From NCBI RefSeq assembly GCF_026210795.1, contig NC_089437.1, positions 2,604,001-2,668,000 on the forward strand: a stretch of DNA of 64,000 nucleotides, in the 5' to 3' direction. The position numbers and the translations under genes were made by a program. This document shows positions 1-64,000 of the stretch, piece after piece. Positions within the stretch are counted from its first letter, which is position 1; each line of letters starts with the position of its first letter. The DNA comes from Rhizophagus irregularis (lineage: Eukaryota > Glomeromycota > Glomeromycetes > Glomerales > Glomeraceae). Under the pieces are notes generated by a model. That model was not told the origin of the DNA. It did not search any database and saw only the letters and a list, made by a program, of their open reading frames with translations.

Positions 1-1
1 T

Positions 2-54
2 CGCCCACTATTAGCGGAAAATGGTTATGGGTTAGAAAAACTAAATTTCAAATG
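2..54 (+). CDS. Possible 3' end of an upstream gene (partial)
   Basis: The first bases of the window read as an open frame of 17 codons ending in TGA (RPLLAENGYGLEKLNFK). Its composition is less AT-rich than the flank. It could be the last exon of a gene that starts before the window, but the piece is too short to identify and may be chance. Confidence 0.25.
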
Positions 55-729
55 ATGTAAGAATACAACGATCGAAACATCAAACACACTTGTTTAATTT
101 TTCCAATATTTTTCTTCATGGTTAATTGGTTAATAAATTATGTTCGAAAGTTTAAAATTTAATTTTGTTTCGAGAAAAAGTTTTAAATATAAAATTATAA
201 ACAGAATATAATACAGTCAATGATTTGAAAATTTTTTTGAATATAGGAAAGAAAAAGGGGAATGGGCTGCTATTTATTATTTTCTTATTATAGTAAAAAG
301 ATGTAAATGTGAAATTTACCAAATATTTGTGTACTAAAATTACAAAATAAGTTGATAGACGCCTTGCAGCTTGCTACTTCTAATGGCAATAAAAAGAATT
401 ATTCGATTAATTCATGAAATTCACCGCATTAATTATCACATTATATTCGATACGTACTCTTTAATAAATTATATATATTATGCATTGTCGTAACAATTAA
501 ACCTAAATTATTTATTTGGTTTTTTAGTTGTCACACAAATTCTCCATTTTCAAAATCAGCGAATTACCGTAAATTCCCCACAAATAGGATTTGCAAAGAT
601 TTTAACATTTTTAGATGTGTGTAACAAATATCAAAAAAAAATTTCTCGATATATGATCTGCACTTACAAAAAAAATTTTTCCCGTTGAAATTTTGTTCGA
701 TTGTTTTGACTTTCTTTCATAGACAAATT
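55..729. other. AT-rich intergenic region upstream of the glucosidase II beta gene
   Basis: No convincing coding sequence is seen. It holds poly-A and poly-T runs and presumably the promoter and 5' UTR of the gene starting at 730. An open frame extends upstream of that gene to 685 but has no ATG before 730. Confidence 0.5.
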
Positions 730-3179
730 ATGGTTTATAAACGATTATTTACTCCAATTAAATCTAATTTGACTTTTGGTCTATTAATATTAAATTTAAT
801 CGTATTTTTAAGTGTACTAGTTCATGCTGGACAAAACAATATACCAAAAGGAGTTGCAAAATCAGGTATGTTTCTAGCTTAATCCTTTTTGGTGGTTTCT
901 TTTTATAGTAATTCGTCCCGAAATTAAATTTGATCAATCTTCTTTAAAGATGCACACCTTTATGAAAAGAAAGGTTCAACTTGGAAGTGTTTAGACGGCT
1001 CAGCAACAATAGAATACGAGGCAATTAATGATGATTACTGCGATTGTGCTGATGGTTCTGATGAACCAGGTAAAAAATTCATTAATTAATACGATTTATT
1101 TTATTTATTTTCTAATTCTTATCATCACAAATAAATTGATCGCCTTTTCGCATACATACAGGAACGTCTGCATGTCCAAATGGCAGGTTTTTTTGCACAA
1201 ATTCCGGACATATTTCATCATATATATCGTCCAGCCGCGTGAATGATGGAGTTTGCGGCAAGTCTATATTTCAATTTGTAAATCATAATTAGAATTTTAT
1301 TGTAATGGCTAATTTTTTTTCTAAAAAAAAGAACCTGAATGTTGTGATGGGTCAGATGAGTATGACGGAAAAATAGAATGTCCAAATGATTGCGAGAAAG
1401 TTGGTGCTGAATACCGTAGGCATGCAGAACAATTGGCCAAAATGCGAGCTAAGGTCAATATTTATACGTATTATCTCATAATTTGAAGTTGTCATGTGTA
1501 ACAGCTTTTCTTGTATTCTGCATAATAGGGAGCGCAAATAAAAAGCGAATACATTGAATACGGTAAAAAATCGAAACAACAACTTGAATCTGAATTGAAC
1601 CGATTAAAAACCCTTCTTGAAGCCACAAAGATTAGAGTCGCAGAACGTGAAGGTATTTACTATCAATTTAACAACATTTTTATTTAATTGAAAATTAACT
1701 TTATTGTTTTTTTGTACAAAGTTGCATTGAAAAAAGTTCAGGAGAAAGAAAAAGCCGAATCAAAGACAAAAGGTTAGTTTCAAATGTAACACATATATAT
1801 TTGAGCGTATAATAAAATTGTTTATTTATAAGTACGTTTTATTTAATTAAAATATTTAGATCATATACGCATACAAAAATATCAAGTAAAAATTAGAACA
1901 TTGCGAGAGCGTGAAGAGAGGCTTCGTGAACAAATAGATACTTTACTTAATATTCTTAAGGATATGAAAAAGGATCATAATCAAAATTACCATGATATGG
2001 CTGTTAAAGCTGCTATTAAAGGGTATGATGAATTTGTAGAAGAGTATGAAAGGGAAATGGAAGAAAATATGGAATTTGATCAAGAGGACGAAATTGATGA
2101 AGAAGAAGTAAAAGGAGAAGAATCGCAAGCTCCTGAAATTGAGACATCATGTAGAATGAAAAATGTTAAATTATGTTTGATTTCTTTTAATTATATCTAA
2201 TGTTTCTTTTTACCTCCTAATTTAGTACCTTCGTTAAGCGAACGAATTTCTGGTGCCCTTTTAGATGTTTACAATGACATCTTGGAAACTTTTGGGCTAT
2301 CAGAATATGTCATTCGTAAACCCGAACAACAATATTCAAGACCTTCAGATGGTGGCAAATCTAAAGGTAAATTAAAGAATTTTAAGGAGTTCTTCTTTGA
2401 AATTTATTGTAGAACCGAGGTCAAGATTTTGATTTGTTCACATATGCATCGAGATAATATCTAAAAATATTTTTTTTTGTTTCTTTTAGAAGTAATAGCA
2501 GCATATGATGCGTATGACGAAGCTGAGGAAGAGAAAAGGAAAGTTGAAAATGATATCACCGAAGTTAATAAAAAACTTGAAAAAGATTATGGCACTCAAC
2601 TAGAATTTGCAAAGTTGGATGGTGAATGCTTTAGTCATGATGCTAAGGAGTAAGTATTATTTAAACATTTGATAATTTATCAAGTAAATTCTAATATTAA
2701 AATCCTTTATTGTTTATTAGTTATACATATACAATATGTATGTTTGACAAGGCAACTCAAAAAAGTAATAAAGATCATGTATCAACACATTTGGGGTATG
2801 AATAAAATTTTAAATCACACCTTTTTTAATAAAATAAAATAATAACGTTTTTATTTAATTAGTTACTTTGAAAAATGGATTGGAGCTGAATCAAAGGAAG
2901 ATGACAAATATTACACAGCACAATTATATACTCGTGGAACAAGATGTTGGAATGGACCAGAGAGATCTGTTAAAGTAAGTTTTATTTTGGGTCACTTCAT
3001 GAAAGAGTGATTATAATATTCTTTTCTAATCCTAATTCTTTTTCTAGTTATATCTTGAATGTGGCATAGAGAATAAAATTTTTTCAGTTGCCGAGCCAGA
3101 GAAATGTGAATATATAATGAAAATGACAACGCCAGCTGTTTGTCCTTCGATTGAGAAGTTAAATCACGAGGAATTGTAA
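730..3179 (+). CDS. GTB1: Glucosidase II beta subunit (PRKCSH/Gtb1 family)
   Basis: This is the non-catalytic subunit of ER glucosidase II, which holds the alpha subunit in the ER and presents N-glycans for trimming of the inner glucoses. I resolve 12 exons: 730-865, 950-1069, 1162-1257, 1332-1453, 1529-1652, 1722-1772, 1860-2150, 2226-2366, 2490-2649, 2721-2795, 2863-2974 and 3048-3179. They sum to 1560 nt in frame, giving 519 residues, a usual length for the family. In order come a hydrophobic signal peptide (about residues 13-33), two Cys-rich LDLa-like repeats ([25 protein letters not shown]), a charged coiled coil with an acidic tail, and a C-terminal MRH domain ([26 protein letters not shown]). 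The protein ends in HEEL, a plausible HDEL-type retrieval signal. The intron after exon 3 starts with GC rather than GT. The start is the first in-frame ATG and gives the signal peptide directly. Confidence 0.93.
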
Positions 3180-3293
3180 AAGGTTATTAATTTATTTAAA
3201 ATTTAAAATATATAATGTCCTGTAAATAAACAAAATAATAATTGTTCCCCAAGTACTATTTTAAATAAAAAAAAGGAAGTTTAATTATAATAA

Positions 3294-3879
3294 TTAAGAG
3301 CTAACTTGTTTAATTAATTTGGCTAAATTTATATCAAATAATTCGGATTTAATTGGCATTTCAGGAGTATAAAAAGGATTTTTCATAACATAATCGCTAT
3401 AAATATCATAAGTACGACGAAGTAATAAATCAATGTTTCCGTGGGTTGGTTCAGCAATGATTAAAAATTTTGTACCTAAAATTTTATTAAAATATATTTA
3501 TATTAGGATAATTAGGAGAATCGAAATGACATTTTAAAAGAAATAATAACCTGTTAATGTTTGAAAACAATGTAATTTAAAAGTGTCCGCTTCAAGTACT
3601 TCTAAACCCGAAGAAGTTGCATTACGAACTGGTGATATTTTTGAAGTTATAGCGTGTACTCTATTTTTTTTTTTAAAAGAAAAAAAAAATTAATTGATTT
3701 CAATCCAATTTTAGAGATTTAAATGGTTAAAAAAAACAAATAAAAAAAAAAAATTACCCATGAAATGTCCCCGCTAATACCAAATATTCGTTAGAAGTAA
3801 GTTTATTTAAACTATCAGCAAAATCTCTTTGATAAATTAAACCACCAGCCTTATTAATTATGTAAAGTGAATAGATCAT
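3294..3879 (-). CDS. TRS23: TRAPP complex subunit Trs23/TRAPPC4
   Basis: This is a core longin-fold subunit of the TRAPP tethering complexes, which act as exchange factor for the Rab Ypt1 at the Golgi. Three exons on the minus strand (3879-3758, 3660-3551, 3475-3294) join in frame to 137 residues. The start [17 protein letters not shown] and the segments [16 protein letters not shown] and [13 protein letters not shown] are characteristic of the family. The protein is short because it lacks the large insertion between the first strands seen in human and budding-yeast proteins; the compact form is known in some fungi. Its stop codon faces that of the glucosidase gene 114 bp away, and the SDHAF4 gene lies 143 bp upstream on the same strand. 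Confidence 0.9.
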
Positions 3880-4022
3880 ATTTTTAATTATAATAAAAGT
3901 TATATAAAGTAACAGAGAAAAAAAGAAAAAAATTTCATTCGTGTTACGTAAGCAAGAATTTTTTATTATATGGTTACACAACAAATGAAAAAAAAAGCCA
4001 TGTGAATCGCAAATAAATTATT

Positions 4023-4385
4023 TTAGAAATCTGTAACCCTTGAACCGAAACTCCAATCACCATGTGTTAAAGGTTCTTCTTTGGGGCCACCAATTTCACC
4101 AGTTTCTGGATTTTTATCTCCCTCAAATTTAGGAGGAGGTTTTTTTCGTAGATCAGGGTGAATTAATTCTTCTTCCGTCTGTGCGCTAAAAGAACCCTGA
4201 TTTTTACGAACTAATTCTTCAAATTCTTTTTGTTCTTGTGGATCCGCTAACGGAACTGGGGATGGTCTTGACTTATATGGTGGTTCAGCAGAATAAGAGC
4301 GAATGAATAATAATGGAAGAATCAAGTGATGTTGAAAGTGATGAAAAGTACGAGGAGTGGGACGAAAAAATCGAATAATAGTCAT
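4023..4385 (-). CDS. SDH8: Succinate dehydrogenase assembly factor 4 (Sdh8/SDHAF4, DUF1674)
   Basis: This is a mitochondrial matrix chaperone that binds flavinylated Sdh1 and promotes its assembly with Sdh2 in respiratory complex II. It is a single exon of 120 residues. The N-terminus is basic and rich in hydroxylated and aromatic residues (MTIIRFFRPTPRTF), as in a mitochondrial targeting peptide. The middle is charged and low in complexity. The C-terminus carries the conserved block NPETGEIGGPKEEP, then HGDWSFGSRVTDF, which defines the family. The length agrees with known members. Confidence 0.92.
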   Translation of the reverse strand: MTIIRFFRPTPRTFHHFQHHLILPLLFIRSYSAEPPYKSRPSPVPLADPQEQKEFEELVRKNQGSFSAQTEEELIHPDLRKKPPPKFEGDKNPETGEIGGPKEEPLTHGDWSFGSRVTDF

Positions 4386-5737
4386 TGTTGAATGAATGAA
4401 AGAAAGAAATTTCTAAGGGTAATAATGCATAACTATTTATATTGTAATTTAAAATTAAGTCACATGATGATGTTTATTATTGTGAAACATTACTAACATT
4501 TAATACTGAATAACAGATAATAAAACGTTAAACAGGGGTCAACAATCCTTAATCTAAAGTGACAAAAGTGACACTTGACAGAATTTCAGAAGGTTGAGAA
4601 CATAGATCCATTGGATAACGATAATAGTGCCAAGAATAGAATATCACAATATCTTTCTTATTTTGCCAGTTTACTAATGAATACGAATCAGATGATGAAA
4701 TTAGCGGGAAATTTTATTGTGTGATGTTCCGCAGCAACGCAGTAAAGCATAGTCAGAATCATCAAAAATCTAAATAAAGTGAAGATCATCAGCACGCAAA
4801 ATTTTAAATTTAACTTTTTTGAACTAGTCTCTAAAGATAAACTCATTTTTAGTATATGATAAGGGATTAAATCATATTGATTATATAATTGCAGAAAAAA
4901 AAATAATTTAATTTTTGTAAATGCTTCACCTTTTTAGTACAATAATAGAAAGATGTTTATTGAATCCTATTACAGTAATATAAACAATTTTGTAATTAGA
5001 CGGATGTACAACATAAAAAATTCAGAAATCAAGTGATATATATCTTTTGATAATTTCATTTTGAGCTCTATTGAGAAATAATTGTTGGTCAGTTTCAAGT
5101 TTTCATTTTCATAATTATAATAATTATTATCGATAAATCATAGTCGTGTCCCTCCTTACTTTGTAAAATCATCTGATCATTACTGTTATTGTAAAAGATT
5201 AGAAACTCAAAATTCATTGGCAATTACTTCGAATGGCTAGATGAGTGTTAGAAAGTTAGATGGTATGCATTTTAAGCTCATTCAATACACCTTATGATCC
5301 TTATAATGTTTTTGATAGGTTTAAATTATTATATCATGTGATTATAGCTGTTAGCAGTAGCCAAAGTTTCTTAACGTACATGTCACACATCATCATCTAA
5401 AGATATCAAATTCCGGAGGCTTCTTTTTTCATCACTAGGTTGTCATGCTTATGACTTGCTTATGGCGTACTCATTGTTTGTTCGTTCGTACAAGTTTCTT
5501 TTTGCGTTTCCGTGTGAATTCTGTGGATCGATATTTGAATTAAGTTCCCAGACCATACCTAAAACCCCAGAGGAAAAGTTATTAAGAAAAGGATGACAAA
5601 ATAAAAAAAAATTAAAAAAAATCACTGTCAAATTATAATAGGTTAAAAAAAATAAAGGGCTGATTTTTTTTTGCCTTAGTAAAAATTTGAGGTTTTTTTT
5701 TTTCAAAAAAGAAAAAAAAACTTCCTAATAATTCCAA
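4386..5737. other. Intergenic region, AT-rich, no gene recognised
   Basis: About 1.35 kb between divergent genes. I see no tRNA, no protein family and no clear repeat. It presumably holds the promoters of SDH8 (minus strand) and of the uncharacterised gene starting at 5738. The proximal 200 bp upstream of 5738 are rich in poly-A tracts. Confidence 0.5.
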
Positions 5738-7374
5738 ATGGAGAACAATGTGTCTTTAGATACTCATCACAAGTCACCGTCAATTCAACAGACGGCCAGA
5801 ACGTCTCACACAACTTCAGAACTTGTTCACTCTCATACAGTGAACCTTTCAATGCAGCCCGGCGGGACTACTCATCCTTTTGGTTCTCTTATTCACCCAA
5901 CCCCTACTCCTTCACCGCCCCCATTATCTTCTTTACAACAATCACAAGTTCAACAACCATTAACGTTTGTATTTGAAAGATTTTCTTCTGGTGTTAATAC
6001 ACCTCTTTCTATGAACACTCCCATACCTTCGCCAAGACCGGTAATTAGGTTAGACGAAGACGCGACTCCTGATGTAATGGACGTCCGCAGAACACAAAGA
6101 ACTCCATTAACCATCAATACAACTCAGAGTAGCGATTTTACTAAAAAAAATCGTAATAAGCGAAAAGACCGCACATATAGAACTTCTTTAGATTCTCCAA
6201 TTTCAATTAACTCAACTAACAGGGACGAAGATTCAAAGTCTGACTCAGATTATGGTGACCCTATGATAACCGATTATACTCCAAGAAGTGAGGCATGTTC
6301 GGTGTGTTGTTCTTTTAATTAAAAAAAAAATAAAAAAATAAAAATAAAAATAAAAAAAATAAAACAAATGATAATAATTCTATAAAACACAAAGTTTTTA
6401 GATGGGAATTGCATTATTTTTATTTATAAATTTTTACAATTTATTTAAATTATTATTAATAGGATTACGATATGGAAGATGCGATGACACCAGTAGAGGC
6501 ATTAAAGAGACTTTTAATGCAATTTACAGCCATGTCTCATCGTCGACTTGAATTGATCTTGCCAGTACTCTTAGATAATGACATAGACGACCCAGAAATT
6601 CTTTTATTAATTGAAAACGAACAATTCCTCCGCGATTTACGCGGTAAAAATGGTTCATCACTTAGTATTGGCAATATCTTGACACTTTGGCGTGGAATTC
6701 AAGAGCATCGGAATGGGTCAATCGCTAATACACCAAAATCTTTTTCTTGTTCCTCTTCAATTTCTTCTTATTCTCCACCTCCCCCTTCCTCAAGAGCTAA
6801 CATTGACCTCATTTCTTCTCAATTAAATACACCAAAAGCAAAAAGACCAAGATTAGATCCCTTAGAAAGAGAAGACCATAGAAATATTTCTTCTTCTGGA
6901 CATGATTCTCGTTCTCACCATCATCATAATCATCATCACAATGATGTTAATAACAGTAGCGTTAAACAAAGGTTAAAAGCTCCTAAATTAAGTATGTCTA
7001 CTATAGAAGAAGTTCATAGCCGAGTGGATTGTGTTCTAACCGTTGTAACAGCTGAAAATGAACGTCGAAAACAAGCTGCTCTTGCTCGTAACCCTAATGC
7101 TCGCCCTACACTCAGATTTGAGGATTTCGTATCCGAACTTAAAGCAGCACATAAAATCCCAGTGGCTTTTGGTACTTTACGAGATATGCGGTTTGCCTAC
7201 ATTCTTAAAAAATTGGATAAGCAACGTTATGCTGAAACACTTGCCACAAATAGAAGCAATGTCACGGAATTCTATAGAAGTTGCCAAGAAGTTTGCGAGG
7301 AGAATTTTAAAGATGATTTGCTAGAAGCAGCTTTACCTTGGTTGGAGCTCAAAGCAAAAATGTATTATAAGTAA
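5738..7374 (+). CDS. Uncharacterised 491-residue protein with two conserved-looking folded regions
   Basis: I do not recognise this protein. Two exons (5738-6301 and 6463-7374) join in phase 0 at a GTGTGT donor. Exon 1 is S/T/P/Q-rich and probably disordered, with serine/proline pairs. Exon 2 begins with a helical segment (about residues 190-270; MTPVEALKRLLMQFTAMSHR ... LSIGNILTLWRGIQEH) whose pattern resembles a SAM-like helical bundle, which is only a guess. A disordered S/P-rich linker follows, with a basic KAKRPRL that could be a nuclear localisation signal and a His-rich stretch. A second helical region fills the C-terminal 130 residues (TIEEVHSRVDCVLTVVTAEN ... LPWLELKAKMYYK). A nuclear or regulatory protein is plausible but unproven. 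Confidence 0.72.
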
Positions 7375-8558
7375 AATATTTGTTTGCTCTGTTTTCTTTT
7401 TGTCATTCAACAAAAAAAAAAAAAATCGCAATGAAATATTATATCTGGGAATTGACTTTTATATTATATTTAAATATGAAAGTCAATCAAACAAATATTG
7501 TTATTTTATTACTATTATTTTATTATTTTTTTTTCCTTTACGTAGAAATTTTTTTGCTTTTTTTTTTATAAAAAAAAAGGACGATTTAAAAGTATATCTT
7601 AACAGTTGTACATAAAAAAAAAAATTACCACAAAAAAAAAAATATTTCAAAATAGCATATATTATATATATTATCTACAAGATAAAATACAGAGGAGGGA
7701 AAGCAAGCCTTTTCTTTTTCCTTCTATTTCCTTTTTTTTTTTTTTTTTTTAACATAGTGCTACTCTTCTGGAATTTCTGTCGAAATAAAACCAAGCAAAT
7801 TTGTCTTGGATCAAATCTTTTCTCCGTGTTGTGTGGTGGTTAGGGATAGCTGTTGAAGATTTATTATTTCTGGAGTATCATAATTCTGTAAAATAGTTTT
7901 ATCATAAAATGAAAAACTTAGTTTTACGAGAGAATTTTTTTAAAAAAAAAAAAATTGTGAACAATCAATTGGTTATATAAAATATCCAAGATAACATATA
8001 TTATCAAAATTATTATTATTATCATAAAAAAATTATCAAAAAATATTTATTATTTTAAAAGATGATTAAAAAAAGATGGTTATATTTGATACATATATGA
8101 AAAAAAAAATAAATATTATTATTCATTTTTTTAAAAAAAGTTAATTATATTATTTTTAAAAGTCTATATATAAAAGTCCATATAAAAAAAATTGGGGTGA
8201 GTTTGTTTAGTAATCATGAAAAAAAAAGAAAATTACTAAGAATTACTCCGGCGTATATTTATATAAATTTTTGGTCGAGTTTGTGAAACCATTACATTCG
8301 CAGCTGTTGATCGATCAACTTGGCTCTACATCTCATTACTAATAGTTTTGGCTACTCGCGAATTCGAGTTTAAAAAGCGAGTTGGGTGTGCGTAATTTAT
8401 TTTAAACGACGTTACAATATTCAATTTTGTATATTTAGTTGTACATAAAGTGCTTTTAAATTCTAAAAAAATAAAAAATTTGAAGACAGAAATATTTTAT
8501 TCATATTATTTTTATCGTGTGATACTACTACCTTCTTGAATTTGTTATACTTTTAATA
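7375..8558. other. 3' UTR and intergenic low-complexity region
   Basis: Dominated by poly-A, poly-T and TA-rich runs (for example 7550-7640, 7735-7752, 7990-8200), with no supported gene. The last few hundred bases presumably hold the promoter and 5' UTR of the sorting nexin gene. Confidence 0.5.
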
Positions 8559-10868
8559 ATGAGCTTTGAAAGCGAAGGCGATTACAGTAGTGTTGCTTGG
8601 GATACTGGTACTACTGATTACTTAAAACCCGAAGATTTATTAGACCAAGTAGCTGAAGAACCCCCATCTCAGGATCTTACTAGGTCAACTATTAGTAATA
8701 TTGATGATTCTATGTTTTCGGTATGTTTATATGATCTTTGTGATAAACTTAGTAAACTACTATATACAATTTGCGATTTTATATTTAATCTGTTAAAAGA
8801 TATAAACATATAACCTACAAAATTCATGAATGATCAATACTGAAAATTTTCTTATTTTATCAGACACTGGCACCTTCAACTATTAACCATACAGACAATA
8901 TCGCTAACAATCGACAATCTGCTACAGATTCATATGCTCCGAGTGTTGTAGTTCCTGCAGCATATCCTATGACTATCACTGTTACTTCACCAGTAAAAGA
9001 ACTTGATGGTACTAAGGAAGCTTTCATTTCCTATCTTATCACCACAGAGGTACTTTAATGAACTTATTTTTTGTAATTTTAATAATTGTGATACTTACTA
9101 TTATAATACTTATCATCGATTGCTTATTTCTTAGACTACTTTAGAAACATTTGTTGCACCAAAAGCTACCGTTAGAAGACGATTTCAAGATTTCGTATTT
9201 CTATGTAATTCTCTTAGTAGAGATTTTGCCGCGTGCGTGGTACCACCATTGCCTGACAAACATCGATTAGGTGAGTGAATTTTAATTTTATATATCTTAC
9301 TTTATAAAAGAGAGATTGTTAAAAAAATTTTTTTTCTTTAGAATACATAACCGGTGATCGATTTGGACCGGAGTTTGTTGAAAAACGCCGTGCAAGGTAA
9401 AAAGTAATTGAAGTTATCGCGTTTTTTAAATGATTTTATTCACTAATTATAAATAATTATATTATTTAATTGGAAAAATACGTGTCAGGATAGTCTTCAA
9501 AGATTTTTGGAAAGATTAGCTCGACATCCAACTTTACAAAAGAGTGAATATTTTAGAATATTTTTAGAATCAAGCGAATGGGTAACTAAAAAATACATTT
9601 AATATGCCTCTTTTTTAAATAATATTTTGACACGTAATATATATTTGTAATATATAATTATTATTTTAGAATGCTGAATCATTTTATAGGCAAAAGAAAT
9701 CTGGTGATGGAGTTTTTGAGAATTTTGGTGATGCGTTACTTAACGCATTTTCTAAAATTAAAAAGCCTGATGAAAGATTTATTGAAATTAAGGAAAATAT
9801 TGATAAAATTGAAGAAAACTTGCAAACAATCGAAAGATTATATTTTAAAATCATTAAACGACAATCAGGTATTTTTATCTTGTAGTTTACGTCTCTGTCA
9901 ATAATTTAATGCTTTACTCATTTTTTTCCTATATTAAAATTTCAGACTTAGAGGCCGATTATAGAGAATTTGGTACTAGTATTGTTAATTTGGGACAATT
10001 TGAAACTGGAATTGAAACACAACTTAAGAAATTTGGTGAAACAACTGAAAAATTTGCAGATGCATGGAAGCGAATGGTAATTTTCGTGTCTAAAATCATA
10101 ATTTATTAGTCGACGACACTTCTTATTTGATATCTTATAGAAAAAATGTATTCGCAATGTTATAATTTATTATCTAGACGGATAGGGAAGAAAGCGAGTA
10201 CCTAAATCAAATTCGAGAATTCCTTTCATACTGTCACTGCGTTAAAGTTAGTTATTCAGAATTACTTCTTTAATAGTTTTAAATTTTATTTGACACGTTT
10301 TTATTATACATCAGAATGTCTTAAAACTTCGGGATCAAAAACAAGTTGATTTTGAAGAACTTTCAGAATATCTTCAAGGAGCATTGATTGAAAAAGAGAA
10401 TCTTGTAAGTACTGGTAAAGGTTCTACGGGACTTTCTTCATTCTTAGTGGATTATATTAAGAATGTAGATCAAGAACAAGCTAAAAAAGAAAGATTACAA
10501 AAACTGGATGCTAAAATTACTGAGGTTTGTTTATTTTAAAAATAAGCTGTATTTTAAATTATCACCTATTAACTTATTTTGACTTAGTTGAAAAGGGAGG
10601 TCGAGAGTAGTAATGACATCTCAGAGAAATTTTCCGATGAAATAGTTAAAGAATATGAAGTATTTCAAAATATAAAAACTGTAGAATTAAAAGATTCTTT
10701 GTTAGCCTATACTGATAGACACGTGGAATTTTACCGTCAGGTAATAATTTTAATATACGAATATGTATTATATTATATTTGTTTATTTAATTAACATATC
10801 TAACTCTCTTTTAGGGATTGCAATTATGGGAAGAAATTATTCCAATTTTAGAAGATATTACAATCTAA
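8559..10868 (+). CDS. SNX4: Sorting nexin of the Snx4/Atg24 type (PX-BAR protein)
   Basis: This is a PI3P-binding sorting nexin that works on endosomes in retrograde recycling of SNAREs and in selective autophagy. About 11 exons give roughly 480 residues. The N-terminus is acidic and disordered (MSFESEGDYSS). The PX domain follows, with the arginine-rich phosphoinositide motif VRRRFQDFVFL, then VVPPLPDKHRL and FGPEFVEKRRA-SLQRFLERL. The residues after that are helical and charged, as expected for a BAR domain (LEADYREFG, FAEAWKR-like and LWEEIIPILEDI at the end). One splice junction (near 9398/9501) only keeps the PX frame if the acceptor is the AG of 'aggatag', which restores RRASLQRFL. Its stop lies about 0.5 kb from the stop of the convergent CNBP gene. 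Confidence 0.88.
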
Positions 10869-11381
10869 AATAATATGATTTTTTATATATTGGACATTAT
10901 TCAATTAGTTCAATAGTTCAATAGTTAAATTAGTATGATTGTAGATGATGTAAACTAAAAATGAATTTTTTATATTATTATTAAATCTGTATTATTTGTA
11001 TTATTATTAAATATTATATTTGTCAATTTTTTTGTGTCGTCTTTTTTTTTTAATAAATATTTTCATATAAATATTTTATTTAATAATTAAATAAAATGTT
11101 TCAAAATATAAGTTAATTTTTCCTACTTTTCAAATCAAATTTGATTTGAAATAATAAAAAAAATATCACATATATGTTAAATGAAAGAGAAGATAAAAAT
11201 AAGGTGATGAAGGGATTTGGTAATATATAGTATTAGTATAAGACTATATTCATTATGTTATTAATGTAAGTAAATGTTCGGATGAATCTTAAATAAAAAA
11301 AGATGTTGGATGAATTAAACAATTTTTTTCAGAACATTAATTAAATTTTATTATATATTTGTCGTATTTGTCGTAAAAAAA
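10869..11381. other. Convergent 3' region between SNX4 and the CCHC protein gene
   Basis: AT-rich sequence between two converging genes. It will hold both 3' UTRs and poly-A signals (several AATAAA-like words). No gene is seen. Confidence 0.5.
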
Positions 11382-12478
11382 TTAATTAGTTTGGCTGGGG
11401 CAGTCCTTGGCCTATATCATTTATTATAGACATTAGTTAATTATATATAGATCGGTTTTCAGTTTTCACTACAATTATTGAAATAAGAAAACTTACAATG
11501 TGGCCTCGTTCTCCACAAGAGTAACATGTTTTTACGTGTTTATCGGTGGGCCCCCCTTGAGAGTTAGGACAATCACGAGACTAATTTTTTTTAAAAAGAA
11601 ATAAGTTATCTCTCCTAAATATATTGTATAAAATAAATTTAAACTTACAATATGTCCAAACCGTCCGCAATTATAACATTTTACTCCGGAAGCTTTACAA
11701 TCTTTAGCAAAGTGATTAAACCCGCCACAATTGTAACAAATAACTTTATAACCACCACCACCACCGCGTCGATTATAACCACCTCGATTTCCATAACCAC
11801 CACCAGTGTTTCTACAATGACGAGCCAAGTGGCCCTAAAGAAAAATAATAATATTTAATAAGTATATACATACTTCTCAATAACAAAAGAGAGAGAGAGA
11901 GAAAGGACTTACGAAACGACCACAATTGTAGCAGCGGCCACTCGATCCACCGTTAACACGAACACTAGTAGGGCAGTCAGCTTGAAGATGTCCAACTATA
12001 AATAAGAATTGATTTAATAAATTGTAAAACCAATAATTTTACTATGATAGTCCGGTATGTTAAACATGAATAGTTATTCTAGATTGAATTAATTTATATA
12101 AAGTATTAAATTCTAAAAATTTAATTCCTTATAAATATGATCTAAATAGAAGTAAATAGAAAAAAAAAGAATACATAAATTATTAAATTCTTACCGCCAC
12201 CGCAAGAATAACATTGTTTGGAATCAGCAGTCCTGGGTTGAGGACATTGATTAGCCTCATGTCCAGGTTGCTTACAGTTGTAGCATAATCTTTCGGGTTC
12301 TGGACAAGAATCGGCAAAATGACCAACTAAAAAGTATAATTTATTAAAATAAATCAATAATTCGTCAAACACGTAAGATATAATTGATGAGAAGTTAGAT
12401 CTCGATCATCTGCCTTTATTTAAGATCAGACTACTAACCGTTGCCACATTTAAAGCAACCTCTACGAGGAAAAACCAT
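11382..12478 (-). CDS. GIS2: CCHC zinc-knuckle nucleic-acid-binding protein (CNBP/Gis2/Byr3 family)
   Basis: This is a single-strand RNA/DNA-binding protein, associated in this family with ribosomes and translation control. Six exons (12478-12439, 12326-12195, 11995-11913, 11834-11649, 11580-11497, 11411-11382) sum to 555 nt in frame, giving 184 residues. Seven CX2CX4HX4C knuckles can be read: CFKCGNVGHFADSC, CYNCKQPGHEANQC, CYSCGGVGHLQADC, CYNCGRFGHLARHC, CYNCGGFNHFAKDC, CYNCGRFGHISRDC and CYSCGERGHIAKDC. A glycine/arginine-rich segment (NRGGYNRRGGGGGY) lies between knuckles 4 and 5. The splits fall inside or next to knuckles, so intron phase supports the model. Seven knuckles is the family norm. 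Confidence 0.92.
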
Positions 12479-14144
12479 ATTTAATTCAACCAAATAAATA
12501 AAAAATAAACGGGTAGAAGAAAAAAATATGAAATTAGGAATTATGAAATAAAAAGGGATGGGACTTCTTCCTTAAACTGCTACCCCTTCGTCAACAACTT
12601 AGAAGATCTACACTAATCAACAACTACTGCTTCCGCCTTATAAGAGAAAGGTAATGGTGGGAGAAATGTTCTTCTTGAATATGAAGAAGAACGAAGCACA
12701 AGTTAATAAAAGTATTTAAAAACATCCCTTTTTATTTATATAATGTTAAATTTTCAATTCACATTTTGTGACGAAAAAATCTTTTTTCGCAACACATCCT
12801 TGTGTTCCCGATCGTGTTCTATGCCTATTTACTATTTACTCTTTCGTCATATTAGTTGCATTTTCTTTTAATTGTATCTAGTAAATAAATAAATTTCTGC
12901 AGGGGAGGTTGTGTAATCCTCCTCGATTAGCTAAGGTGACAAAGAAACCGTGATGAATTATTTTAGCATGCGCACAAAAAAATTAAGCCTTATCAGTTTT
13001 AAAACCTTAATTTCATTAGTGACTAGTATTGGAAATTCCGAATTTCGGAAGTAAAAATCGCATTTAATACATTTAATAATGGCTCGTATCTTTTACATGG
13101 ATTTTCAATCGATCTTTCCAATGGTTAGTTTGCCATTTTTGCTAATAAATTAATAATTAGGGATTATCAGTTAATTTTTTATTTCCGAATAGAATGATTA
13201 TCTACTTACCCAAAAACTGTAAATTTGCTTCACCAAAGTCACCGCAATATTAGTCAACAACATGTAAACCTCCCAAATTAAAACCCTGATAAAAGTAGAT
13301 GAAATTTAAAAACAATAAATTATGTATAAAATATTATAATTAGCTAAAATAGGTATAGTGCGTCTATAAAATTATAATAATATTTTTTAAAAAAAAAAAT
13401 TTTTAAAATAAATTGGTAATTTTATTTTCAAGATGAACACTAGGCGGCATTATACCTGGTGATATTACAAATACAAGCAAGACTAATCTAAACTATAGGA
13501 TACTAATAAACTACTCAACTTTTTAAGCCTAAGTTTCCACCTGATCATGCATATGTGAAGTCGTCTTCTGAGTAGTTTAGTATTACTTAATAATATTAGG
13601 TTTTAGTTGTTAGCTAGACATGTAAATACTGTTCTTTTCTTAATAAAGTATTAAATGTGTTAGACACAAAAAAAAAATAAAATGAACTTCTCATTATCCA
13701 ACATTATGGACTTCACTCAGCAAGTTACAAAAGTTATATAAGTAGGGTATGTGGTAGGATACTATATTTAAAACAACTCTTCTTAGTGAAAATACCCTGT
13801 AGTTTTATTTTTACAAATCATCTAATGTGATAAATAAATAATTTATTACTATATAATATATGAAATATAAAAAAATCTATATACAATATCCATTAGCTGC
13901 TCATCTATGTATAACTTTATATTGCTTACTACTTAATACTTACTTAGTATTAACCACATAATCTTAGACAGTTTTACTGATTTATTAATATTTATAAGTT
14001 TATATAAAGTTATAAAATATATAAGTATATATAATTAAAGATTAAAAAAATAGAATTACTTGAATTTTATAAATTTTAACTTATTAAATACATCTTACTG
14101 AAATAATTTGAATAAAATCCCAGAAAATTTATATATACCATATA
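12479..14144. other. Intergenic region upstream of the CCHC gene, grading into AT-rich repeat territory
   Basis: The first few hundred bases are the presumed promoter and 5' UTR of the CNBP-like gene. From about 13.3 kb the sequence becomes strongly AT-rich with no coding signal. I see no tRNA and no element with readable ends here. Confidence 0.45.
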
Positions 14145-14440
14145 TTGCAAGCCATAGTACCCTCCTATGTATAGTACCCCTCTTAAAAAATTTTATAGAA
14201 TTATATAGTATCTGGAGTATTTTACATTTATCTTATGATCCAGTGATCAGATTTGAGCTATCTTTTTTTTGTTTAATAGCTCTTATTAAGCTCTTCAAAA
14301 TAAAAAAAATTGCTCAAATTAGACTGGTAGATCATAAGATATTTGCAAAAAAACAGAATTTTTAAGTTTTATTTAATACCTGAAAATATAGGGTCAAACA
14401 CCTGATTTTTGCAAGATATCCAGAGTACTATGACTTGCAA
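14145..14440. mobile_element. Foldback MITE with TA duplication (Tc1/mariner-like, non-autonomous)
   Basis: Inverted ends TTGCAAGCCATAGTAC (left) and GTACTATGACTTGCAA (right) are flanked by TA on both sides. An inner inverted pair (CTTATGATCCAGTGATCAG near 14233, and its partner ending near 14340) extends the hairpin toward the centre. The element is 296 bp and has no plausible transposase. A TA target with short matching ends is the Tc1/mariner pattern; assignment to a family is inference. Confidence 0.6.
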
Positions 14441-15117
14441 TAACAGTAATTAAATCTAGCTACAATTATTTTATACATAGTTATATCATATATATTATTA
14501 TTTAATTTTAATTCGTGATCTGCATATAGAGTAGTGATCGACATATATAAAATCTGGGAACAATACGTCTACATAATTTTGCATCTTTTAGAATCTCACG
14601 TTTTTTATATACTTAACCTTTTTTCTAAAATTAAAATATATAACTAAAAATAAAGAATATGTTACAACACTTATTTTTGTGGGCAAAATTGTAAAAAATT
14701 TACATTTTAATCCATTTTGGTAGTTTGCATAACCTATAAATAAAAATCCTACATATATTATTCTTCTTCTGATTTGTTTAGGAATGAAATTCATATAGTT
14801 TTAAAGAAATATGACTTTATAATTACTGTTGTAGAAGATACTTAACATTCAAATTCTTTCAGATTTTTGTGTTTTTCTATAGAAAATTGGTCAGATATAT
14901 GCAGTTCACCAACAGAAGCTATTAACACCTACTATGAAAAGTTTTTTGTTCAAATGCAAAGTTTCCTGGTTCACAAGTTACAGATTTTGACAATTCAAAT
15001 ATAATACAACAATTGCTTAGTAATATTATATTTCATCCATATATAATTAGTCTTGGAAAATTCGAATATAATTGCAATAATGGGTTAAAATTAAAAATTA
15101 ATGGAACTATCGTATGA

Positions 15118-15614
15118 GAAGATATAAATCTGTTTTTCATTCCCATTATAATGGTACAAAATCAGCTTTTATCCAAGAAATAGAAAATGAAGAATATGTA
15201 ATTCAAATATATACTAATGATACTTTAATAAAAACGTATAATAAATGCTATTAATTCTAATGAAGTTTGGTTATGTATTGGTAAGCTTTCAAATTATTCT
15301 GAAAAAAAATTTTTTGGATTAGAAAATCCATTTATGCAAACTTGAATTCAACAAGCATAAATTCCTTCTTGTATAGTATCAGATTGGACTTTAAAAGAAG
15401 TGTTAGAAAAATTTTATAAATATCATTTAAAAAGAAGAATTTTGTGGCATGATTTATTTAATAAATGGTTGAATCAGAAAAGTAATATTTTAGAATTATG
15501 AAAAACTATTTTAGATTTATATCCATCTGGTTATGAAATTAATAATTGAAAATGACATACTTGAAGAGCATTTATTCAAAATGCAAAATATACTAATGTT
15601 ATTCCCTTCAAAAA
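15118..15614 (+). pseudogene. Decayed coding fragment, probably the N-terminal part of the transposase relic or a separate broken gene
   Basis: Frame-by-frame reading gives protein-like stretches (FHSHYNGTKSAFIQEIEN, SNEVWLCIGKLSNY, SDWTLKEVLEKFYKYHLKRR, then a run ending INN*K*HT*RAFIQNAKY). These are interrupted by frameshifts and by TGA codons at positions where Trp would fit. I do not recognise the family. The orientation and position suggest it belongs with the relic that follows. Confidence 0.4.
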
Positions 15615-15702
15615 AGAGAATTTATAGTAAGTAATTATGCAAAAAAAATGAATTGACTTTTTATTTTATTATTGACAAATAATTTTTTTGATTTAATTTG
15701 AA

Positions 15703-18470
15703 TTTTGGATGAAATTATATAATGCACAAAAAGACAGTATAATATTACAAATACTTTATGAATCAGGATTTTTTCAGCAAAATCCATGTTATCAAAAAGA
15801 TCAATCTCTTACATTTTGGCAAGTATTTCATAATGCATTGGAAAATTAAATAAAGGTCCAAATGGTCAAAGACGAATTCTTTCAATTATTGCTACAAAAT
15901 TTACCTATCAAGAACTCAGATCAAAATTAAGGTTTAATGTACTGTTAGTGACTTAGTGTATACTAATATTACAATATATATTATTAAAAATAATTGAATT
16001 AATAAAAAATATATAATTTTACAAGTAGCTGCAAATACAGTATCAAGAGCTCACCAATACACAGGTCAAAAAGTGAAAAATCAGGCAATCAATCACCAAT
16101 CAGGTAGTTAATTGGTAATTGATTGGTGACCGATTGATATCTGATTGGCATTTTCGCAAAATAAAACAATAAATACTAATCAGGCAGTTTGCTAACTTTT
16201 GATCCAATGATCGGAAAAGGATGAAATATAGTTCATTGGAATTGTCTCAATAAGACGAATCTAATGGTAGTAAAATCACATTTTTAGAATTAATACTTGA
16301 TGAAAAAATTAAGTAAAATATAAAAATAAAAATATATTATTTATATTTTATTTAATTTTTTATTAACTAATAACTATTAATTCTAGAAATATGATTTTAT
16401 TACCATTAGATTCATCTTATTGAGACGATTCTAATGAGATATATTTCATCCTTTTCTGATTACTGGATTAAAAGTTAGCAAACTGCCCGATTGCGATGTT
16501 TATTTATGTTTTAAAATACCAATTAGTTACCAATCGGTAACACATCAGCTACCTGATTGGTAACCGATTGGTAATTAATTGATGCCTGATTTTTTACTTT
16601 TTGACCTGTGATATGTGCATATTAATAGACTAGGTACACCTCAAGTACAAAAACCTATTGTTACCAAAGACAAATTAGAATGAAAAAGAAAAGAATATTT
16701 AGAACAATTATTTTTTGATAAAGCTAATGTAATAATGAATTCATATAAAACAGATATCATTATATAAGAACCAGTTTATTACCTTAAAAATATGAAATAA
16801 GAACTGTAAGAAAAGTTTCATGAAAAATATCCAAATGGTGTAAAATGAACAACTTTTTATAAACATTTGCAGGGTAATAAATATATTTATCATGAGAATC
16901 TTGGTGGTTTGTGTTCAATATATAACACATATATGGCTATAAAATTATTGAAATATTTAATGAACTTATCAAATTCATTTAAAATCATATTAGTAATCTT
17001 CATCATATTCAGATAATATTTCCTATAATTAATAAAAAATATATAATATTTATATAAATATTAATTTCTAATAATTTTTTTTAGAATCAATTATTAGATT
17101 AAGGAGAAAAGTTAAAATAATATTTGAAAAGAGAATATAAGTTACATTTAACTGTAAACTCTGATGGTACAACAACATATAATCAATGTATAAACCATTA
17201 CCTTCTTTTTGCCTTTAGTATATGAATAATGAACATCATCTTAACATATTCGATTATGATGTTCTTTTTTGATTCTTAAATACATTGATATTAAAAAAAT
17301 ACTTCAAACAATATTCACAAGAAAATTTATGAATTGTAAGATCAAATTTTCTATTATTTGAGTCATTAGACATGAAAGTTATTTCTAAATTCTCAATTTA
17401 ACGCAAATCTATTAAATCTAGATGAAAAAGAAGCTGTAATAATAGTTGATTATAAGATAAAAATCTTACTTAAAAGTACAAAAGAAACAAAAAGTGCTTT
17501 TTTGAAAAAAAAAGGTGGGATTTACATTCAATTCTTGTCTATATATGAAAATCTGAGAGTCAATTGGATATTCAATATTTGATTATTAGTTAGCTGATAC
17601 TTGTTAAAATGTATGGTTTACAGCTTTCTCGTTACATGCAGTTATTGAATTACTTGAAGTTAAACCAGATTGGGTTACTTTTCTTTCTGATAATGGTCCA
17701 TATTATCACAATGTGGACCTAATGCCAATTTTAGGACATTAAAGTAAATAGTATAATATTATGGTAAAAAAATGGATTTTTTTAGAAGCTGAAGAAGCCA
17801 AAACTTCAATTGATTTTCACTATACCTAAGTGTATATTAGTTATTTAAATAATTTAGAATTCACCATTATTATTTATTGAATTATTAACCCAATAAAATG
17901 AATAAATAGTTTTTGTATATATTTATACCAAATGGGTTTATCCATATATAATTGGCTCTAGATTGGCTTAGATTTGGATTATTTTTTGCATAAATTTGAG
18001 CTAATTTCAAGTCAATGAGCCCGTTTGATATAAATTTATATAAAAACTATTTACTGGGTAGTTACAGATTTCACATGTGATAAATTATTATGTTTGATTA
18101 GAGTTTAATATCAATGAAGGTGTGGATATAGAAAATGTTATTCAAGAGATTTGTGATACTTCAGTAATATATTTGGAACCAAAATGAAAAAGAGGTTTAT
18201 ATGAGAATACAATTTGAAGTTATGTAATATTATTAAAAACAACTACTATTATTTGTAGAATCAGAATGAAAAAAAAAATTCAATACCAGGAAATTCCAAT
18301 TGGTATGAGTGATTCTGACCAACAAAAGGTAAATATGTAGGATTTATTTAGGATCGTGCAATGCCAAATATTGAAATGTGGAAAAATTTTAAGCCAGTTA
18401 AAATAGCACAATTTGAAAAAAAAACCTCTTAAAAACCTAATTTGCAAGTTTCAAATCATTCAATTTTAAC
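15703..18470 (+). pseudogene. Decayed DDE-type transposase gene, interrupted by a MITE
   Basis: Ordered protein fragments are scattered over three frames: ILQILYESGFFQQNPCYQ and SIIATKFTYQELRSKL (15.72-15.93 kb); YIYHENLGGLCSIYNTY (about 16.88 kb); YLKREYKLHLTVNSDGTT (about 17.13 kb); VTFLSDNGPYYHN (about 17.67 kb); FLEAEEAKTSIDFHY (about 17.79 kb); then VIQEICDTSVIYLEPKWKR-like sequence (about 18.15 kb). The SDNGPYYHN block looks like the second-aspartate motif of a DDE domain. Such multicopy genes are common in mycorrhizal-fungus genomes, but my family placement is from memory and unverified. The gene is dead: many stops (largely TGA), frameshifts, and a 551-bp MITE at 16060-16610. Confidence 0.5.
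16060..16610. mobile_element. 551-bp foldback MITE with near-perfect long inverted repeats
   Basis: The left end CACAGGTCAAAAAGTG and the right end, ending TTTTTGACCTGTG, pair and continue inward through repeated ATTGGTAACCGATTGG-like words, GTTTGCTAACTTTTG and a GTCT..GAGAC palindromic module. ATA flanks both sides (16057-16059 and 16611-16613), so a 2-3 bp duplication is likely. There is no coding capacity. It interrupts the transposase pseudogene, so it is younger than that gene's insertion. Confidence 0.7.
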
Positions 18471-18570
18471 TTTTAATTAGAATATGCCACTATCTCATAA
18501 ATCAAGTATGTAATAAATTGATCTAAAATTGAATTTTTTTGCAATTTTTTTAAACAATTTTTTTATTATA

Positions 18571-20508
18571 CAGTCGACCCCCTATATAGTCTCCCTCTGT
18601 ATAATCACATCATATAAAATTTCCCTTTATAAGCACACCATATTTTGGCCAACATAGCAGGCTTTCCGATTTTTGAATAATCATATGATGATCAGCATAT
18701 GTATTATTTTTAGTTTTTTATTTAATAAATTATCTGTTATGGCGCGCCATAATAAATAACTAAAATTCACATTTTCTAGTAATTTTTAAATGACGTAATA
18801 CTGACATAATTGTTTGTATATAGATATATATTTTATTGGCTGAATATCATATGTATCGCATATGTGATAGCTGTACTAATTTATTTTAATTGTGCCACAA
18901 AAAATTTAATAGCGAAGGACAATAAAAAAATTGATTCTTCAGGGTTTGTTTAAACATATTACAAAGGAATCTGGCTATTGGAGGTGGAATCCAGAAGTTA
19001 TAAACACTTGAAACTTTCTTATAAAACGAAAATAAATATAGTACATTTATATTATTTGGCTTTACAAAGAATTTTTGGCAAAAAATAGTTGGAATCAAAT
19101 AAAGATATATTTTGACACTCCAGGTTCTTCTTAAGTATAAGTTATAAAGTTTTAAATAAGTTTAGTGTTAAAAAAATTCTTTATTGATAGAACTCCTTAC
19201 CATTTAAAGGATCAGATAGGATTTTTAGAATTTTTTTTCCTTTATTAATAAACTAATTATTTCTTTCTCTTTTTTAGAAGTTGACTTATGAATTTCATCA
19301 GTATATTCTATTAAAAGCTTAAACAACATCCTTTAAATAAAGTGAAAGGAGTTTTATGGCTACAATTATTGGTAATTTAAATTTTGTGTCAGGTTTTGAT
19401 TGTAATGACATTATCGTTAATTTATCAACATACACATATACTAAATGAATAATTTTATATTCCTTTGAAAGGTGTAAATGGGCTCTAATTTTGAAATCAA
19501 AAATCATGCAAATTAAATCATTAGATAAGGAAATATTTATGTTCAAATGCAAGAGTTTATGTCAAATTGATAGTAAATGTATTGAGCGTATTTATTAAGG
19601 AACTAATGATTCAATCAATGTGATTTTTAACTTTTTGGATAGATCTCATTCTCTCCTTTCAAATAAATATAAATTCATTTTTCTAGTATGCATATATGTT
19701 GAGTTATTTATGATTTTGCAACAGGAAATCAGGAATTATAATGGATTTTTAATTTATATGGAAGGTACATATTAAAATTCTTGAATTTATTTCAGATTCT
19801 AACAAAATTTTTTTGCAAATATATTTTATTAATATTTATTAGTTTGCAAGATTTAAAGTATGATTATTATATGAGTTTTTAAATCTGCCAGTCATTTATA
19901 TTAAAAAATTACGTAAAATGCATTAAATTAAAAGTTACTATTTGTAAAAATTGGTCAATAATAATTCAATTTGAATAAAACTTTGTATGATTAAAATTTA
20001 AACAACTGTAGAAATGCGATTTTACTACCATTCGATCCGTCTTGATGAGCTGATTCCAATGAGCTATAGATCGTCTTGATTGGATCAGTAGATAGCGAAA
20101 TATTCTTAAATTACTATAATTATTCAAATTTAAGAGCGTAAACTTTTGTAATATTACGTTTTTAGTGTAATATTTCGAAATTTTACACCACCTTCGAAAT
20201 ATTACACTAAATTACGCCTAAACAAATTTCCTGATGAAGTGCAATAAATTTATTTGCAATATTTGAGGTCATATTAATATGTAGAATTTTATGCAATGTC
20301 TTGTAACGGTATTTTATATTATGTGATAAAATTGGAAAATGATTGGCAAATTAACGTGATAAATGAGAAAGCCTGCTATACTATTTTGGCCCAATGTACT
20401 AATAAATATATTAGAAAAACCTCCTCTATAGTCACAGCATATGACTTTTTTTATAATCACACCCTTTTTTTCGGCCTCGAGGGGTGTGACTATAAAGGGG
20501 GTCGACTG
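18571..20508. mobile_element. Pogo/Tigger-like DNA transposon, non-autonomous (CAGTCGAC ends, TA duplication)
   Basis: The left end is CAGTCGACCCCCTATATAGT. The right end read inward is CAGTCGACCCCCTTTATAGT followed by CACACC. Both are flanked by TA. CAGTCGA ends with a TA target are typical of pogo/Tigger elements. The 1938-bp interior has no transposase frame. It contains one copy of the GTCT..GAGC palindromic module (about 20020-20080) and a perfect hairpin built on TTTAGTGTAATATTTCGAA (about 20160-20215). It sits inside an apparent intron of the flanking decayed gene. Confidence 0.75.
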
Positions 20509-20514
20509 TATTAG

Positions 20515-20661
20515 AAATTAATACAAATCATCTCACTATTGAAAAATTGAAGAAACAATTGAAGGAATATGGTGTTGACACAGATATAAGCAATAATAGA
20601 GTCGTATTAGTAGAAATTTTACAAAATAAATTGAACGATGAAATATTACAACAAAATATGG
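20515..20661 (+). pseudogene. SAP-like exon, probable 3' exon of the decayed transposase gene
   Basis: The 147-nt open segment starts after a TTAG acceptor and ends at a GTAAGT donor. It reads LTIEKLKKQLKEYGV followed by DISNNRVVLVEILQNKL, a pattern like a SAP DNA-binding helix-loop-helix. If the pogo-like element is removed, the intron from a GTATGT donor near 18508 to this acceptor joins the upstream relic in frame (HKS-KINTNHL). The SAP call is by pattern only. Confidence 0.45.
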
Positions 20662-22318
20662 GTAAGTTATTTCTTATCATAAAATTGTGATGACAAGTGT
20701 CACTTATCATTTACAAATATGTAGCCATTATAACGAATTGCTTCTCATATTTTCTGCAGCAAATGTATCTTTTTATTAAAACTTCCAGTATCAGTAGTAC
20801 TACATATACTTGTGATGGATCTGCTAATCGAATTCAGAAATGATATTTTATTGTAGAATTAATCTAACCAAAAATACTATAAGTATAGGGATTAAGTGGT
20901 AATTTATCAATAAATTAGAAGAATTTGTGATTTTTTCCAGAAACTTATTATTAACAAAATAAAATCAAAACTATAATTTATCATCATTTTTTGATGGTTT
21001 AAAAGAGATAAAAAGAATTTGTATTATAAAGAAAGCATTTAGATTCATAAATATATCCAATCCTTTTTACTTTATTTGCAGATTACTGCTTGATAATTTT
21101 TGCAACTAGTACTAATCAATTTATATTTTTATAGGCAATATGGAATCAGATTTTTGTGATGCAATTATTGCTTAATATTGATCGTTTTTTAATTATTAGA
21201 GATAAGTTTCTAAAAATTACAAATTAATAATTTTTATATATAATGAAATGATGTATTGTATAGGTGAAAACTTAACTATTTTACAATATGGATTTTAAGT
21301 ATCAGTCCTCAATTCTTATTTTGCATCTGTAAGAACTGAACTTTACAAATATTTTGAAGTTAAAAGTGTTTAATTTAATTTATGTATAATAAATATTTAA
21401 TACTAATGATTTATATTAAATTTTTGTTAGTAATAACTAATGGTATAAATTAGTGAATTTAATTATCTCTAAAATTTTTGATCAATTAATTGATTATTTT
21501 ATGATGAGTATGATCGATTAAAATTAATTAATTATATTTGATCGATCAATTTAATCAATCAAAATAGTAATCATCCTATATTTATATTTAAATTTTACAT
21601 ATTATTTAAATTATATTATTTTATATTATTTAAACAGAAAAAAAAGTAGTTCACTTACAGCTTCTGGTAAAAAATTTTAATATTAATAGTATCTGCCTAT
21701 ATACTGAAATTAGAATTTTTAAAAATCATTTAAATAGAAATTATCATATAGTTATTGATTGATTGATTGATTAATCAATCATCGATTATAATTAATATAA
21801 TTAAATTTTCTAATATAGATATGTCTGATAAAATTACTTTTCAGAATTGTTATCTGAATTATGCAAAAATCTCTCTATCATCAAGTAATGATATATTGCA
21901 AGTTAAATCTCTCATACATGTACTTTTAACTTTGAGAAATATTATGATTGTGAATAAAAGTCTACTAATGCAAGCATTAAAATAAGCCACCTCTCATTTG
22001 TTTCAAAATATTAATACAAGTCTTACCGTAAAAATGTAGTTGAATCATTTAGTAAAGATAAAAGTAATGTTAAAGGTCAGATATATCAAAATTGTAAGGA
22101 ATATGAATCACAATTCAAGAACATGTATTAAACTATATGGAAATTGTAGTAATTTAAGTCATAGAATTAATTCATCAATATAAAAATTAAATTTAATATG
22201 CCATTTACTAGTTAATAAAGAGTATTTTATTATTTTTATATTTTATGGTTATAAATAATTATTTATTACTATAATTTATTTGATGAAATAATTAAAAATC
22301 ACTATATACAGTAGTAAT
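20662..22318. other. AT-rich tract, probable decayed transposon sequence
   Basis: No intact gene. Short AT-rich inverted words occur (GATTGATTGATTGATT near 21755; ATCGATCAATT words near 21480-21560). The tract probably contains the remaining 3' part of the broken gene, but I could not follow its frame. Confidence 0.4.
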
Positions 22319-23523
22319 TAAAGCTCCTAATAGTTCGGGCTAAACCGGGGAACTGATCTGAAACTGGTTCAAAATTCGGTTCAGTTCGGTTCAAGTATTA
22401 GAACCAAAAAACCGGCGGTTCGGTTCAGTTTAATCTGATTTTTTATAAAAATGCGAAAATCAAATAGACGCCCATCTAGTGATCGTACAAAGTCAGGCCA
22501 TATATTATTGGATTCATCTTGACGAGACGCGTCGAATGGTGATAAGATCATGTCTCTAGCATCGATAGATCACACGTTAACCCACGCTAAATGATTTATC
22601 AATAATTGGAATTATCAAGCTATCTATCGATGCTAGAGACATGATATTAGCGTCATTCGACGCGTCTCAGTGAGACGAATCCAATGAATATAAATTCATC
22701 TGTGTACGACCACTAGATGGCGAATAATGTCAAGTTTCGCATTTTTTTAAAATTTTCGAGCATTAAAAATTAAAAATTCTGATACATGAATTTATTCGTC
22801 ATCCAATGGTCGTACAAATATGAAGTAGGACTCATTGGATTCGTCTCGATGAGACGAGTCGAATGGTGGTAAGATCACGTCTCTAGCATCAATAGATAGC
22901 TTGCTAATGCCAATTTTTTATAAATCATTTAGTGTGAATTGTGAATTAACTTACGATCTATTGATGCTAGAGACATGATCTCACCACCATTCGACTCGTC
23001 TCATCGAGACGAATCCAATGAGTCCCAATTCATATTTGTACGACCATTGGACGACGAATAAATTCATGTATCGGAATTTTTAATTTTTAACGCTCGAAAA
23101 TTTTAAAAAAATGCGAAACTTGACATTATTCGCCATCCAGTGGTCGTACACGGACGAATTTATATTCATTGGATTTGTCTCACTGAGACGCGTTAAATGA
23201 CGCTAAGATCATGTCTCTAGCATCGATAGATAGCTTAATAATTCCAATTATTTATAAATCATTTAGCGTCGGTTAACGTGTGATCTATCGATGCTAGAGA
23301 CATGATCTTACCACCATTCGACGCGTCTCGTCGAGACGAATCCAATGATATATGGCTCGACTTTGTACGATCACTAGATGGACGGCTATTCAATTTTTCG
23401 CATTTTTATAAAAATCGGATTAAACCGAACCGAACCGCCGGTTTTTCGGTTCGGTTCTTACGGATTTCGGCTCTAATCCGAACCGTCTATAATCCGGACC
23501 AAACCGACCCGTTCGGAGCTTTA
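22319..23523. mobile_element. hAT-like foldback element: a 1.2-kb palindrome made of three nested palindromes
   Basis: Ends TAAAGCTCCTAATAGTTCGG and (reverse of the right end) TAAAGCTCCGAACGGGTCGG are flanked by the perfect 8-bp repeat GTAGTAAT (22311-22318 and 23524-23531). An 8-bp duplication with a TARNG start is the hAT signature. The subterminal parts hold iterated CGGTTCGGTT words. Inside are three units (22507-22686, 22832-23020, 23167-23347), each a palindrome. The two connectors between them are reverse complements of each other, so the whole element is one palindrome centred near 22921. No transposase is encoded. Confidence 0.8.
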
Positions 23524-23965
23524 GTAGTAATAAATAGCAAAACCATAAAAATAATTATAAAATTTATTTTTATATATACTTTCTGATTTTTTTATATAAA
23601 ATAAAGGTTACTTAAAATTTAGAATTAGAGTTAAAAAATTAAGATTAGGGTTTAGAATTAGATGTTCAAAAAAATTAAAATTTTATTTATTAAAACATAT
23701 AAGTTTAAAAGAGGGCAAATAAATAGTGTTTATATAAAATATAAAATTTCAAAAAATTTTTTTTTTTAATTTTTCTTACTGAACTTGCCATATTCAGTAA
23801 TTTCAACCATATTTAAAATTAAATTAATTTACAGACAATATATTAATTTTTTTTTTTATAATTTTCAAATACATAAATAATAAATTAAGTTTATTTAATA
23901 TAATTTTTTATTTTCTTAATTAAAAATAAAATAAATAGTATAAAAAAATTCTCTCTTTTATAGAT
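23524..23965. other. AT-rich intergenic tract 3' of RIC8
   Basis: Includes the right-hand hAT duplication and long A/T runs. It presumably includes the 3' UTR of the minus-strand RIC8 gene. No gene is seen. Confidence 0.45.
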
Positions 23966-26235
23966 TTAATCATTATCTTCATCGTCTTCTTTATATTCTT
24001 GAATTTTACCAGATTTAATAGCTTCTTCAACAGGGTTTACAACATCCATTACACCAGTTTTTTTAAGACGTTCAAATAACACAAATAATTTTTCAGCTTC
24101 CCTTTCTTTTTCTTCATCAGTCATATTTGATAAAGAAGGTGGTTCATTTTCACAATATTGTCCTGTTACAGGATTAATCGGTTTATCTGAATGTGAAGTA
24201 TTTGAAGACGAAGGTGGCATCATTATATTTTTACTTAATAGAAATCCTGCTGCATTTCCATAACCCACATGATGAACGAACAAGTTTGCTATAAGGGATT
24301 GAAAATTAGTGGTAAGATTTTACACGTTAAAAAATCACATAAATTTAACACACCTACCATCTTGATTACACAAAATAAATAATAATTCACTAATACTGTC
24401 TTTTAAATGTGGCAACATAACAGAGGTCATAAGTCCAATTAACCTAGCTGAAAAACTATCACCTTTTTCTAAAGGTTTACTTCGATCTCTGTAAAAGGAA
24501 TGAATTTTTTATTAACAAATTATCTTAAATAAATTGTTTTTCTTTAATAAAGTTACTTACATGTTATCGGGTAATAATTCTTCTTTTATTAAAATTTTTG
24601 CATAATCGTCATCATCAGCTAATTTTCTGAGTAAAACAACCAAAGGAGTAATAATTTCATCAAAATCTAGATTATTGTCACTAGCACCTCCGGCCGCTGC
24701 ATTTTCTTTATCAGGATCATTTTTTACGGCTATATAAATCATTGATTTAAACATATCAATTAGATTGAAACAAACTCTATATTGTTCTTTTTTGCTAGAT
24801 GATGGCGGAAACCATAATGATTTATATGGTTCAATTGGAAAATTTAATAACGCATGTATTGCATGTGAATGTGGAGGTGAAAGTGGCAATGGTGTTGATT
24901 TTGGTACTTTTAGAAGTATATTTAATATGGGTAAAAGTAATCTATCAAAAAGAATTTTTTCTTAATAGTAATATTAATTAAAAAATAACTCATTTAGCAA
25001 AAAATATTACTTACTTTTCAAATTTATTACTATTATTAGATCCTTGTACTAAATTATCTCGTTCGATTTTAGGATCGTTTATCATTAAATTAAATAATAG
25101 CTTTAATTGTTCATTTAGCACCATAATTCTAGTTATAGGTAACGAATTTATATCTTCTTTTGAAGAACTATTTGGTAAAGATAATTGTTCAAGATGTTTA
25201 CTAATATACTATAAATTATTCAAGAAATTAGTCAGGATTACAAGAAAAAAAAAGAGATAATTAAAACTTACATTATATAAAATATCAATTATTCCTAGGT
25301 TATCAATTAAGGGTTGTACAGCTGGTTGTGGTTTAATAGTCATAAGAAACAAAATTCTTGATAATAAAAATTGCGTCTTAATTGAAATTCCATTATCCTA
25401 TCCATAAGGAAAAAGTGAGTTATTTCCGTTATATTAACACACCGTAACATACTTAAAACCTTTCTTTACCTTGAGAAATTGACATATACTTGAAATACAC
25501 TTATACTTGTCAAACAAATCACGTGTGCTCTCTTTAAGTAATAACATATTTGCTATACATGTTAATGACTCTTGAGTTACCGGAGTATCAGATTTTGGTT
25601 CAGTTGATTGGAGTTTCGTATGAGTTAATAATATTTTAAATCCCTATATTTGTTTAAAGGTTCATTAGGTAATGATAATATTTTTAAAAATAATGACACT
25701 TAAATTTAACACCAGAAATTATTGCAGAAACACACAAGCTTCTATTAATTTCAAAGCCATTTTAAAGGATCCAACTTAAAAAGGAATAGAAAATTTAAAC
25801 TAGCAACCGAAAAAACACCAGATCTAACAACGTACCTTATCAGTAAATAATTGACCACACCCATTCGCATCGCGTCCCAAGATTTTTAAAGTTTGTAAAG
25901 CTAATAAACGAACTGTTACAAAATATTTTGTTAAAATAAATATATATTATTTCAAATTCAAAATAACCTAAAATGTACCACTATCGTTCCATTTTTGCTG
26001 AACTCCATTTTCATCGAGATCAGTTAACAAAGAAGAAATCAATTCTTCCTTTATCTTTAACGGAATAATCGTCAGCTCTAAATTATAATCATAAAGAATA
26101 TTAAAATTCAACTTCTTACAGAATATCAATTCAATAAACACAATACGTACCAACTTGATTCGCTAAAAGAGAAGTAAATACAGAAGAAACGATTTCAATA
26201 TCAGATTTATTTTCGAGAGAAATGTAAGAACTCAT
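23966..26235 (-). CDS. RIC8: Synembryn / Ric8 guanine nucleotide exchange factor for G-alpha
   Basis: Ric8 binds nucleotide-free heterotrimeric G-alpha subunits, acting as chaperone and exchange factor at the plasma membrane. About ten exons on the minus strand run from MSSYISLENKS at 26235 to KEDDEDND at 23966. The body is helical repeat sequence (for example RLLALQTLKILGRDANGCGQ and QFLLSRILFLMTIKPQPAVQ). The diagnostic C-terminal blocks are clear: SARLIGLMTSVMLPHLKDSI, ELLFILCNQD, then HHVGYGNAAGFLLSKNIM, NPVTGQYCENEPPSLSNMTD and EKEREAEKLFVLFERLKKTG. The last intron (about 24284-24358) splits the YGNAAG exon from the preceding one. The gene is divergent from the F-box gene, with 148 bp between start codons. 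Confidence 0.9.
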
Positions 26236-26383
26236 ATCACTTCCTTTTTTGCCAAACGGAATAAAAGTTGCGTGACGTCTTTCGTGGACTAATTTTTATA
26301 TCAGACAGAGCTGTAGATCATGATCGATTGTGTCACAAATAATTTGAACACTTTTAGGTTACATTGAAGAAAAAATCTGAAAA
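26236..26383. promoter_or_regulatory. Short shared divergent promoter of RIC8 and the F-box/LRR gene
   Basis: Only 148 bp separate the two ATG codons, so both promoters and 5' UTRs must lie in this spacer or extend into the genes. No canonical TATA position can be assigned in this AT-rich background. Confidence 0.5.
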
Positions 26384-27924
26384 ATGACTTCCGCTGCTGA
26401 AAATACGGTTGTTAAAACATATTACTCGGATAGAGCTTTTCCTTTACTTCCTAACGAGGTTACTTTACTTATTTTTTCATACTTAACACAGCAAACACGT
26501 TTAAAATTATGTAGAGTATCCAAAGCTTTTAAAGCCTTAGCATATACACCATTATTATGGAATGAAACAATTATTTATAATACAAATGGCCTTGAACTTG
26601 ATAGTACTTTGAAGCGATTAAAGAATATACAAGCATTAGATGCCAGGGCTACTAAAATTACCGATGAATTCGCTAAGAAATTGTTAGTTAGTTCGGCCAG
26701 ACATGCTCTTAAAAGTAAGAATTTAATTAAAAAATTTCCTTAATTTTTTGATTTGTCGAATTTAATTAATTTCACTTCACCTTCATTTTAGTTTTAGATC
26801 TTTCAGTTACAGGTATAACAAATATATCGTTAATGTCTATTGGGTTTAATTGTACATCTCTTGAGAAACTGTTTTTAGAAGGATGTAAAGAAATATCAAA
26901 TATAACTTCGTTAGCAAACTTATCTTCAACATGTAACTTAACGACATTAGTATTATCACATTGCGAATCAATAGATGATGATACCATTTTTTCATTTCTC
27001 ACTGTAACTAATACTACTATTTTAAAAACACTAATTAAATTAGATATTGATGGATGTTATAAAATAACGGATGATGGAATTAATTTAATTGCTACTAGGT
27101 TAATTAAGTTGAAATATTTAGTTATTGATGGGCAAGAAATAAGTGATTACTCGATTATATCAGTACTATGTAATTGTAAAGAACTAGAATTATTGGCCAT
27201 ATCTTTCAGTGAATCTTTGACTGACATGGTATTAGAAGAATTAATTCTTAATTTACAACCAAGTTTTAAATTTCTTAAATTAAGAAAAGGGACATCATTT
27301 TCTGAAGAAGGGTATTTATTAATTTTACTAAGGTTTTGTGATTTTTATAGCATGCATTATTTAAATCTTTTTTTATTTAAAAAAAAAAATAGATTTCGTA
27401 ATTTTTTTGAAGCATTGAAAAGAAGAGAACATTCATTTTATTCGTTGGATCTTTCAGAATGTACGAATATAACAAATTCAAATTTATTTTATTTTCACCA
27501 ACCACAACTGAGGTGGTTAAACTTGGATTGGTGTTGGGGGATAAAAGATTCATCATTAATGTATTTAATAATGGGTTGTCCAAATATACAAGAAATTATG
27601 ATGACAGGTTGTAATTATATAACATGTGAATCATTATTTTATAAAATAGAACAACTTGATTTATCTTCATTAGTTACATTAAATTTTTGCTCTTGTAAGT
27701 TGATTGAACCTGAACTTATTATAAAGTTGGGCAAATTGTATCCAAAATTATACATTATAGATTATTACGGTGAAGTTTATAAACAAGGTAAAAAGGTTGG
27801 TTTTAAAGACGAAGTATATGTTGAAGATGAAATTTGTGAATTGGAAGTTGGTGGTAGAGAAAAAAGATGGGGCAAATTAAATGTTGGAGATTTTAAAAGA
27901 TTTTACAGATTTTATTCCGTATAA
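26384..27924 (+). CDS. F-box and leucine-rich-repeat protein
   Basis: This is probably a substrate-recognition subunit of an SCF ubiquitin ligase. Two exons (26384-26714, 26792-27924) join in frame to 487 residues. The N-terminal F-box is visible at about residues 18-65 (FPLLPNEVTLLIFSYL, then LKLCRVSKAFKALAYTPLLW). It is followed by cysteine-containing LRRs of the Amn1/FBXL type (LEKLFLEGCKEISNI, LTTLVLSHCESIDD, LIKLDIDGCYKITDDG, LDLSECTNITNS, LRWLNLDWCWGIKDSS, IQEIMMTGCNYIT). The exon join restores an LRR (LDLSVTGITNISLMSIG). The substrate cannot be inferred. Large F-box/LRR families are common in fungi, so orthology is not claimed. Confidence 0.88.
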
Positions 27925-27960
27925 TAAGATAAATTTTACCGACAAATTAGTAAAAAAAAT

Positions 27961-28874
27961 TCATTGATTATATCCATGAATTGATTTTGCTAAACTCTCT
28001 GCATCGGGTTTTGGGGATGTAATATTTACATTTATTTTTTTAATTTTTTCTAAATGATTGCTTGTAGTTTTACCTATACTAGCAATCTTAATATCATTTT
28101 CTTCAAATAATTTATTTTTTAATAGTTCTAATGAAATGTCAACTCCCGATGGACTAAAAAAAACTACCCAATCAATTTTCTTCTCGTAATTTAATAATTT
28201 ATCTAATTCATTAGGAAATAATGAATTTGGTCTGGTCTCATAAATTAATAATTCTTTTAAAATAAATCCTGATTCTACCAATTTATTTGGTAAATAATCT
28301 TTTCTTTTATCTCCTACAAGGAATAATAATTTTAATTGTTGAGAATTTTCTCTTTCTTGCGAAGAACAACTAAAATATTTTATTATGTAATCTGCCAATA
28401 TTTCTGAACTTCCTGATTCATCTCCAAACGGATTAACATTCAATTCTCTTATTGCTTTTGCTGTTGATTTACCAACAACAAAATATGGTAATTTCTTCCA
28501 TTTGTCTAAAACATCTTTTTTCTCATCTATAAAAATAATTAATCTATCTCAATTAATGGAGATTGATTACATTTAAACAGATCAGATGAAATTTCATTAT
28601 ATTTACCAGAAGAAAAGAATGATTGTTCCCATGCTATTTTAAGTCCTTCAACGGCTCTTTGACTAGTAGTTATTACCCCTCTATATTTATTGTCTGCTTC
28701 ATTCTTTAATATATTAGTTAATTCATTTATATTAACCAAAGAGTGTTCGAGAAGCGGTAAATAAAGTATTTTATAATTTCCTAGTTCACGGAATTTTTGT
28801 TCATAAATATCTACGTTTGAATCAGCTTGTATTTGTTTTTCCTTTAAAAGCAATATTGTTTTTGAACGTGACAT
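27961..28874 (-). CDS. HEM4: Uroporphyrinogen-III synthase
   Basis: This enzyme cyclises hydroxymethylbilane with inversion of ring D to give uroporphyrinogen III, the fourth step of heme synthesis, in the cytosol. Two exons (28874-28571, 28526-27961) join in frame to 289 residues, a normal length. Recognisable family blocks are YRGVITTSQRAVEGLKIAWE, PYFVVGKSTAKAIRE, LLFLVGDKRKDYLPNKL, ELLIYETRP, WVVFFSPSGVD and IASIGKTTSNHLEK, ending with the SPKPDAESLAKSI motif. The single intron is only 44 bp (28527-28570); without it the frame hits a stop. The chosen start MSRSKTILLL fits the usual N-terminal strand. An open upstream extension exists but adds no conserved sequence. The stop is 36 bp from that of the convergent F-box gene. 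Confidence 0.88.
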
Positions 28875-29328
28875 TATTCGCAAACAAAAAAGGACGAAAA
28901 GCATGAAAGATTTGTTTCTGGTTGGACATCATTTCCTAATTATATCAAAGATGCTGTAATACTTTTATTCACGTGCCTTTACCGCCTTTACCGCCTTTAC
29001 CATCAAGATTTTTTGATTTGAACGAAGATATAGATAATTGGATACGTTAGATTTAAATTCTAACAAACATGGGCTCGTGTATCTTCGTTTTGAGGAATAA
29101 TTTATGTAGTGCAAAGTAGCAATTATACAATTTGAAGACAGTAGATTTCCGCAATATTTTATCACTTATTTAATAAAATATAGATCTAAATAAAAATATA
29201 TTAAATAACAAAATATTCTCTGATAACATTCTTTATAATTTCTCAAAAAAATATAGATTAAAGTAGCCAAATTTAAGCGAATCGAATATAGTAAACCCTT
29301 AGTATGGGAAGTAAGCCCGTATTATACG
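28875..29328. other. Intergenic spacer between HEM4 and the small C2H2 gene
   Basis: About 450 bp between two minus-strand genes. It holds a threefold CCTTTACCG repeat (near 28976-28999) just upstream of HEM4, and otherwise AT-rich sequence. No gene is supported. Confidence 0.5.
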
Positions 29329-29936
29329 TTATTTTTTACCAGCCGTTTCAACAAATCCTGGGAAACATTCTTCCAATTTTTTACCATGTTTATTATCGGC
29401 GTGTTCTTCCAAACTAAAAAACAACAAAAAAAAATATATTAGTTTATTACAAAATGAAGTGGTTTGTTAATCCTTAAATATATACTTACGCTTTCTTTCT
29501 TACAGTACATAAGAATGTGTTCCGACAAACTTGACATACTATATTCTTGGCAGCCTCATTCTAATCAATTAAATTAATTAAAATAAAAAAAGAAACAAAA
29601 ATAAAAAAATAAATGAATTTATAAAAAATCAAACCACTTTCTTGTATTTATTCAATTATTCTTCATGTTTTCTACATTTTATTCTCCAAAAAATTTTTGA
29701 GACATTTTATTAATAAACTATGAATACTTCAATTATCCTCCTTTGAAGCTTGTAACTTACCGTTTTCAACTGACTTGTTGGTCCTTTTTTCGCATCATTT
29801 TTTGCTCGTTCACGTTTATGTTGTGCCTTTTGTCCCTTTAATAATTAAATAAAAAATAAAAAATGTTACGAAAAAAAGTAACTTTCTCTCGTGAATGAAC
29901 CAATAAAAGTCGTTACAGGTTTCATACGTTGCCCAT
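29329..29936 (-). CDS. Small C2H2 zinc-binding protein with N-terminal 4F5/SERF-like region (At2g23090-type)
   Basis: Four exons (29936-29928, 29835-29761, 29560-29490, 29413-29329) sum to 240 nt in frame, giving 79 residues. The first exon codes only for M-G-N. The N-terminus is strongly basic (GQKAQHKRERAKNDAKKGP), as in small 4F5-family proteins. The C-terminal half holds a single C2H2 finger: C-x2-C in IVCQVCRNTF and H-x4-H in LEEHADNKHGKK. The architecture matches a conserved family of small eukaryotic zinc-finger proteins of unknown function. The gene is absent from simple ORF scans because every exon is short. I infer a nucleic-acid-binding role but have no direct evidence. Confidence 0.8.
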
Positions 29937-31403
29937 TTTTCGCAATCTAGATTTTTCAAAAAAAAAAAAACTGAATATTAGGCTTTTTTTTTTACAAACA
30001 AATAAATTATATTATGTTCACATGATGTTACTTCATTTTCCCCTTTACAAAATGGTTATCGGGTGATCGATTCAAGATGGTCTGCTAGGTATGTTAGGTA
30101 TGGGCGAATGACACAATTTTTAGGGGTCTTTTAATGCAAGTCGGAAAATAAATAATGCATGACCTAATACCAGAAATCCGGATTATAAATGCCAATAGAT
30201 TATCGGGTAAACAGTTATTTTATTATTATAAGAAATATCTTTTTTTTTCTAATATATTGAGAGTTTGTTAAAAAGCCATTTGTCATTTTGTCATTGTAAA
30301 TTCCCCAAATTTTGTACATAAAGAACTTTTTTAATGACCTTATTAAAGAAAGAAATAGTTACGTTTATTTGTGTAGTATAATGAAATTAAAATATGAGTC
30401 ATACGATATGCAAACTTAACTTAATAAATCCAATTGCATAACTGTATACCTGAATCCAAATATTAAAAAGAGTGATTAACTGACGGGTTCTTCGGGTTCT
30501 TACTATTGAAAAAACAAAAACTAACCCCTAAATTATATGATGATCGACATTTTTTTCACGGCTAATTTATGAAAATCGGAAATAAAAAAATAAAATCAAT
30601 TAACTACAAAGGGGAATGGATGGGTTCCCATACATGAATTAAAAAAAACAGTGCGCGCATAGTGCGTGGAATGTATATTTTAGGGCGGATCGAGGTACCA
30701 AACATTGCGACATCGGGCATTTGAAATTGGACTTAACCTAAGTCTGTGCATCAACATCAATTTCGAAGGTCATTCAAAGAAATCCATCGCGTTTCGGATA
30801 AAGTTCATTGTTAATAAATAATAAGCCATAGTCACCGTAGGATCAACAAACTCGGGATCAGTCCCCAAAAGAAAGCACTGTGACTTTTTCACATACCGGG
30901 TACCCATTAAATTTAGCCGACTTAACCTGAAAAAGATAACGCGGGGCTGGGCATTTATACGGGTCCTATTTTTTATAAAACCATTCGTATTTTATTTAAT
31001 AAATTGACGAAATGTTAAAGGTTATTAAAAAAAACGTTTTTTTTTTTAACAATTTATTTGTATCTGTATTGTCATAATTATATAATTATTTCGTTCATTA
31101 TATTATAACTTAAAGGACTTAAAGATAAAAAATAACGACCCATATATAATAAAGAACAACTAACCACGAGGACAATCTAAAATATTTTTCTTATTTAGGC
31201 TATTAATGTCACATTACATCATAAGTCATAACATATTATGTTCATTAAGTTACTATATAAATTCGTCATATAAATAAACTTTAATTGGATTAGGAATATA
31301 AGAAAAGAAAAAATTAACATAGTTATTTTTTTTATATTTTTTTCCTTACAAGAGAGGCGCGAAAAAAAAAAAATTATTTTAAATTTAATTTAAAATTAAC
31401 AAC
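29937..31403. other. Intergenic region between divergent genes
   Basis: About 1.47 kb. The part around 30600-30960 is less AT-rich, but neither strand gives a protein I recognise or a tRNA-like fold. It presumably contains the promoters of the small C2H2 gene and the Q-rich gene. Confidence 0.45.
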
Positions 31404-32489
31404 ATGTCTTCAATGGATTGGCGTTCTCTTGTTTCTACAGATGAAAGACTTACTAGTATTCTCAGAATTGCGGAATTAGCTCATGCTGTTCAACCGTTTA
31501 ACGAAGTATTGAACCGTGCTAGACAAGCAGAAGCAGGCGTCTTTCAAAGAGCAACTTCTCGGGTAATTTTACCGTGTCTTTTAATCTCAAAAATTTTCTT
31601 TGCCTTTTCTAACGTGTTTAGAATGACACATATGTAGGAAAATTATACTGCTTCTATGGAACAACTAGTTAGCTACATGAAAAAGACAATAGAGGACAAA
31701 ACAAAACAACATCTTGAACAACTAGCAGAGAAGGAATATAAAGAATTGTCTGATAACCAAACGAATGATTTGGCAAAAAATTCAAAAACTGAAGAACAAT
31801 CTGATCAATTGACAAAAAAACAATTAGAACTTAAAAATTTATGGAAAAAACGTATTGAAGAGATTATGGAACAACTGCGTCGCCAGCAACAAACGCAATC
31901 ACAACGTCTTTATTTATTATTACAGAATCTACAACTTCAACAATTATTGCAGCAAAAAAAGACTCGTCAAACTCAATCCACAAACATAACTCCGTTCTTG
32001 CAACAAGAAGTTTTGTTACCACAACCTAGTGTATCAGTATTGCAAACAAATTTATCAACTATTCAACAATCTATTAATCCTTTATTCCAACAACAACCTA
32101 CAATTATATTTCAACAGCAACAGACAATTCCTCAATTTTATCAGCCACAAACATATTCTTTTCAACACCAACCGATGACTGTTCAACAATTATTTACTCT
32201 TACACAACCTTCTTTTACAGTACAGCCACTAATCACTCATCAGGCTCTTCCGAACTTATCTACTCCATTAAAATGTGAACAATCACAATCTTTACCACAA
32301 GATACTTCTTATTACCTTGTAAAGGATGCAAACATACATAAGGAAGCTTTCAAAGAAGCTTTGAAATTGCCAATAAATGAACAAAAAAGACATCCTCCAC
32401 CCGGCGAACCTGTAATACCTGTACATGCTTTGAAAGTTGAAGGTTCTGATACCGCTTCTCAAGTCCAACTCCACCATCAGTTCAAATAA
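31404..32489 (+). CDS. Q-rich protein with N-terminal KIX-like domain, candidate Mediator subunit 15
   Basis: Two exons (31404-31562, 31638-32489) join in frame to 336 residues. The N-terminal 75 residues (MDWRSLVSTDERLTSILRIA ... AEAGVFQRATSR-ENYTASM) have the W-R start, the A-x2-E-x-F-like segment and the closing helix expected of the KIX domain of MED15, a Mediator tail subunit that binds activators. A charged coiled coil follows, then a long glutamine-rich region (about residues 135-270) typical of MED15. The last 50 residues (YYLVKDANIHKEAF, HPPPGEPVIPVHALKVEG) are unfamiliar. The protein is short for MED15, and an additional 3' exon is possible, so the Mediator call is tentative. Confidence 0.62.
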
Positions 32490-35350
32490 AATTGTCAATA
32501 AGATAAATCAAAGTTGATGATGTCGCCATTTGAGATCATATGGTATGCCTATAATTATAGATAGAAGTACTAAAAAAGTCAACTATCTATAGACGAATTA
32601 TGGACACAACTATCTCGTGGCGCGACGGCTCTCACATACGTGTTACCAAATATGCATACTGCGTACATCCGGCAACATTTGGAAGCGCTGATCTTTCTAA
32701 TCTTTATTAATATTAATTATGATTTTTTTCATGATAATTATAAACAATTGGTAAATATCTTGCTAACTATATTTTTTTTTTCTTTTTTTTCTTTTAATTT
32801 TCATTAGATTCATTTGTTTGGGTCTTACGATTATAAAATTCAACGCTCACTTCAAAATTCGGATTTTGTCTTTAGGAACGAAACGAGATTTGTGCAACCT
32901 TGTTATGATTCGTGTTCACCTCTATTTTATAAATAATTGGAAAGGTTTTTTAATATTGTAAAAAAAAAAAAATAATGAGTGTGTAGATATATGTTAAAGT
33001 ATAAAATATTTTTATTATTTAAAATGAAATAAATTATTTTTATATTATATTGTTTTTTGAGGGTTTTGGGGCAATCTTTTAAAATTATCTCTTCACCTAA
33101 GCTTAGCCTTACATATTTACCCATAATATAATATATCCTTTTTATTCAATAAATTCGGTTCTAATTCTTCAAATCATAAAAATCTAATTCTTTTATAATG
33201 TAATTATTCCTTTCATTTTCATTAATTTTGGTCACAGTCTTTTTAATTAGAATAGCCTCGTAATTCCATTTATATATGTAAGTCATTTATTGTACATATC
33301 ATTATTAAACAAAAAAGAATTCTTTTTATAAATTATAAATATCCAATAAGTAGTTTCATGAAAATTTGTCTCACCCTTCCGTTTTTGACTTTTTATTAAT
33401 GCACACGTTACCTACATATCTACATATCTTTTGACTAAAAATAAACGAATAAAAATGCGTTGTACATGATCGATTGACCAGATTTTGGTCATTATACCTC
33501 TCGCTCCTTCAACTGAAACATTAAAGATAAACCTTCAATGGTAAGTATATTTAGATACTTTTATTGATCAACTATTTTTTTATTAGTTGAGAATTATGGA
33601 ACAAATCGAAACTAGCGTGAAAAATTCGCTTTATACGAACCAAATAATGCATTACCCACAAAAGATTTTTTCAATACGATTACAATTAGTTGGTAGGCAT
33701 GTATAATCACGAGTGACACCTCTTGGAGGTTTCTCGTCCTGGCCAAAGTCACCAAGAAGGCATGACATTTCTAATAAGAACTATGATGATTTGAAGGTTA
33801 ATACTGACTAAGAGACCCCCATTTTAACGTACCCCTTATAATATACCCGGGTATGGTAATGTAGATATGTAGAGGATAATTTTTAATTCTGGTAAAATTA
33901 GGCTAATTTCTTCGATTTTTTAAATAGGGTAAATTGATTCGTACCCGTGGTACCTTAGTCAGTGCTATGCGGTATATTACCAGACGAATTGTTAAGAGTA
34001 ATAATGATAATGATCATTTGAAAATATGGAATTACTGGATTACGTTTTGCACTAAGCAGGCCACAAACAAGATTCACATTGTGTTTCTTGGAAACCATAT
34101 TTTCATGTAGTTTCATTTTGTATACAATGGTATAATCATGTAAAAGATTTATCCATTTACTCTGAAATTTTATCAGAATATTCTTTAAATATTCTTATAT
34201 TACATACAGTTAGTATATTGATTTTATAACTTTACACACTGGGTGGCTAAGCTTTGAACTCTGCATTAGTGTAAAGTTTCCCCATTATTATTTTATTTTT
34301 AGAAGCATTATAAAGGAAAGTAAACTTTTTCTTTATTATTAGTTGCTGTTTGAAGGGTTGTAATAATAGATACTAGATGAAAACTTGAGATTTATTATCT
34401 TTTTTTACTCAGTTTTTTCTTTTAGGATTTTCTGAGGGTTATGACTTTCCTTTTTGTTTTTTTAGTTTTTGAAAAAGCTGGGAGTACTAAAATGTTGATT
34501 ATTTGGGCTGGAGATTTGGTATTAACTTTTTTGGATTTATATAGATCAATTAAATAAGAAGAGCTAATGAAATTGGTGAATTTTAGTTTTTAATTTTTAC
34601 TAATTCAAGTTGATTAGCAGTGAATTCTTCAAAATTAAATTCATTAGAAAAATTTGAAGTGATACTGATTGAACCTTATGTATTTATATAAAATCATATG
34701 GATTATCACAACTGCTCTTAAATGATGTTTACAAGTTCTTATTTTAGAATGTACCAACTTTTTATATAGTAATTCTTTAGGCAAGTATATTTATTAGTAA
34801 ATAAGACTCAAAATAAAAAGTATTAATATTGGTCATTTATATGCCATTTTACTGACAAATAAAGGAACTCTGTAGTAGAGGAGTTTGGTTATTAATATTA
34901 CTTTAGGTTTTTTAATATTTTTATAATTGAATAATTATAATTATAAGATAATTACAGAATAATATTATCTAATTTTTATTTAATAATTATTCCATAATTT
35001 AATAATTTTTATCAGATGATTTATAAAAAAATAACATAAAATTTCTAAATTTAAAGACTAGTTAAAAAACAAATTTTTTTAAACTTAACAAAATAATTAT
35101 TATTGCATTTTTCAAAATTCTGTTACTCTCTATATCTATACTTCTATACTATATAATAATTATTTTTATGTGTAACCATAACATTTAGACTACCCTGTAT
35201 AAATAAATTTGAATTGCGTAATATCGCTCCCATTGGGCACTTTGTCACGTGACATTACACAAACTTCAAAGGAAATTTTGCTTCCCACAAAAATAGGGAA
35301 TTTTGGTTTTACAAATATTCCAAAAAAGGATATTTCTATACCGATCACAT
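32490..35350. other. Gene-poor AT-rich region
   Basis: About 2.9 kb without a supported gene. A short coding-like stretch follows a TATAG acceptor at about 32593 (reported as a finding). The rest is AT-rich with poly-T runs, no tRNA signature and no element with readable ends. Confidence 0.45.
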
Positions 35351-35594
35351 TAAGGTTGCTTGTCTAAACTTCTTCAAAATCCTATGATTAGTTTTGTCAA
35401 AATTTTACTATAGATTTATTATAGTTTCGGCAGAGTTTCGGCAGTTTCGGCATTTATAATAAGTTTCGGCAGTTTCGTCTTTCTCCAAAGTTTCGCCAGT
35501 TTTTTAATATAACTTTAATATAGTTTCGGCAGAATTTTGCTTTTCGGCAAAACGCCATCTTGCCTAAACCCTTAGGTTTCGGCAAGCAACCTTA
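35351..35594. mobile_element. hAT-like MITE with 8-bp duplication GATCACAT
   Basis: The ends TAAGGTTGCTTG (left) and CAAGCAACCTTA (right) are perfect inverted repeats, flanked by the exact 8-bp repeat GATCACAT (35343-35350 and 35595-35602). An 8-bp duplication with a TARNG start is the hAT pattern. The 244-bp interior carries several copies of GTTTCGGCAG and no coding sequence. Confidence 0.8.
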
Positions 35595-35628
35595 GATCAC
35601 ATAATTCCTGTTAGAATTAATTGTCATA

Positions 35629-35909
35629 TCACTGGTAAAAAAATGGTCTATCCTACACATATCCTACACATATCTTACATATATCGGGTACTCAAAATGT
35701 AGAAAATCATACACAAATAATACACATATCATATACATATCAGGTACTTATATATATAGTATACCTATCAGGTACCTGATATATGTATGATATATATATT
35801 AGTACCCGATATGTGTATGATATGTGTATTATTTGTGTATGATTTTCTACATTTTGAGTACCCAATATGTGTAAGATATGTGTAGAATAAATCATTTTTT
35901 TACCAGTGA
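35629..35909. mobile_element. 281-bp palindromic MITE with TA duplication
   Basis: Both ends read inward as TCACTGGTAAAAAAATG and pair over most of the element through repeated ATATGTGTA/TACACATAT words and GGTACTCAAAATGTAGAAAA. It is flanked by TA. The pattern is that of a Tc1/mariner-derived MITE. It lies only 34 bp from the hAT-like MITE ending at 35594. Confidence 0.75.
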
Positions 35910-36448
35910 TATTTTAATATACTGTATAATATTTATTTTAAAATTTCAAATAGTTTATTTTTTATAATAATTTTTTACATAATTTTTTACTTTTATTTGA
36001 TATCATGCAATATTATATCTAAAAAAATAAATTATATATCAAAATATTCATCTTATTAAGATAAATCTAACAAGTTAAAGATCAATTATTAAATCCAAAA
36101 ATAGAGGTTAAAATCTATATATAATTTTATATATTTAAAACAAATTAAATATAAGATTTATACAAATTTAGATCTGAATTTTTAGTAATTTTTAGAGTTT
36201 TAGTATACTTTGAAATAGAAACATGTAAGTATCATTAAAGAGTGATTGTGATAATCATATAGAATATAGATACATCAAATCCAGTTAGTAATAATTAGGG
36301 ATGCCAATGGTTGATTTAGTTTGGTTTCAGTTTTAAAACTGTGATTTTTAGTTAAAACTAAATCAACCACAAAATGACTAATAAAACTGAATTGCAAAAC
36401 TGATCGCAAAATTACTGCTGCAAAATTAAATGAACTAATATTAGAAAG

Positions 36449-36535
36449 TACAGTCAACTCTCTTTATAGTCACACATTTGGGACAGTTCATATTTGGTGA
36501 TTATAAAAAGATGTGACTATATAAAAAATTTCTTA
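36449..36535. mobile_element. Half-element: CAGTCAAC end resembling the pogo-like TIR
   Basis: After a TA comes CAGTCAACTCTCTTTATAGT and CACAC, close to the ends of the element at 18571-20508. A matching partner may be the GTGACTATA repeats near 47430-47525, but these lack the final GTTGACTGTA, so the far end is lost or mutated. Confidence 0.4.
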
Positions 36536-36629
36536 TATTAGTATATCATAATTCCGGGCAAAAATTAACATAATTTTAGCTAAAATTATACTCAAAACTT
36601 TATTGTATCGTAACTTCGCCAATATTAAT

Positions 36630-37020
36630 TATATAGAGATGATTTTACCGCCATTCGATTCGTCTTAATGAGATGGTTCTAATGGTATAAAATACATCGA
36701 AATCCAATCACTAGATTAATTTCCAAAATTAAAAAAATATTAATGGATTTTGTGTAATAACTCTGCCAATATTGATCCTAGAGAGATGTTCTTACTACCA
36801 TTCGATTCGTCTTGATGCGACGAATCTAATGGTATAAAATACATCGAAATCAAATCACTAGATCAATTTCTAAAATTAAAAAATATTAAATTGTTTTTAA
36901 GCAATAACTCCGTCAATATTGATTACAGAGAGATGAGCTTACCACCATTTGATTCGTCTTGATGAGGCGATTCCAACGAGCTATTAATCATCTTTTTACA
37001 GTCATTAGGTACTGAGAAAT
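36630..37020. repeat. Three tandem copies of a roughly 150-bp unit carrying the palindromic module
   Basis: Each unit contains TACCACCATTCGATTCGTCT, a GATGAGACGA-like partner, then AATGGTATAAAATACATCG and ATCACTAGATC. The cores are near 36650, 36793 and 36945. A fourth, more diverged core lies at about 47047-47110, on the other side of the LINE insertion, suggesting the array was split by that insertion. Confidence 0.7.
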
Positions 37021-37058
37021 TTAGCAAAATGTTAAATGGCGCAGTAAACGTAAATCAA

Positions 37059-37301
37059 CTTTCCCAGCGTAATCTGAAAAAAATGTCACAAAAAATCACG
37101 TGACTTTTTTTGTCACAACCGTCACACCCCACTGCGTTTCCATTTTCTATAAGTATCTGAGGGACTTAGTTTTTTTCAAGTAGGTAAAAACTTATCTGTC
37201 ACACCTTATTCGTCATAAGTGCATCACACTTAATTTCAGTCAAGTTGCGTAATGCCGGCCATTTTGTGACATTTTTTTTCAGGTTATGCTAGGGAAGTCA
37301 T
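37059..37301. mobile_element. 243-bp MITE with 9-bp duplication GTAAATCAA
   Basis: Imperfect inverted ends (CTTTCCCAGCGTAATCTG on the left, and a right end reading inward CTTCCCTAGCATAACCTG) are followed on both sides by a poly-A run and TGTCACAAAA. The flanks are the exact repeat GTAAATCAA (37050-37058 and 37302-37310). A 9-bp duplication would fit Mutator-like elements; 8 bp (hAT) cannot be excluded because the first base is uncertain. No coding sequence. Confidence 0.65.
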
Positions 37302-37514
37302 GTAAATCAAGAAATATAATAATACTGATGCTTAACATTTTGTTGAATTACTTATCAGCAAGTGATTGCAAAAGGATAAAACTAAAAACTACCCAACTCT
37401 CTCCCGTTCTGCTCATTTGACAATATTTATGAAAAAATAAAAAATTTTTTCAAAGTTTTTTATTACTTTTTCTTTATATTTTCTTTATTTTAGATAACTA
37501 CAACACTTTACAAA

Positions 37515-39516
37515 ATGACTAAAGATAAAAAGAAGAAAAATAACAAGTCTAACAATGATAATACTACTAAATGTCCTGCCTCTAGCTCTCCAACTGGCAA
37601 CGTTTCTGGTCAAGGTTTCTCTTTGTCTGGTCCTTCGAACACTCCACCTTTGACCAACTCTACTAATAAACGTACCAAAGTCAGTGCCGATGACTCTGTC
37701 ATGGATGTTGATAAACCTCTCATGCCTTCTAGCTCTATTGAAATAACTCCCACTGAGAAACCTTCTCAACCTGATACCTTCTCTTTTAACACCTCCCAGC
37801 ACGCACCCACTAATAGTAATAATAAAGGCAAAAGTCCTGATATTACTCCTGCAGTTTCTTTCCCTGAACGTGCTGCCTCCCCTAATGCTTCCAAAGCTGC
37901 GGTACAATCCCAACCTACTTTATACTACGCCTCAGCTGCTCCCAATGACATTGAAGACTTCTGGGAACACTTTACTTCAAACCACGACATGTGTGACGCA
38001 GTTGATTGACAACTTTCCTTGTTCCCCTCTTATGGTAGTTATGCCACGTGTAGTGGATCCAACGATCTCAAGAGGATCATCGTACATTTCTGTAAAAAGA
38101 AAGATCTTGACAAAGCCACAAATTCCCCTATGGATTCTTTGTTTGGCTTGCATTTTTATGTATATGACCTCAGACTATTAAGGCAGATGAACATGCACGT
38201 ACTCTAGTGGTTACTGACATTCCGCTCTTTATCACTGACACACTTTTGCGTATTACCTTCTCTCATTATAGCAATATTGTTCATTACCATCATACCTGTT
38301 TATCTAAACTTTACCGCACAGCATATATTACCTTTGAATCTACTGGTGCATTACAGAACCTCAACTCTTCCTGGAATATTTTTTGCCTATGCATTTGCCT
38401 TGCTATTTTCTCACCTGACCAGCATGCTGAAAGATGTGTTTATGTCGCTCTACTTGCCGGCCTTCCTCATAGCACTATTGTAGGCGATCTTGCTGAAATT
38501 GCCGATAAAGTCTCCGCTAAATTAATTAATGTTTTATTTTCAATGAACTTGTATAACCCTAAACCTTACGCCTATTGCCACTTTGTTTCTGAAACTGCTG
38601 TGGAAAATGTTAAGTCTATTTCATACGCTCTCAAGAATGTAGGCTTAACCTGGCATTTTCCAGATGAAGTCACTTCCCTCTGTCATCGATGTGGTTGTCC
38701 AAATTGTAACCCTGATCGATGTAGTTCTTCATCTCACCTCAACCATCCTGCTTGTCTATGGCAATCTAATGATAAATTGCATGTATTATACAACAAACAT
38801 TTACCTCCTTCACACCCAGCCAAGCGTTATAATTGTTTTGCTCACCCTGATAATAACAATGATGGCCAATCACGTGGTAATGCGTCTCACCATCATTTCA
38901 GTTCACGACCTAATAATCGACAACCATCTCGTTTCCGCTATCAACGTCGTCTGTGGAATCGTAACAATCTCATTTACAACAATCAACATCATCCTATTCC
39001 AGATGTCAATAAACTTAATCATTATGCCAATGGCATGGATGTTATATATCCTTGCCCTCCTACTGTGCTGACTGATTGGAAATCTATTGGTGCTGCCCTT
39101 GAAAAAGTAGTTAAAGAATTAGCTCTTCTTACCACCCAATTTTCTTCTATAAACAGCCGCCTTTCCAAATTGAAATCTGATATGGCTGCTCGTACTCCTA
39201 TCTCAGAATCTTTTGTTACCAAACTGCCTTCCTATATCCCTTCCTCTATGCAAGGATGGGATGACTCAGTTAACACTAACAACAACATTCTTGTTGATAT
39301 TAATTCTCCTCCTTTACAATTGACATGTGGTTTCACTCCAATCCCTCAATTTGCTTTCATTCTGCCTTCCAACGTTGCTCCTCTCTTCCCAATTGATATG
39401 GAACAATGACTCTCCTCTTTTTCTGATACTGTTGCTTCTTTGGCAGGATCAATCCATAAAAGAATCGAACAAAATAACCTCATCTTAGCTCGCCAAAATG
39501 GCCAAGCTAATCATTA
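37515..39516 (+). pseudogene. LINE ORF1 (gag-like), frameshifted
   Basis: It begins MTKDKKKKNNKSNNDN, a basic, low-complexity N-terminus rich in S, T and P. After frameshifts around 38010 and 38200 the reading continues at 38207-39409 with a Cys/His cluster (CHRCGCPNCNPDRC, then SSSSHLNHPACLW) that could be a zinc-binding nucleic-acid domain. A TGA at 39407 separates a final in-frame segment ending GQANH. It would form the RNA-binding ribonucleoprotein of the element. As preserved it cannot make the full protein. Confidence 0.7.
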
Positions 39517-40953
39517 ATCGTTCCTTTTCTTTTCCTCTTCTTCATCATTATTTTATCAGTATGCAACAATAATGGACAACAATAAACATAATTTTTCCCC
39601 CACTCCTCTTCTCTTATTAATTTTGGTCAACTTAATGTTAATGGTTTATTTTTCCCTGTGCGACAACAACATTTATTAAATTTTTTCCTCCATTCTTCTT
39701 TTGGTGTCTTATTTTTAAATGATACCCGTCTCACTTCTTCTAATGTTAAATTTACTTTTAATAATGAACATTTCCAATATAACTTCCGATCCTATTGGGC
39801 CTATCCTTCTTCTTCTCGCCTTCATGATGGAGTTGGTATTTTGCTCCATAATTTTCTTCATAAACATGTTCAGATGATTGATTCTTGGAATGGTCGTTTT
39901 TTAAAATTAGATCTTTTTTTTCATCAAACAAAAATTTCAATTATCTCTTTATATTACCCTCCTTCTGATTCTATCCATCAAACTATTTGTAATGACCTTA
40001 TTGCCAAACTTTTTTCTTGGCTCGATTATGCCCATTCTAATAACTACCATGTGGTTATCCTTAGCGATTTTAATATTGATGTAGTTGCCCATTCCACTCA
40101 CTTTAGACTTCTCCGTTTGCTCTCTTCTAGGTTCTTTACAGATCATCAGGCCATTCTTTTTCAACATCTGGCCCTGAACTCACTTTTTATCATGTTAATG
40201 GTTCTTTCAGATTGGATTATATCTGGTCTTCGCCTAGATTTCCAGCCCTAGTCTTTTTTTCGCAGTAGTTGATTATCCTGCCTGCTTTGCTTACTTTTAT
40301 CTGCATCGTAAGTTTTGGTTACGGTCTTTAATTTTAGCTCATGTATAGCTATTTTAGCCAAATCCCGCCTCAAACAGAAGAAAGAATTGTGCACTATTAT
40401 TGCTTATTCCTCCACTTCAAAAGAACAGTGGAATAATTTTACTGAACAAGTGGATGATTCTTTTGGCATCTATTTGGACAAACATTATAATTCACGTGTT
40501 GATTTTTCCTTCTTTTCTTTAGATCGTATGTGGCATGCTTTGAAAGCTGCCATTTTCAGTACTGCAATTGACACATTACCCTTTCATAAGGTTTCTAATG
40601 CCCACCGTCATTCATATTTCCCAGAACCATTAAAGCTTATCGCTGTTAACAAATTTTTGGATCATTTTTTATACCGTCTTACTACTTATCGTTCTAATCG
40701 GCCTACCCAAATTTCCCAAATGATAGCCGCATTACCTTCTTATTTTGCGATTCTTACATCCTTACTTCCTGATTATTCAGTTCCGGTCTATTCTACAATG
40801 CCTTTATCTGGATTTAAATACTTTTTACGTTCACAGAAGAATTTAGTCTCTGCTTTTTTGAGTACTAAATTCATGCAACACCTTACGGACTCTGTGAAAT
40901 ACTACACAGTACTACGCGATGAACATTTTTCGAACTCTTTAGGAACCTTTATT

Positions 40954-41706
40954 TAGAGCTCCGAACAGGTCAGCCAAATTCAGGTAACCTGACCTGACAT
41001 GACCTGAAATTCAGGTCAGGTATGAGATTTTTGAAAAAAATTCAGGTCAGGTATGAAGATTGACCTAACCTGATTGACCTGTTGACCTGAAACTATTGAT
41101 TCTACTATATAATAAAAGTGGTTGCAGTATTGCGATTCACTTTTTTATCTTGATTTTATATAATAAAAGTGAGTTGCGATATTGTGATTCACTTTTTTAT
41201 ATTAATTTTATATAATAAAAGTGAATTGCAATATTGCGATTCACTTTTTTATATTGATTTTATATAATAAAAGTGAGTTGCGATATTGCGATTCACTTTT
41301 TTATATTAATTCTATATAAAAAAAGTGAATTGCAGTATTGGGATTCACTTTTTTATATGATTTTAATATAAAAATGTTGAATCGCAATATTTCAAGAAAA
41401 AAATGTTGCGAAAACGTTTTTTTCATAATATTATATTAAAAAAATGTTTCGTAACATTTTTTTTTTTGATATTTCAATAATAACGTTGCAAAAACGTTTT
41501 TTTTCATAATATTATATTAAAAAAAAAAAGTTTTGTACCATTTTTTTTCAATACTTTAATAAAAATAGTCCTGAAATTTTTCAGGTTTCAGGTCAGGTCA
41601 GGTCAAACAGACAACCTGATATAACCTGACCTGACCTGACCTGAAAAAAAATTTCAGGTCAGGTTTATCAATTAACCTGACCTGACCTGACCCATTCGGA
41701 ACTCTA
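40954..41706. mobile_element. hAT-like MITE in LINE ORF2, with 52-bp tandem hairpin repeats
   Basis: The ends TAGAGCTCCGAACAGGTCAG (left) and, inward from the right, TAGAGTTCCGAATGGGTCAG are flanked by the exact 8-bp repeat CCTTTATT (40946-40953 and 41707-41714). CAGGT/ACCTG pentamers are iterated on both subterminal sides. Inside are about five tandem 52-bp units (about 41104-41365), each self-complementary (AAAAGTGAATTGCAATATTG pairing with its own second half). Removing the element and one duplication restores the ORF2 frame (LGTFIDSALSV). Confidence 0.85.
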
Positions 41707-42143
41707 CCTTTATTGACTCAGCATTATCAGTTGAAAAATGTTCGATCATTCTTGACCGTGTTTCAGTTGTTCTTGACTCCAAACCCACTTCTTAACGGAC
41801 CCTTCAGATATCAAACAAGCTGCTGTCGCTCATTTTCAATCTATTGTCTCTCCTCCATTGGTCCAATATTCTTCTACTACTTCATTCCCTTCATAATGGC
41901 AAAATGCTTACACTCCTCTCCAGCTCTCCCTAATGTTTCAGCTTCATTATACGACACAGTCTTGGCACCTATTATTCTTCAAGAATGGTCTGGCGTTATC
42001 TCTTTCATGCTGAACAACAAAGCTTCTGGCCTGTCAAAAATCTTCTACGAAATGTTAAAACATTTATCCAGTGATGCTTTAAATTTCTCTCTTCTACTTG
42101 CCAACAAATGTCTTTCTCGTGGTGATATCCCTGCTGACTGGTG

Positions 42144-42466
42144 TAGAGATGCGATCCAGATGAAATTTTACAATCCGTGATCTGCACAGATCAATCCGGA
42201 TTATCATAGGATTAAATCTGGATAATCTGGATTAACTTCAATTTTTGGATATCTCAGCATCTAACGATCGTATAGAAATGCACTATAGCTCATTCAAATT
42301 GTTGCATTGAGACGATTCGAATGAGCTATAGTAATCTCTGTATAATCATTGGATGCTCTTTCGGATTAAAACGAATATCCTTAATTCATCCAGATGCATC
42401 ATTATCCGTTCAGATCGGATGGATTGGCGGATGATCCAAATTTTCAGATTTCAGATCACATCTCTA
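42144..42466. mobile_element. hAT-like MITE in the LINE RT region, with the palindromic module
   Basis: The ends TAGAGATGCGATC and, inward from the right, TAGAGATGTGATC are flanked by GACTGGTG and GACTGGCG, an 8-bp duplication with one mismatch (42136-42143, 42467-42474). Subterminal GGATTAAATCTGGATAA-type words occur. The centre carries GCTCATTCAAATTGTTGCAT and its inverted partner GACGATTCGAATGAGC. The TAGRGATG start is shared with the large element at 36296-47889. Confidence 0.8.
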
Positions 42467-44850
42467 GACTGGCGGAAGCCGTAGTTTATCCTATTTCCAA
42501 ACTTCATAATTTTGATGCTCAACTTAAGAACACATGTCTTATTACTCTTTTAGAAACTGTTCGTAAATACATGGTCAAGGTTGTTACTAATCGTCTTTTC
42601 AATATCCTTGCTGATAATCATGTTCTTCAAGGAGGTAATTTTGCTGGTTGCCTAGTGGTTCTACTGATGTCCCTATCAAAATGCTTGATGCGATTATCCA
42701 TCAACAAAAACATAATTCTCCGATGATCAGGTAACTTTCGATCGTTTCTGCGATATTTCTAAAGCTTTCGATTCTATGGATTTGAATATGCTTAAATTAG
42801 CTTTAGATAGACTTCATTTATCTGCACTTTTAGTGCAATTTATTCTGAACCTTTTTACTTGGCAGAATAATAAGATCCTTACTTGTCATGGTGATACTGC
42901 TTTTTATCGAGTACGTGTTAGTATCGATCAAGGAGAAATCATTTTCCCTCTACTTTGGGTTATTTATTTGGATCCCCTGCTCACTGTTTTGAACAACGAA
43001 ATACGAGACCCTTTTGTTTTGAAATCCTCAGCTCTGTTAGACTATTCTCCACTTGAATTTGAACAACATTCTTTGCCGATTTCCTATTTGACTTTTATGG
43101 ATGACTCTACACTTGTTGCTTCCTTGAAGTCTGAAATTAAAGATCATCTTTCTATTACTACTGAATTTTGTACATTAAATAATATTCAAGCAAATTCAGC
43201 AAAATATGTCCTTCTTTCTTCTTCTCATCCTTCTTCTTTGATTACTTTTGATCTTTCACCTTCTCCTTTGATCTCCAATACTTCTTTCTCTTTTCCCTTT
43301 TTGGCTCTTGGTACTTCTTTTCGCTTTTTAGGTGTTTGGTTTTCTTTGTCTGCCTCTTTCCAATTCATACTTAAATAAGCACGCTGCATGGTTAAAAATA
43401 TGGCTGCTTTTCTTGGTCCAAAGAAACTACTCGCACAGTATGTGGCCTATCTCTATAATGCTATTCTTCTTCTGAGATTGGAATTCTGTCTACAAACTAC
43501 TCTCTTTTCAAAAAGCACTGTTCAATCAATAGTTAACCTGATATTTTCTGTTCACAGACGAAAAGTTGGTTTTGCTGCTACTACTCCTTTAGCTTTGCTT
43601 TTCTTAAAACTTCCTTTCTCAATTCAGCATGCCTTTTATCAGTTTCTCTTCTCTCATATTGCATCTTGGCAAAAAATATTTACCCACCCTGATTTTAAAG
43701 GCTTTGCCAATTACGCTATCTCCTATCTTCAAAGCTATTTGAATGCTGAAAATTGCCCGACTGCTATCAACCTGGAACTATGGTCACAAGTCGTTTCTCT
43801 TCGGACTCACACCTTGTTTAATTCAATTTTATTTTCTTCACAAATTAATATCACGTGGTCTCTCTCCTTCTGACCTCTAAGGCGTGATCTACAACCTGCT
43901 CTGCTATTGCGAACCATTTTACCACTGTCTATTTTTCAGAAAAGTTGGAAACTTTGGAAAATTTTGCACATTTTTGTTCTTGCTCAACTAGCTTCACCTT
44001 GTAGCCGTTTCCTTATGAATTGGTTTGATTTTCAGCATCTTTGTATTGTCAGAAAAAAAGGACGAATTCCTACTTGGTTTAATTATATTAAAAATAATTT
44101 TCTTTTTTCTTCTTTATCTTCTTTATTTTTATCTTCGTATAATATTAATCCTTCTTTTACTTTAGCTTCACCTTGTTTATTAGATGATTCTACTAAAGAT
44201 TATAGTTTTTACCCTCAATAGGCTATTAATTTTAATTCCGCTATCCATACTTTATCCGTTGGCCGTGTGTGTATCACTTACAGGAAAAAAGACTCTGCTA
44301 TAATGTCTCATTAGCTCCCTGTATCCACCTCCGCCGATGAACGATCCTATAATCCTTATCCTGGTTGCTCTTATAACATTTTGGCCTTATCCAAGAAATC
44401 TGCGATTAAATAACGTTATAATAGCGAGAAATGTTTCTTCCTGGTCTCTCTTTCTGAAACTACTGGTTATCCTACTAAGAATGCCAAAGTATTTGCAGCC
44501 TACCTCCCCATAACTCTGTCTACCTCTTGGAGTTATACTATTTCCTTGGCTCTTACCCATTTGAATAATCCACCTTCTACATCATCCACTGGTTTGCATT
44601 GCCCGGTTTTGACGATTGATGATGTTAATATTCCTTCTTTGTTTTCTTCTACACAAACACTATATATTGATGGCTCGTTCCACTGAGAAATAGATTCTTC
44701 TCCTCCTTCTATGGCCTCCGCTTGGTTAGCCTTAGACAATGATGGATTTATATTGAATTGTCGTCTTGAGCATTGGCTTAAATTTCCTTTCAGCTTTATG
44801 ATCAGAAATTTATGCCATTATTTTTGAATTACATGCTCTTTCTCCTGGTT

Positions 44851-45128
44851 AGTATTTGGAATCGAATATATTCGAATATATTCAAGTATTCATTTAAATT
44901 TATAAAGTATATTCGAATAATATTCGAATAAGTTAAATTTCCTTTTATAGTAATGATTTACATAATTTTTAGCCTGAATTATGATTTTAACTCAGTTAAA
45001 TTTAAGGATAATGCCCAATTAGAATTTTAACTATACTATATCTGAATACTCGAATAACCACTATGTTTATTCGAATACTCGAATATCTTTCGAGTTATTT
45101 GAATAACTGTTACGTGATTCCAAACGCT
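44851..45128. mobile_element. 278-bp MITE in the LINE RNase H region, with TATTCGAATA palindromes
   Basis: The ends AGTATTTGGAATC and, inward from the right, AGCGTTTGGAATC are flanked by TCTCCTGGTT on both sides (44841-44850 and 45129-45138). The duplication reads as 10 bp, but 8 bp (CTCCTGGT) with hAT-like ends is also possible if the ends are shifted. Both halves are rich in TATTCGAATA words. No coding sequence. Confidence 0.7.
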
Positions 45129-46590
45129 TCTCCTGGTTCATGATAACGATTAATACAAATTGTGCTGAATTGATCGCTCTCCCAGAAGTGTTTTGTTGAT
45201 GCTTCTTTCTCTTTGAAGTTACTTTGACAACCTAACCATCTTTTTTGGCTCTTTATTAGATATTTTCTTTTGGACCTCAATTTGAGTATTGATTTGGTCA
45301 AAGTCCCTGCTCACAGTGATGATGCGTTAAACATACAAGTGGATTCTTTAGCCAAAGTCACATATTCTTCTCCTCAGCCTACCTTCTCACCTTTGGCTTT
45401 TTGTCAAGTGCCATGTGTATTGACCTTCAATTCCCTGCCTATTGATAAGAATATTCGCCATTTTCTATGATCTATAGCCAATGCTCGCAATTTTTATTTT
45501 TCTGTTTATTGGCACATTTCACTGCGTTAGGTCCTCCTATACTTTTCGATTGGGCTGGAATTCATTTCTGTCTTTCCTGTATCAAAGGTTTTGCCTCACA
45601 TAAGAACGAACGTCCAGAATTTTGGATTTTCTGTATCAAACTTCTTTTAGACATGTTGCCTACCTTGGCCATACTACAACAACACAAACCTTACCTTTAT
45701 TCTTCTGACTGGCTCTACCCACAATGCAATTCTGCTCCTGAAGATTTGAATCATCTTTGGACTTGTCCTTATATTCTTCCTGATCTTAATCCGTATTTAA
45801 CACACCGTAATGAAATTATAAAGTTCTGGAATAGCTGTTTTACTACCTTTTCAGCTTTAAAGATTCTGCCTATCTCATTCCAAGATGATTTCTCTGCACT
45901 GAATTGTTGGCAATTTGAAACTCCTTCATCCTCCTATTTGTGGCTCATAAGAGGATTGCTCCCTGCTCACCTAACATCATTTTTGAAGAATTATTTTCCC
46001 CTCTCTGTGGTATATAAGACTCTTTTTCCTCTTCTTAACGATTTCCAAGTCGAATTATATGGTGAAATTTGGCTGTGTCAAAATGTTTTTTTCCACGCCT
46101 GGGAAGAATCTCAAGGAATTTCTGCTTCCTCAAAGACCCGAGACCCTTCTACTGTTTCTTCCTCTGTTATTTCTCCTCATCATAACTGTTCTTTAGCGAC
46201 AGTTCCTCAGGATTCTTGGATTTCCTGGATATCCTCTTCTATAATTCGAGGTGGATTTTAGATCTCGCACTTGGATTTTTTGTGCCGCTTAACAGTTCAA
46301 CCTCTTAGGATTTCTTTCTGGTAACGGACTGGATTTTTGGATGTTGGATAGTTGACTCATACTGGCCTTTGGGTAAAGTTGGGGTATGCGATTCTGTAAT
46401 AGTTTAGTTTTTCTTTTTTTAATTATATTTTAGGTTAGATTTCTTTACTTGTATGAGTCGTGAAACTACTTTTTTTATTTTTTATTTGTTTATTTTTTTA
46501 TTTTATATATTGTTTGATATTATTTTCAATTTAAAAAATTTAATAAAAGATAAAGTCATAAGACTGTTTACACAGTAAAAGGATAAAACT

Positions 46591-47034
46591 TGGCTCTTCT
46601 ATCGTTTACCTTTCTAATATTTCACCTCATCATTACAACTCTTCTTTGGCGTCAGTTTTTCAGGATTCCTGGATTTCTTGGATATTATTTTCTATAATTC
46701 AGGGTGGATCTTAGATCTCGCACTTGGATTTTCTGTGCCGCTTAACAGTTCAACCTTTTAGGGTCTCTTTCTGGTAACGGACTGGATTTTTGGATGTTGG
46801 ATAGTTGAACCACATTGGCCTTTGGGTAAAATTGGGGTATGCGATTCTATAATAGTTTAGTTTTTCTTTCTTTAATTTTTATTTTAGTTTAGATTTTTTT
46901 ACTTGTATGAGTCGTGAAGCTATTCTTTTTATTTTTTATTAGTTTATTTTTTTATTTTGTAATATTGTTCGATTTTAAAATTTTTGAAGTTAAAATATAA
47001 ATAAAAGATAAAATTGTAGACTGTTTCGCTGCTG
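46591..47034 (+). mobile_element. Second, 5'-truncated LINE copy in tandem (3' end only)
   Basis: About 440 bp nearly identical to the last part of the preceding LINE, including TTAGATCTCGCACTTGGATT, GCCGCTTAACAGTTCAACC, GGTAACGGACTGGATTTTTG and the ATAAAAGATAAA tail. It is followed by AAAAGGATAAAA (47035-47046), the same word that flanks the first copy. It diverges at scattered sites, so it is a separate insertion or an old duplication. Confidence 0.75.
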
Positions 47035-47046
47035 AAAAGGATAAAA

Positions 47047-47889
47047 GCTACCACCATTTGATTTATCTTAGTGAGATAATTCTAACAAGCTATGATACAT
47101 CTTTGTATGATTATTAAATGCCAAGTTATTTAATATATTCTTTATATAACTGTGATTATAAGTGGTTCTTCTTAATACTAGGAAACGGAAACCGTTGTAA
47201 GTCCGAAGCGAAAAAAATAAACCTTTATCTTGTTAGTTGTTTATCTGATGTATCACAAATTTATTTCATCTGATGTAACACGAAATTTCAATGACGTGAT
47301 GCGTGCGGACAACCGGAAATCGTCACGTGACACTAATTGTCATCGACGTTCGTAAATTATATAGTCCTTCGCTACGCTCCGGACAATAAGATTTTTGAGG
47401 ATAGGTATAATAGTGCCTATAAATAGATTGTGACTATATGAGATAGTTTTTAATAATAAAGTGTTTTGAACATTCAACTGGTGTGACTATATAGTAGAAT
47501 GTGACTATAACAGGAGTGACTATAGAGGAAATTTTATTTGATAATATTTCTTAAAGTTATAATTTTTTTTATGATAATAATGTCAATTTCGTAATTTTTT
47601 TCAGCAGAATGAAAAATCACATGATCAACATATAAAAGATAAATTTTCTTATTATTTCAAAATAAGAATACTATATATATATATAAACACCAAAATCATA
47701 ATTTTTAATAGTATTCTTATAAAAGAAACATTTTTTTCTTTTGAAATATATGATTAACTGATCAGTTTTTTTGTCAGTTTTTTATATATAAAATTGGCAA
47801 TTAATCAATTAGTCTTAGACTAAAACTGAATTGTAACTGAACTGAAAAACTAGTTATAATTGGTTATAACTGAACTTTTAGCATCTCTA
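47047..47889. other. Right flank of the nest: palindromic module and CAGTC-type half-site
   Basis: It contains a diverged palindromic module (47047-47110), a region with GTCCGAAGCG/CGCTCCGGAC inverted words (about 47192-47392) that may be one more short element, iterated GTGACTATA words (47430-47525), and the right end of the hAT-like element. No gene is seen. Confidence 0.45.
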
Positions 47890-49268
47890 GTAATAATATT
47901 GTGGATTTTTTTATTGAACTTTTTAAGATATTTACCAAAATGATTTTTTAAATTTTAATAAAAAATAAAGATTTTAACTAAAAGTTTATTTTAATCAGGT
48001 ATCTGAAATTCCAATTAATTATATAAATATTATATATTTTAAATATTTATAACTTTTCATATAGTTAATTTTTTAAAAATCTGATTGGTGATTTAATAAT
48101 ACTTGTAAATATAGAAAGATTTATAAATATTACAATTTTATTGTTAAATATATTATATATCAAAGATTTTTGTAAAATAAAAATTTTAATATAAAAAGCA
48201 ATTTGATATTAGTATTTATGAAATAAGTATTTAATTTATTTATTAAAAAAATGGATGATTTATATTTTAAAGTTTTCTTTACCTTTATAAATATTTATAA
48301 ATGTATTGATTTTTTTTTATTTTATTGTTGTTTGGAGCAAAGAAAAGATAATATATATCTATGTATTATGAAAAAAAATTGATTACATAAATTTCTCTAT
48401 TTACCATATGATTATCATCCAATAAAATTGTAAATATTAGTTTTTTGTTTTAAACTTTACAACAGTTTCTGTTTTCTAGTATTACATCAATTTTTTCTAT
48501 TATACTAAATAATAATTTGTTATAGTATTTATATATGTAATTTATTTATTTATAGTAGAATTTTACTTATATAATAAATTCATAATTTTATTATATATAC
48601 TGTATATGCAAAAAATTGTATATTTGTTAAAAAAATTTATATTGTATATATATACTTGATCACTACAGTTAAGTTTTTATTATAAATTTACAAGTTATTT
48701 GATTTAATTATCTGATTTAAGAATAAAAAGGATAATGAAGGTGATTTAAATTTACTTTATAATGTTAGTGCGAAATAAAAAAAAGGTACCTATTGTTATT
48801 TTAATATAGTCATTTTAATTATAATTAAGTCATTAATCTATTAAAATTATTGAAATTTTGAAATTTATAATATTTTAGTTTATTACTTTTACAAACATTT
48901 AAAAAATGAAAAAAAACACTAATATTTTTATTTACAACTAGAAAAACAAATAGACTATTAAAAAAAGAAGAGAGAATATTATGAATTTAGATGAATATAA
49001 TAGTTTTAATGAAATGATAATATGAAGGTAGAAAATAATATACTTGAAACTAAAGAGGGTGCTTCTATATACAGAGGAAAGAGAAGGAATGGTGAATATA
49101 AAAAAAAAATGATTAAAGAAGAAAAAAAATTATATATTCATGCATACAACACATATATATAAATCTATTGTTCAAATTGTTTTTGACCTGTAAATAATAT
49201 ACAGTATATAAAAGAAAAAAAAAATGAGTTTTTTTTAAAACCGCTAAAACACCACCCAATAGAAAATA
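47890..49268. other. AT-rich intergenic region
   Basis: It starts with the right copy of GTAATAAT. The rest is over 80 percent A+T by eye and has no supported gene. The last few hundred bases are presumably 3' UTR of the minus-strand gene at 49269-50102. Confidence 0.45.
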
Positions 49269-50102
49269 TTAACAACGAATCCCTTCATTTTGATGAACTC
49301 TTTCCTGTATCCAACCATCCTCTATACCTAAACACCTACGATTATTGTTATTGTTATTGTTATTGTTATTATCATTAAAATTTTGTTGTTGTTGTTGCTT
49401 TTTTCTATATAATAAAGAAGGAGAACTACGTTTCTTTGCAATCATACCACGAGCAGCCGCGGCCGCAGCTGTGGCAGAAGGTATATAAGATAATAAACGA
49501 TTTCCCTCTTTTACATTATTATTATAATTATTACTATTATTATTATAATGATGAGAATCAGCTACTGTACAAGTAGGCTCATAATAAATTTCAGTACCAT
49601 CATCGTTCATAGTTGCTCCAGCTGTTCCAGTTGCTACACCTCTTTTTAAATCGAAACCATTTTTCAAACAAGCGGCTTCAATCGCCTCAATTTCGCGTTG
49701 TAAAGAACGTATATCATCATGAAATGTAGCATAAGCTTTTCTAAATTGGTCGTAATCAGTTTTTTGATCTTTACGTGCTAAATCTATATCATTCTGAATT
49801 TTTTCACAAATTGCCTCGCTTTCGTTTTCGTTTTCGTTTTCATCTTCATCTTCATCATCAAGAGAAAGTGATTTATTAAAGTAATCACTATATTCCGCGT
49901 TAATAAAGGGAGTAGAAGCTCTTCTGCGGAGAGGTTTGTAGGGTTGTACTTCGTCATCCCAGTGGGGAAAAGAAAACTTTGCTTCGGTATATTGTTCTTC
50001 ATCACCACCAATCTTTGTAGGATAATTATAACGAGAAGAATTTGGATAATAATATGGTGAATAAATAGTTTGCTCTTGTCTCGGTTCTCTCTTTTGTACC
50101 AT
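49269..50102 (-). CDS. Uncharacterised low-complexity protein with a central coiled coil
   Basis: Single-exon frame of 277 residues, not recognised. The N-terminal third is Tyr/Pro/Arg-rich. An acidic run of DE and NE repeats precedes a predicted coiled coil of about 60 residues (ICEKIQNDIDLARKD, FRKAYATFHDDIRSLQREIE). The C-terminal half has Asn-rich, Ala-rich (TAAAAAARGM), Gln and a poly-Asn tract from CAA/AAT repeats. The uninterrupted length and good ATG context support a real gene, but low-complexity codon runs may have expanded. The cellular role is unknown. Confidence 0.65.
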   Translation of the reverse strand: MVQKREPRQEQTIYSPYYYPNSSRYNYPTKIGGDEEQYTEAKFSFPHWDDEVQPYKPLRRRASTPFINAEYSDYFNKSLSLDDEDEDENENENESEAICEKIQNDIDLARKDQKTDYDQFRKAYATFHDDIRSLQREIEAIEAACLKNGFDLKRGVATGTAGATMNDDGTEIYYEPTCTVADSHHYNNNSNNYNNNVKEGNRLLSYIPSATAAAAAARGMIAKKRSSPSLLYRKKQQQQQNFNDNNNNNNNNNNRRCLGIEDGWIQERVHQNEGIRC

Positions 50103-52005
50103 TTTTTTTTCTTTTTTTTTTATTTAAATTTTTTTTTTTTGTGAAAAAGTTGAGAAAAAAATTTACGAGTTTATTGTGTATTCGTTCGAGGTAATATTAT
50201 CTATCGTTCGAAAAGAAAACTTTATGCGTTCGTGAGAGTCTCGAAGCGAAGAAAGATAGTATTTTCACCGTACGTAGTTATATATTTTTTAAATAATAAG
50301 AGCAGGGTTGAGATTTTTTTTTTTTTAATATTGTAAATATTGATAGTATTGTTTGATAATTTAATATTGTTTTTTTTTTGCGGGGTCACAAATTTTATCG
50401 CTTTTTTTAAAAAAAATTTTTTTTTTTTTTTTCGATTGTAACGTATTGGGTGATTAACGAATATAAAAAAGAGTAACGTGCGTAAATTTACTTTTCAAAA
50501 TGTAATATCTTTTTTAATCTGTCGTGAAAGATACATGTCAAAAAAAAAAAAAAAAAAAAGGCGTCCGTTCAGCGTGCATATATATTATAAAAAATTGAAT
50601 ATTTTCGGTTAAAATTTTTTTTTAAAAAAAAAGGGGAGACAAAAAAGCATGTTGAAAATCAAAATCTTCTCGTTTTTTTTTTCTTTTTTTTTTAATATAA
50701 AAAAATATTTCTTATAATTTAGTTAAAATTACCGACTTAGTCAGGTCTATTCTTGAGAAGGTTAGATTAAATTAGGTTTAAAATAAAAATATGTTGCAAA
50801 AAAAAAAATATATATATATTTTTTTATTAGAAAAAGAAAATTATTTCTTTAATAAAAAATTAATCAACCAGTTTGGAAAAGTTTCCCGAAAAAAAAAAAC
50901 CTGTGCGTTGGCGGATAATTCATTTCATGTATGTTAGACAAGAAAATATGAATATTTTAGCGAGAAGAAAACTTTTTGTCATAAACTGAACTTAGATGGA
51001 AATTAGGTTGAATGAGTAAGGAGAGGATGAAAGCCTAGTTTCAACATTTTCATTCTGTAAATGTTGTAATAATGCATATTTTACATATGAGCATCTTTCT
51101 CTTGATTTCATTCGAATTTTTCATCATCTTTTGACGAAAAATTTTTTTTTTTTCTTAAAAATAACTTGAATGACGAGTATGACCTAATATAATGTAGATC
51201 AGTTATTTTTTTAGAACTGTGATTATATTATAAGAAATAATGAAACGTATGACGACATAATCCAAATTTAAAAAAATATGGTTAAACAAGTGATACTTTC
51301 CTTACTTAACCCTTCTAATCTTATTTTAGAATAAATACTAACCCTTATACGTTATTCTTCATACATTCATACAGGTTTTTTTTAATGAGTCGTACAGTTG
51401 TACCGCATTTTTTAATAAATCATGGGCTCACTGGCTTTATACCTTTATTATTTTTTTTACGGTAAATTTGGTAAATTTGGTAAATTTTTGTAAAATTTTG
51501 TAAATTTTTGGTAGATTTTACGGGATTTTCCGAGAAATGTACGCATAACATAGATCATTACGATATCAAGACATGTTAATGATTTTAAATTATTTTAAAT
51601 TATTTTAAATTACAAAGGACAAGAATAATTTATTTACAAGATAAGAAAAAAAACAAAGAGAATTATAAAAAGGAAAAAAAACCTAATCTACTAAAAAAAA
51701 AATAAAAATAAAAATAAGGAAAAAAAAATAAATTTTTTTTTTTTCGCTACACATACATTTTACATAATACAAATAAATAATAGATTTTAAATCTAAAAAA
51801 AAAAAATAAAATAAAATAAAATTATTTTCTTTTTTTACATATATATACATATAAATAAATATACATATATATATATATACATATATACAAAAGTGATATC
51901 CCTGTTCTGTCCCTCCCCCCCCCTTTTCACCCAATATATTATTAAAAAGTTCTAGAAAAACCTTTTGATTTTTTGATTTTTTGAATTTTTTTACTTCAAA
52001 AATTA
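50103..52005. other. Long low-complexity spacer
   Basis: About 1.9 kb with many homopolymers (poly-T near 50318 and 50415, poly-A near 50541, TA and ATAC microsatellite near 51840-51890), a GGTAAATTT tandem (51470-51500) and a threefold TTAAATTATT tandem (51584-51612). It includes the promoter of the gene at 49269-50102 and the 3' UTR of the SUN gene. No gene is supported. Confidence 0.5.
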
Positions 52006-53481
52006 TTATTGAGGCATAACACCATGAACTTGTAATCGATATAAACAGGTAAATGGGGGGTTTTCGTGATTGCTTTTAACTCTCATCATAATGGCGTTAA
52101 TACGTTTATTCGATTTCGCAATTGAATCAGGTAATGTAAATGTCTGTGTAGGACTACCATTAATATCATATTGATATGAACCAAGGAAAAATTTAAAATC
52201 ATTTTTAAATATTCCCAAAGAATTCTTTTCTTCTAATTCGACTTCACCTTTACCACTATCACCACCTCCTCCTCCTGTTGAAGCAGATGTTGAAGTTGGT
52301 AAACCCCATAATTCAAATTCATATGGAGCGGATAATATAGGATCAATTGAAACCTCTCTACTAATATGTTGATAAGTTACATGTGTCAATACAATACTTC
52401 TTGATAATTTAATAGCAATTTGACCTTTTGTACCATTAAAACACCAACAATCTCCTACATTAACATTAGGTGAAATAACAGTTTCAGGATTTTTACTTTT
52501 AATTATACTATTGGTAAATCTACTTAATAATTTTTGATAAGATTTACTTGGCCATAATTCATAATTACGAGATGTTAATTGATGAATTATTCTTCCCCCT
52601 CCAGTATATAAAGCAAAATCAGCTGAACTACCATCCATAAATACTTCTAATTGTTCTTGAAATACTTCATTTAATTGAGTACGAACAAATCCAATAAAAT
52701 CATTATCTTCATCAGTATTTTCAATTAATCCTTTTGATACTCTAGAAATTTCTTGATCAATAAATTCTTGAACTTGAGCTTTTACAGTACCATGTAATTT
52801 ACCTTTAATTAAATTTTTTTGACGTTGAGTATTAATATCTTCTTTTGTAAAAATATATAAAAATAATAATAAAAATAAAATTATTACTATTTTTTTGTTA
52901 GATAAATTTCTTAAAATATTATTGGATCGAAGGTTAAGATGATTATTATTATTTGAAACTATAATATTAGATTCATCTTTTGATGATATAAATTTAAATT
53001 CTTTAGTTGGAATATCTCTAAAATTTGTTGTTGTAGATGGTGAATTTGATGATGATGATGATTCTTCCATTAATAAATCATCTTGTACTTCATTACTAAT
53101 ACCTTCTTTATATAATAATTCTTCAAGAGTAGGTGGAAGTTCTCCTCCAAATTCACTTTCTGTATCACTATATTCTGATAAATCCACTCCTTTCTCAATT
53201 AATTGTGTTTTATATCTTATTATTAATCTTTTTTTCATTTTATAATAAACAACTTCTTCTAATGCTTCTTTATTATTTATGAACCAATATTCTGGTGATG
53301 TTGGATTATAAAAATTTTTTCTAATATCTTGTTCATCTATCATCATTTCTAATAATTGTTTTGCATCATATTGAATTTTTGGGTATGCAATTTTATATGC
53401 TTCTTCTAAATCTTGAAATGTAGGAAAATCTGGATATCTCCAACGAATTAAACTAGTTTTACTTCGTGTAATCGGTGACAT
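52006..53481 (-). CDS. SUN-domain inner nuclear membrane protein (Sad1/UNC84 family)
   Basis: SUN proteins span the inner nuclear membrane and pair with KASH proteins to link the nucleoskeleton to the cytoskeleton. Single exon, 491 residues. The N-terminal nucleoplasmic part holds a well-structured region (LIRWRYPDFPTFQDLEEAYK) of unknown type, followed by disordered Ser-rich sequence. A hydrophobic segment (KIVIILFLLLFLYIF, about residues 196-212) is the membrane anchor. A helical lumenal linker precedes the C-terminal SUN domain: DFALYTGGGRIIH, GDCWCFNGTKGQIAIKLSRS, VLTHVTYQHI, EFELWGLP, FFLGSYQYD and CLYRLQVHG. The Gly/Ser insert after ELWGLP is loop-like. The full domain order and length fit the family. 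Confidence 0.92.
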   Translation of the reverse strand: MSPITRSKTSLIRWRYPDFPTFQDLEEAYKIAYPKIQYDAKQLLEMMIDEQDIRKNFYNPTSPEYWFINNKEALEEVVYYKMKKRLIIRYKTQLIEKGVDLSEYSDTESEFGGELPPTLEELLYKEGISNEVQDDLLMEESSSSSNSPSTTTNFRDIPTKEFKFISSKDESNIIVSNNNNHLNLRSNNILRNLSNKKIVIILFLLLFLYIFTKEDINTQRQKNLIKGKLHGTVKAQVQEFIDQEISRVSKGLIENTDEDNDFIGFVRTQLNEVFQEQLEVFMDGSSADFALYTGGGRIIHQLTSRNYELWPSKSYQKLLSRFTNSIIKSKNPETVISPNVNVGDCWCFNGTKGQIAIKLSRSIVLTHVTYQHISREVSIDPILSAPYEFELWGLPTSTSASTGGGGGDSGKGEVELEEKNSLGIFKNDFKFFLGSYQYDINGSPTQTFTLPDSIAKSNKRINAIMMRVKSNHENPPFTCLYRLQVHGVMPQ

Positions 53482-54802
53482 ATTTCTTTTTTTTTACCTA
53501 AAAAAAAAATAGGAGTACGAATATTTTTTATTATTTTTTTTTTTTTACCTTTTTTTATTTTTTTGTTATTATTATTATTATTTATAATAATTTATGAACA
53601 CGATGGGTAAATTCCTTCTTAATAATTTTTTAAGATAAAAAAAGTAAAAAAAAAAAACACACAAAACGGTATGTCTCTCTCTTCTCTATATATATTCTAA
53701 TAAAATTAATGAGGAAAAAAAAAGGAGGATCTTCGGTTTTTTCATAACCGTTTTTTAAATTAAGTTTTTTTTTTTAATTAATTTTAATTGGTTGAAAGTT
53801 TTATTAAGGTTACTTTAGTATTTGTGTGACAAATATATTTGGTATTGCTATTGAAAGAGACACAAGCCAAAAGTCAGTTACACACCAGAAAAAAAAACCC
53901 GAGCTTCGACAAGAATAAAGTTTCAAGAGGGAGTAAATACGAAAAGGATATTCTCAAAAAAAAAAAAAAAAAAAAAATATTTTTTTTTCTCTTATCATGA
54001 GTGTGAAAATATTCGAACCTATCTAAGCGGACCCGCATAAAAGAAAATCACCTAAATAGGACATCATCATATGGGGTCATTTGCTGTTCATTACATAATC
54101 GCTTTTTCAAAAAATTTCAAGGGGTTAAGACCATCATCTGACTTGATTGCATATCAAGTAAATCTGATTATCAACCAATTTAGAATATACGCAACTAACT
54201 AATCAACTTTTGATTAAGTTGAAAAAAAAAAACTTGAAATATCGACAATCATTACGAAAACATGGGGATATTATTGATCTCTAAAGTTATCGCGTGACTG
54301 TATTTGAAGGGATATACGGAGATATAAACATTAAAAAAAAGGATGAGGGTTTAGGAAATAGGAGGTTTATAGGGTTATAAAAGTGTGGATGAATTATTAA
54401 TATCACTCGGAGAAATACGTAATTACAAACATATTATCATATATATTTGAGGAAATTATGAATTACGCAAAATTCTTTTAAAGAATGTCAAAAGATGTCA
54501 TTATATACCCCTTATAATGTCGGGCTCGGATTACTAAATAGAGTATGTCGATTTTACTTTATTGAAAACAATTTTGGATAATATTTATTAGGTATTAATT
54601 AATTTAATCAACTTGCATTATTAACACAAGTTTTTGCATTACTTTAAACGGATCGTTAACTTTTTAATCTATTTAAGATTTTCTCTATTATTTTACTATA
54701 TCAATCTTGTGTAATAATTGATTTATCTAATCTAAAAGTTTTTGTTTATCTTAAATATTATTGTCATTAGTAAAGATCGAAGAAAAATTTTCTCGTTTAC
54801 TC
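53482..54802. other. Divergent intergenic region between the SUN gene and spermidine synthase
   Basis: About 1.3 kb with a poly-A run of more than 20 bases at about 53957. It must hold the promoters of both flanking genes. No RNA gene or protein is recognised. Confidence 0.5.
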
Positions 54803-56445
<1,643 letters not shown>

Positions 56446-56542
56446 ATTTAACAATATTAAATAAATTTATAATATTACATAATAAATTAAGATTCCCAAA
56501 TAACATTATATATCCTGAATTTAAAGTTATTCCAAATTGAAA

Positions 56543-59500
56543 TTAAACTTTAACTATTCTAACAATAAGATCCCCCGCGTTTATTGAATCACTTTCTTTA
56601 ACTGCAACATAGTCAATTCTACCAGAAACTGCTGAAGTAACTATTGTTTCCATCTTCATTGCCGAAAGTACACAAAGTGGATCGCCATCTTTAACCTCTG
56701 CTCCTTCTATAAATAATTTACAGAATATATATTAATATAATTCAAAATAAGAAGAATCTTTTTTATTATATATATATTTATATAAAAGAACTAACCATGC
56801 GCTCTTACTTCAACCACTACACCAGACATTGGTGCACCAATTTCTCCAGGATTTCCAGGATTTGCTTTTTCCCGATGTTCATGTTCAACGGCTAAATAAA
56901 AATAAATTAATTAGAAATTTAAATAAAACTTCATAATTTTTTACTCCACATACCGGCACTTGTGTCTAATACGCCAATAGCTCGTGCTTCTCCATTTAAT
57001 TCGAAGAAAACTTCTCTTCTACCAGTAGCTGCATTTAGAGGACCAGCGGCTAAATATTTAATAATAAGTGTAACACCCTCTTCAAGCTGTATACTTAACT
57101 CTTCCCCAATTTCAGGTTTGCCTAAGAAATATTTCGTGGGTATAACTGAAACATCACCATATTTCTCAATTGTTTCACGATATTCTACAAATACTTTAGG
57201 ATATATGGCAGCGGATATAACATCTACATCTCGTATTGATAGTCCATATTTAGATACTAATTCAGCTTTGAGCTCAGTCAAGTTTAATGGTTTCATTGTA
57301 GATCCAGGTCGACGATCAATTCTTTGAGTGTCACGAATAATCTAATTTGTAACAAATAAAAGCAATATTAAAAGATAAATTTAATTAAATTTTATTATTT
57401 TAATTATAATAAATGTTAATAATATTTACATCTGAGCGAAGTGGTTCTGGAAATCCTCCATATGGTTGACCCAAATATCCTTGGAAAAATTCCACAACTG
57501 AAGTTGGAAAATTCAATGTTTTTGCCCTTGAAATTACCTATATATATATAAATATTAATTAAATATACGAACTATAATTCATTATATCGATCAATACAGG
57601 GATTAAAACTTACATCCTGATATTTTAGTTTATTAGTAACCATAAATTGTGCAAGGTCACCGACAACTTTTGAACTTGGTGTTACTTTAATTATATCACC
57701 ACATAGCTTATTAGCTTCGGTATAAGCTTTCTTAATTTCATTCCATTGTTTTCCAAGTCCTAATTGTGATGCTTGAAACATAAGGTTTGTGTATTGGCCT
57801 CCAGGCATTTCATGTTCATAAACCGAAGAATCAGCGCTCAAAACTCCAGCTTCAAAACAACTATACAATTTACGTGCTTGTTCCCAATATCCATTCAATG
57901 CATGCACATCCTCTAATCTAATGCCTGTACCAAGATCAGTATGTTCTAATGCAGACACTACTGCACCCATCGAAGGCTGAGATGTTGTTCCGGACAAACT
58001 ATCGATAGCCAAGTCAATAACATCAGCACCAGCTAAAGCGACTGCTAACATACTGGCAACACCAGTCCCAGCAGTATCGTGTGTATGCACATGAATAGGT
58101 AAATCAGGCCATCTTTTCCTGATAGAGCTTACTAAAAGTTTTGCTGCCTCAGGTTTCAATAACCCTGCCATATCCTTGATACCTAATACATGTATACCTA
58201 AATTTACTAATTGTTCGGTAAAATTGAGGTAATATTCTAAATTGTATTTTTTCTTATTGGGGTTTGAAACATCACCGGTATAACAAATAACTGCTTCAAC
58301 AACTCCACCAGCTTTTTTAACCGCATCAATACCCAGTTTCATATTGTCAATATAATTAAGAGAATCAAAAATACGAAATATATCCATTCCATGATCTTTC
58401 GCCTTTTGGCAGAAATCATATATAACATTATCTGGGTATGAAGTATAACCTACAGCGTTTGCACCACGAAGTAACATTTGAAAGGGAATGTTTGGAACAA
58501 GTGCGCGCAACTTAGACTATATATTATTAATTTTTTTTTTTAAAAAAAAATAAATTATTAATACAAAAGTAAAAATTCGAAATATATATTTAAAACTCAC
58601 CAAACGGTCCCAGGGGTCTTCATATAAAAACCTCATTGCAACGTCAAAAGTTGCGCCACCCCACATTTCTAAAGAATAAGCATTGGCAAGAGCATGCGCG
58701 GTATGAGGTGCAATATTCAAAAGGTCTGATGAATGGACGTCAAGATTAATATATTTAATATAATTAGTTATAAGCAAAATATGTAAGCCATATTTCCAAT
58801 CATACCGATCGTTCTAACTCTGGTAGCCAACAAACTTTGATGCGCATCTCTCCAGGTTGTATCCATAATCAGAACGCCATTATATTCACGTACAGCCTTA
58901 GCAAAAGCTTCCGGCCCTTTTTCAACAAGAATGTGTCTCCACCCATGCTCAGGTGGAACACGGACGTCAACAGGTTCTGGACCAGCCAAAGAACGAATCT
59001 CCGGATAAAGTATTTCGCCTTTGAAAGCAGGCTCACCCTAAAATGAAATTACATTTTAAAATATTACTAATAATAATATTAATACAAAATACATTGTCTA
59101 ATAAGTCTTACCATTTGTCCTTTGATACTACTTCCGTTAACGACAATGTCGCCTAAATATTTCAATATTTTTTGAGCACGATTTTTACTTTCAACAAGTC
59201 GGAATAGATCCGGTGTATCATCAATAAAAGTTGTCCATGCTCCTCCTTTCATAAAAGTATCATGAGTAAGTAATCGTTGTAGAAAAGGAATATTCGTTTT
59301 TACACCACGAATCCTAAATTCAATTAACGCTCGAAGAATTTTACGTCTTGCAACTTCATAAGTATCTCCCCAACACGTGCATTTTACTAATAATGAGTCA
59401 TAATGTGGCGTTATAACTGCGCCAACATAACCTGCACCACCATCCATACGAACACCGTTTCCACCAGCTGATCTATAGACCTCGATTTTCCCTGTATCTG

Positions 59501-60937
59501 GTTGGAAATTTTGGGCCGGATCCTCAGTTGTTATACGACATTGAATAGCAAATCCCTGCGTATTAATTTTTTCTTGTGTTAAATTAAGATCTGAAAGGAG
59601 TGATCCACCGGCAACATGAATTTGTGCGGCAACTATATCAATACCAGTAATTTCCTCTACATTACAAAAAAAAAAATGTTAATCTTATCATTCACATGAA
59701 TTTATGAAAATATTCGAAACTTGCCTGTTATGGTGTGTTCGACTTGAATTCGAGGATTAATTTCAATAAAATAATGTCTACCCTCTGAATCGACTAAGAA
59801 TTCAGCTGTGCCAGCATTTCGATAATTAACAGCTTTTGCGAGTTTGACAGCATCATCAAGGATTGCATCGCGAACTTCAGCCTGAGAGTATTCATAAATG
59901 AATTAATTAAGTATATTTTTGACGATAATTTTAATAGATAACATAACTTGATTCTTACACTAAGATTGACTGCCGGCGCGACTTCAACTACCTTTTGGTG
60001 GCGTCTTTGTACAGAACAATCACGTTCGAATAAATGTATAACATTGCCGGCTACATCTGCTAATAACTGAACTTCAATGTGTCTCGGCTTATCTAAGAAG
60101 CGTTCTAAGAAGACTGTGCCGTCTCCAAAAGCGGATAACGCTTCTGATTTTGCACGCTCAAAAGAGTCAGGAAGTGAATCTACATCACGAATCACTCTCA
60201 TACCGCGACCTCCACCGCCCATTGCAGCCTTAACAATGATTGGAAACCCATATTCATCTATAAAAGCTTTCGCTTCTTCTAACGTGGAGACTGGGCCTGG
60301 TGTACCTGGGACAACGGGAACGCCGCACTGAATAGCTTTGGAAGTAAGTTTTGATAGTTAACTTTATAATAATATCCGATTTACCTTTAAAAACAATATA
60401 ACATACCAAGTTCTCTTGCTTTAGTTTTATCACCCATCTTTTCTATTACATCAGGGGTAGGACCTATAAAAGTTATCCCGGCTGCTTCAACCTTTCTAGC
60501 GAATCCTGCGTTTTCAGCTAGAAATCCATAGCCTGGATGAATCATAGTTACACCGCGTAACTTCGCAATACGGATTATTTCATCTTGGGCTAAATAAGCT
60601 CCCACAGGAGTATAAACATTTTGCGAGCCAACTTGATAAGCTTCGTCGGCCTTATACCTATGCATCGATAATCGATCTTCGAAGCTAAAAATTGCAACGG
60701 TTTTCATAGAAAGTTCATGAGCTGTTCGAAAAACTCGAATAGCTATTTCCTATTAGACCAATCCAATTATTAAAATAAAAAAAAATTAAAGTTACCATTA
60801 GAATAACTAAACTTTGTTACGTATATTTATACAAGAGAAAAGCTTACACCACGGTTCGCAACCATCAATTTCTCAAATTGCCCAAATATTTGGCTACTTT
60901 GACGAATTGAATCAACGGAATGTTCACGTTCATGCAT
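56543..60937 (-). CDS. PYC1: Pyruvate carboxylase
   Basis: This biotin- and ATP-dependent enzyme makes oxaloacetate from pyruvate and bicarbonate, the main anaplerotic reaction and first step of gluconeogenesis. About 13 exons run from [18 protein letters not shown] (60937) to the last exon at 56543-56706, for roughly 1180 residues, the normal length. Domain order: biotin carboxylase ([33 protein letters not shown], the ATP-binding [30 protein letters not shown]); carboxyltransferase ([54 protein letters not shown]); the PYC/OADA domain ([31 protein letters not shown]); and the biotinyl domain with AMKMET, whose Lys carries biotin. No N-terminal targeting peptide is seen, as in cytosolic fungal enzymes. 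Exon 1 ends at a GTAAGC donor that restores ANRGEIAIR. Confidence 0.95.
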
Positions 60938-61670
60938 AGTTGCTTAACTTTCTTTAGATATGAAAGTTCAAAGAGGACTGAGGAAAAACAATTAATTTAT
61001 AAACAAACTTTTGTAGATATGCTGATCTATCGTAAATAGATATGCTAAATCAGTAAATCGGTTATCTTTGTTTTTGTGGCAGTGTGACACTGATTATGTT
61101 ATGTATTCGTGTTCTATATATCGTGAGAGAGTAGAAGTATAAATATATTAACATATTTGCCGGTTAAATACAATAATTCATCCAAGATCCGAAAAAAATC
61201 GGATTGTAGATTATGCAATTTTGAATTAATTAATGTTCCAAATAAAGAGTTGGTCATCGGAAATTTAATAAAAAGAATATCTGCATTAATTCAAATCTTT
61301 CTGTATCTTTCTGTATCGATTTTAACTATTAATATATTAGTTCAGGCCTGAAATCGAATTAAAAGAGGATGATAATGACAGATAAAAACCATTTATTTTA
61401 TTATATAAATATTAACGCAAACGCCCCGAGAATTTACTTTTTCGTAATTACAACAGCCCAATGAAATTTAATACTTCAGATTAGATCAGATCATCATTTA
61501 CAGATCTGTTGCGGATTTTTTTTTACTTACTTATATATAGCGATTAGCGATAAACTTTAAGAGAGACGGAAAACAAAACTGTATCTTATAGAATATTTGA
61601 AGCATTTCAGTCGCGTTTTTTCTTTTCTCTACATATTCCCCTGACAAATATTATTCCATAGTAGATATAA

Positions 61671-61701
<31 letters not shown>

Positions 61702-62022
61702 GCTTAATTTCCTCCTTAATTATAATTTTTGTGGTTTTCTCTGTACCCTCGGGCATCCACCCATTTATATCTATTGCACTTTTCCCGCGTTAGGAAAGGT
61801 GCACTGTCATCACGGCGCTACAAAAGAAAGTCGTTAAGTTAATTGTCTTCCGGGGTCATCAGGTATAACACTCAAAAGTGAAATAAAGTTATAAATTTAA
61901 TAATGAAATGAAATATGAACATCATCATTAAATATCCTTGTTCTATGAAGAAGTCACCTCCCTGGCACTACAATTTTAGCGTCGCGTGATAAGTTGCCGT
62001 ACTGTTTCGGATACAGTTTGCC
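60938..62022. other. Divergent promoter region of pyruvate carboxylase and ornithine decarboxylase
   Basis: About 1.1 kb between two start codons. It carries a poly-T/poly-A junction (61670-61700) and two less AT-rich segments (61740-61860 and 61975-62020) that may be transcribed leader. No gene is supported. A 64-codon open frame at 61157-61351 is not protein-like. Confidence 0.5.
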
Positions 62023-63684
62023 ATGAAAAGACAAGTGGAAATCGATCAAATTCATCCAAAATTATTCGCTACTAAGCGTACCAAATGTGAATCCACTCAA
62101 AAAGATGTCCTCTCCACTAACAAAAATGACCTGCCACGTATTAGCATGTTATCCGTTGAAGAGGTTTTAAAATCTCACGTATTGTCTCTCGATATAGACA
62201 ATTGTGAAGCTGAAAATGATAATGCTTTCATTGTCGCTGATCTTGGCGAGATTTATCGTCAGCATCTTCGTTGGCAGACTCATTTGCCTCGAATTAAACC
62301 GTTTTATGGTAAATTGAAGTAATAATTTGTAAAGTAAATGTCAAATTTTTAAACCATTTTTTTTATTTTAACTTGAGAGTTTGCACATTTCTCATCTTTA
62401 ACCTTATGTTGAGTAGCAGTCAAGTGCAATGCAGATCCTATGTTACTTAAACTATTGATAGCTTTAGGAACTGGATTTGATTGTGCTAGTAAAACCGAAA
62501 TTCAAACTTTACTTAACATGGGAGTAGACCCGTCTAATATTATTTATGCCAATCCATGCAAACAAGGATCCTTTATACGATTTGCCGCTGAGCATGATGT
62601 TAAAATGATGACGTTTGATAATGTTGAAGAACTTCACAAGATCAAACGTTTCTTTCCTAATGCTCAATTAGTCATTCGTATTCTCACTGACGATTCTAAA
62701 GCTGTTGTCAAGCTAAGTGCCAAATTTGGTGCTTCTTTAGATAACACCGGGTTTCTTTTACAAACTGCCCGCGAATTAGGCTTAAGTGTCATTGGCGTTA
62801 GGTAAATGTTATTGAAATATATTGATTTTTTTTTTCTTTTTTATAACAAAATTTTTCAATCTTTTTATTAGTTTCCATGTTGGTAGTGGTTGTTATGATG
62901 AAAATGCGTATGTTGACGCCATTAATAGGGCAAGATTTGTCTTTGATCAAGCAACAGAATTAGGTTTCAATTTTCATTTACTTGATGTTGGAGGCGGATT
63001 TTCATTTTCACGTAAAAACAACGATGTTACTTTTGAAAAAATTGCGTCTGTTCTTGGGCCTGCTATTGACAAATGTTTTCCTTCCGATAACATTCATGTT
63101 ATTGCTGAGCCTGGACGGTATTACGCAGCTCCAGCTTTTACCATTGCTACACATATCATTGCAAGAAGAATAGTTCGTAGAGATCTTGATGAACATATTC
63201 CAAATATGGATGTTATTCAAGATGAAACACTTGTGGCTGGTGACGATCATCCATCATTTATGTGTAGGTATATCACAAATACAATTGATATTCTTTTTAG
63301 CAATACATCCAAATTCCAAATATTAATAAAAATTTTTAAATAGATTATATTAATGATGGTTTGTACGGCACTTTCAACTGTATCCTTTTCGATCATCAAA
63401 TCGTTACTCCTAAAGTTTTAATGAAGGAAGGAAAATTTTTGTTTGGTGAAACTTTGGACGAACCTGAATACAATTGCTTCATTTGGGGACCAACTTGCGA
63501 TTCTATCGATTGCATCACCAAAAACGGAAGTCTTCCTGAATTATTACCTGGTGATTGGTTATATTTTGAAGAAATGGGAGCTTATACAATTTCAGCATCC
63601 ACAAAATTCAATGGGTTTAGGAAAAGCAAAATCATTTATACCACCACTGACCCTCATGTTCTTACCATTCTCGATGATGCATGA
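62023..63684 (+). CDS. SPE1: Ornithine decarboxylase
   Basis: This PLP enzyme converts ornithine to putrescine, the committing step of polyamine synthesis. Four exons (62023-62308, 62420-62801, 62872-63263, 63344-63684) sum to 1401 nt in frame, giving 466 residues, the usual length. Evidence in order: RIKPFY-VKCNADP, with the PLP-binding lysine of the VKCN motif created across the first intron; FDCASKTEIQ; IIYANPCKQ; SFHVGSGC; LLDVGGGF; the phosphate-binding EPGRYY; MYYINDGLYGTFN across the last intron; and FIWGPTCDSID with the active-site cysteine. The last intron must use the donor GTAGGT at 63264 to give MYYINDG. The N-terminal 60 residues are variable, as in fungal enzymes where this region serves degradation. 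Confidence 0.95.
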
Positions 63685-64000
63685 CATTTATTAATAAAAT
63701 GTATACATTCCTTAACATTACTGGAGATTTGGCTTAATATTAAAAGATTTTTTTTTAAAAGAAATTCGTTTTAATTATTGAGTTAAAACATATGGTACGT
63801 ACAGCATGTACAGTTACACTTTGGAACTACCATGGTGAAAATGGTATGTTGATTTAATTCTAAAATGATGAAAAAAAACGAAATACAAAGTGCAAATTTG
63901 GATTTGTTAATCTTTTGGAAGTTTGCACCGTATTTCATTATATAAATAATGAAATAATGTTGATTGGTCAACCTTAAATATTTGGTTTTAAATTGGAAAC
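63685..64000. other. 3' flank of ornithine decarboxylase
   Basis: AT-rich 3' UTR with AATAAA-like words (63693). The end of the window may touch a neighbouring gene, but no frame is convincing. Confidence 0.45.

Follow-up and report, generated by a model that had tools for sequence, protein, structure and literature searches.

Among the systems closest to the one analyzed here are the Cg_HINE/pearl modular elements of bivalves, which, in the passages of PMC7492417 and PMC5139131 drawn on, are non-autonomous and hold arrays of short satellite-like repeats between their flanks. Each Cg_HINE is there a unique combination of flank and repeat, and a conserved palindrome lies near the repeat junction in DTC84. 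The V domain is described, in the part of PMC6887750 used, both in SINEs and in MER6, a MITE of Tc1/mariner type. Tetris and Galileo are foldback elements with internal tandem repeats that vary in number, and an excerpt of PMC4079207 states that the Galileo repeats bear additional transposase binding sites. For Rhizophagus irregularis, whose genome is about 147 Mb, MITEs are present and about two-thirds of the elements are unclassified; no common internal module appears in the passages of these repeat accounts that were consulted (PMC11075540, PMC8647823).

We analyzed a 64,000-nt stretch of the R. irregularis genome (hereafter the window), which contains 14 copies of a palindromic module of 118–121 bp consisting of two inverted arms that have diverged. 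As far as the cited passages describe these systems, the module hosts resemble Cg_HINE/pearl elements in being non-autonomous with short repeat arrays between their ends. However, the Cg_HINE carriers come from a single superfamily (Helentron), whereas the ends of the module hosts imply hAT-like, Tc1/pogo-like and 3-bp types, and the whole repeat unit of the module is, unlike that of Cg_HINE, a two-armed palindrome. As with the V domain and other SINE highly conserved domains, a short conserved domain sits in otherwise unrelated mobile elements, but in the account consulted the V domain occurs in SINEs and a single lineage of MITEs, whereas the module is palindromic, arrayed and found across many families of DNA elements within one genome; the elements that carry it show inverted ends together with 8-bp, TA or 3-bp duplications rather than being retroposons of RNA polymerase III type. 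The hosts share with Tetris and Galileo a foldback form and internal repeats varying in number, although the repeats of those systems are confined to one element or its derivatives and that of the module serves many end types. Finally, like the MITEs known from R. irregularis, the module hosts are short and non-autonomous with inverted ends.

Module copies and their hosts in the window

A sequence-only reading of the window had proposed a module shared by at least five different elements, and this is borne out, on a larger scale than proposed, by the five module-bearing host families represented there, by the 14 copies and by the abundance of the module core in the genome (below). The features are as follows; elements listed without a strand have none assigned.

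16060–16610: foldback MITE of family Fb, ends CACAGGTC, two inverted modules; 3-bp ATA target duplication at 16057–16059 and 16611–16613
16190–16310, minus strand: module in Fb, centre 16250
16360–16480, plus strand: module in Fb, centre 16420
18570–20509: pogo-like element, ends ACAGTCGACCCCC, containing a nested MITE fragment and itself no module host
20010–20236, plus strand: truncated Fj MITE, right end CATCAGGAAATTTGTTTAGGCG, inverted; one module, centre 20045
22319–23523: hAT-like non-autonomous element of family Fd, ends TAAAGCTC, six modules; 8-bp duplication GTAGTAAT at 22311–22318 and 23524–23531
22462–22582, minus strand: module in Fd, centre 22522
22610–22730, plus strand: module in Fd, centre 22670
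22789–22909, minus strand: module in Fd, centre 22849
22944–23064, plus strand: module in Fd, centre 23004
23123–23243, minus strand: module in Fd, centre 23183
23271–23391, plus strand: module in Fd, centre 23331
36450–47528: pogo-like non-autonomous element of family F1, end CAGTCAACTCTCTTTATAGTC, TA, four modules
36608–36728, plus strand: module in F1, centre 36668
36755–36875, plus strand: module in F1, centre 36815
36902–37022, plus strand: module in F1, centre 36962
37382–47034, plus strand: LINE-bearing insert within F1; 12-bp duplication AAAAGGATAAAA at 37370–37381 and 47035–47046
40954–41706: hAT-like non-autonomous element, ends TAGAGCTCCGAACAGG, near those of Fd and Fh, zero modules; duplication CCTTTATT at 40946–40953 and 41707–41714
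42144–42466: hAT-like MITE of family Fg, ends TAGAGATG, one module; duplication GACTGGTG/GACTGGCG at 42136–42143 and 42467–42474
42247–42367, plus strand: module in Fg, centre 42307, both arms of B type
47035–47131, plus strand: module in F1, centre 47071, left arm truncated by the LINE-bearing insert

The 551-bp foldback, already named as a carrier in the sequence-only reading, is the Fb element with its two inverted modules and ATA duplication; its relatives are L005, L006, L007, L017 and L039, and those of the Fd element are L010–L012, L016, L018 and L019. The copy near 20020 had been assigned to the pogo-like element but lies in the truncated Fj MITE nested there, which is half of a 522-bp MITE with ends CATCAGGAAATTTG. 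The start of this fragment was set by reading and comparison of sequences, and the left arm of its module is cut at about 20010. The palindrome at 22507–23347 does bear the module, as six complete modules of alternating orientation rather than the six half-units proposed. Likewise, the 36.6-kb array and the 47-kb copy are modules but do not have separate hosts, since one F1 element, with a worn right end, is split by the LINE-bearing insert; another F1 locus, L041, can be aligned to window positions 36449–37382 and 47034–47528. The insert holds a reverse transcriptase (PF00078) in the frame 42716–43378, and the LINE-borne hAT MITE suggested near 42285 was recovered as the Fg element. The element at 40954–41706, with internal 52-bp tandem repeats, is a module-free comparison shell with Fd/Fh-like ends.

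Extent, abundance and apparent constraint of the module

Scanning the window with the half-palindrome GATGAGACGAATCCAATG at up to three mismatches gave 11 matches against 0.04 expected, and CCATTCGATTCGTCT gave 20 against 1.0. Across roughly 100 bp spanning the centre, the 14 copies align with one another, the lone gap being one base at the centre of the 42307 copy. With more families added, cross-family identity clearly exceeded the control from about −60 to +58. A genome scan, which the sequence-only reading had called for, located the module core at 3303 places against none for the reversed pattern; the eukaryotic DNA scanned was this one 146.7-Mb genome. The exact core was absent from IMG/VR viral contigs and from bacterial and archaeal contigs, and the matches examined for the core letters in literature text were primers.

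The arms outside the core match in the same register in all 45 host-family pairs. At positions 19–60 from the centre, between-family identity averaged 0.55, compared with 0.27 when the registers were shifted, and each of the 45 pairs exceeded all 30 shifted registers; the similarity is thus not limited to the short GTCT/GAGAC palindrome, as the sequence-only reading had allowed it might be. When the 37-bp core was masked, leave-one-family-out profiles detected the arms weakly (best E values of 8e-5 to 0.03 over 10 families, with a match below 1e-3 in 5 of 10), values that refer to a chosen search space of 0.29 Mb and would not be significant at genome scale. An arm-only pattern led to 18 fetched regions, all 18 of which contain whole modules. 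Loci were selected for variety, non-randomly and largely via the core. L050, L037 and L038, whose ends are unclear, were kept in the cross-family identity profile, the module trees and the palindromic-pairing test and excluded from the arm-register, core-masked, end-alignment and constraint tests. As judged from these alignments, the module forms a distinct domain in the element interior, and its copies are homologous between at least ten non-autonomous families with differing ends and target duplications.

Columns conserved between families, chosen for each family from the other families only, changed at about half the rate of variable columns in old within-family pairs and at about an equal rate in recent pairs. 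The ratio of variable to conserved change was 2.27 (pairs 70–85% identical), 2.16, 1.63, 1.42 and 1.06 (96.5–99.5%) in overlapping identity bins whose pairs are not independent on the tree, and outside ±18 it dropped from 1.74 in old to 0.74 in recent pairs. The copies compared had to reach 40 bits with a profile built from the window, a cut-off under which old copies can be biased towards conserved columns. In older lineages, though not in recent copies, the conserved columns seem to be under constraint.

Palindromic pairing amounted to 54%, against 21–30% in slid registers, and no excess of compensatory change was found (206 double changes against 193.9, sd 10.9, when shuffled); therefore, sequence rather than pairing seems to be kept. 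This makes it very improbable that the hairpin itself matters, as a source of small RNAs, a cruciform or an RNA structure, although long inverted repeats are present and R. irregularis is reported, in the portions of the literature consulted, to have small RNAs and RNAi genes. Rfam matches, which also speak against such a role, came from many unrelated models, mostly microRNA, below cut-off and on either strand, the pattern that any long hairpin produces, and were rejected as generic. The core letters resemble a hammerhead motif, and no hammerhead was among the Rfam matches. Separately, tRNA-like letters in the L001 insert were dropped after ARAGORN found no tRNA.

Host ends and the descent of the module

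At least ten host families were distinguished: six hAT-like families with 8-bp target duplications (Fc, Fd, Ff, Fg, Fh and Fi), three Tc1/pogo-like families consistent with TA (F1, Fa and Fj) and one with a 3-bp duplication (Fb). In one further host family, the duplication is probably 8 bp. Perfect 8-bp duplications flank L008, L009, L018, L019, L023, L027, L028, L030, L034 and L048, among which L027, L028, L030 and L034 have one common flank and so are not independent; L046 and L049 match at 7 of 8 positions, and L044 is non-matching. Others were found by reading in L010, L011, L016 and L003 (CTGAACTA). The remaining Fd and Fg loci gave no clean duplication with the automatic end finder, which is loose and placed wrong ends in many Fb, Fd and Fg rows; Fb and Fd ends were taken from separate readings. 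Among TA-type hosts, the F1 locus L041 is flanked by TA/TA and three other F1 loci were missed by the end finder, while TA flanks both sides in 5 of 8 Fj loci (L052, L053, L054, L056 and L058). TA also flanks all 4 of the 4 Fa loci on each side, where it falls inside the inverted repeat GTAC, so that Fa is no more than consistent with a TA duplication. Long inverted repeats make up most of the element in Fd (about 1050 of 1200 bp) and in Fh (400 bp); a foldback form was also computed for the window Fb and Fd elements and assigned to Fj by reading, and F1 is without it.

Outside the modules, end regions of 62–477 bp could be aligned between families only in short pieces of 19–31 bp (Fg/Fi, 31 bp; Fc/Ff, 31 and 22 bp; Fh/Fd, 25 bp; F1/Ff, 19 bp), in agreement with the earlier view that the hosts have unlike ends and target duplications. 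Some hAT-like ends (TAAAG, TAGAG, TAGTG) may be distantly related.

It is unlikely that all hosts descend from one module-bearing ancestor whose ends have since been replaced or have diverged past recognition. Such descent would accord with the TAAAGCTC ends common to Fd and Fh, with the array interiors of Fg and Fi, which are alike (about 76% over 655 bp) with a weak end match, and with the mostly family-wise clustering of modules; shared ancestry is conceivable for pairs such as these. For the ends in general, however, decay from one ancestor, which the sequence-only reading had listed as a possible objection, is unlikely in view of the short alignments. The three duplication classes and the unlike ends point to different transposases and hence to replacement of both ends, which is itself one form of the module transfer proposed below. 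In module trees, copies grouped mostly by host family with a topology suggestive of exchange, and AU tests did not reject one origin for the four split families tested (p = 0.072 for F1, 0.159 for Fi, 0.402 for Fa and 0.072 for Fc). Exchange of the module between ends is, on these comparisons, not proven.

We also considered the module as a small mobile element with inverted ends such as AATATCTCGGCATC...GATGCCGAGATATT, inserting into others. The near-constant length of 118–121 bp, with inverted ends, is consistent with this, as is the solitary copy at L037, which is unplaced in any family and lacks clear ends of its own. However, the modules in the loci read are mostly arrayed inside other elements or lie within recognisable ends, and an unsystematic look at these loci noticed no border duplication. 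Furthermore, in the 90.7 kb covered by 27 loci surrounding hAT and DDE_1 transposase domains there was one weak partial module match, no more than the genome average for core places would give. Mobility of the module in its own right, one of the options in the sequence-only reading, is therefore not supported, and we regard it as improbable. No autonomous partner with the ends of the hAT-like hosts was identified; hAT dimerisation domains are abundant (150 scored among 836 candidates).

Arrays and the proposed role of the module

Elements hold 1–7 modules, mostly 137–188 bp apart, and arrays reach seven modules at a spacing of 181–182 bp. The arrays read are mostly of mixed orientation. In Fg, 1, 3 or 4 recognised modules lie between the same ends. 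One Fj module is interrupted by a hAT element that has an open frame of 590 aa and the duplication TCTATAGC, and nested insertion into modules therefore does occur.

Palindromes are plausible sites of breakage and template switching, and the module could be a passive hitchhiker, that is, a palindromic satellite-like repeat that template switching or unequal exchange carries from one set of ends to another, with no benefit to the elements. The variation in array number and orientation, in Fg between the same ends, is in keeping with this, and the layout recalls the satellite-like central repeats of oyster Cg_HINE elements as far as the passages of PMC7492417 and PMC5139131 describe them. However, the roughly twofold slower change of between-family conserved columns in old pairs, not seen in the most recent ones, is not predicted by pure hitchhiking unless the copying step itself requires conserved bases, and we consider this explanation rather unlikely.

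The reading that we favour, with confidence just short of even, is that the module may act as a portable array of sequence-specific binding sites that aids the spread of its non-autonomous carriers. The binder would be a host factor or a protein acting across superfamilies, and a bound module would increase the success of whichever non-autonomous element has it. New ends would be reached via nested insertion or via template switching in gap repair at the palindrome, and after arrival the module would multiply locally in direct and inverted orientation. Its role would be akin to that of the conserved central domains of SINEs, but within cut-and-paste elements. A binding site captured by many elements and a SINE-type conserved core, both raised in the sequence-only reading, are among the readings that fit best, on the same evidence of a module common to unlike ends and apparently constrained in old lineages. 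A more far-reaching version, which we put forward more hesitantly as a possibility, is that a single cis-acting "plug-in" domain, selected at the level of the element, was acquired by at least ten DNA-transposon families of several superfamilies in one genome. This domain would be the DNA-transposon counterpart of the highly conserved domains of SINEs, and the putative bound factor would help elements whichever transposase moves them.

The question of why a common internal domain is kept in otherwise unrelated mobile elements has been posed chiefly for SINEs. The present genome supplies copies by the thousand, ten or more host families and natural contrasts (1, 3 or 4 modules with the same ends, and none with similar ends), which make it directly testable how the module affects spread, silencing or recombination. 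The module may also help to classify part of the large share of repeats that are unclassified in genomes of this kind.

A module shared across elements

The sequence-only reading had proposed that one palindromic module is shared by at least five elements, and this sharing was borne out by counts in the window, by alignment and by the genome scan it had suggested. In the window, the half-palindrome GATGAGACGAATCCAATG was matched 11 times against 0.04 expected (up to three mismatches) and CCATTCGATTCGTCT 20 times against 1.0 expected, and 14 copies could be aligned over about 100 bp with one single-base gap in all. Genome-wide (146.7 Mb, 32 contigs; up to three mismatches), the palindromic core was found at 3303 places versus 0 for the backward-read control pattern. 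A degenerate core without mismatches gave 1163 matches per strand, with many sites counted on both, and its control gave 0.

The loci collected were 61 obtained by pattern or similarity and picked for variety, with further samples of 27 loci around transposase domains and 18 regions found by an arm pattern; the family-balanced comparison drew on the initial 50 loci together with the window (171 copies scoring 40 bits or more). Between about -60 and +58 relative to the centre, identity between families clearly exceeded control (0.22-0.33), with a maximum of 0.87 per six columns. One arm is an inverted and diverged copy of the other (units of family Fh, for instance, have the ends AATAACTCGCCATC...GATGGCGAGTTATT), and the best-kept half-sites flank variable middle bases (identity 0.32-0.54 at -2 to +1). 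Core conservation is partly ascertained, since the core was the main means of collecting copies; the homology and constraint tests described here were also evaluated with the core left out. Mean identity in the arm columns (19-60 from the centre) was 0.55 versus 0.27 in shifted registers across ten families, the arm register scoring higher than every one of the 30 shifts in each of the 45 family pairs. Leave-one-family-out profiles detected all ten reference loci, with E values no worse than 3e-20. With the 37-bp core masked, the best E values were 8e-5 to 0.03 (below 1e-3 in 5 of 10 loci) for a search space set at 0.29 Mb, and such masked matches would not stand genome-wide; reversed controls gave no such matches. 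The outer B arm (window 22710-22722, for example) reads CCACTAGATGGCG, which resembles the animal CTCF core; as fungi are not known to have CTCF, this likeness is probably coincidence.

The ten reference elements carry 2-6 modules each at centre spacings of 137-188 bp, except for one 452-bp gap in family F1 that is occupied by an insert, and the number of modules recognised in Fg elements is 1, 3 or 4. An arm-only pattern gave 293 forward and 317 reverse matches (control 0). Since whole modules lay in 18 of 18 regions chosen among the 100 matches listed (up to 7 modules, commonly 181-182 bp apart), arms without cores were not found in this sample.

Host families and window assignments

Host element families, their ends and duplications
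Fb: CACAGGTC; 3-bp (loci L005, L006, L017 and window)
Fc: AGGACCCCGAAGAATA; 8-bp
Fd and Fh: TAAAGCTC; 8-bp
Ff: TAARGATGGTCATCGG; 8-bp
Fg: TAGAGATG; 8-bp
Fi: TAGTGCTTCGACC; 8-bp
F1: CAGTCAACTC; TA
Fa: CAGTCGCGTC; consistent with TA
Fj: CATCAGGAAATTTG; TA
Fk (further family): TAAAGTTSCCTGCCRAAA; apparent 8-bp, 7/8 matching

Window features
20108 to about 20238: match to a single arm of the abundant 522-bp MITE of family Fj
35626-35912: strong inverted repeat, 109-bp arms, 92%, ATCCTACACATAT-like repeats; no match in the window module alignment
36449-37382 and 47034-47528: parts aligning to one element in locus L041
37370-37381 / 47035-47046: AAAAGGATAAAA, bounding an insert that carries reverse transcriptase
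40954-41706: hAT-like non-autonomous shell inside this LINE-bearing insert, ends TAGAGCTCCGAACAGG like Fd/Fh, duplication CCTTTATT
46173-46436 and 46626-46889: 264-bp direct duplication, 88%, 3' side of the LINE region

The stretches between ends and outer modules (62-477 bp; one reference element per family) align across families in short pieces only (Fg/Fi 31 bp, Fc/Ff 31 and 22 bp, Fh/Fd 25 bp, F1/Ff 19 bp). Within single elements, the left end could be aligned to the right end in 9 of 10 cases, Fg being the exception at that threshold. Fj looks recently active, because its arms are 99-100% identical in 30 of 40 among the matches listed (40 scored of 461 first-look candidates).

Two assignments were revised. 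The 20-kb copy, previously read as part of a pogo-like element, is instead half of the 522-bp MITE nested in that element. Modules do occur, as had been stated, both in the array at 36.6 kb and at 47.07 kb, but these are not separate elements: L041 holds both parts within one 1547-bp element, which in the window is interrupted by the insert. The L041 element has an insert of its own (about 675-945), and both inserts lie at a AAAAGGATAAAA-like stretch in or beside an F1 module arm, perhaps a preferred insertion target.

Possible movement of the module between families

A tree built from 71 modules required 16 changes of family label, where 12 is the minimum and shuffled labels averaged 53. The families split in it were F1, Fd, Fi, Fa and Fc; the unclassified loci L038 and L050 were split as well, and one F1 lineage stood beside Fg/Fi (97/94). 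Forcing one group was not rejected in the four families tested (F1, p 0.072; Fi, 0.159; Fa, 0.402; Fc, 0.072), and we therefore infer transfer between families from the unlike ends rather than from the tree. Two observations are circumstances in favour of transfer. The 40954-41706 shell has ends like those of Fd/Fh, but its interior is a 52-bp tandem repeat without a module, and an Fj module at L059 (421-2190) has been entered by a hAT element that has ends TAGGGATGG and duplication TCTATAGC and whose open frame of 590 residues contains Dimer_Tnp_hAT and DUF659. The same 52-bp repeat occurs in L039 at 1452-1594, some 370 bp past its last module.

Loci around 15 hAT and 12 DDE_1 domains (90.7 kb) contained one weak partial module (15 bits), which does not exceed the genome-average density of core places; within this small sample of 27 loci, autonomous elements thus do not regularly contain the module.

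Constraint and possible role

Columns were ranked by conservation in other families only, and within-family pairs were taken from different loci; pairs are non-independent, identity bins overlap and copies below 40 bits were left out. The ratio of changes in the variable third to those in the conserved third fell from 2.27 at 70-85% identity (120 pairs) through 2.16 at 80-92.5% (107 pairs), 1.63 at 92.5-98.5% (91 pairs) and 1.42 at 95-99.2% (69 pairs; bootstrap 1.02-1.98) to 1.06 at 96.5-99.5% (49 pairs; bootstrap 0.67-1.69). Outside +/-18, the ratios in the same order were 1.74, 1.68, 1.27, 0.87 and 0.74. A sequence that benefits the elements as they propagate would be expected to show this combination of constraint in older lineages and neutral tips. 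Pairing across the palindrome was 54% versus 21-30% in slid registers. Double changes (206) did not exceed those in shuffles (193.9, sd 10.9), so that pairing itself seems not to be maintained.

Parallels exist in oyster Cg_HINE and pearl elements (PMC7492417, PMC5139131), in the highly conserved domains of SINEs, among them the V domain that also occurs in the MITE MER6 (PMC6887750), and in foldback elements with internal repeats, which in Galileo are reported to carry extra transposase sites (PMC4079207). Unlike these, one palindromic unit here spans several transposon superfamilies in one genome, a situation for which no report appeared among the matches listed in the open-access literature, which does not prove its absence. 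Our preferred reading, at slightly less than even confidence, is that the module acts as a portable array of putative sequence-specific sites, which new elements would acquire through nested insertion or template switching and whose bearers would be favoured while elements spread.
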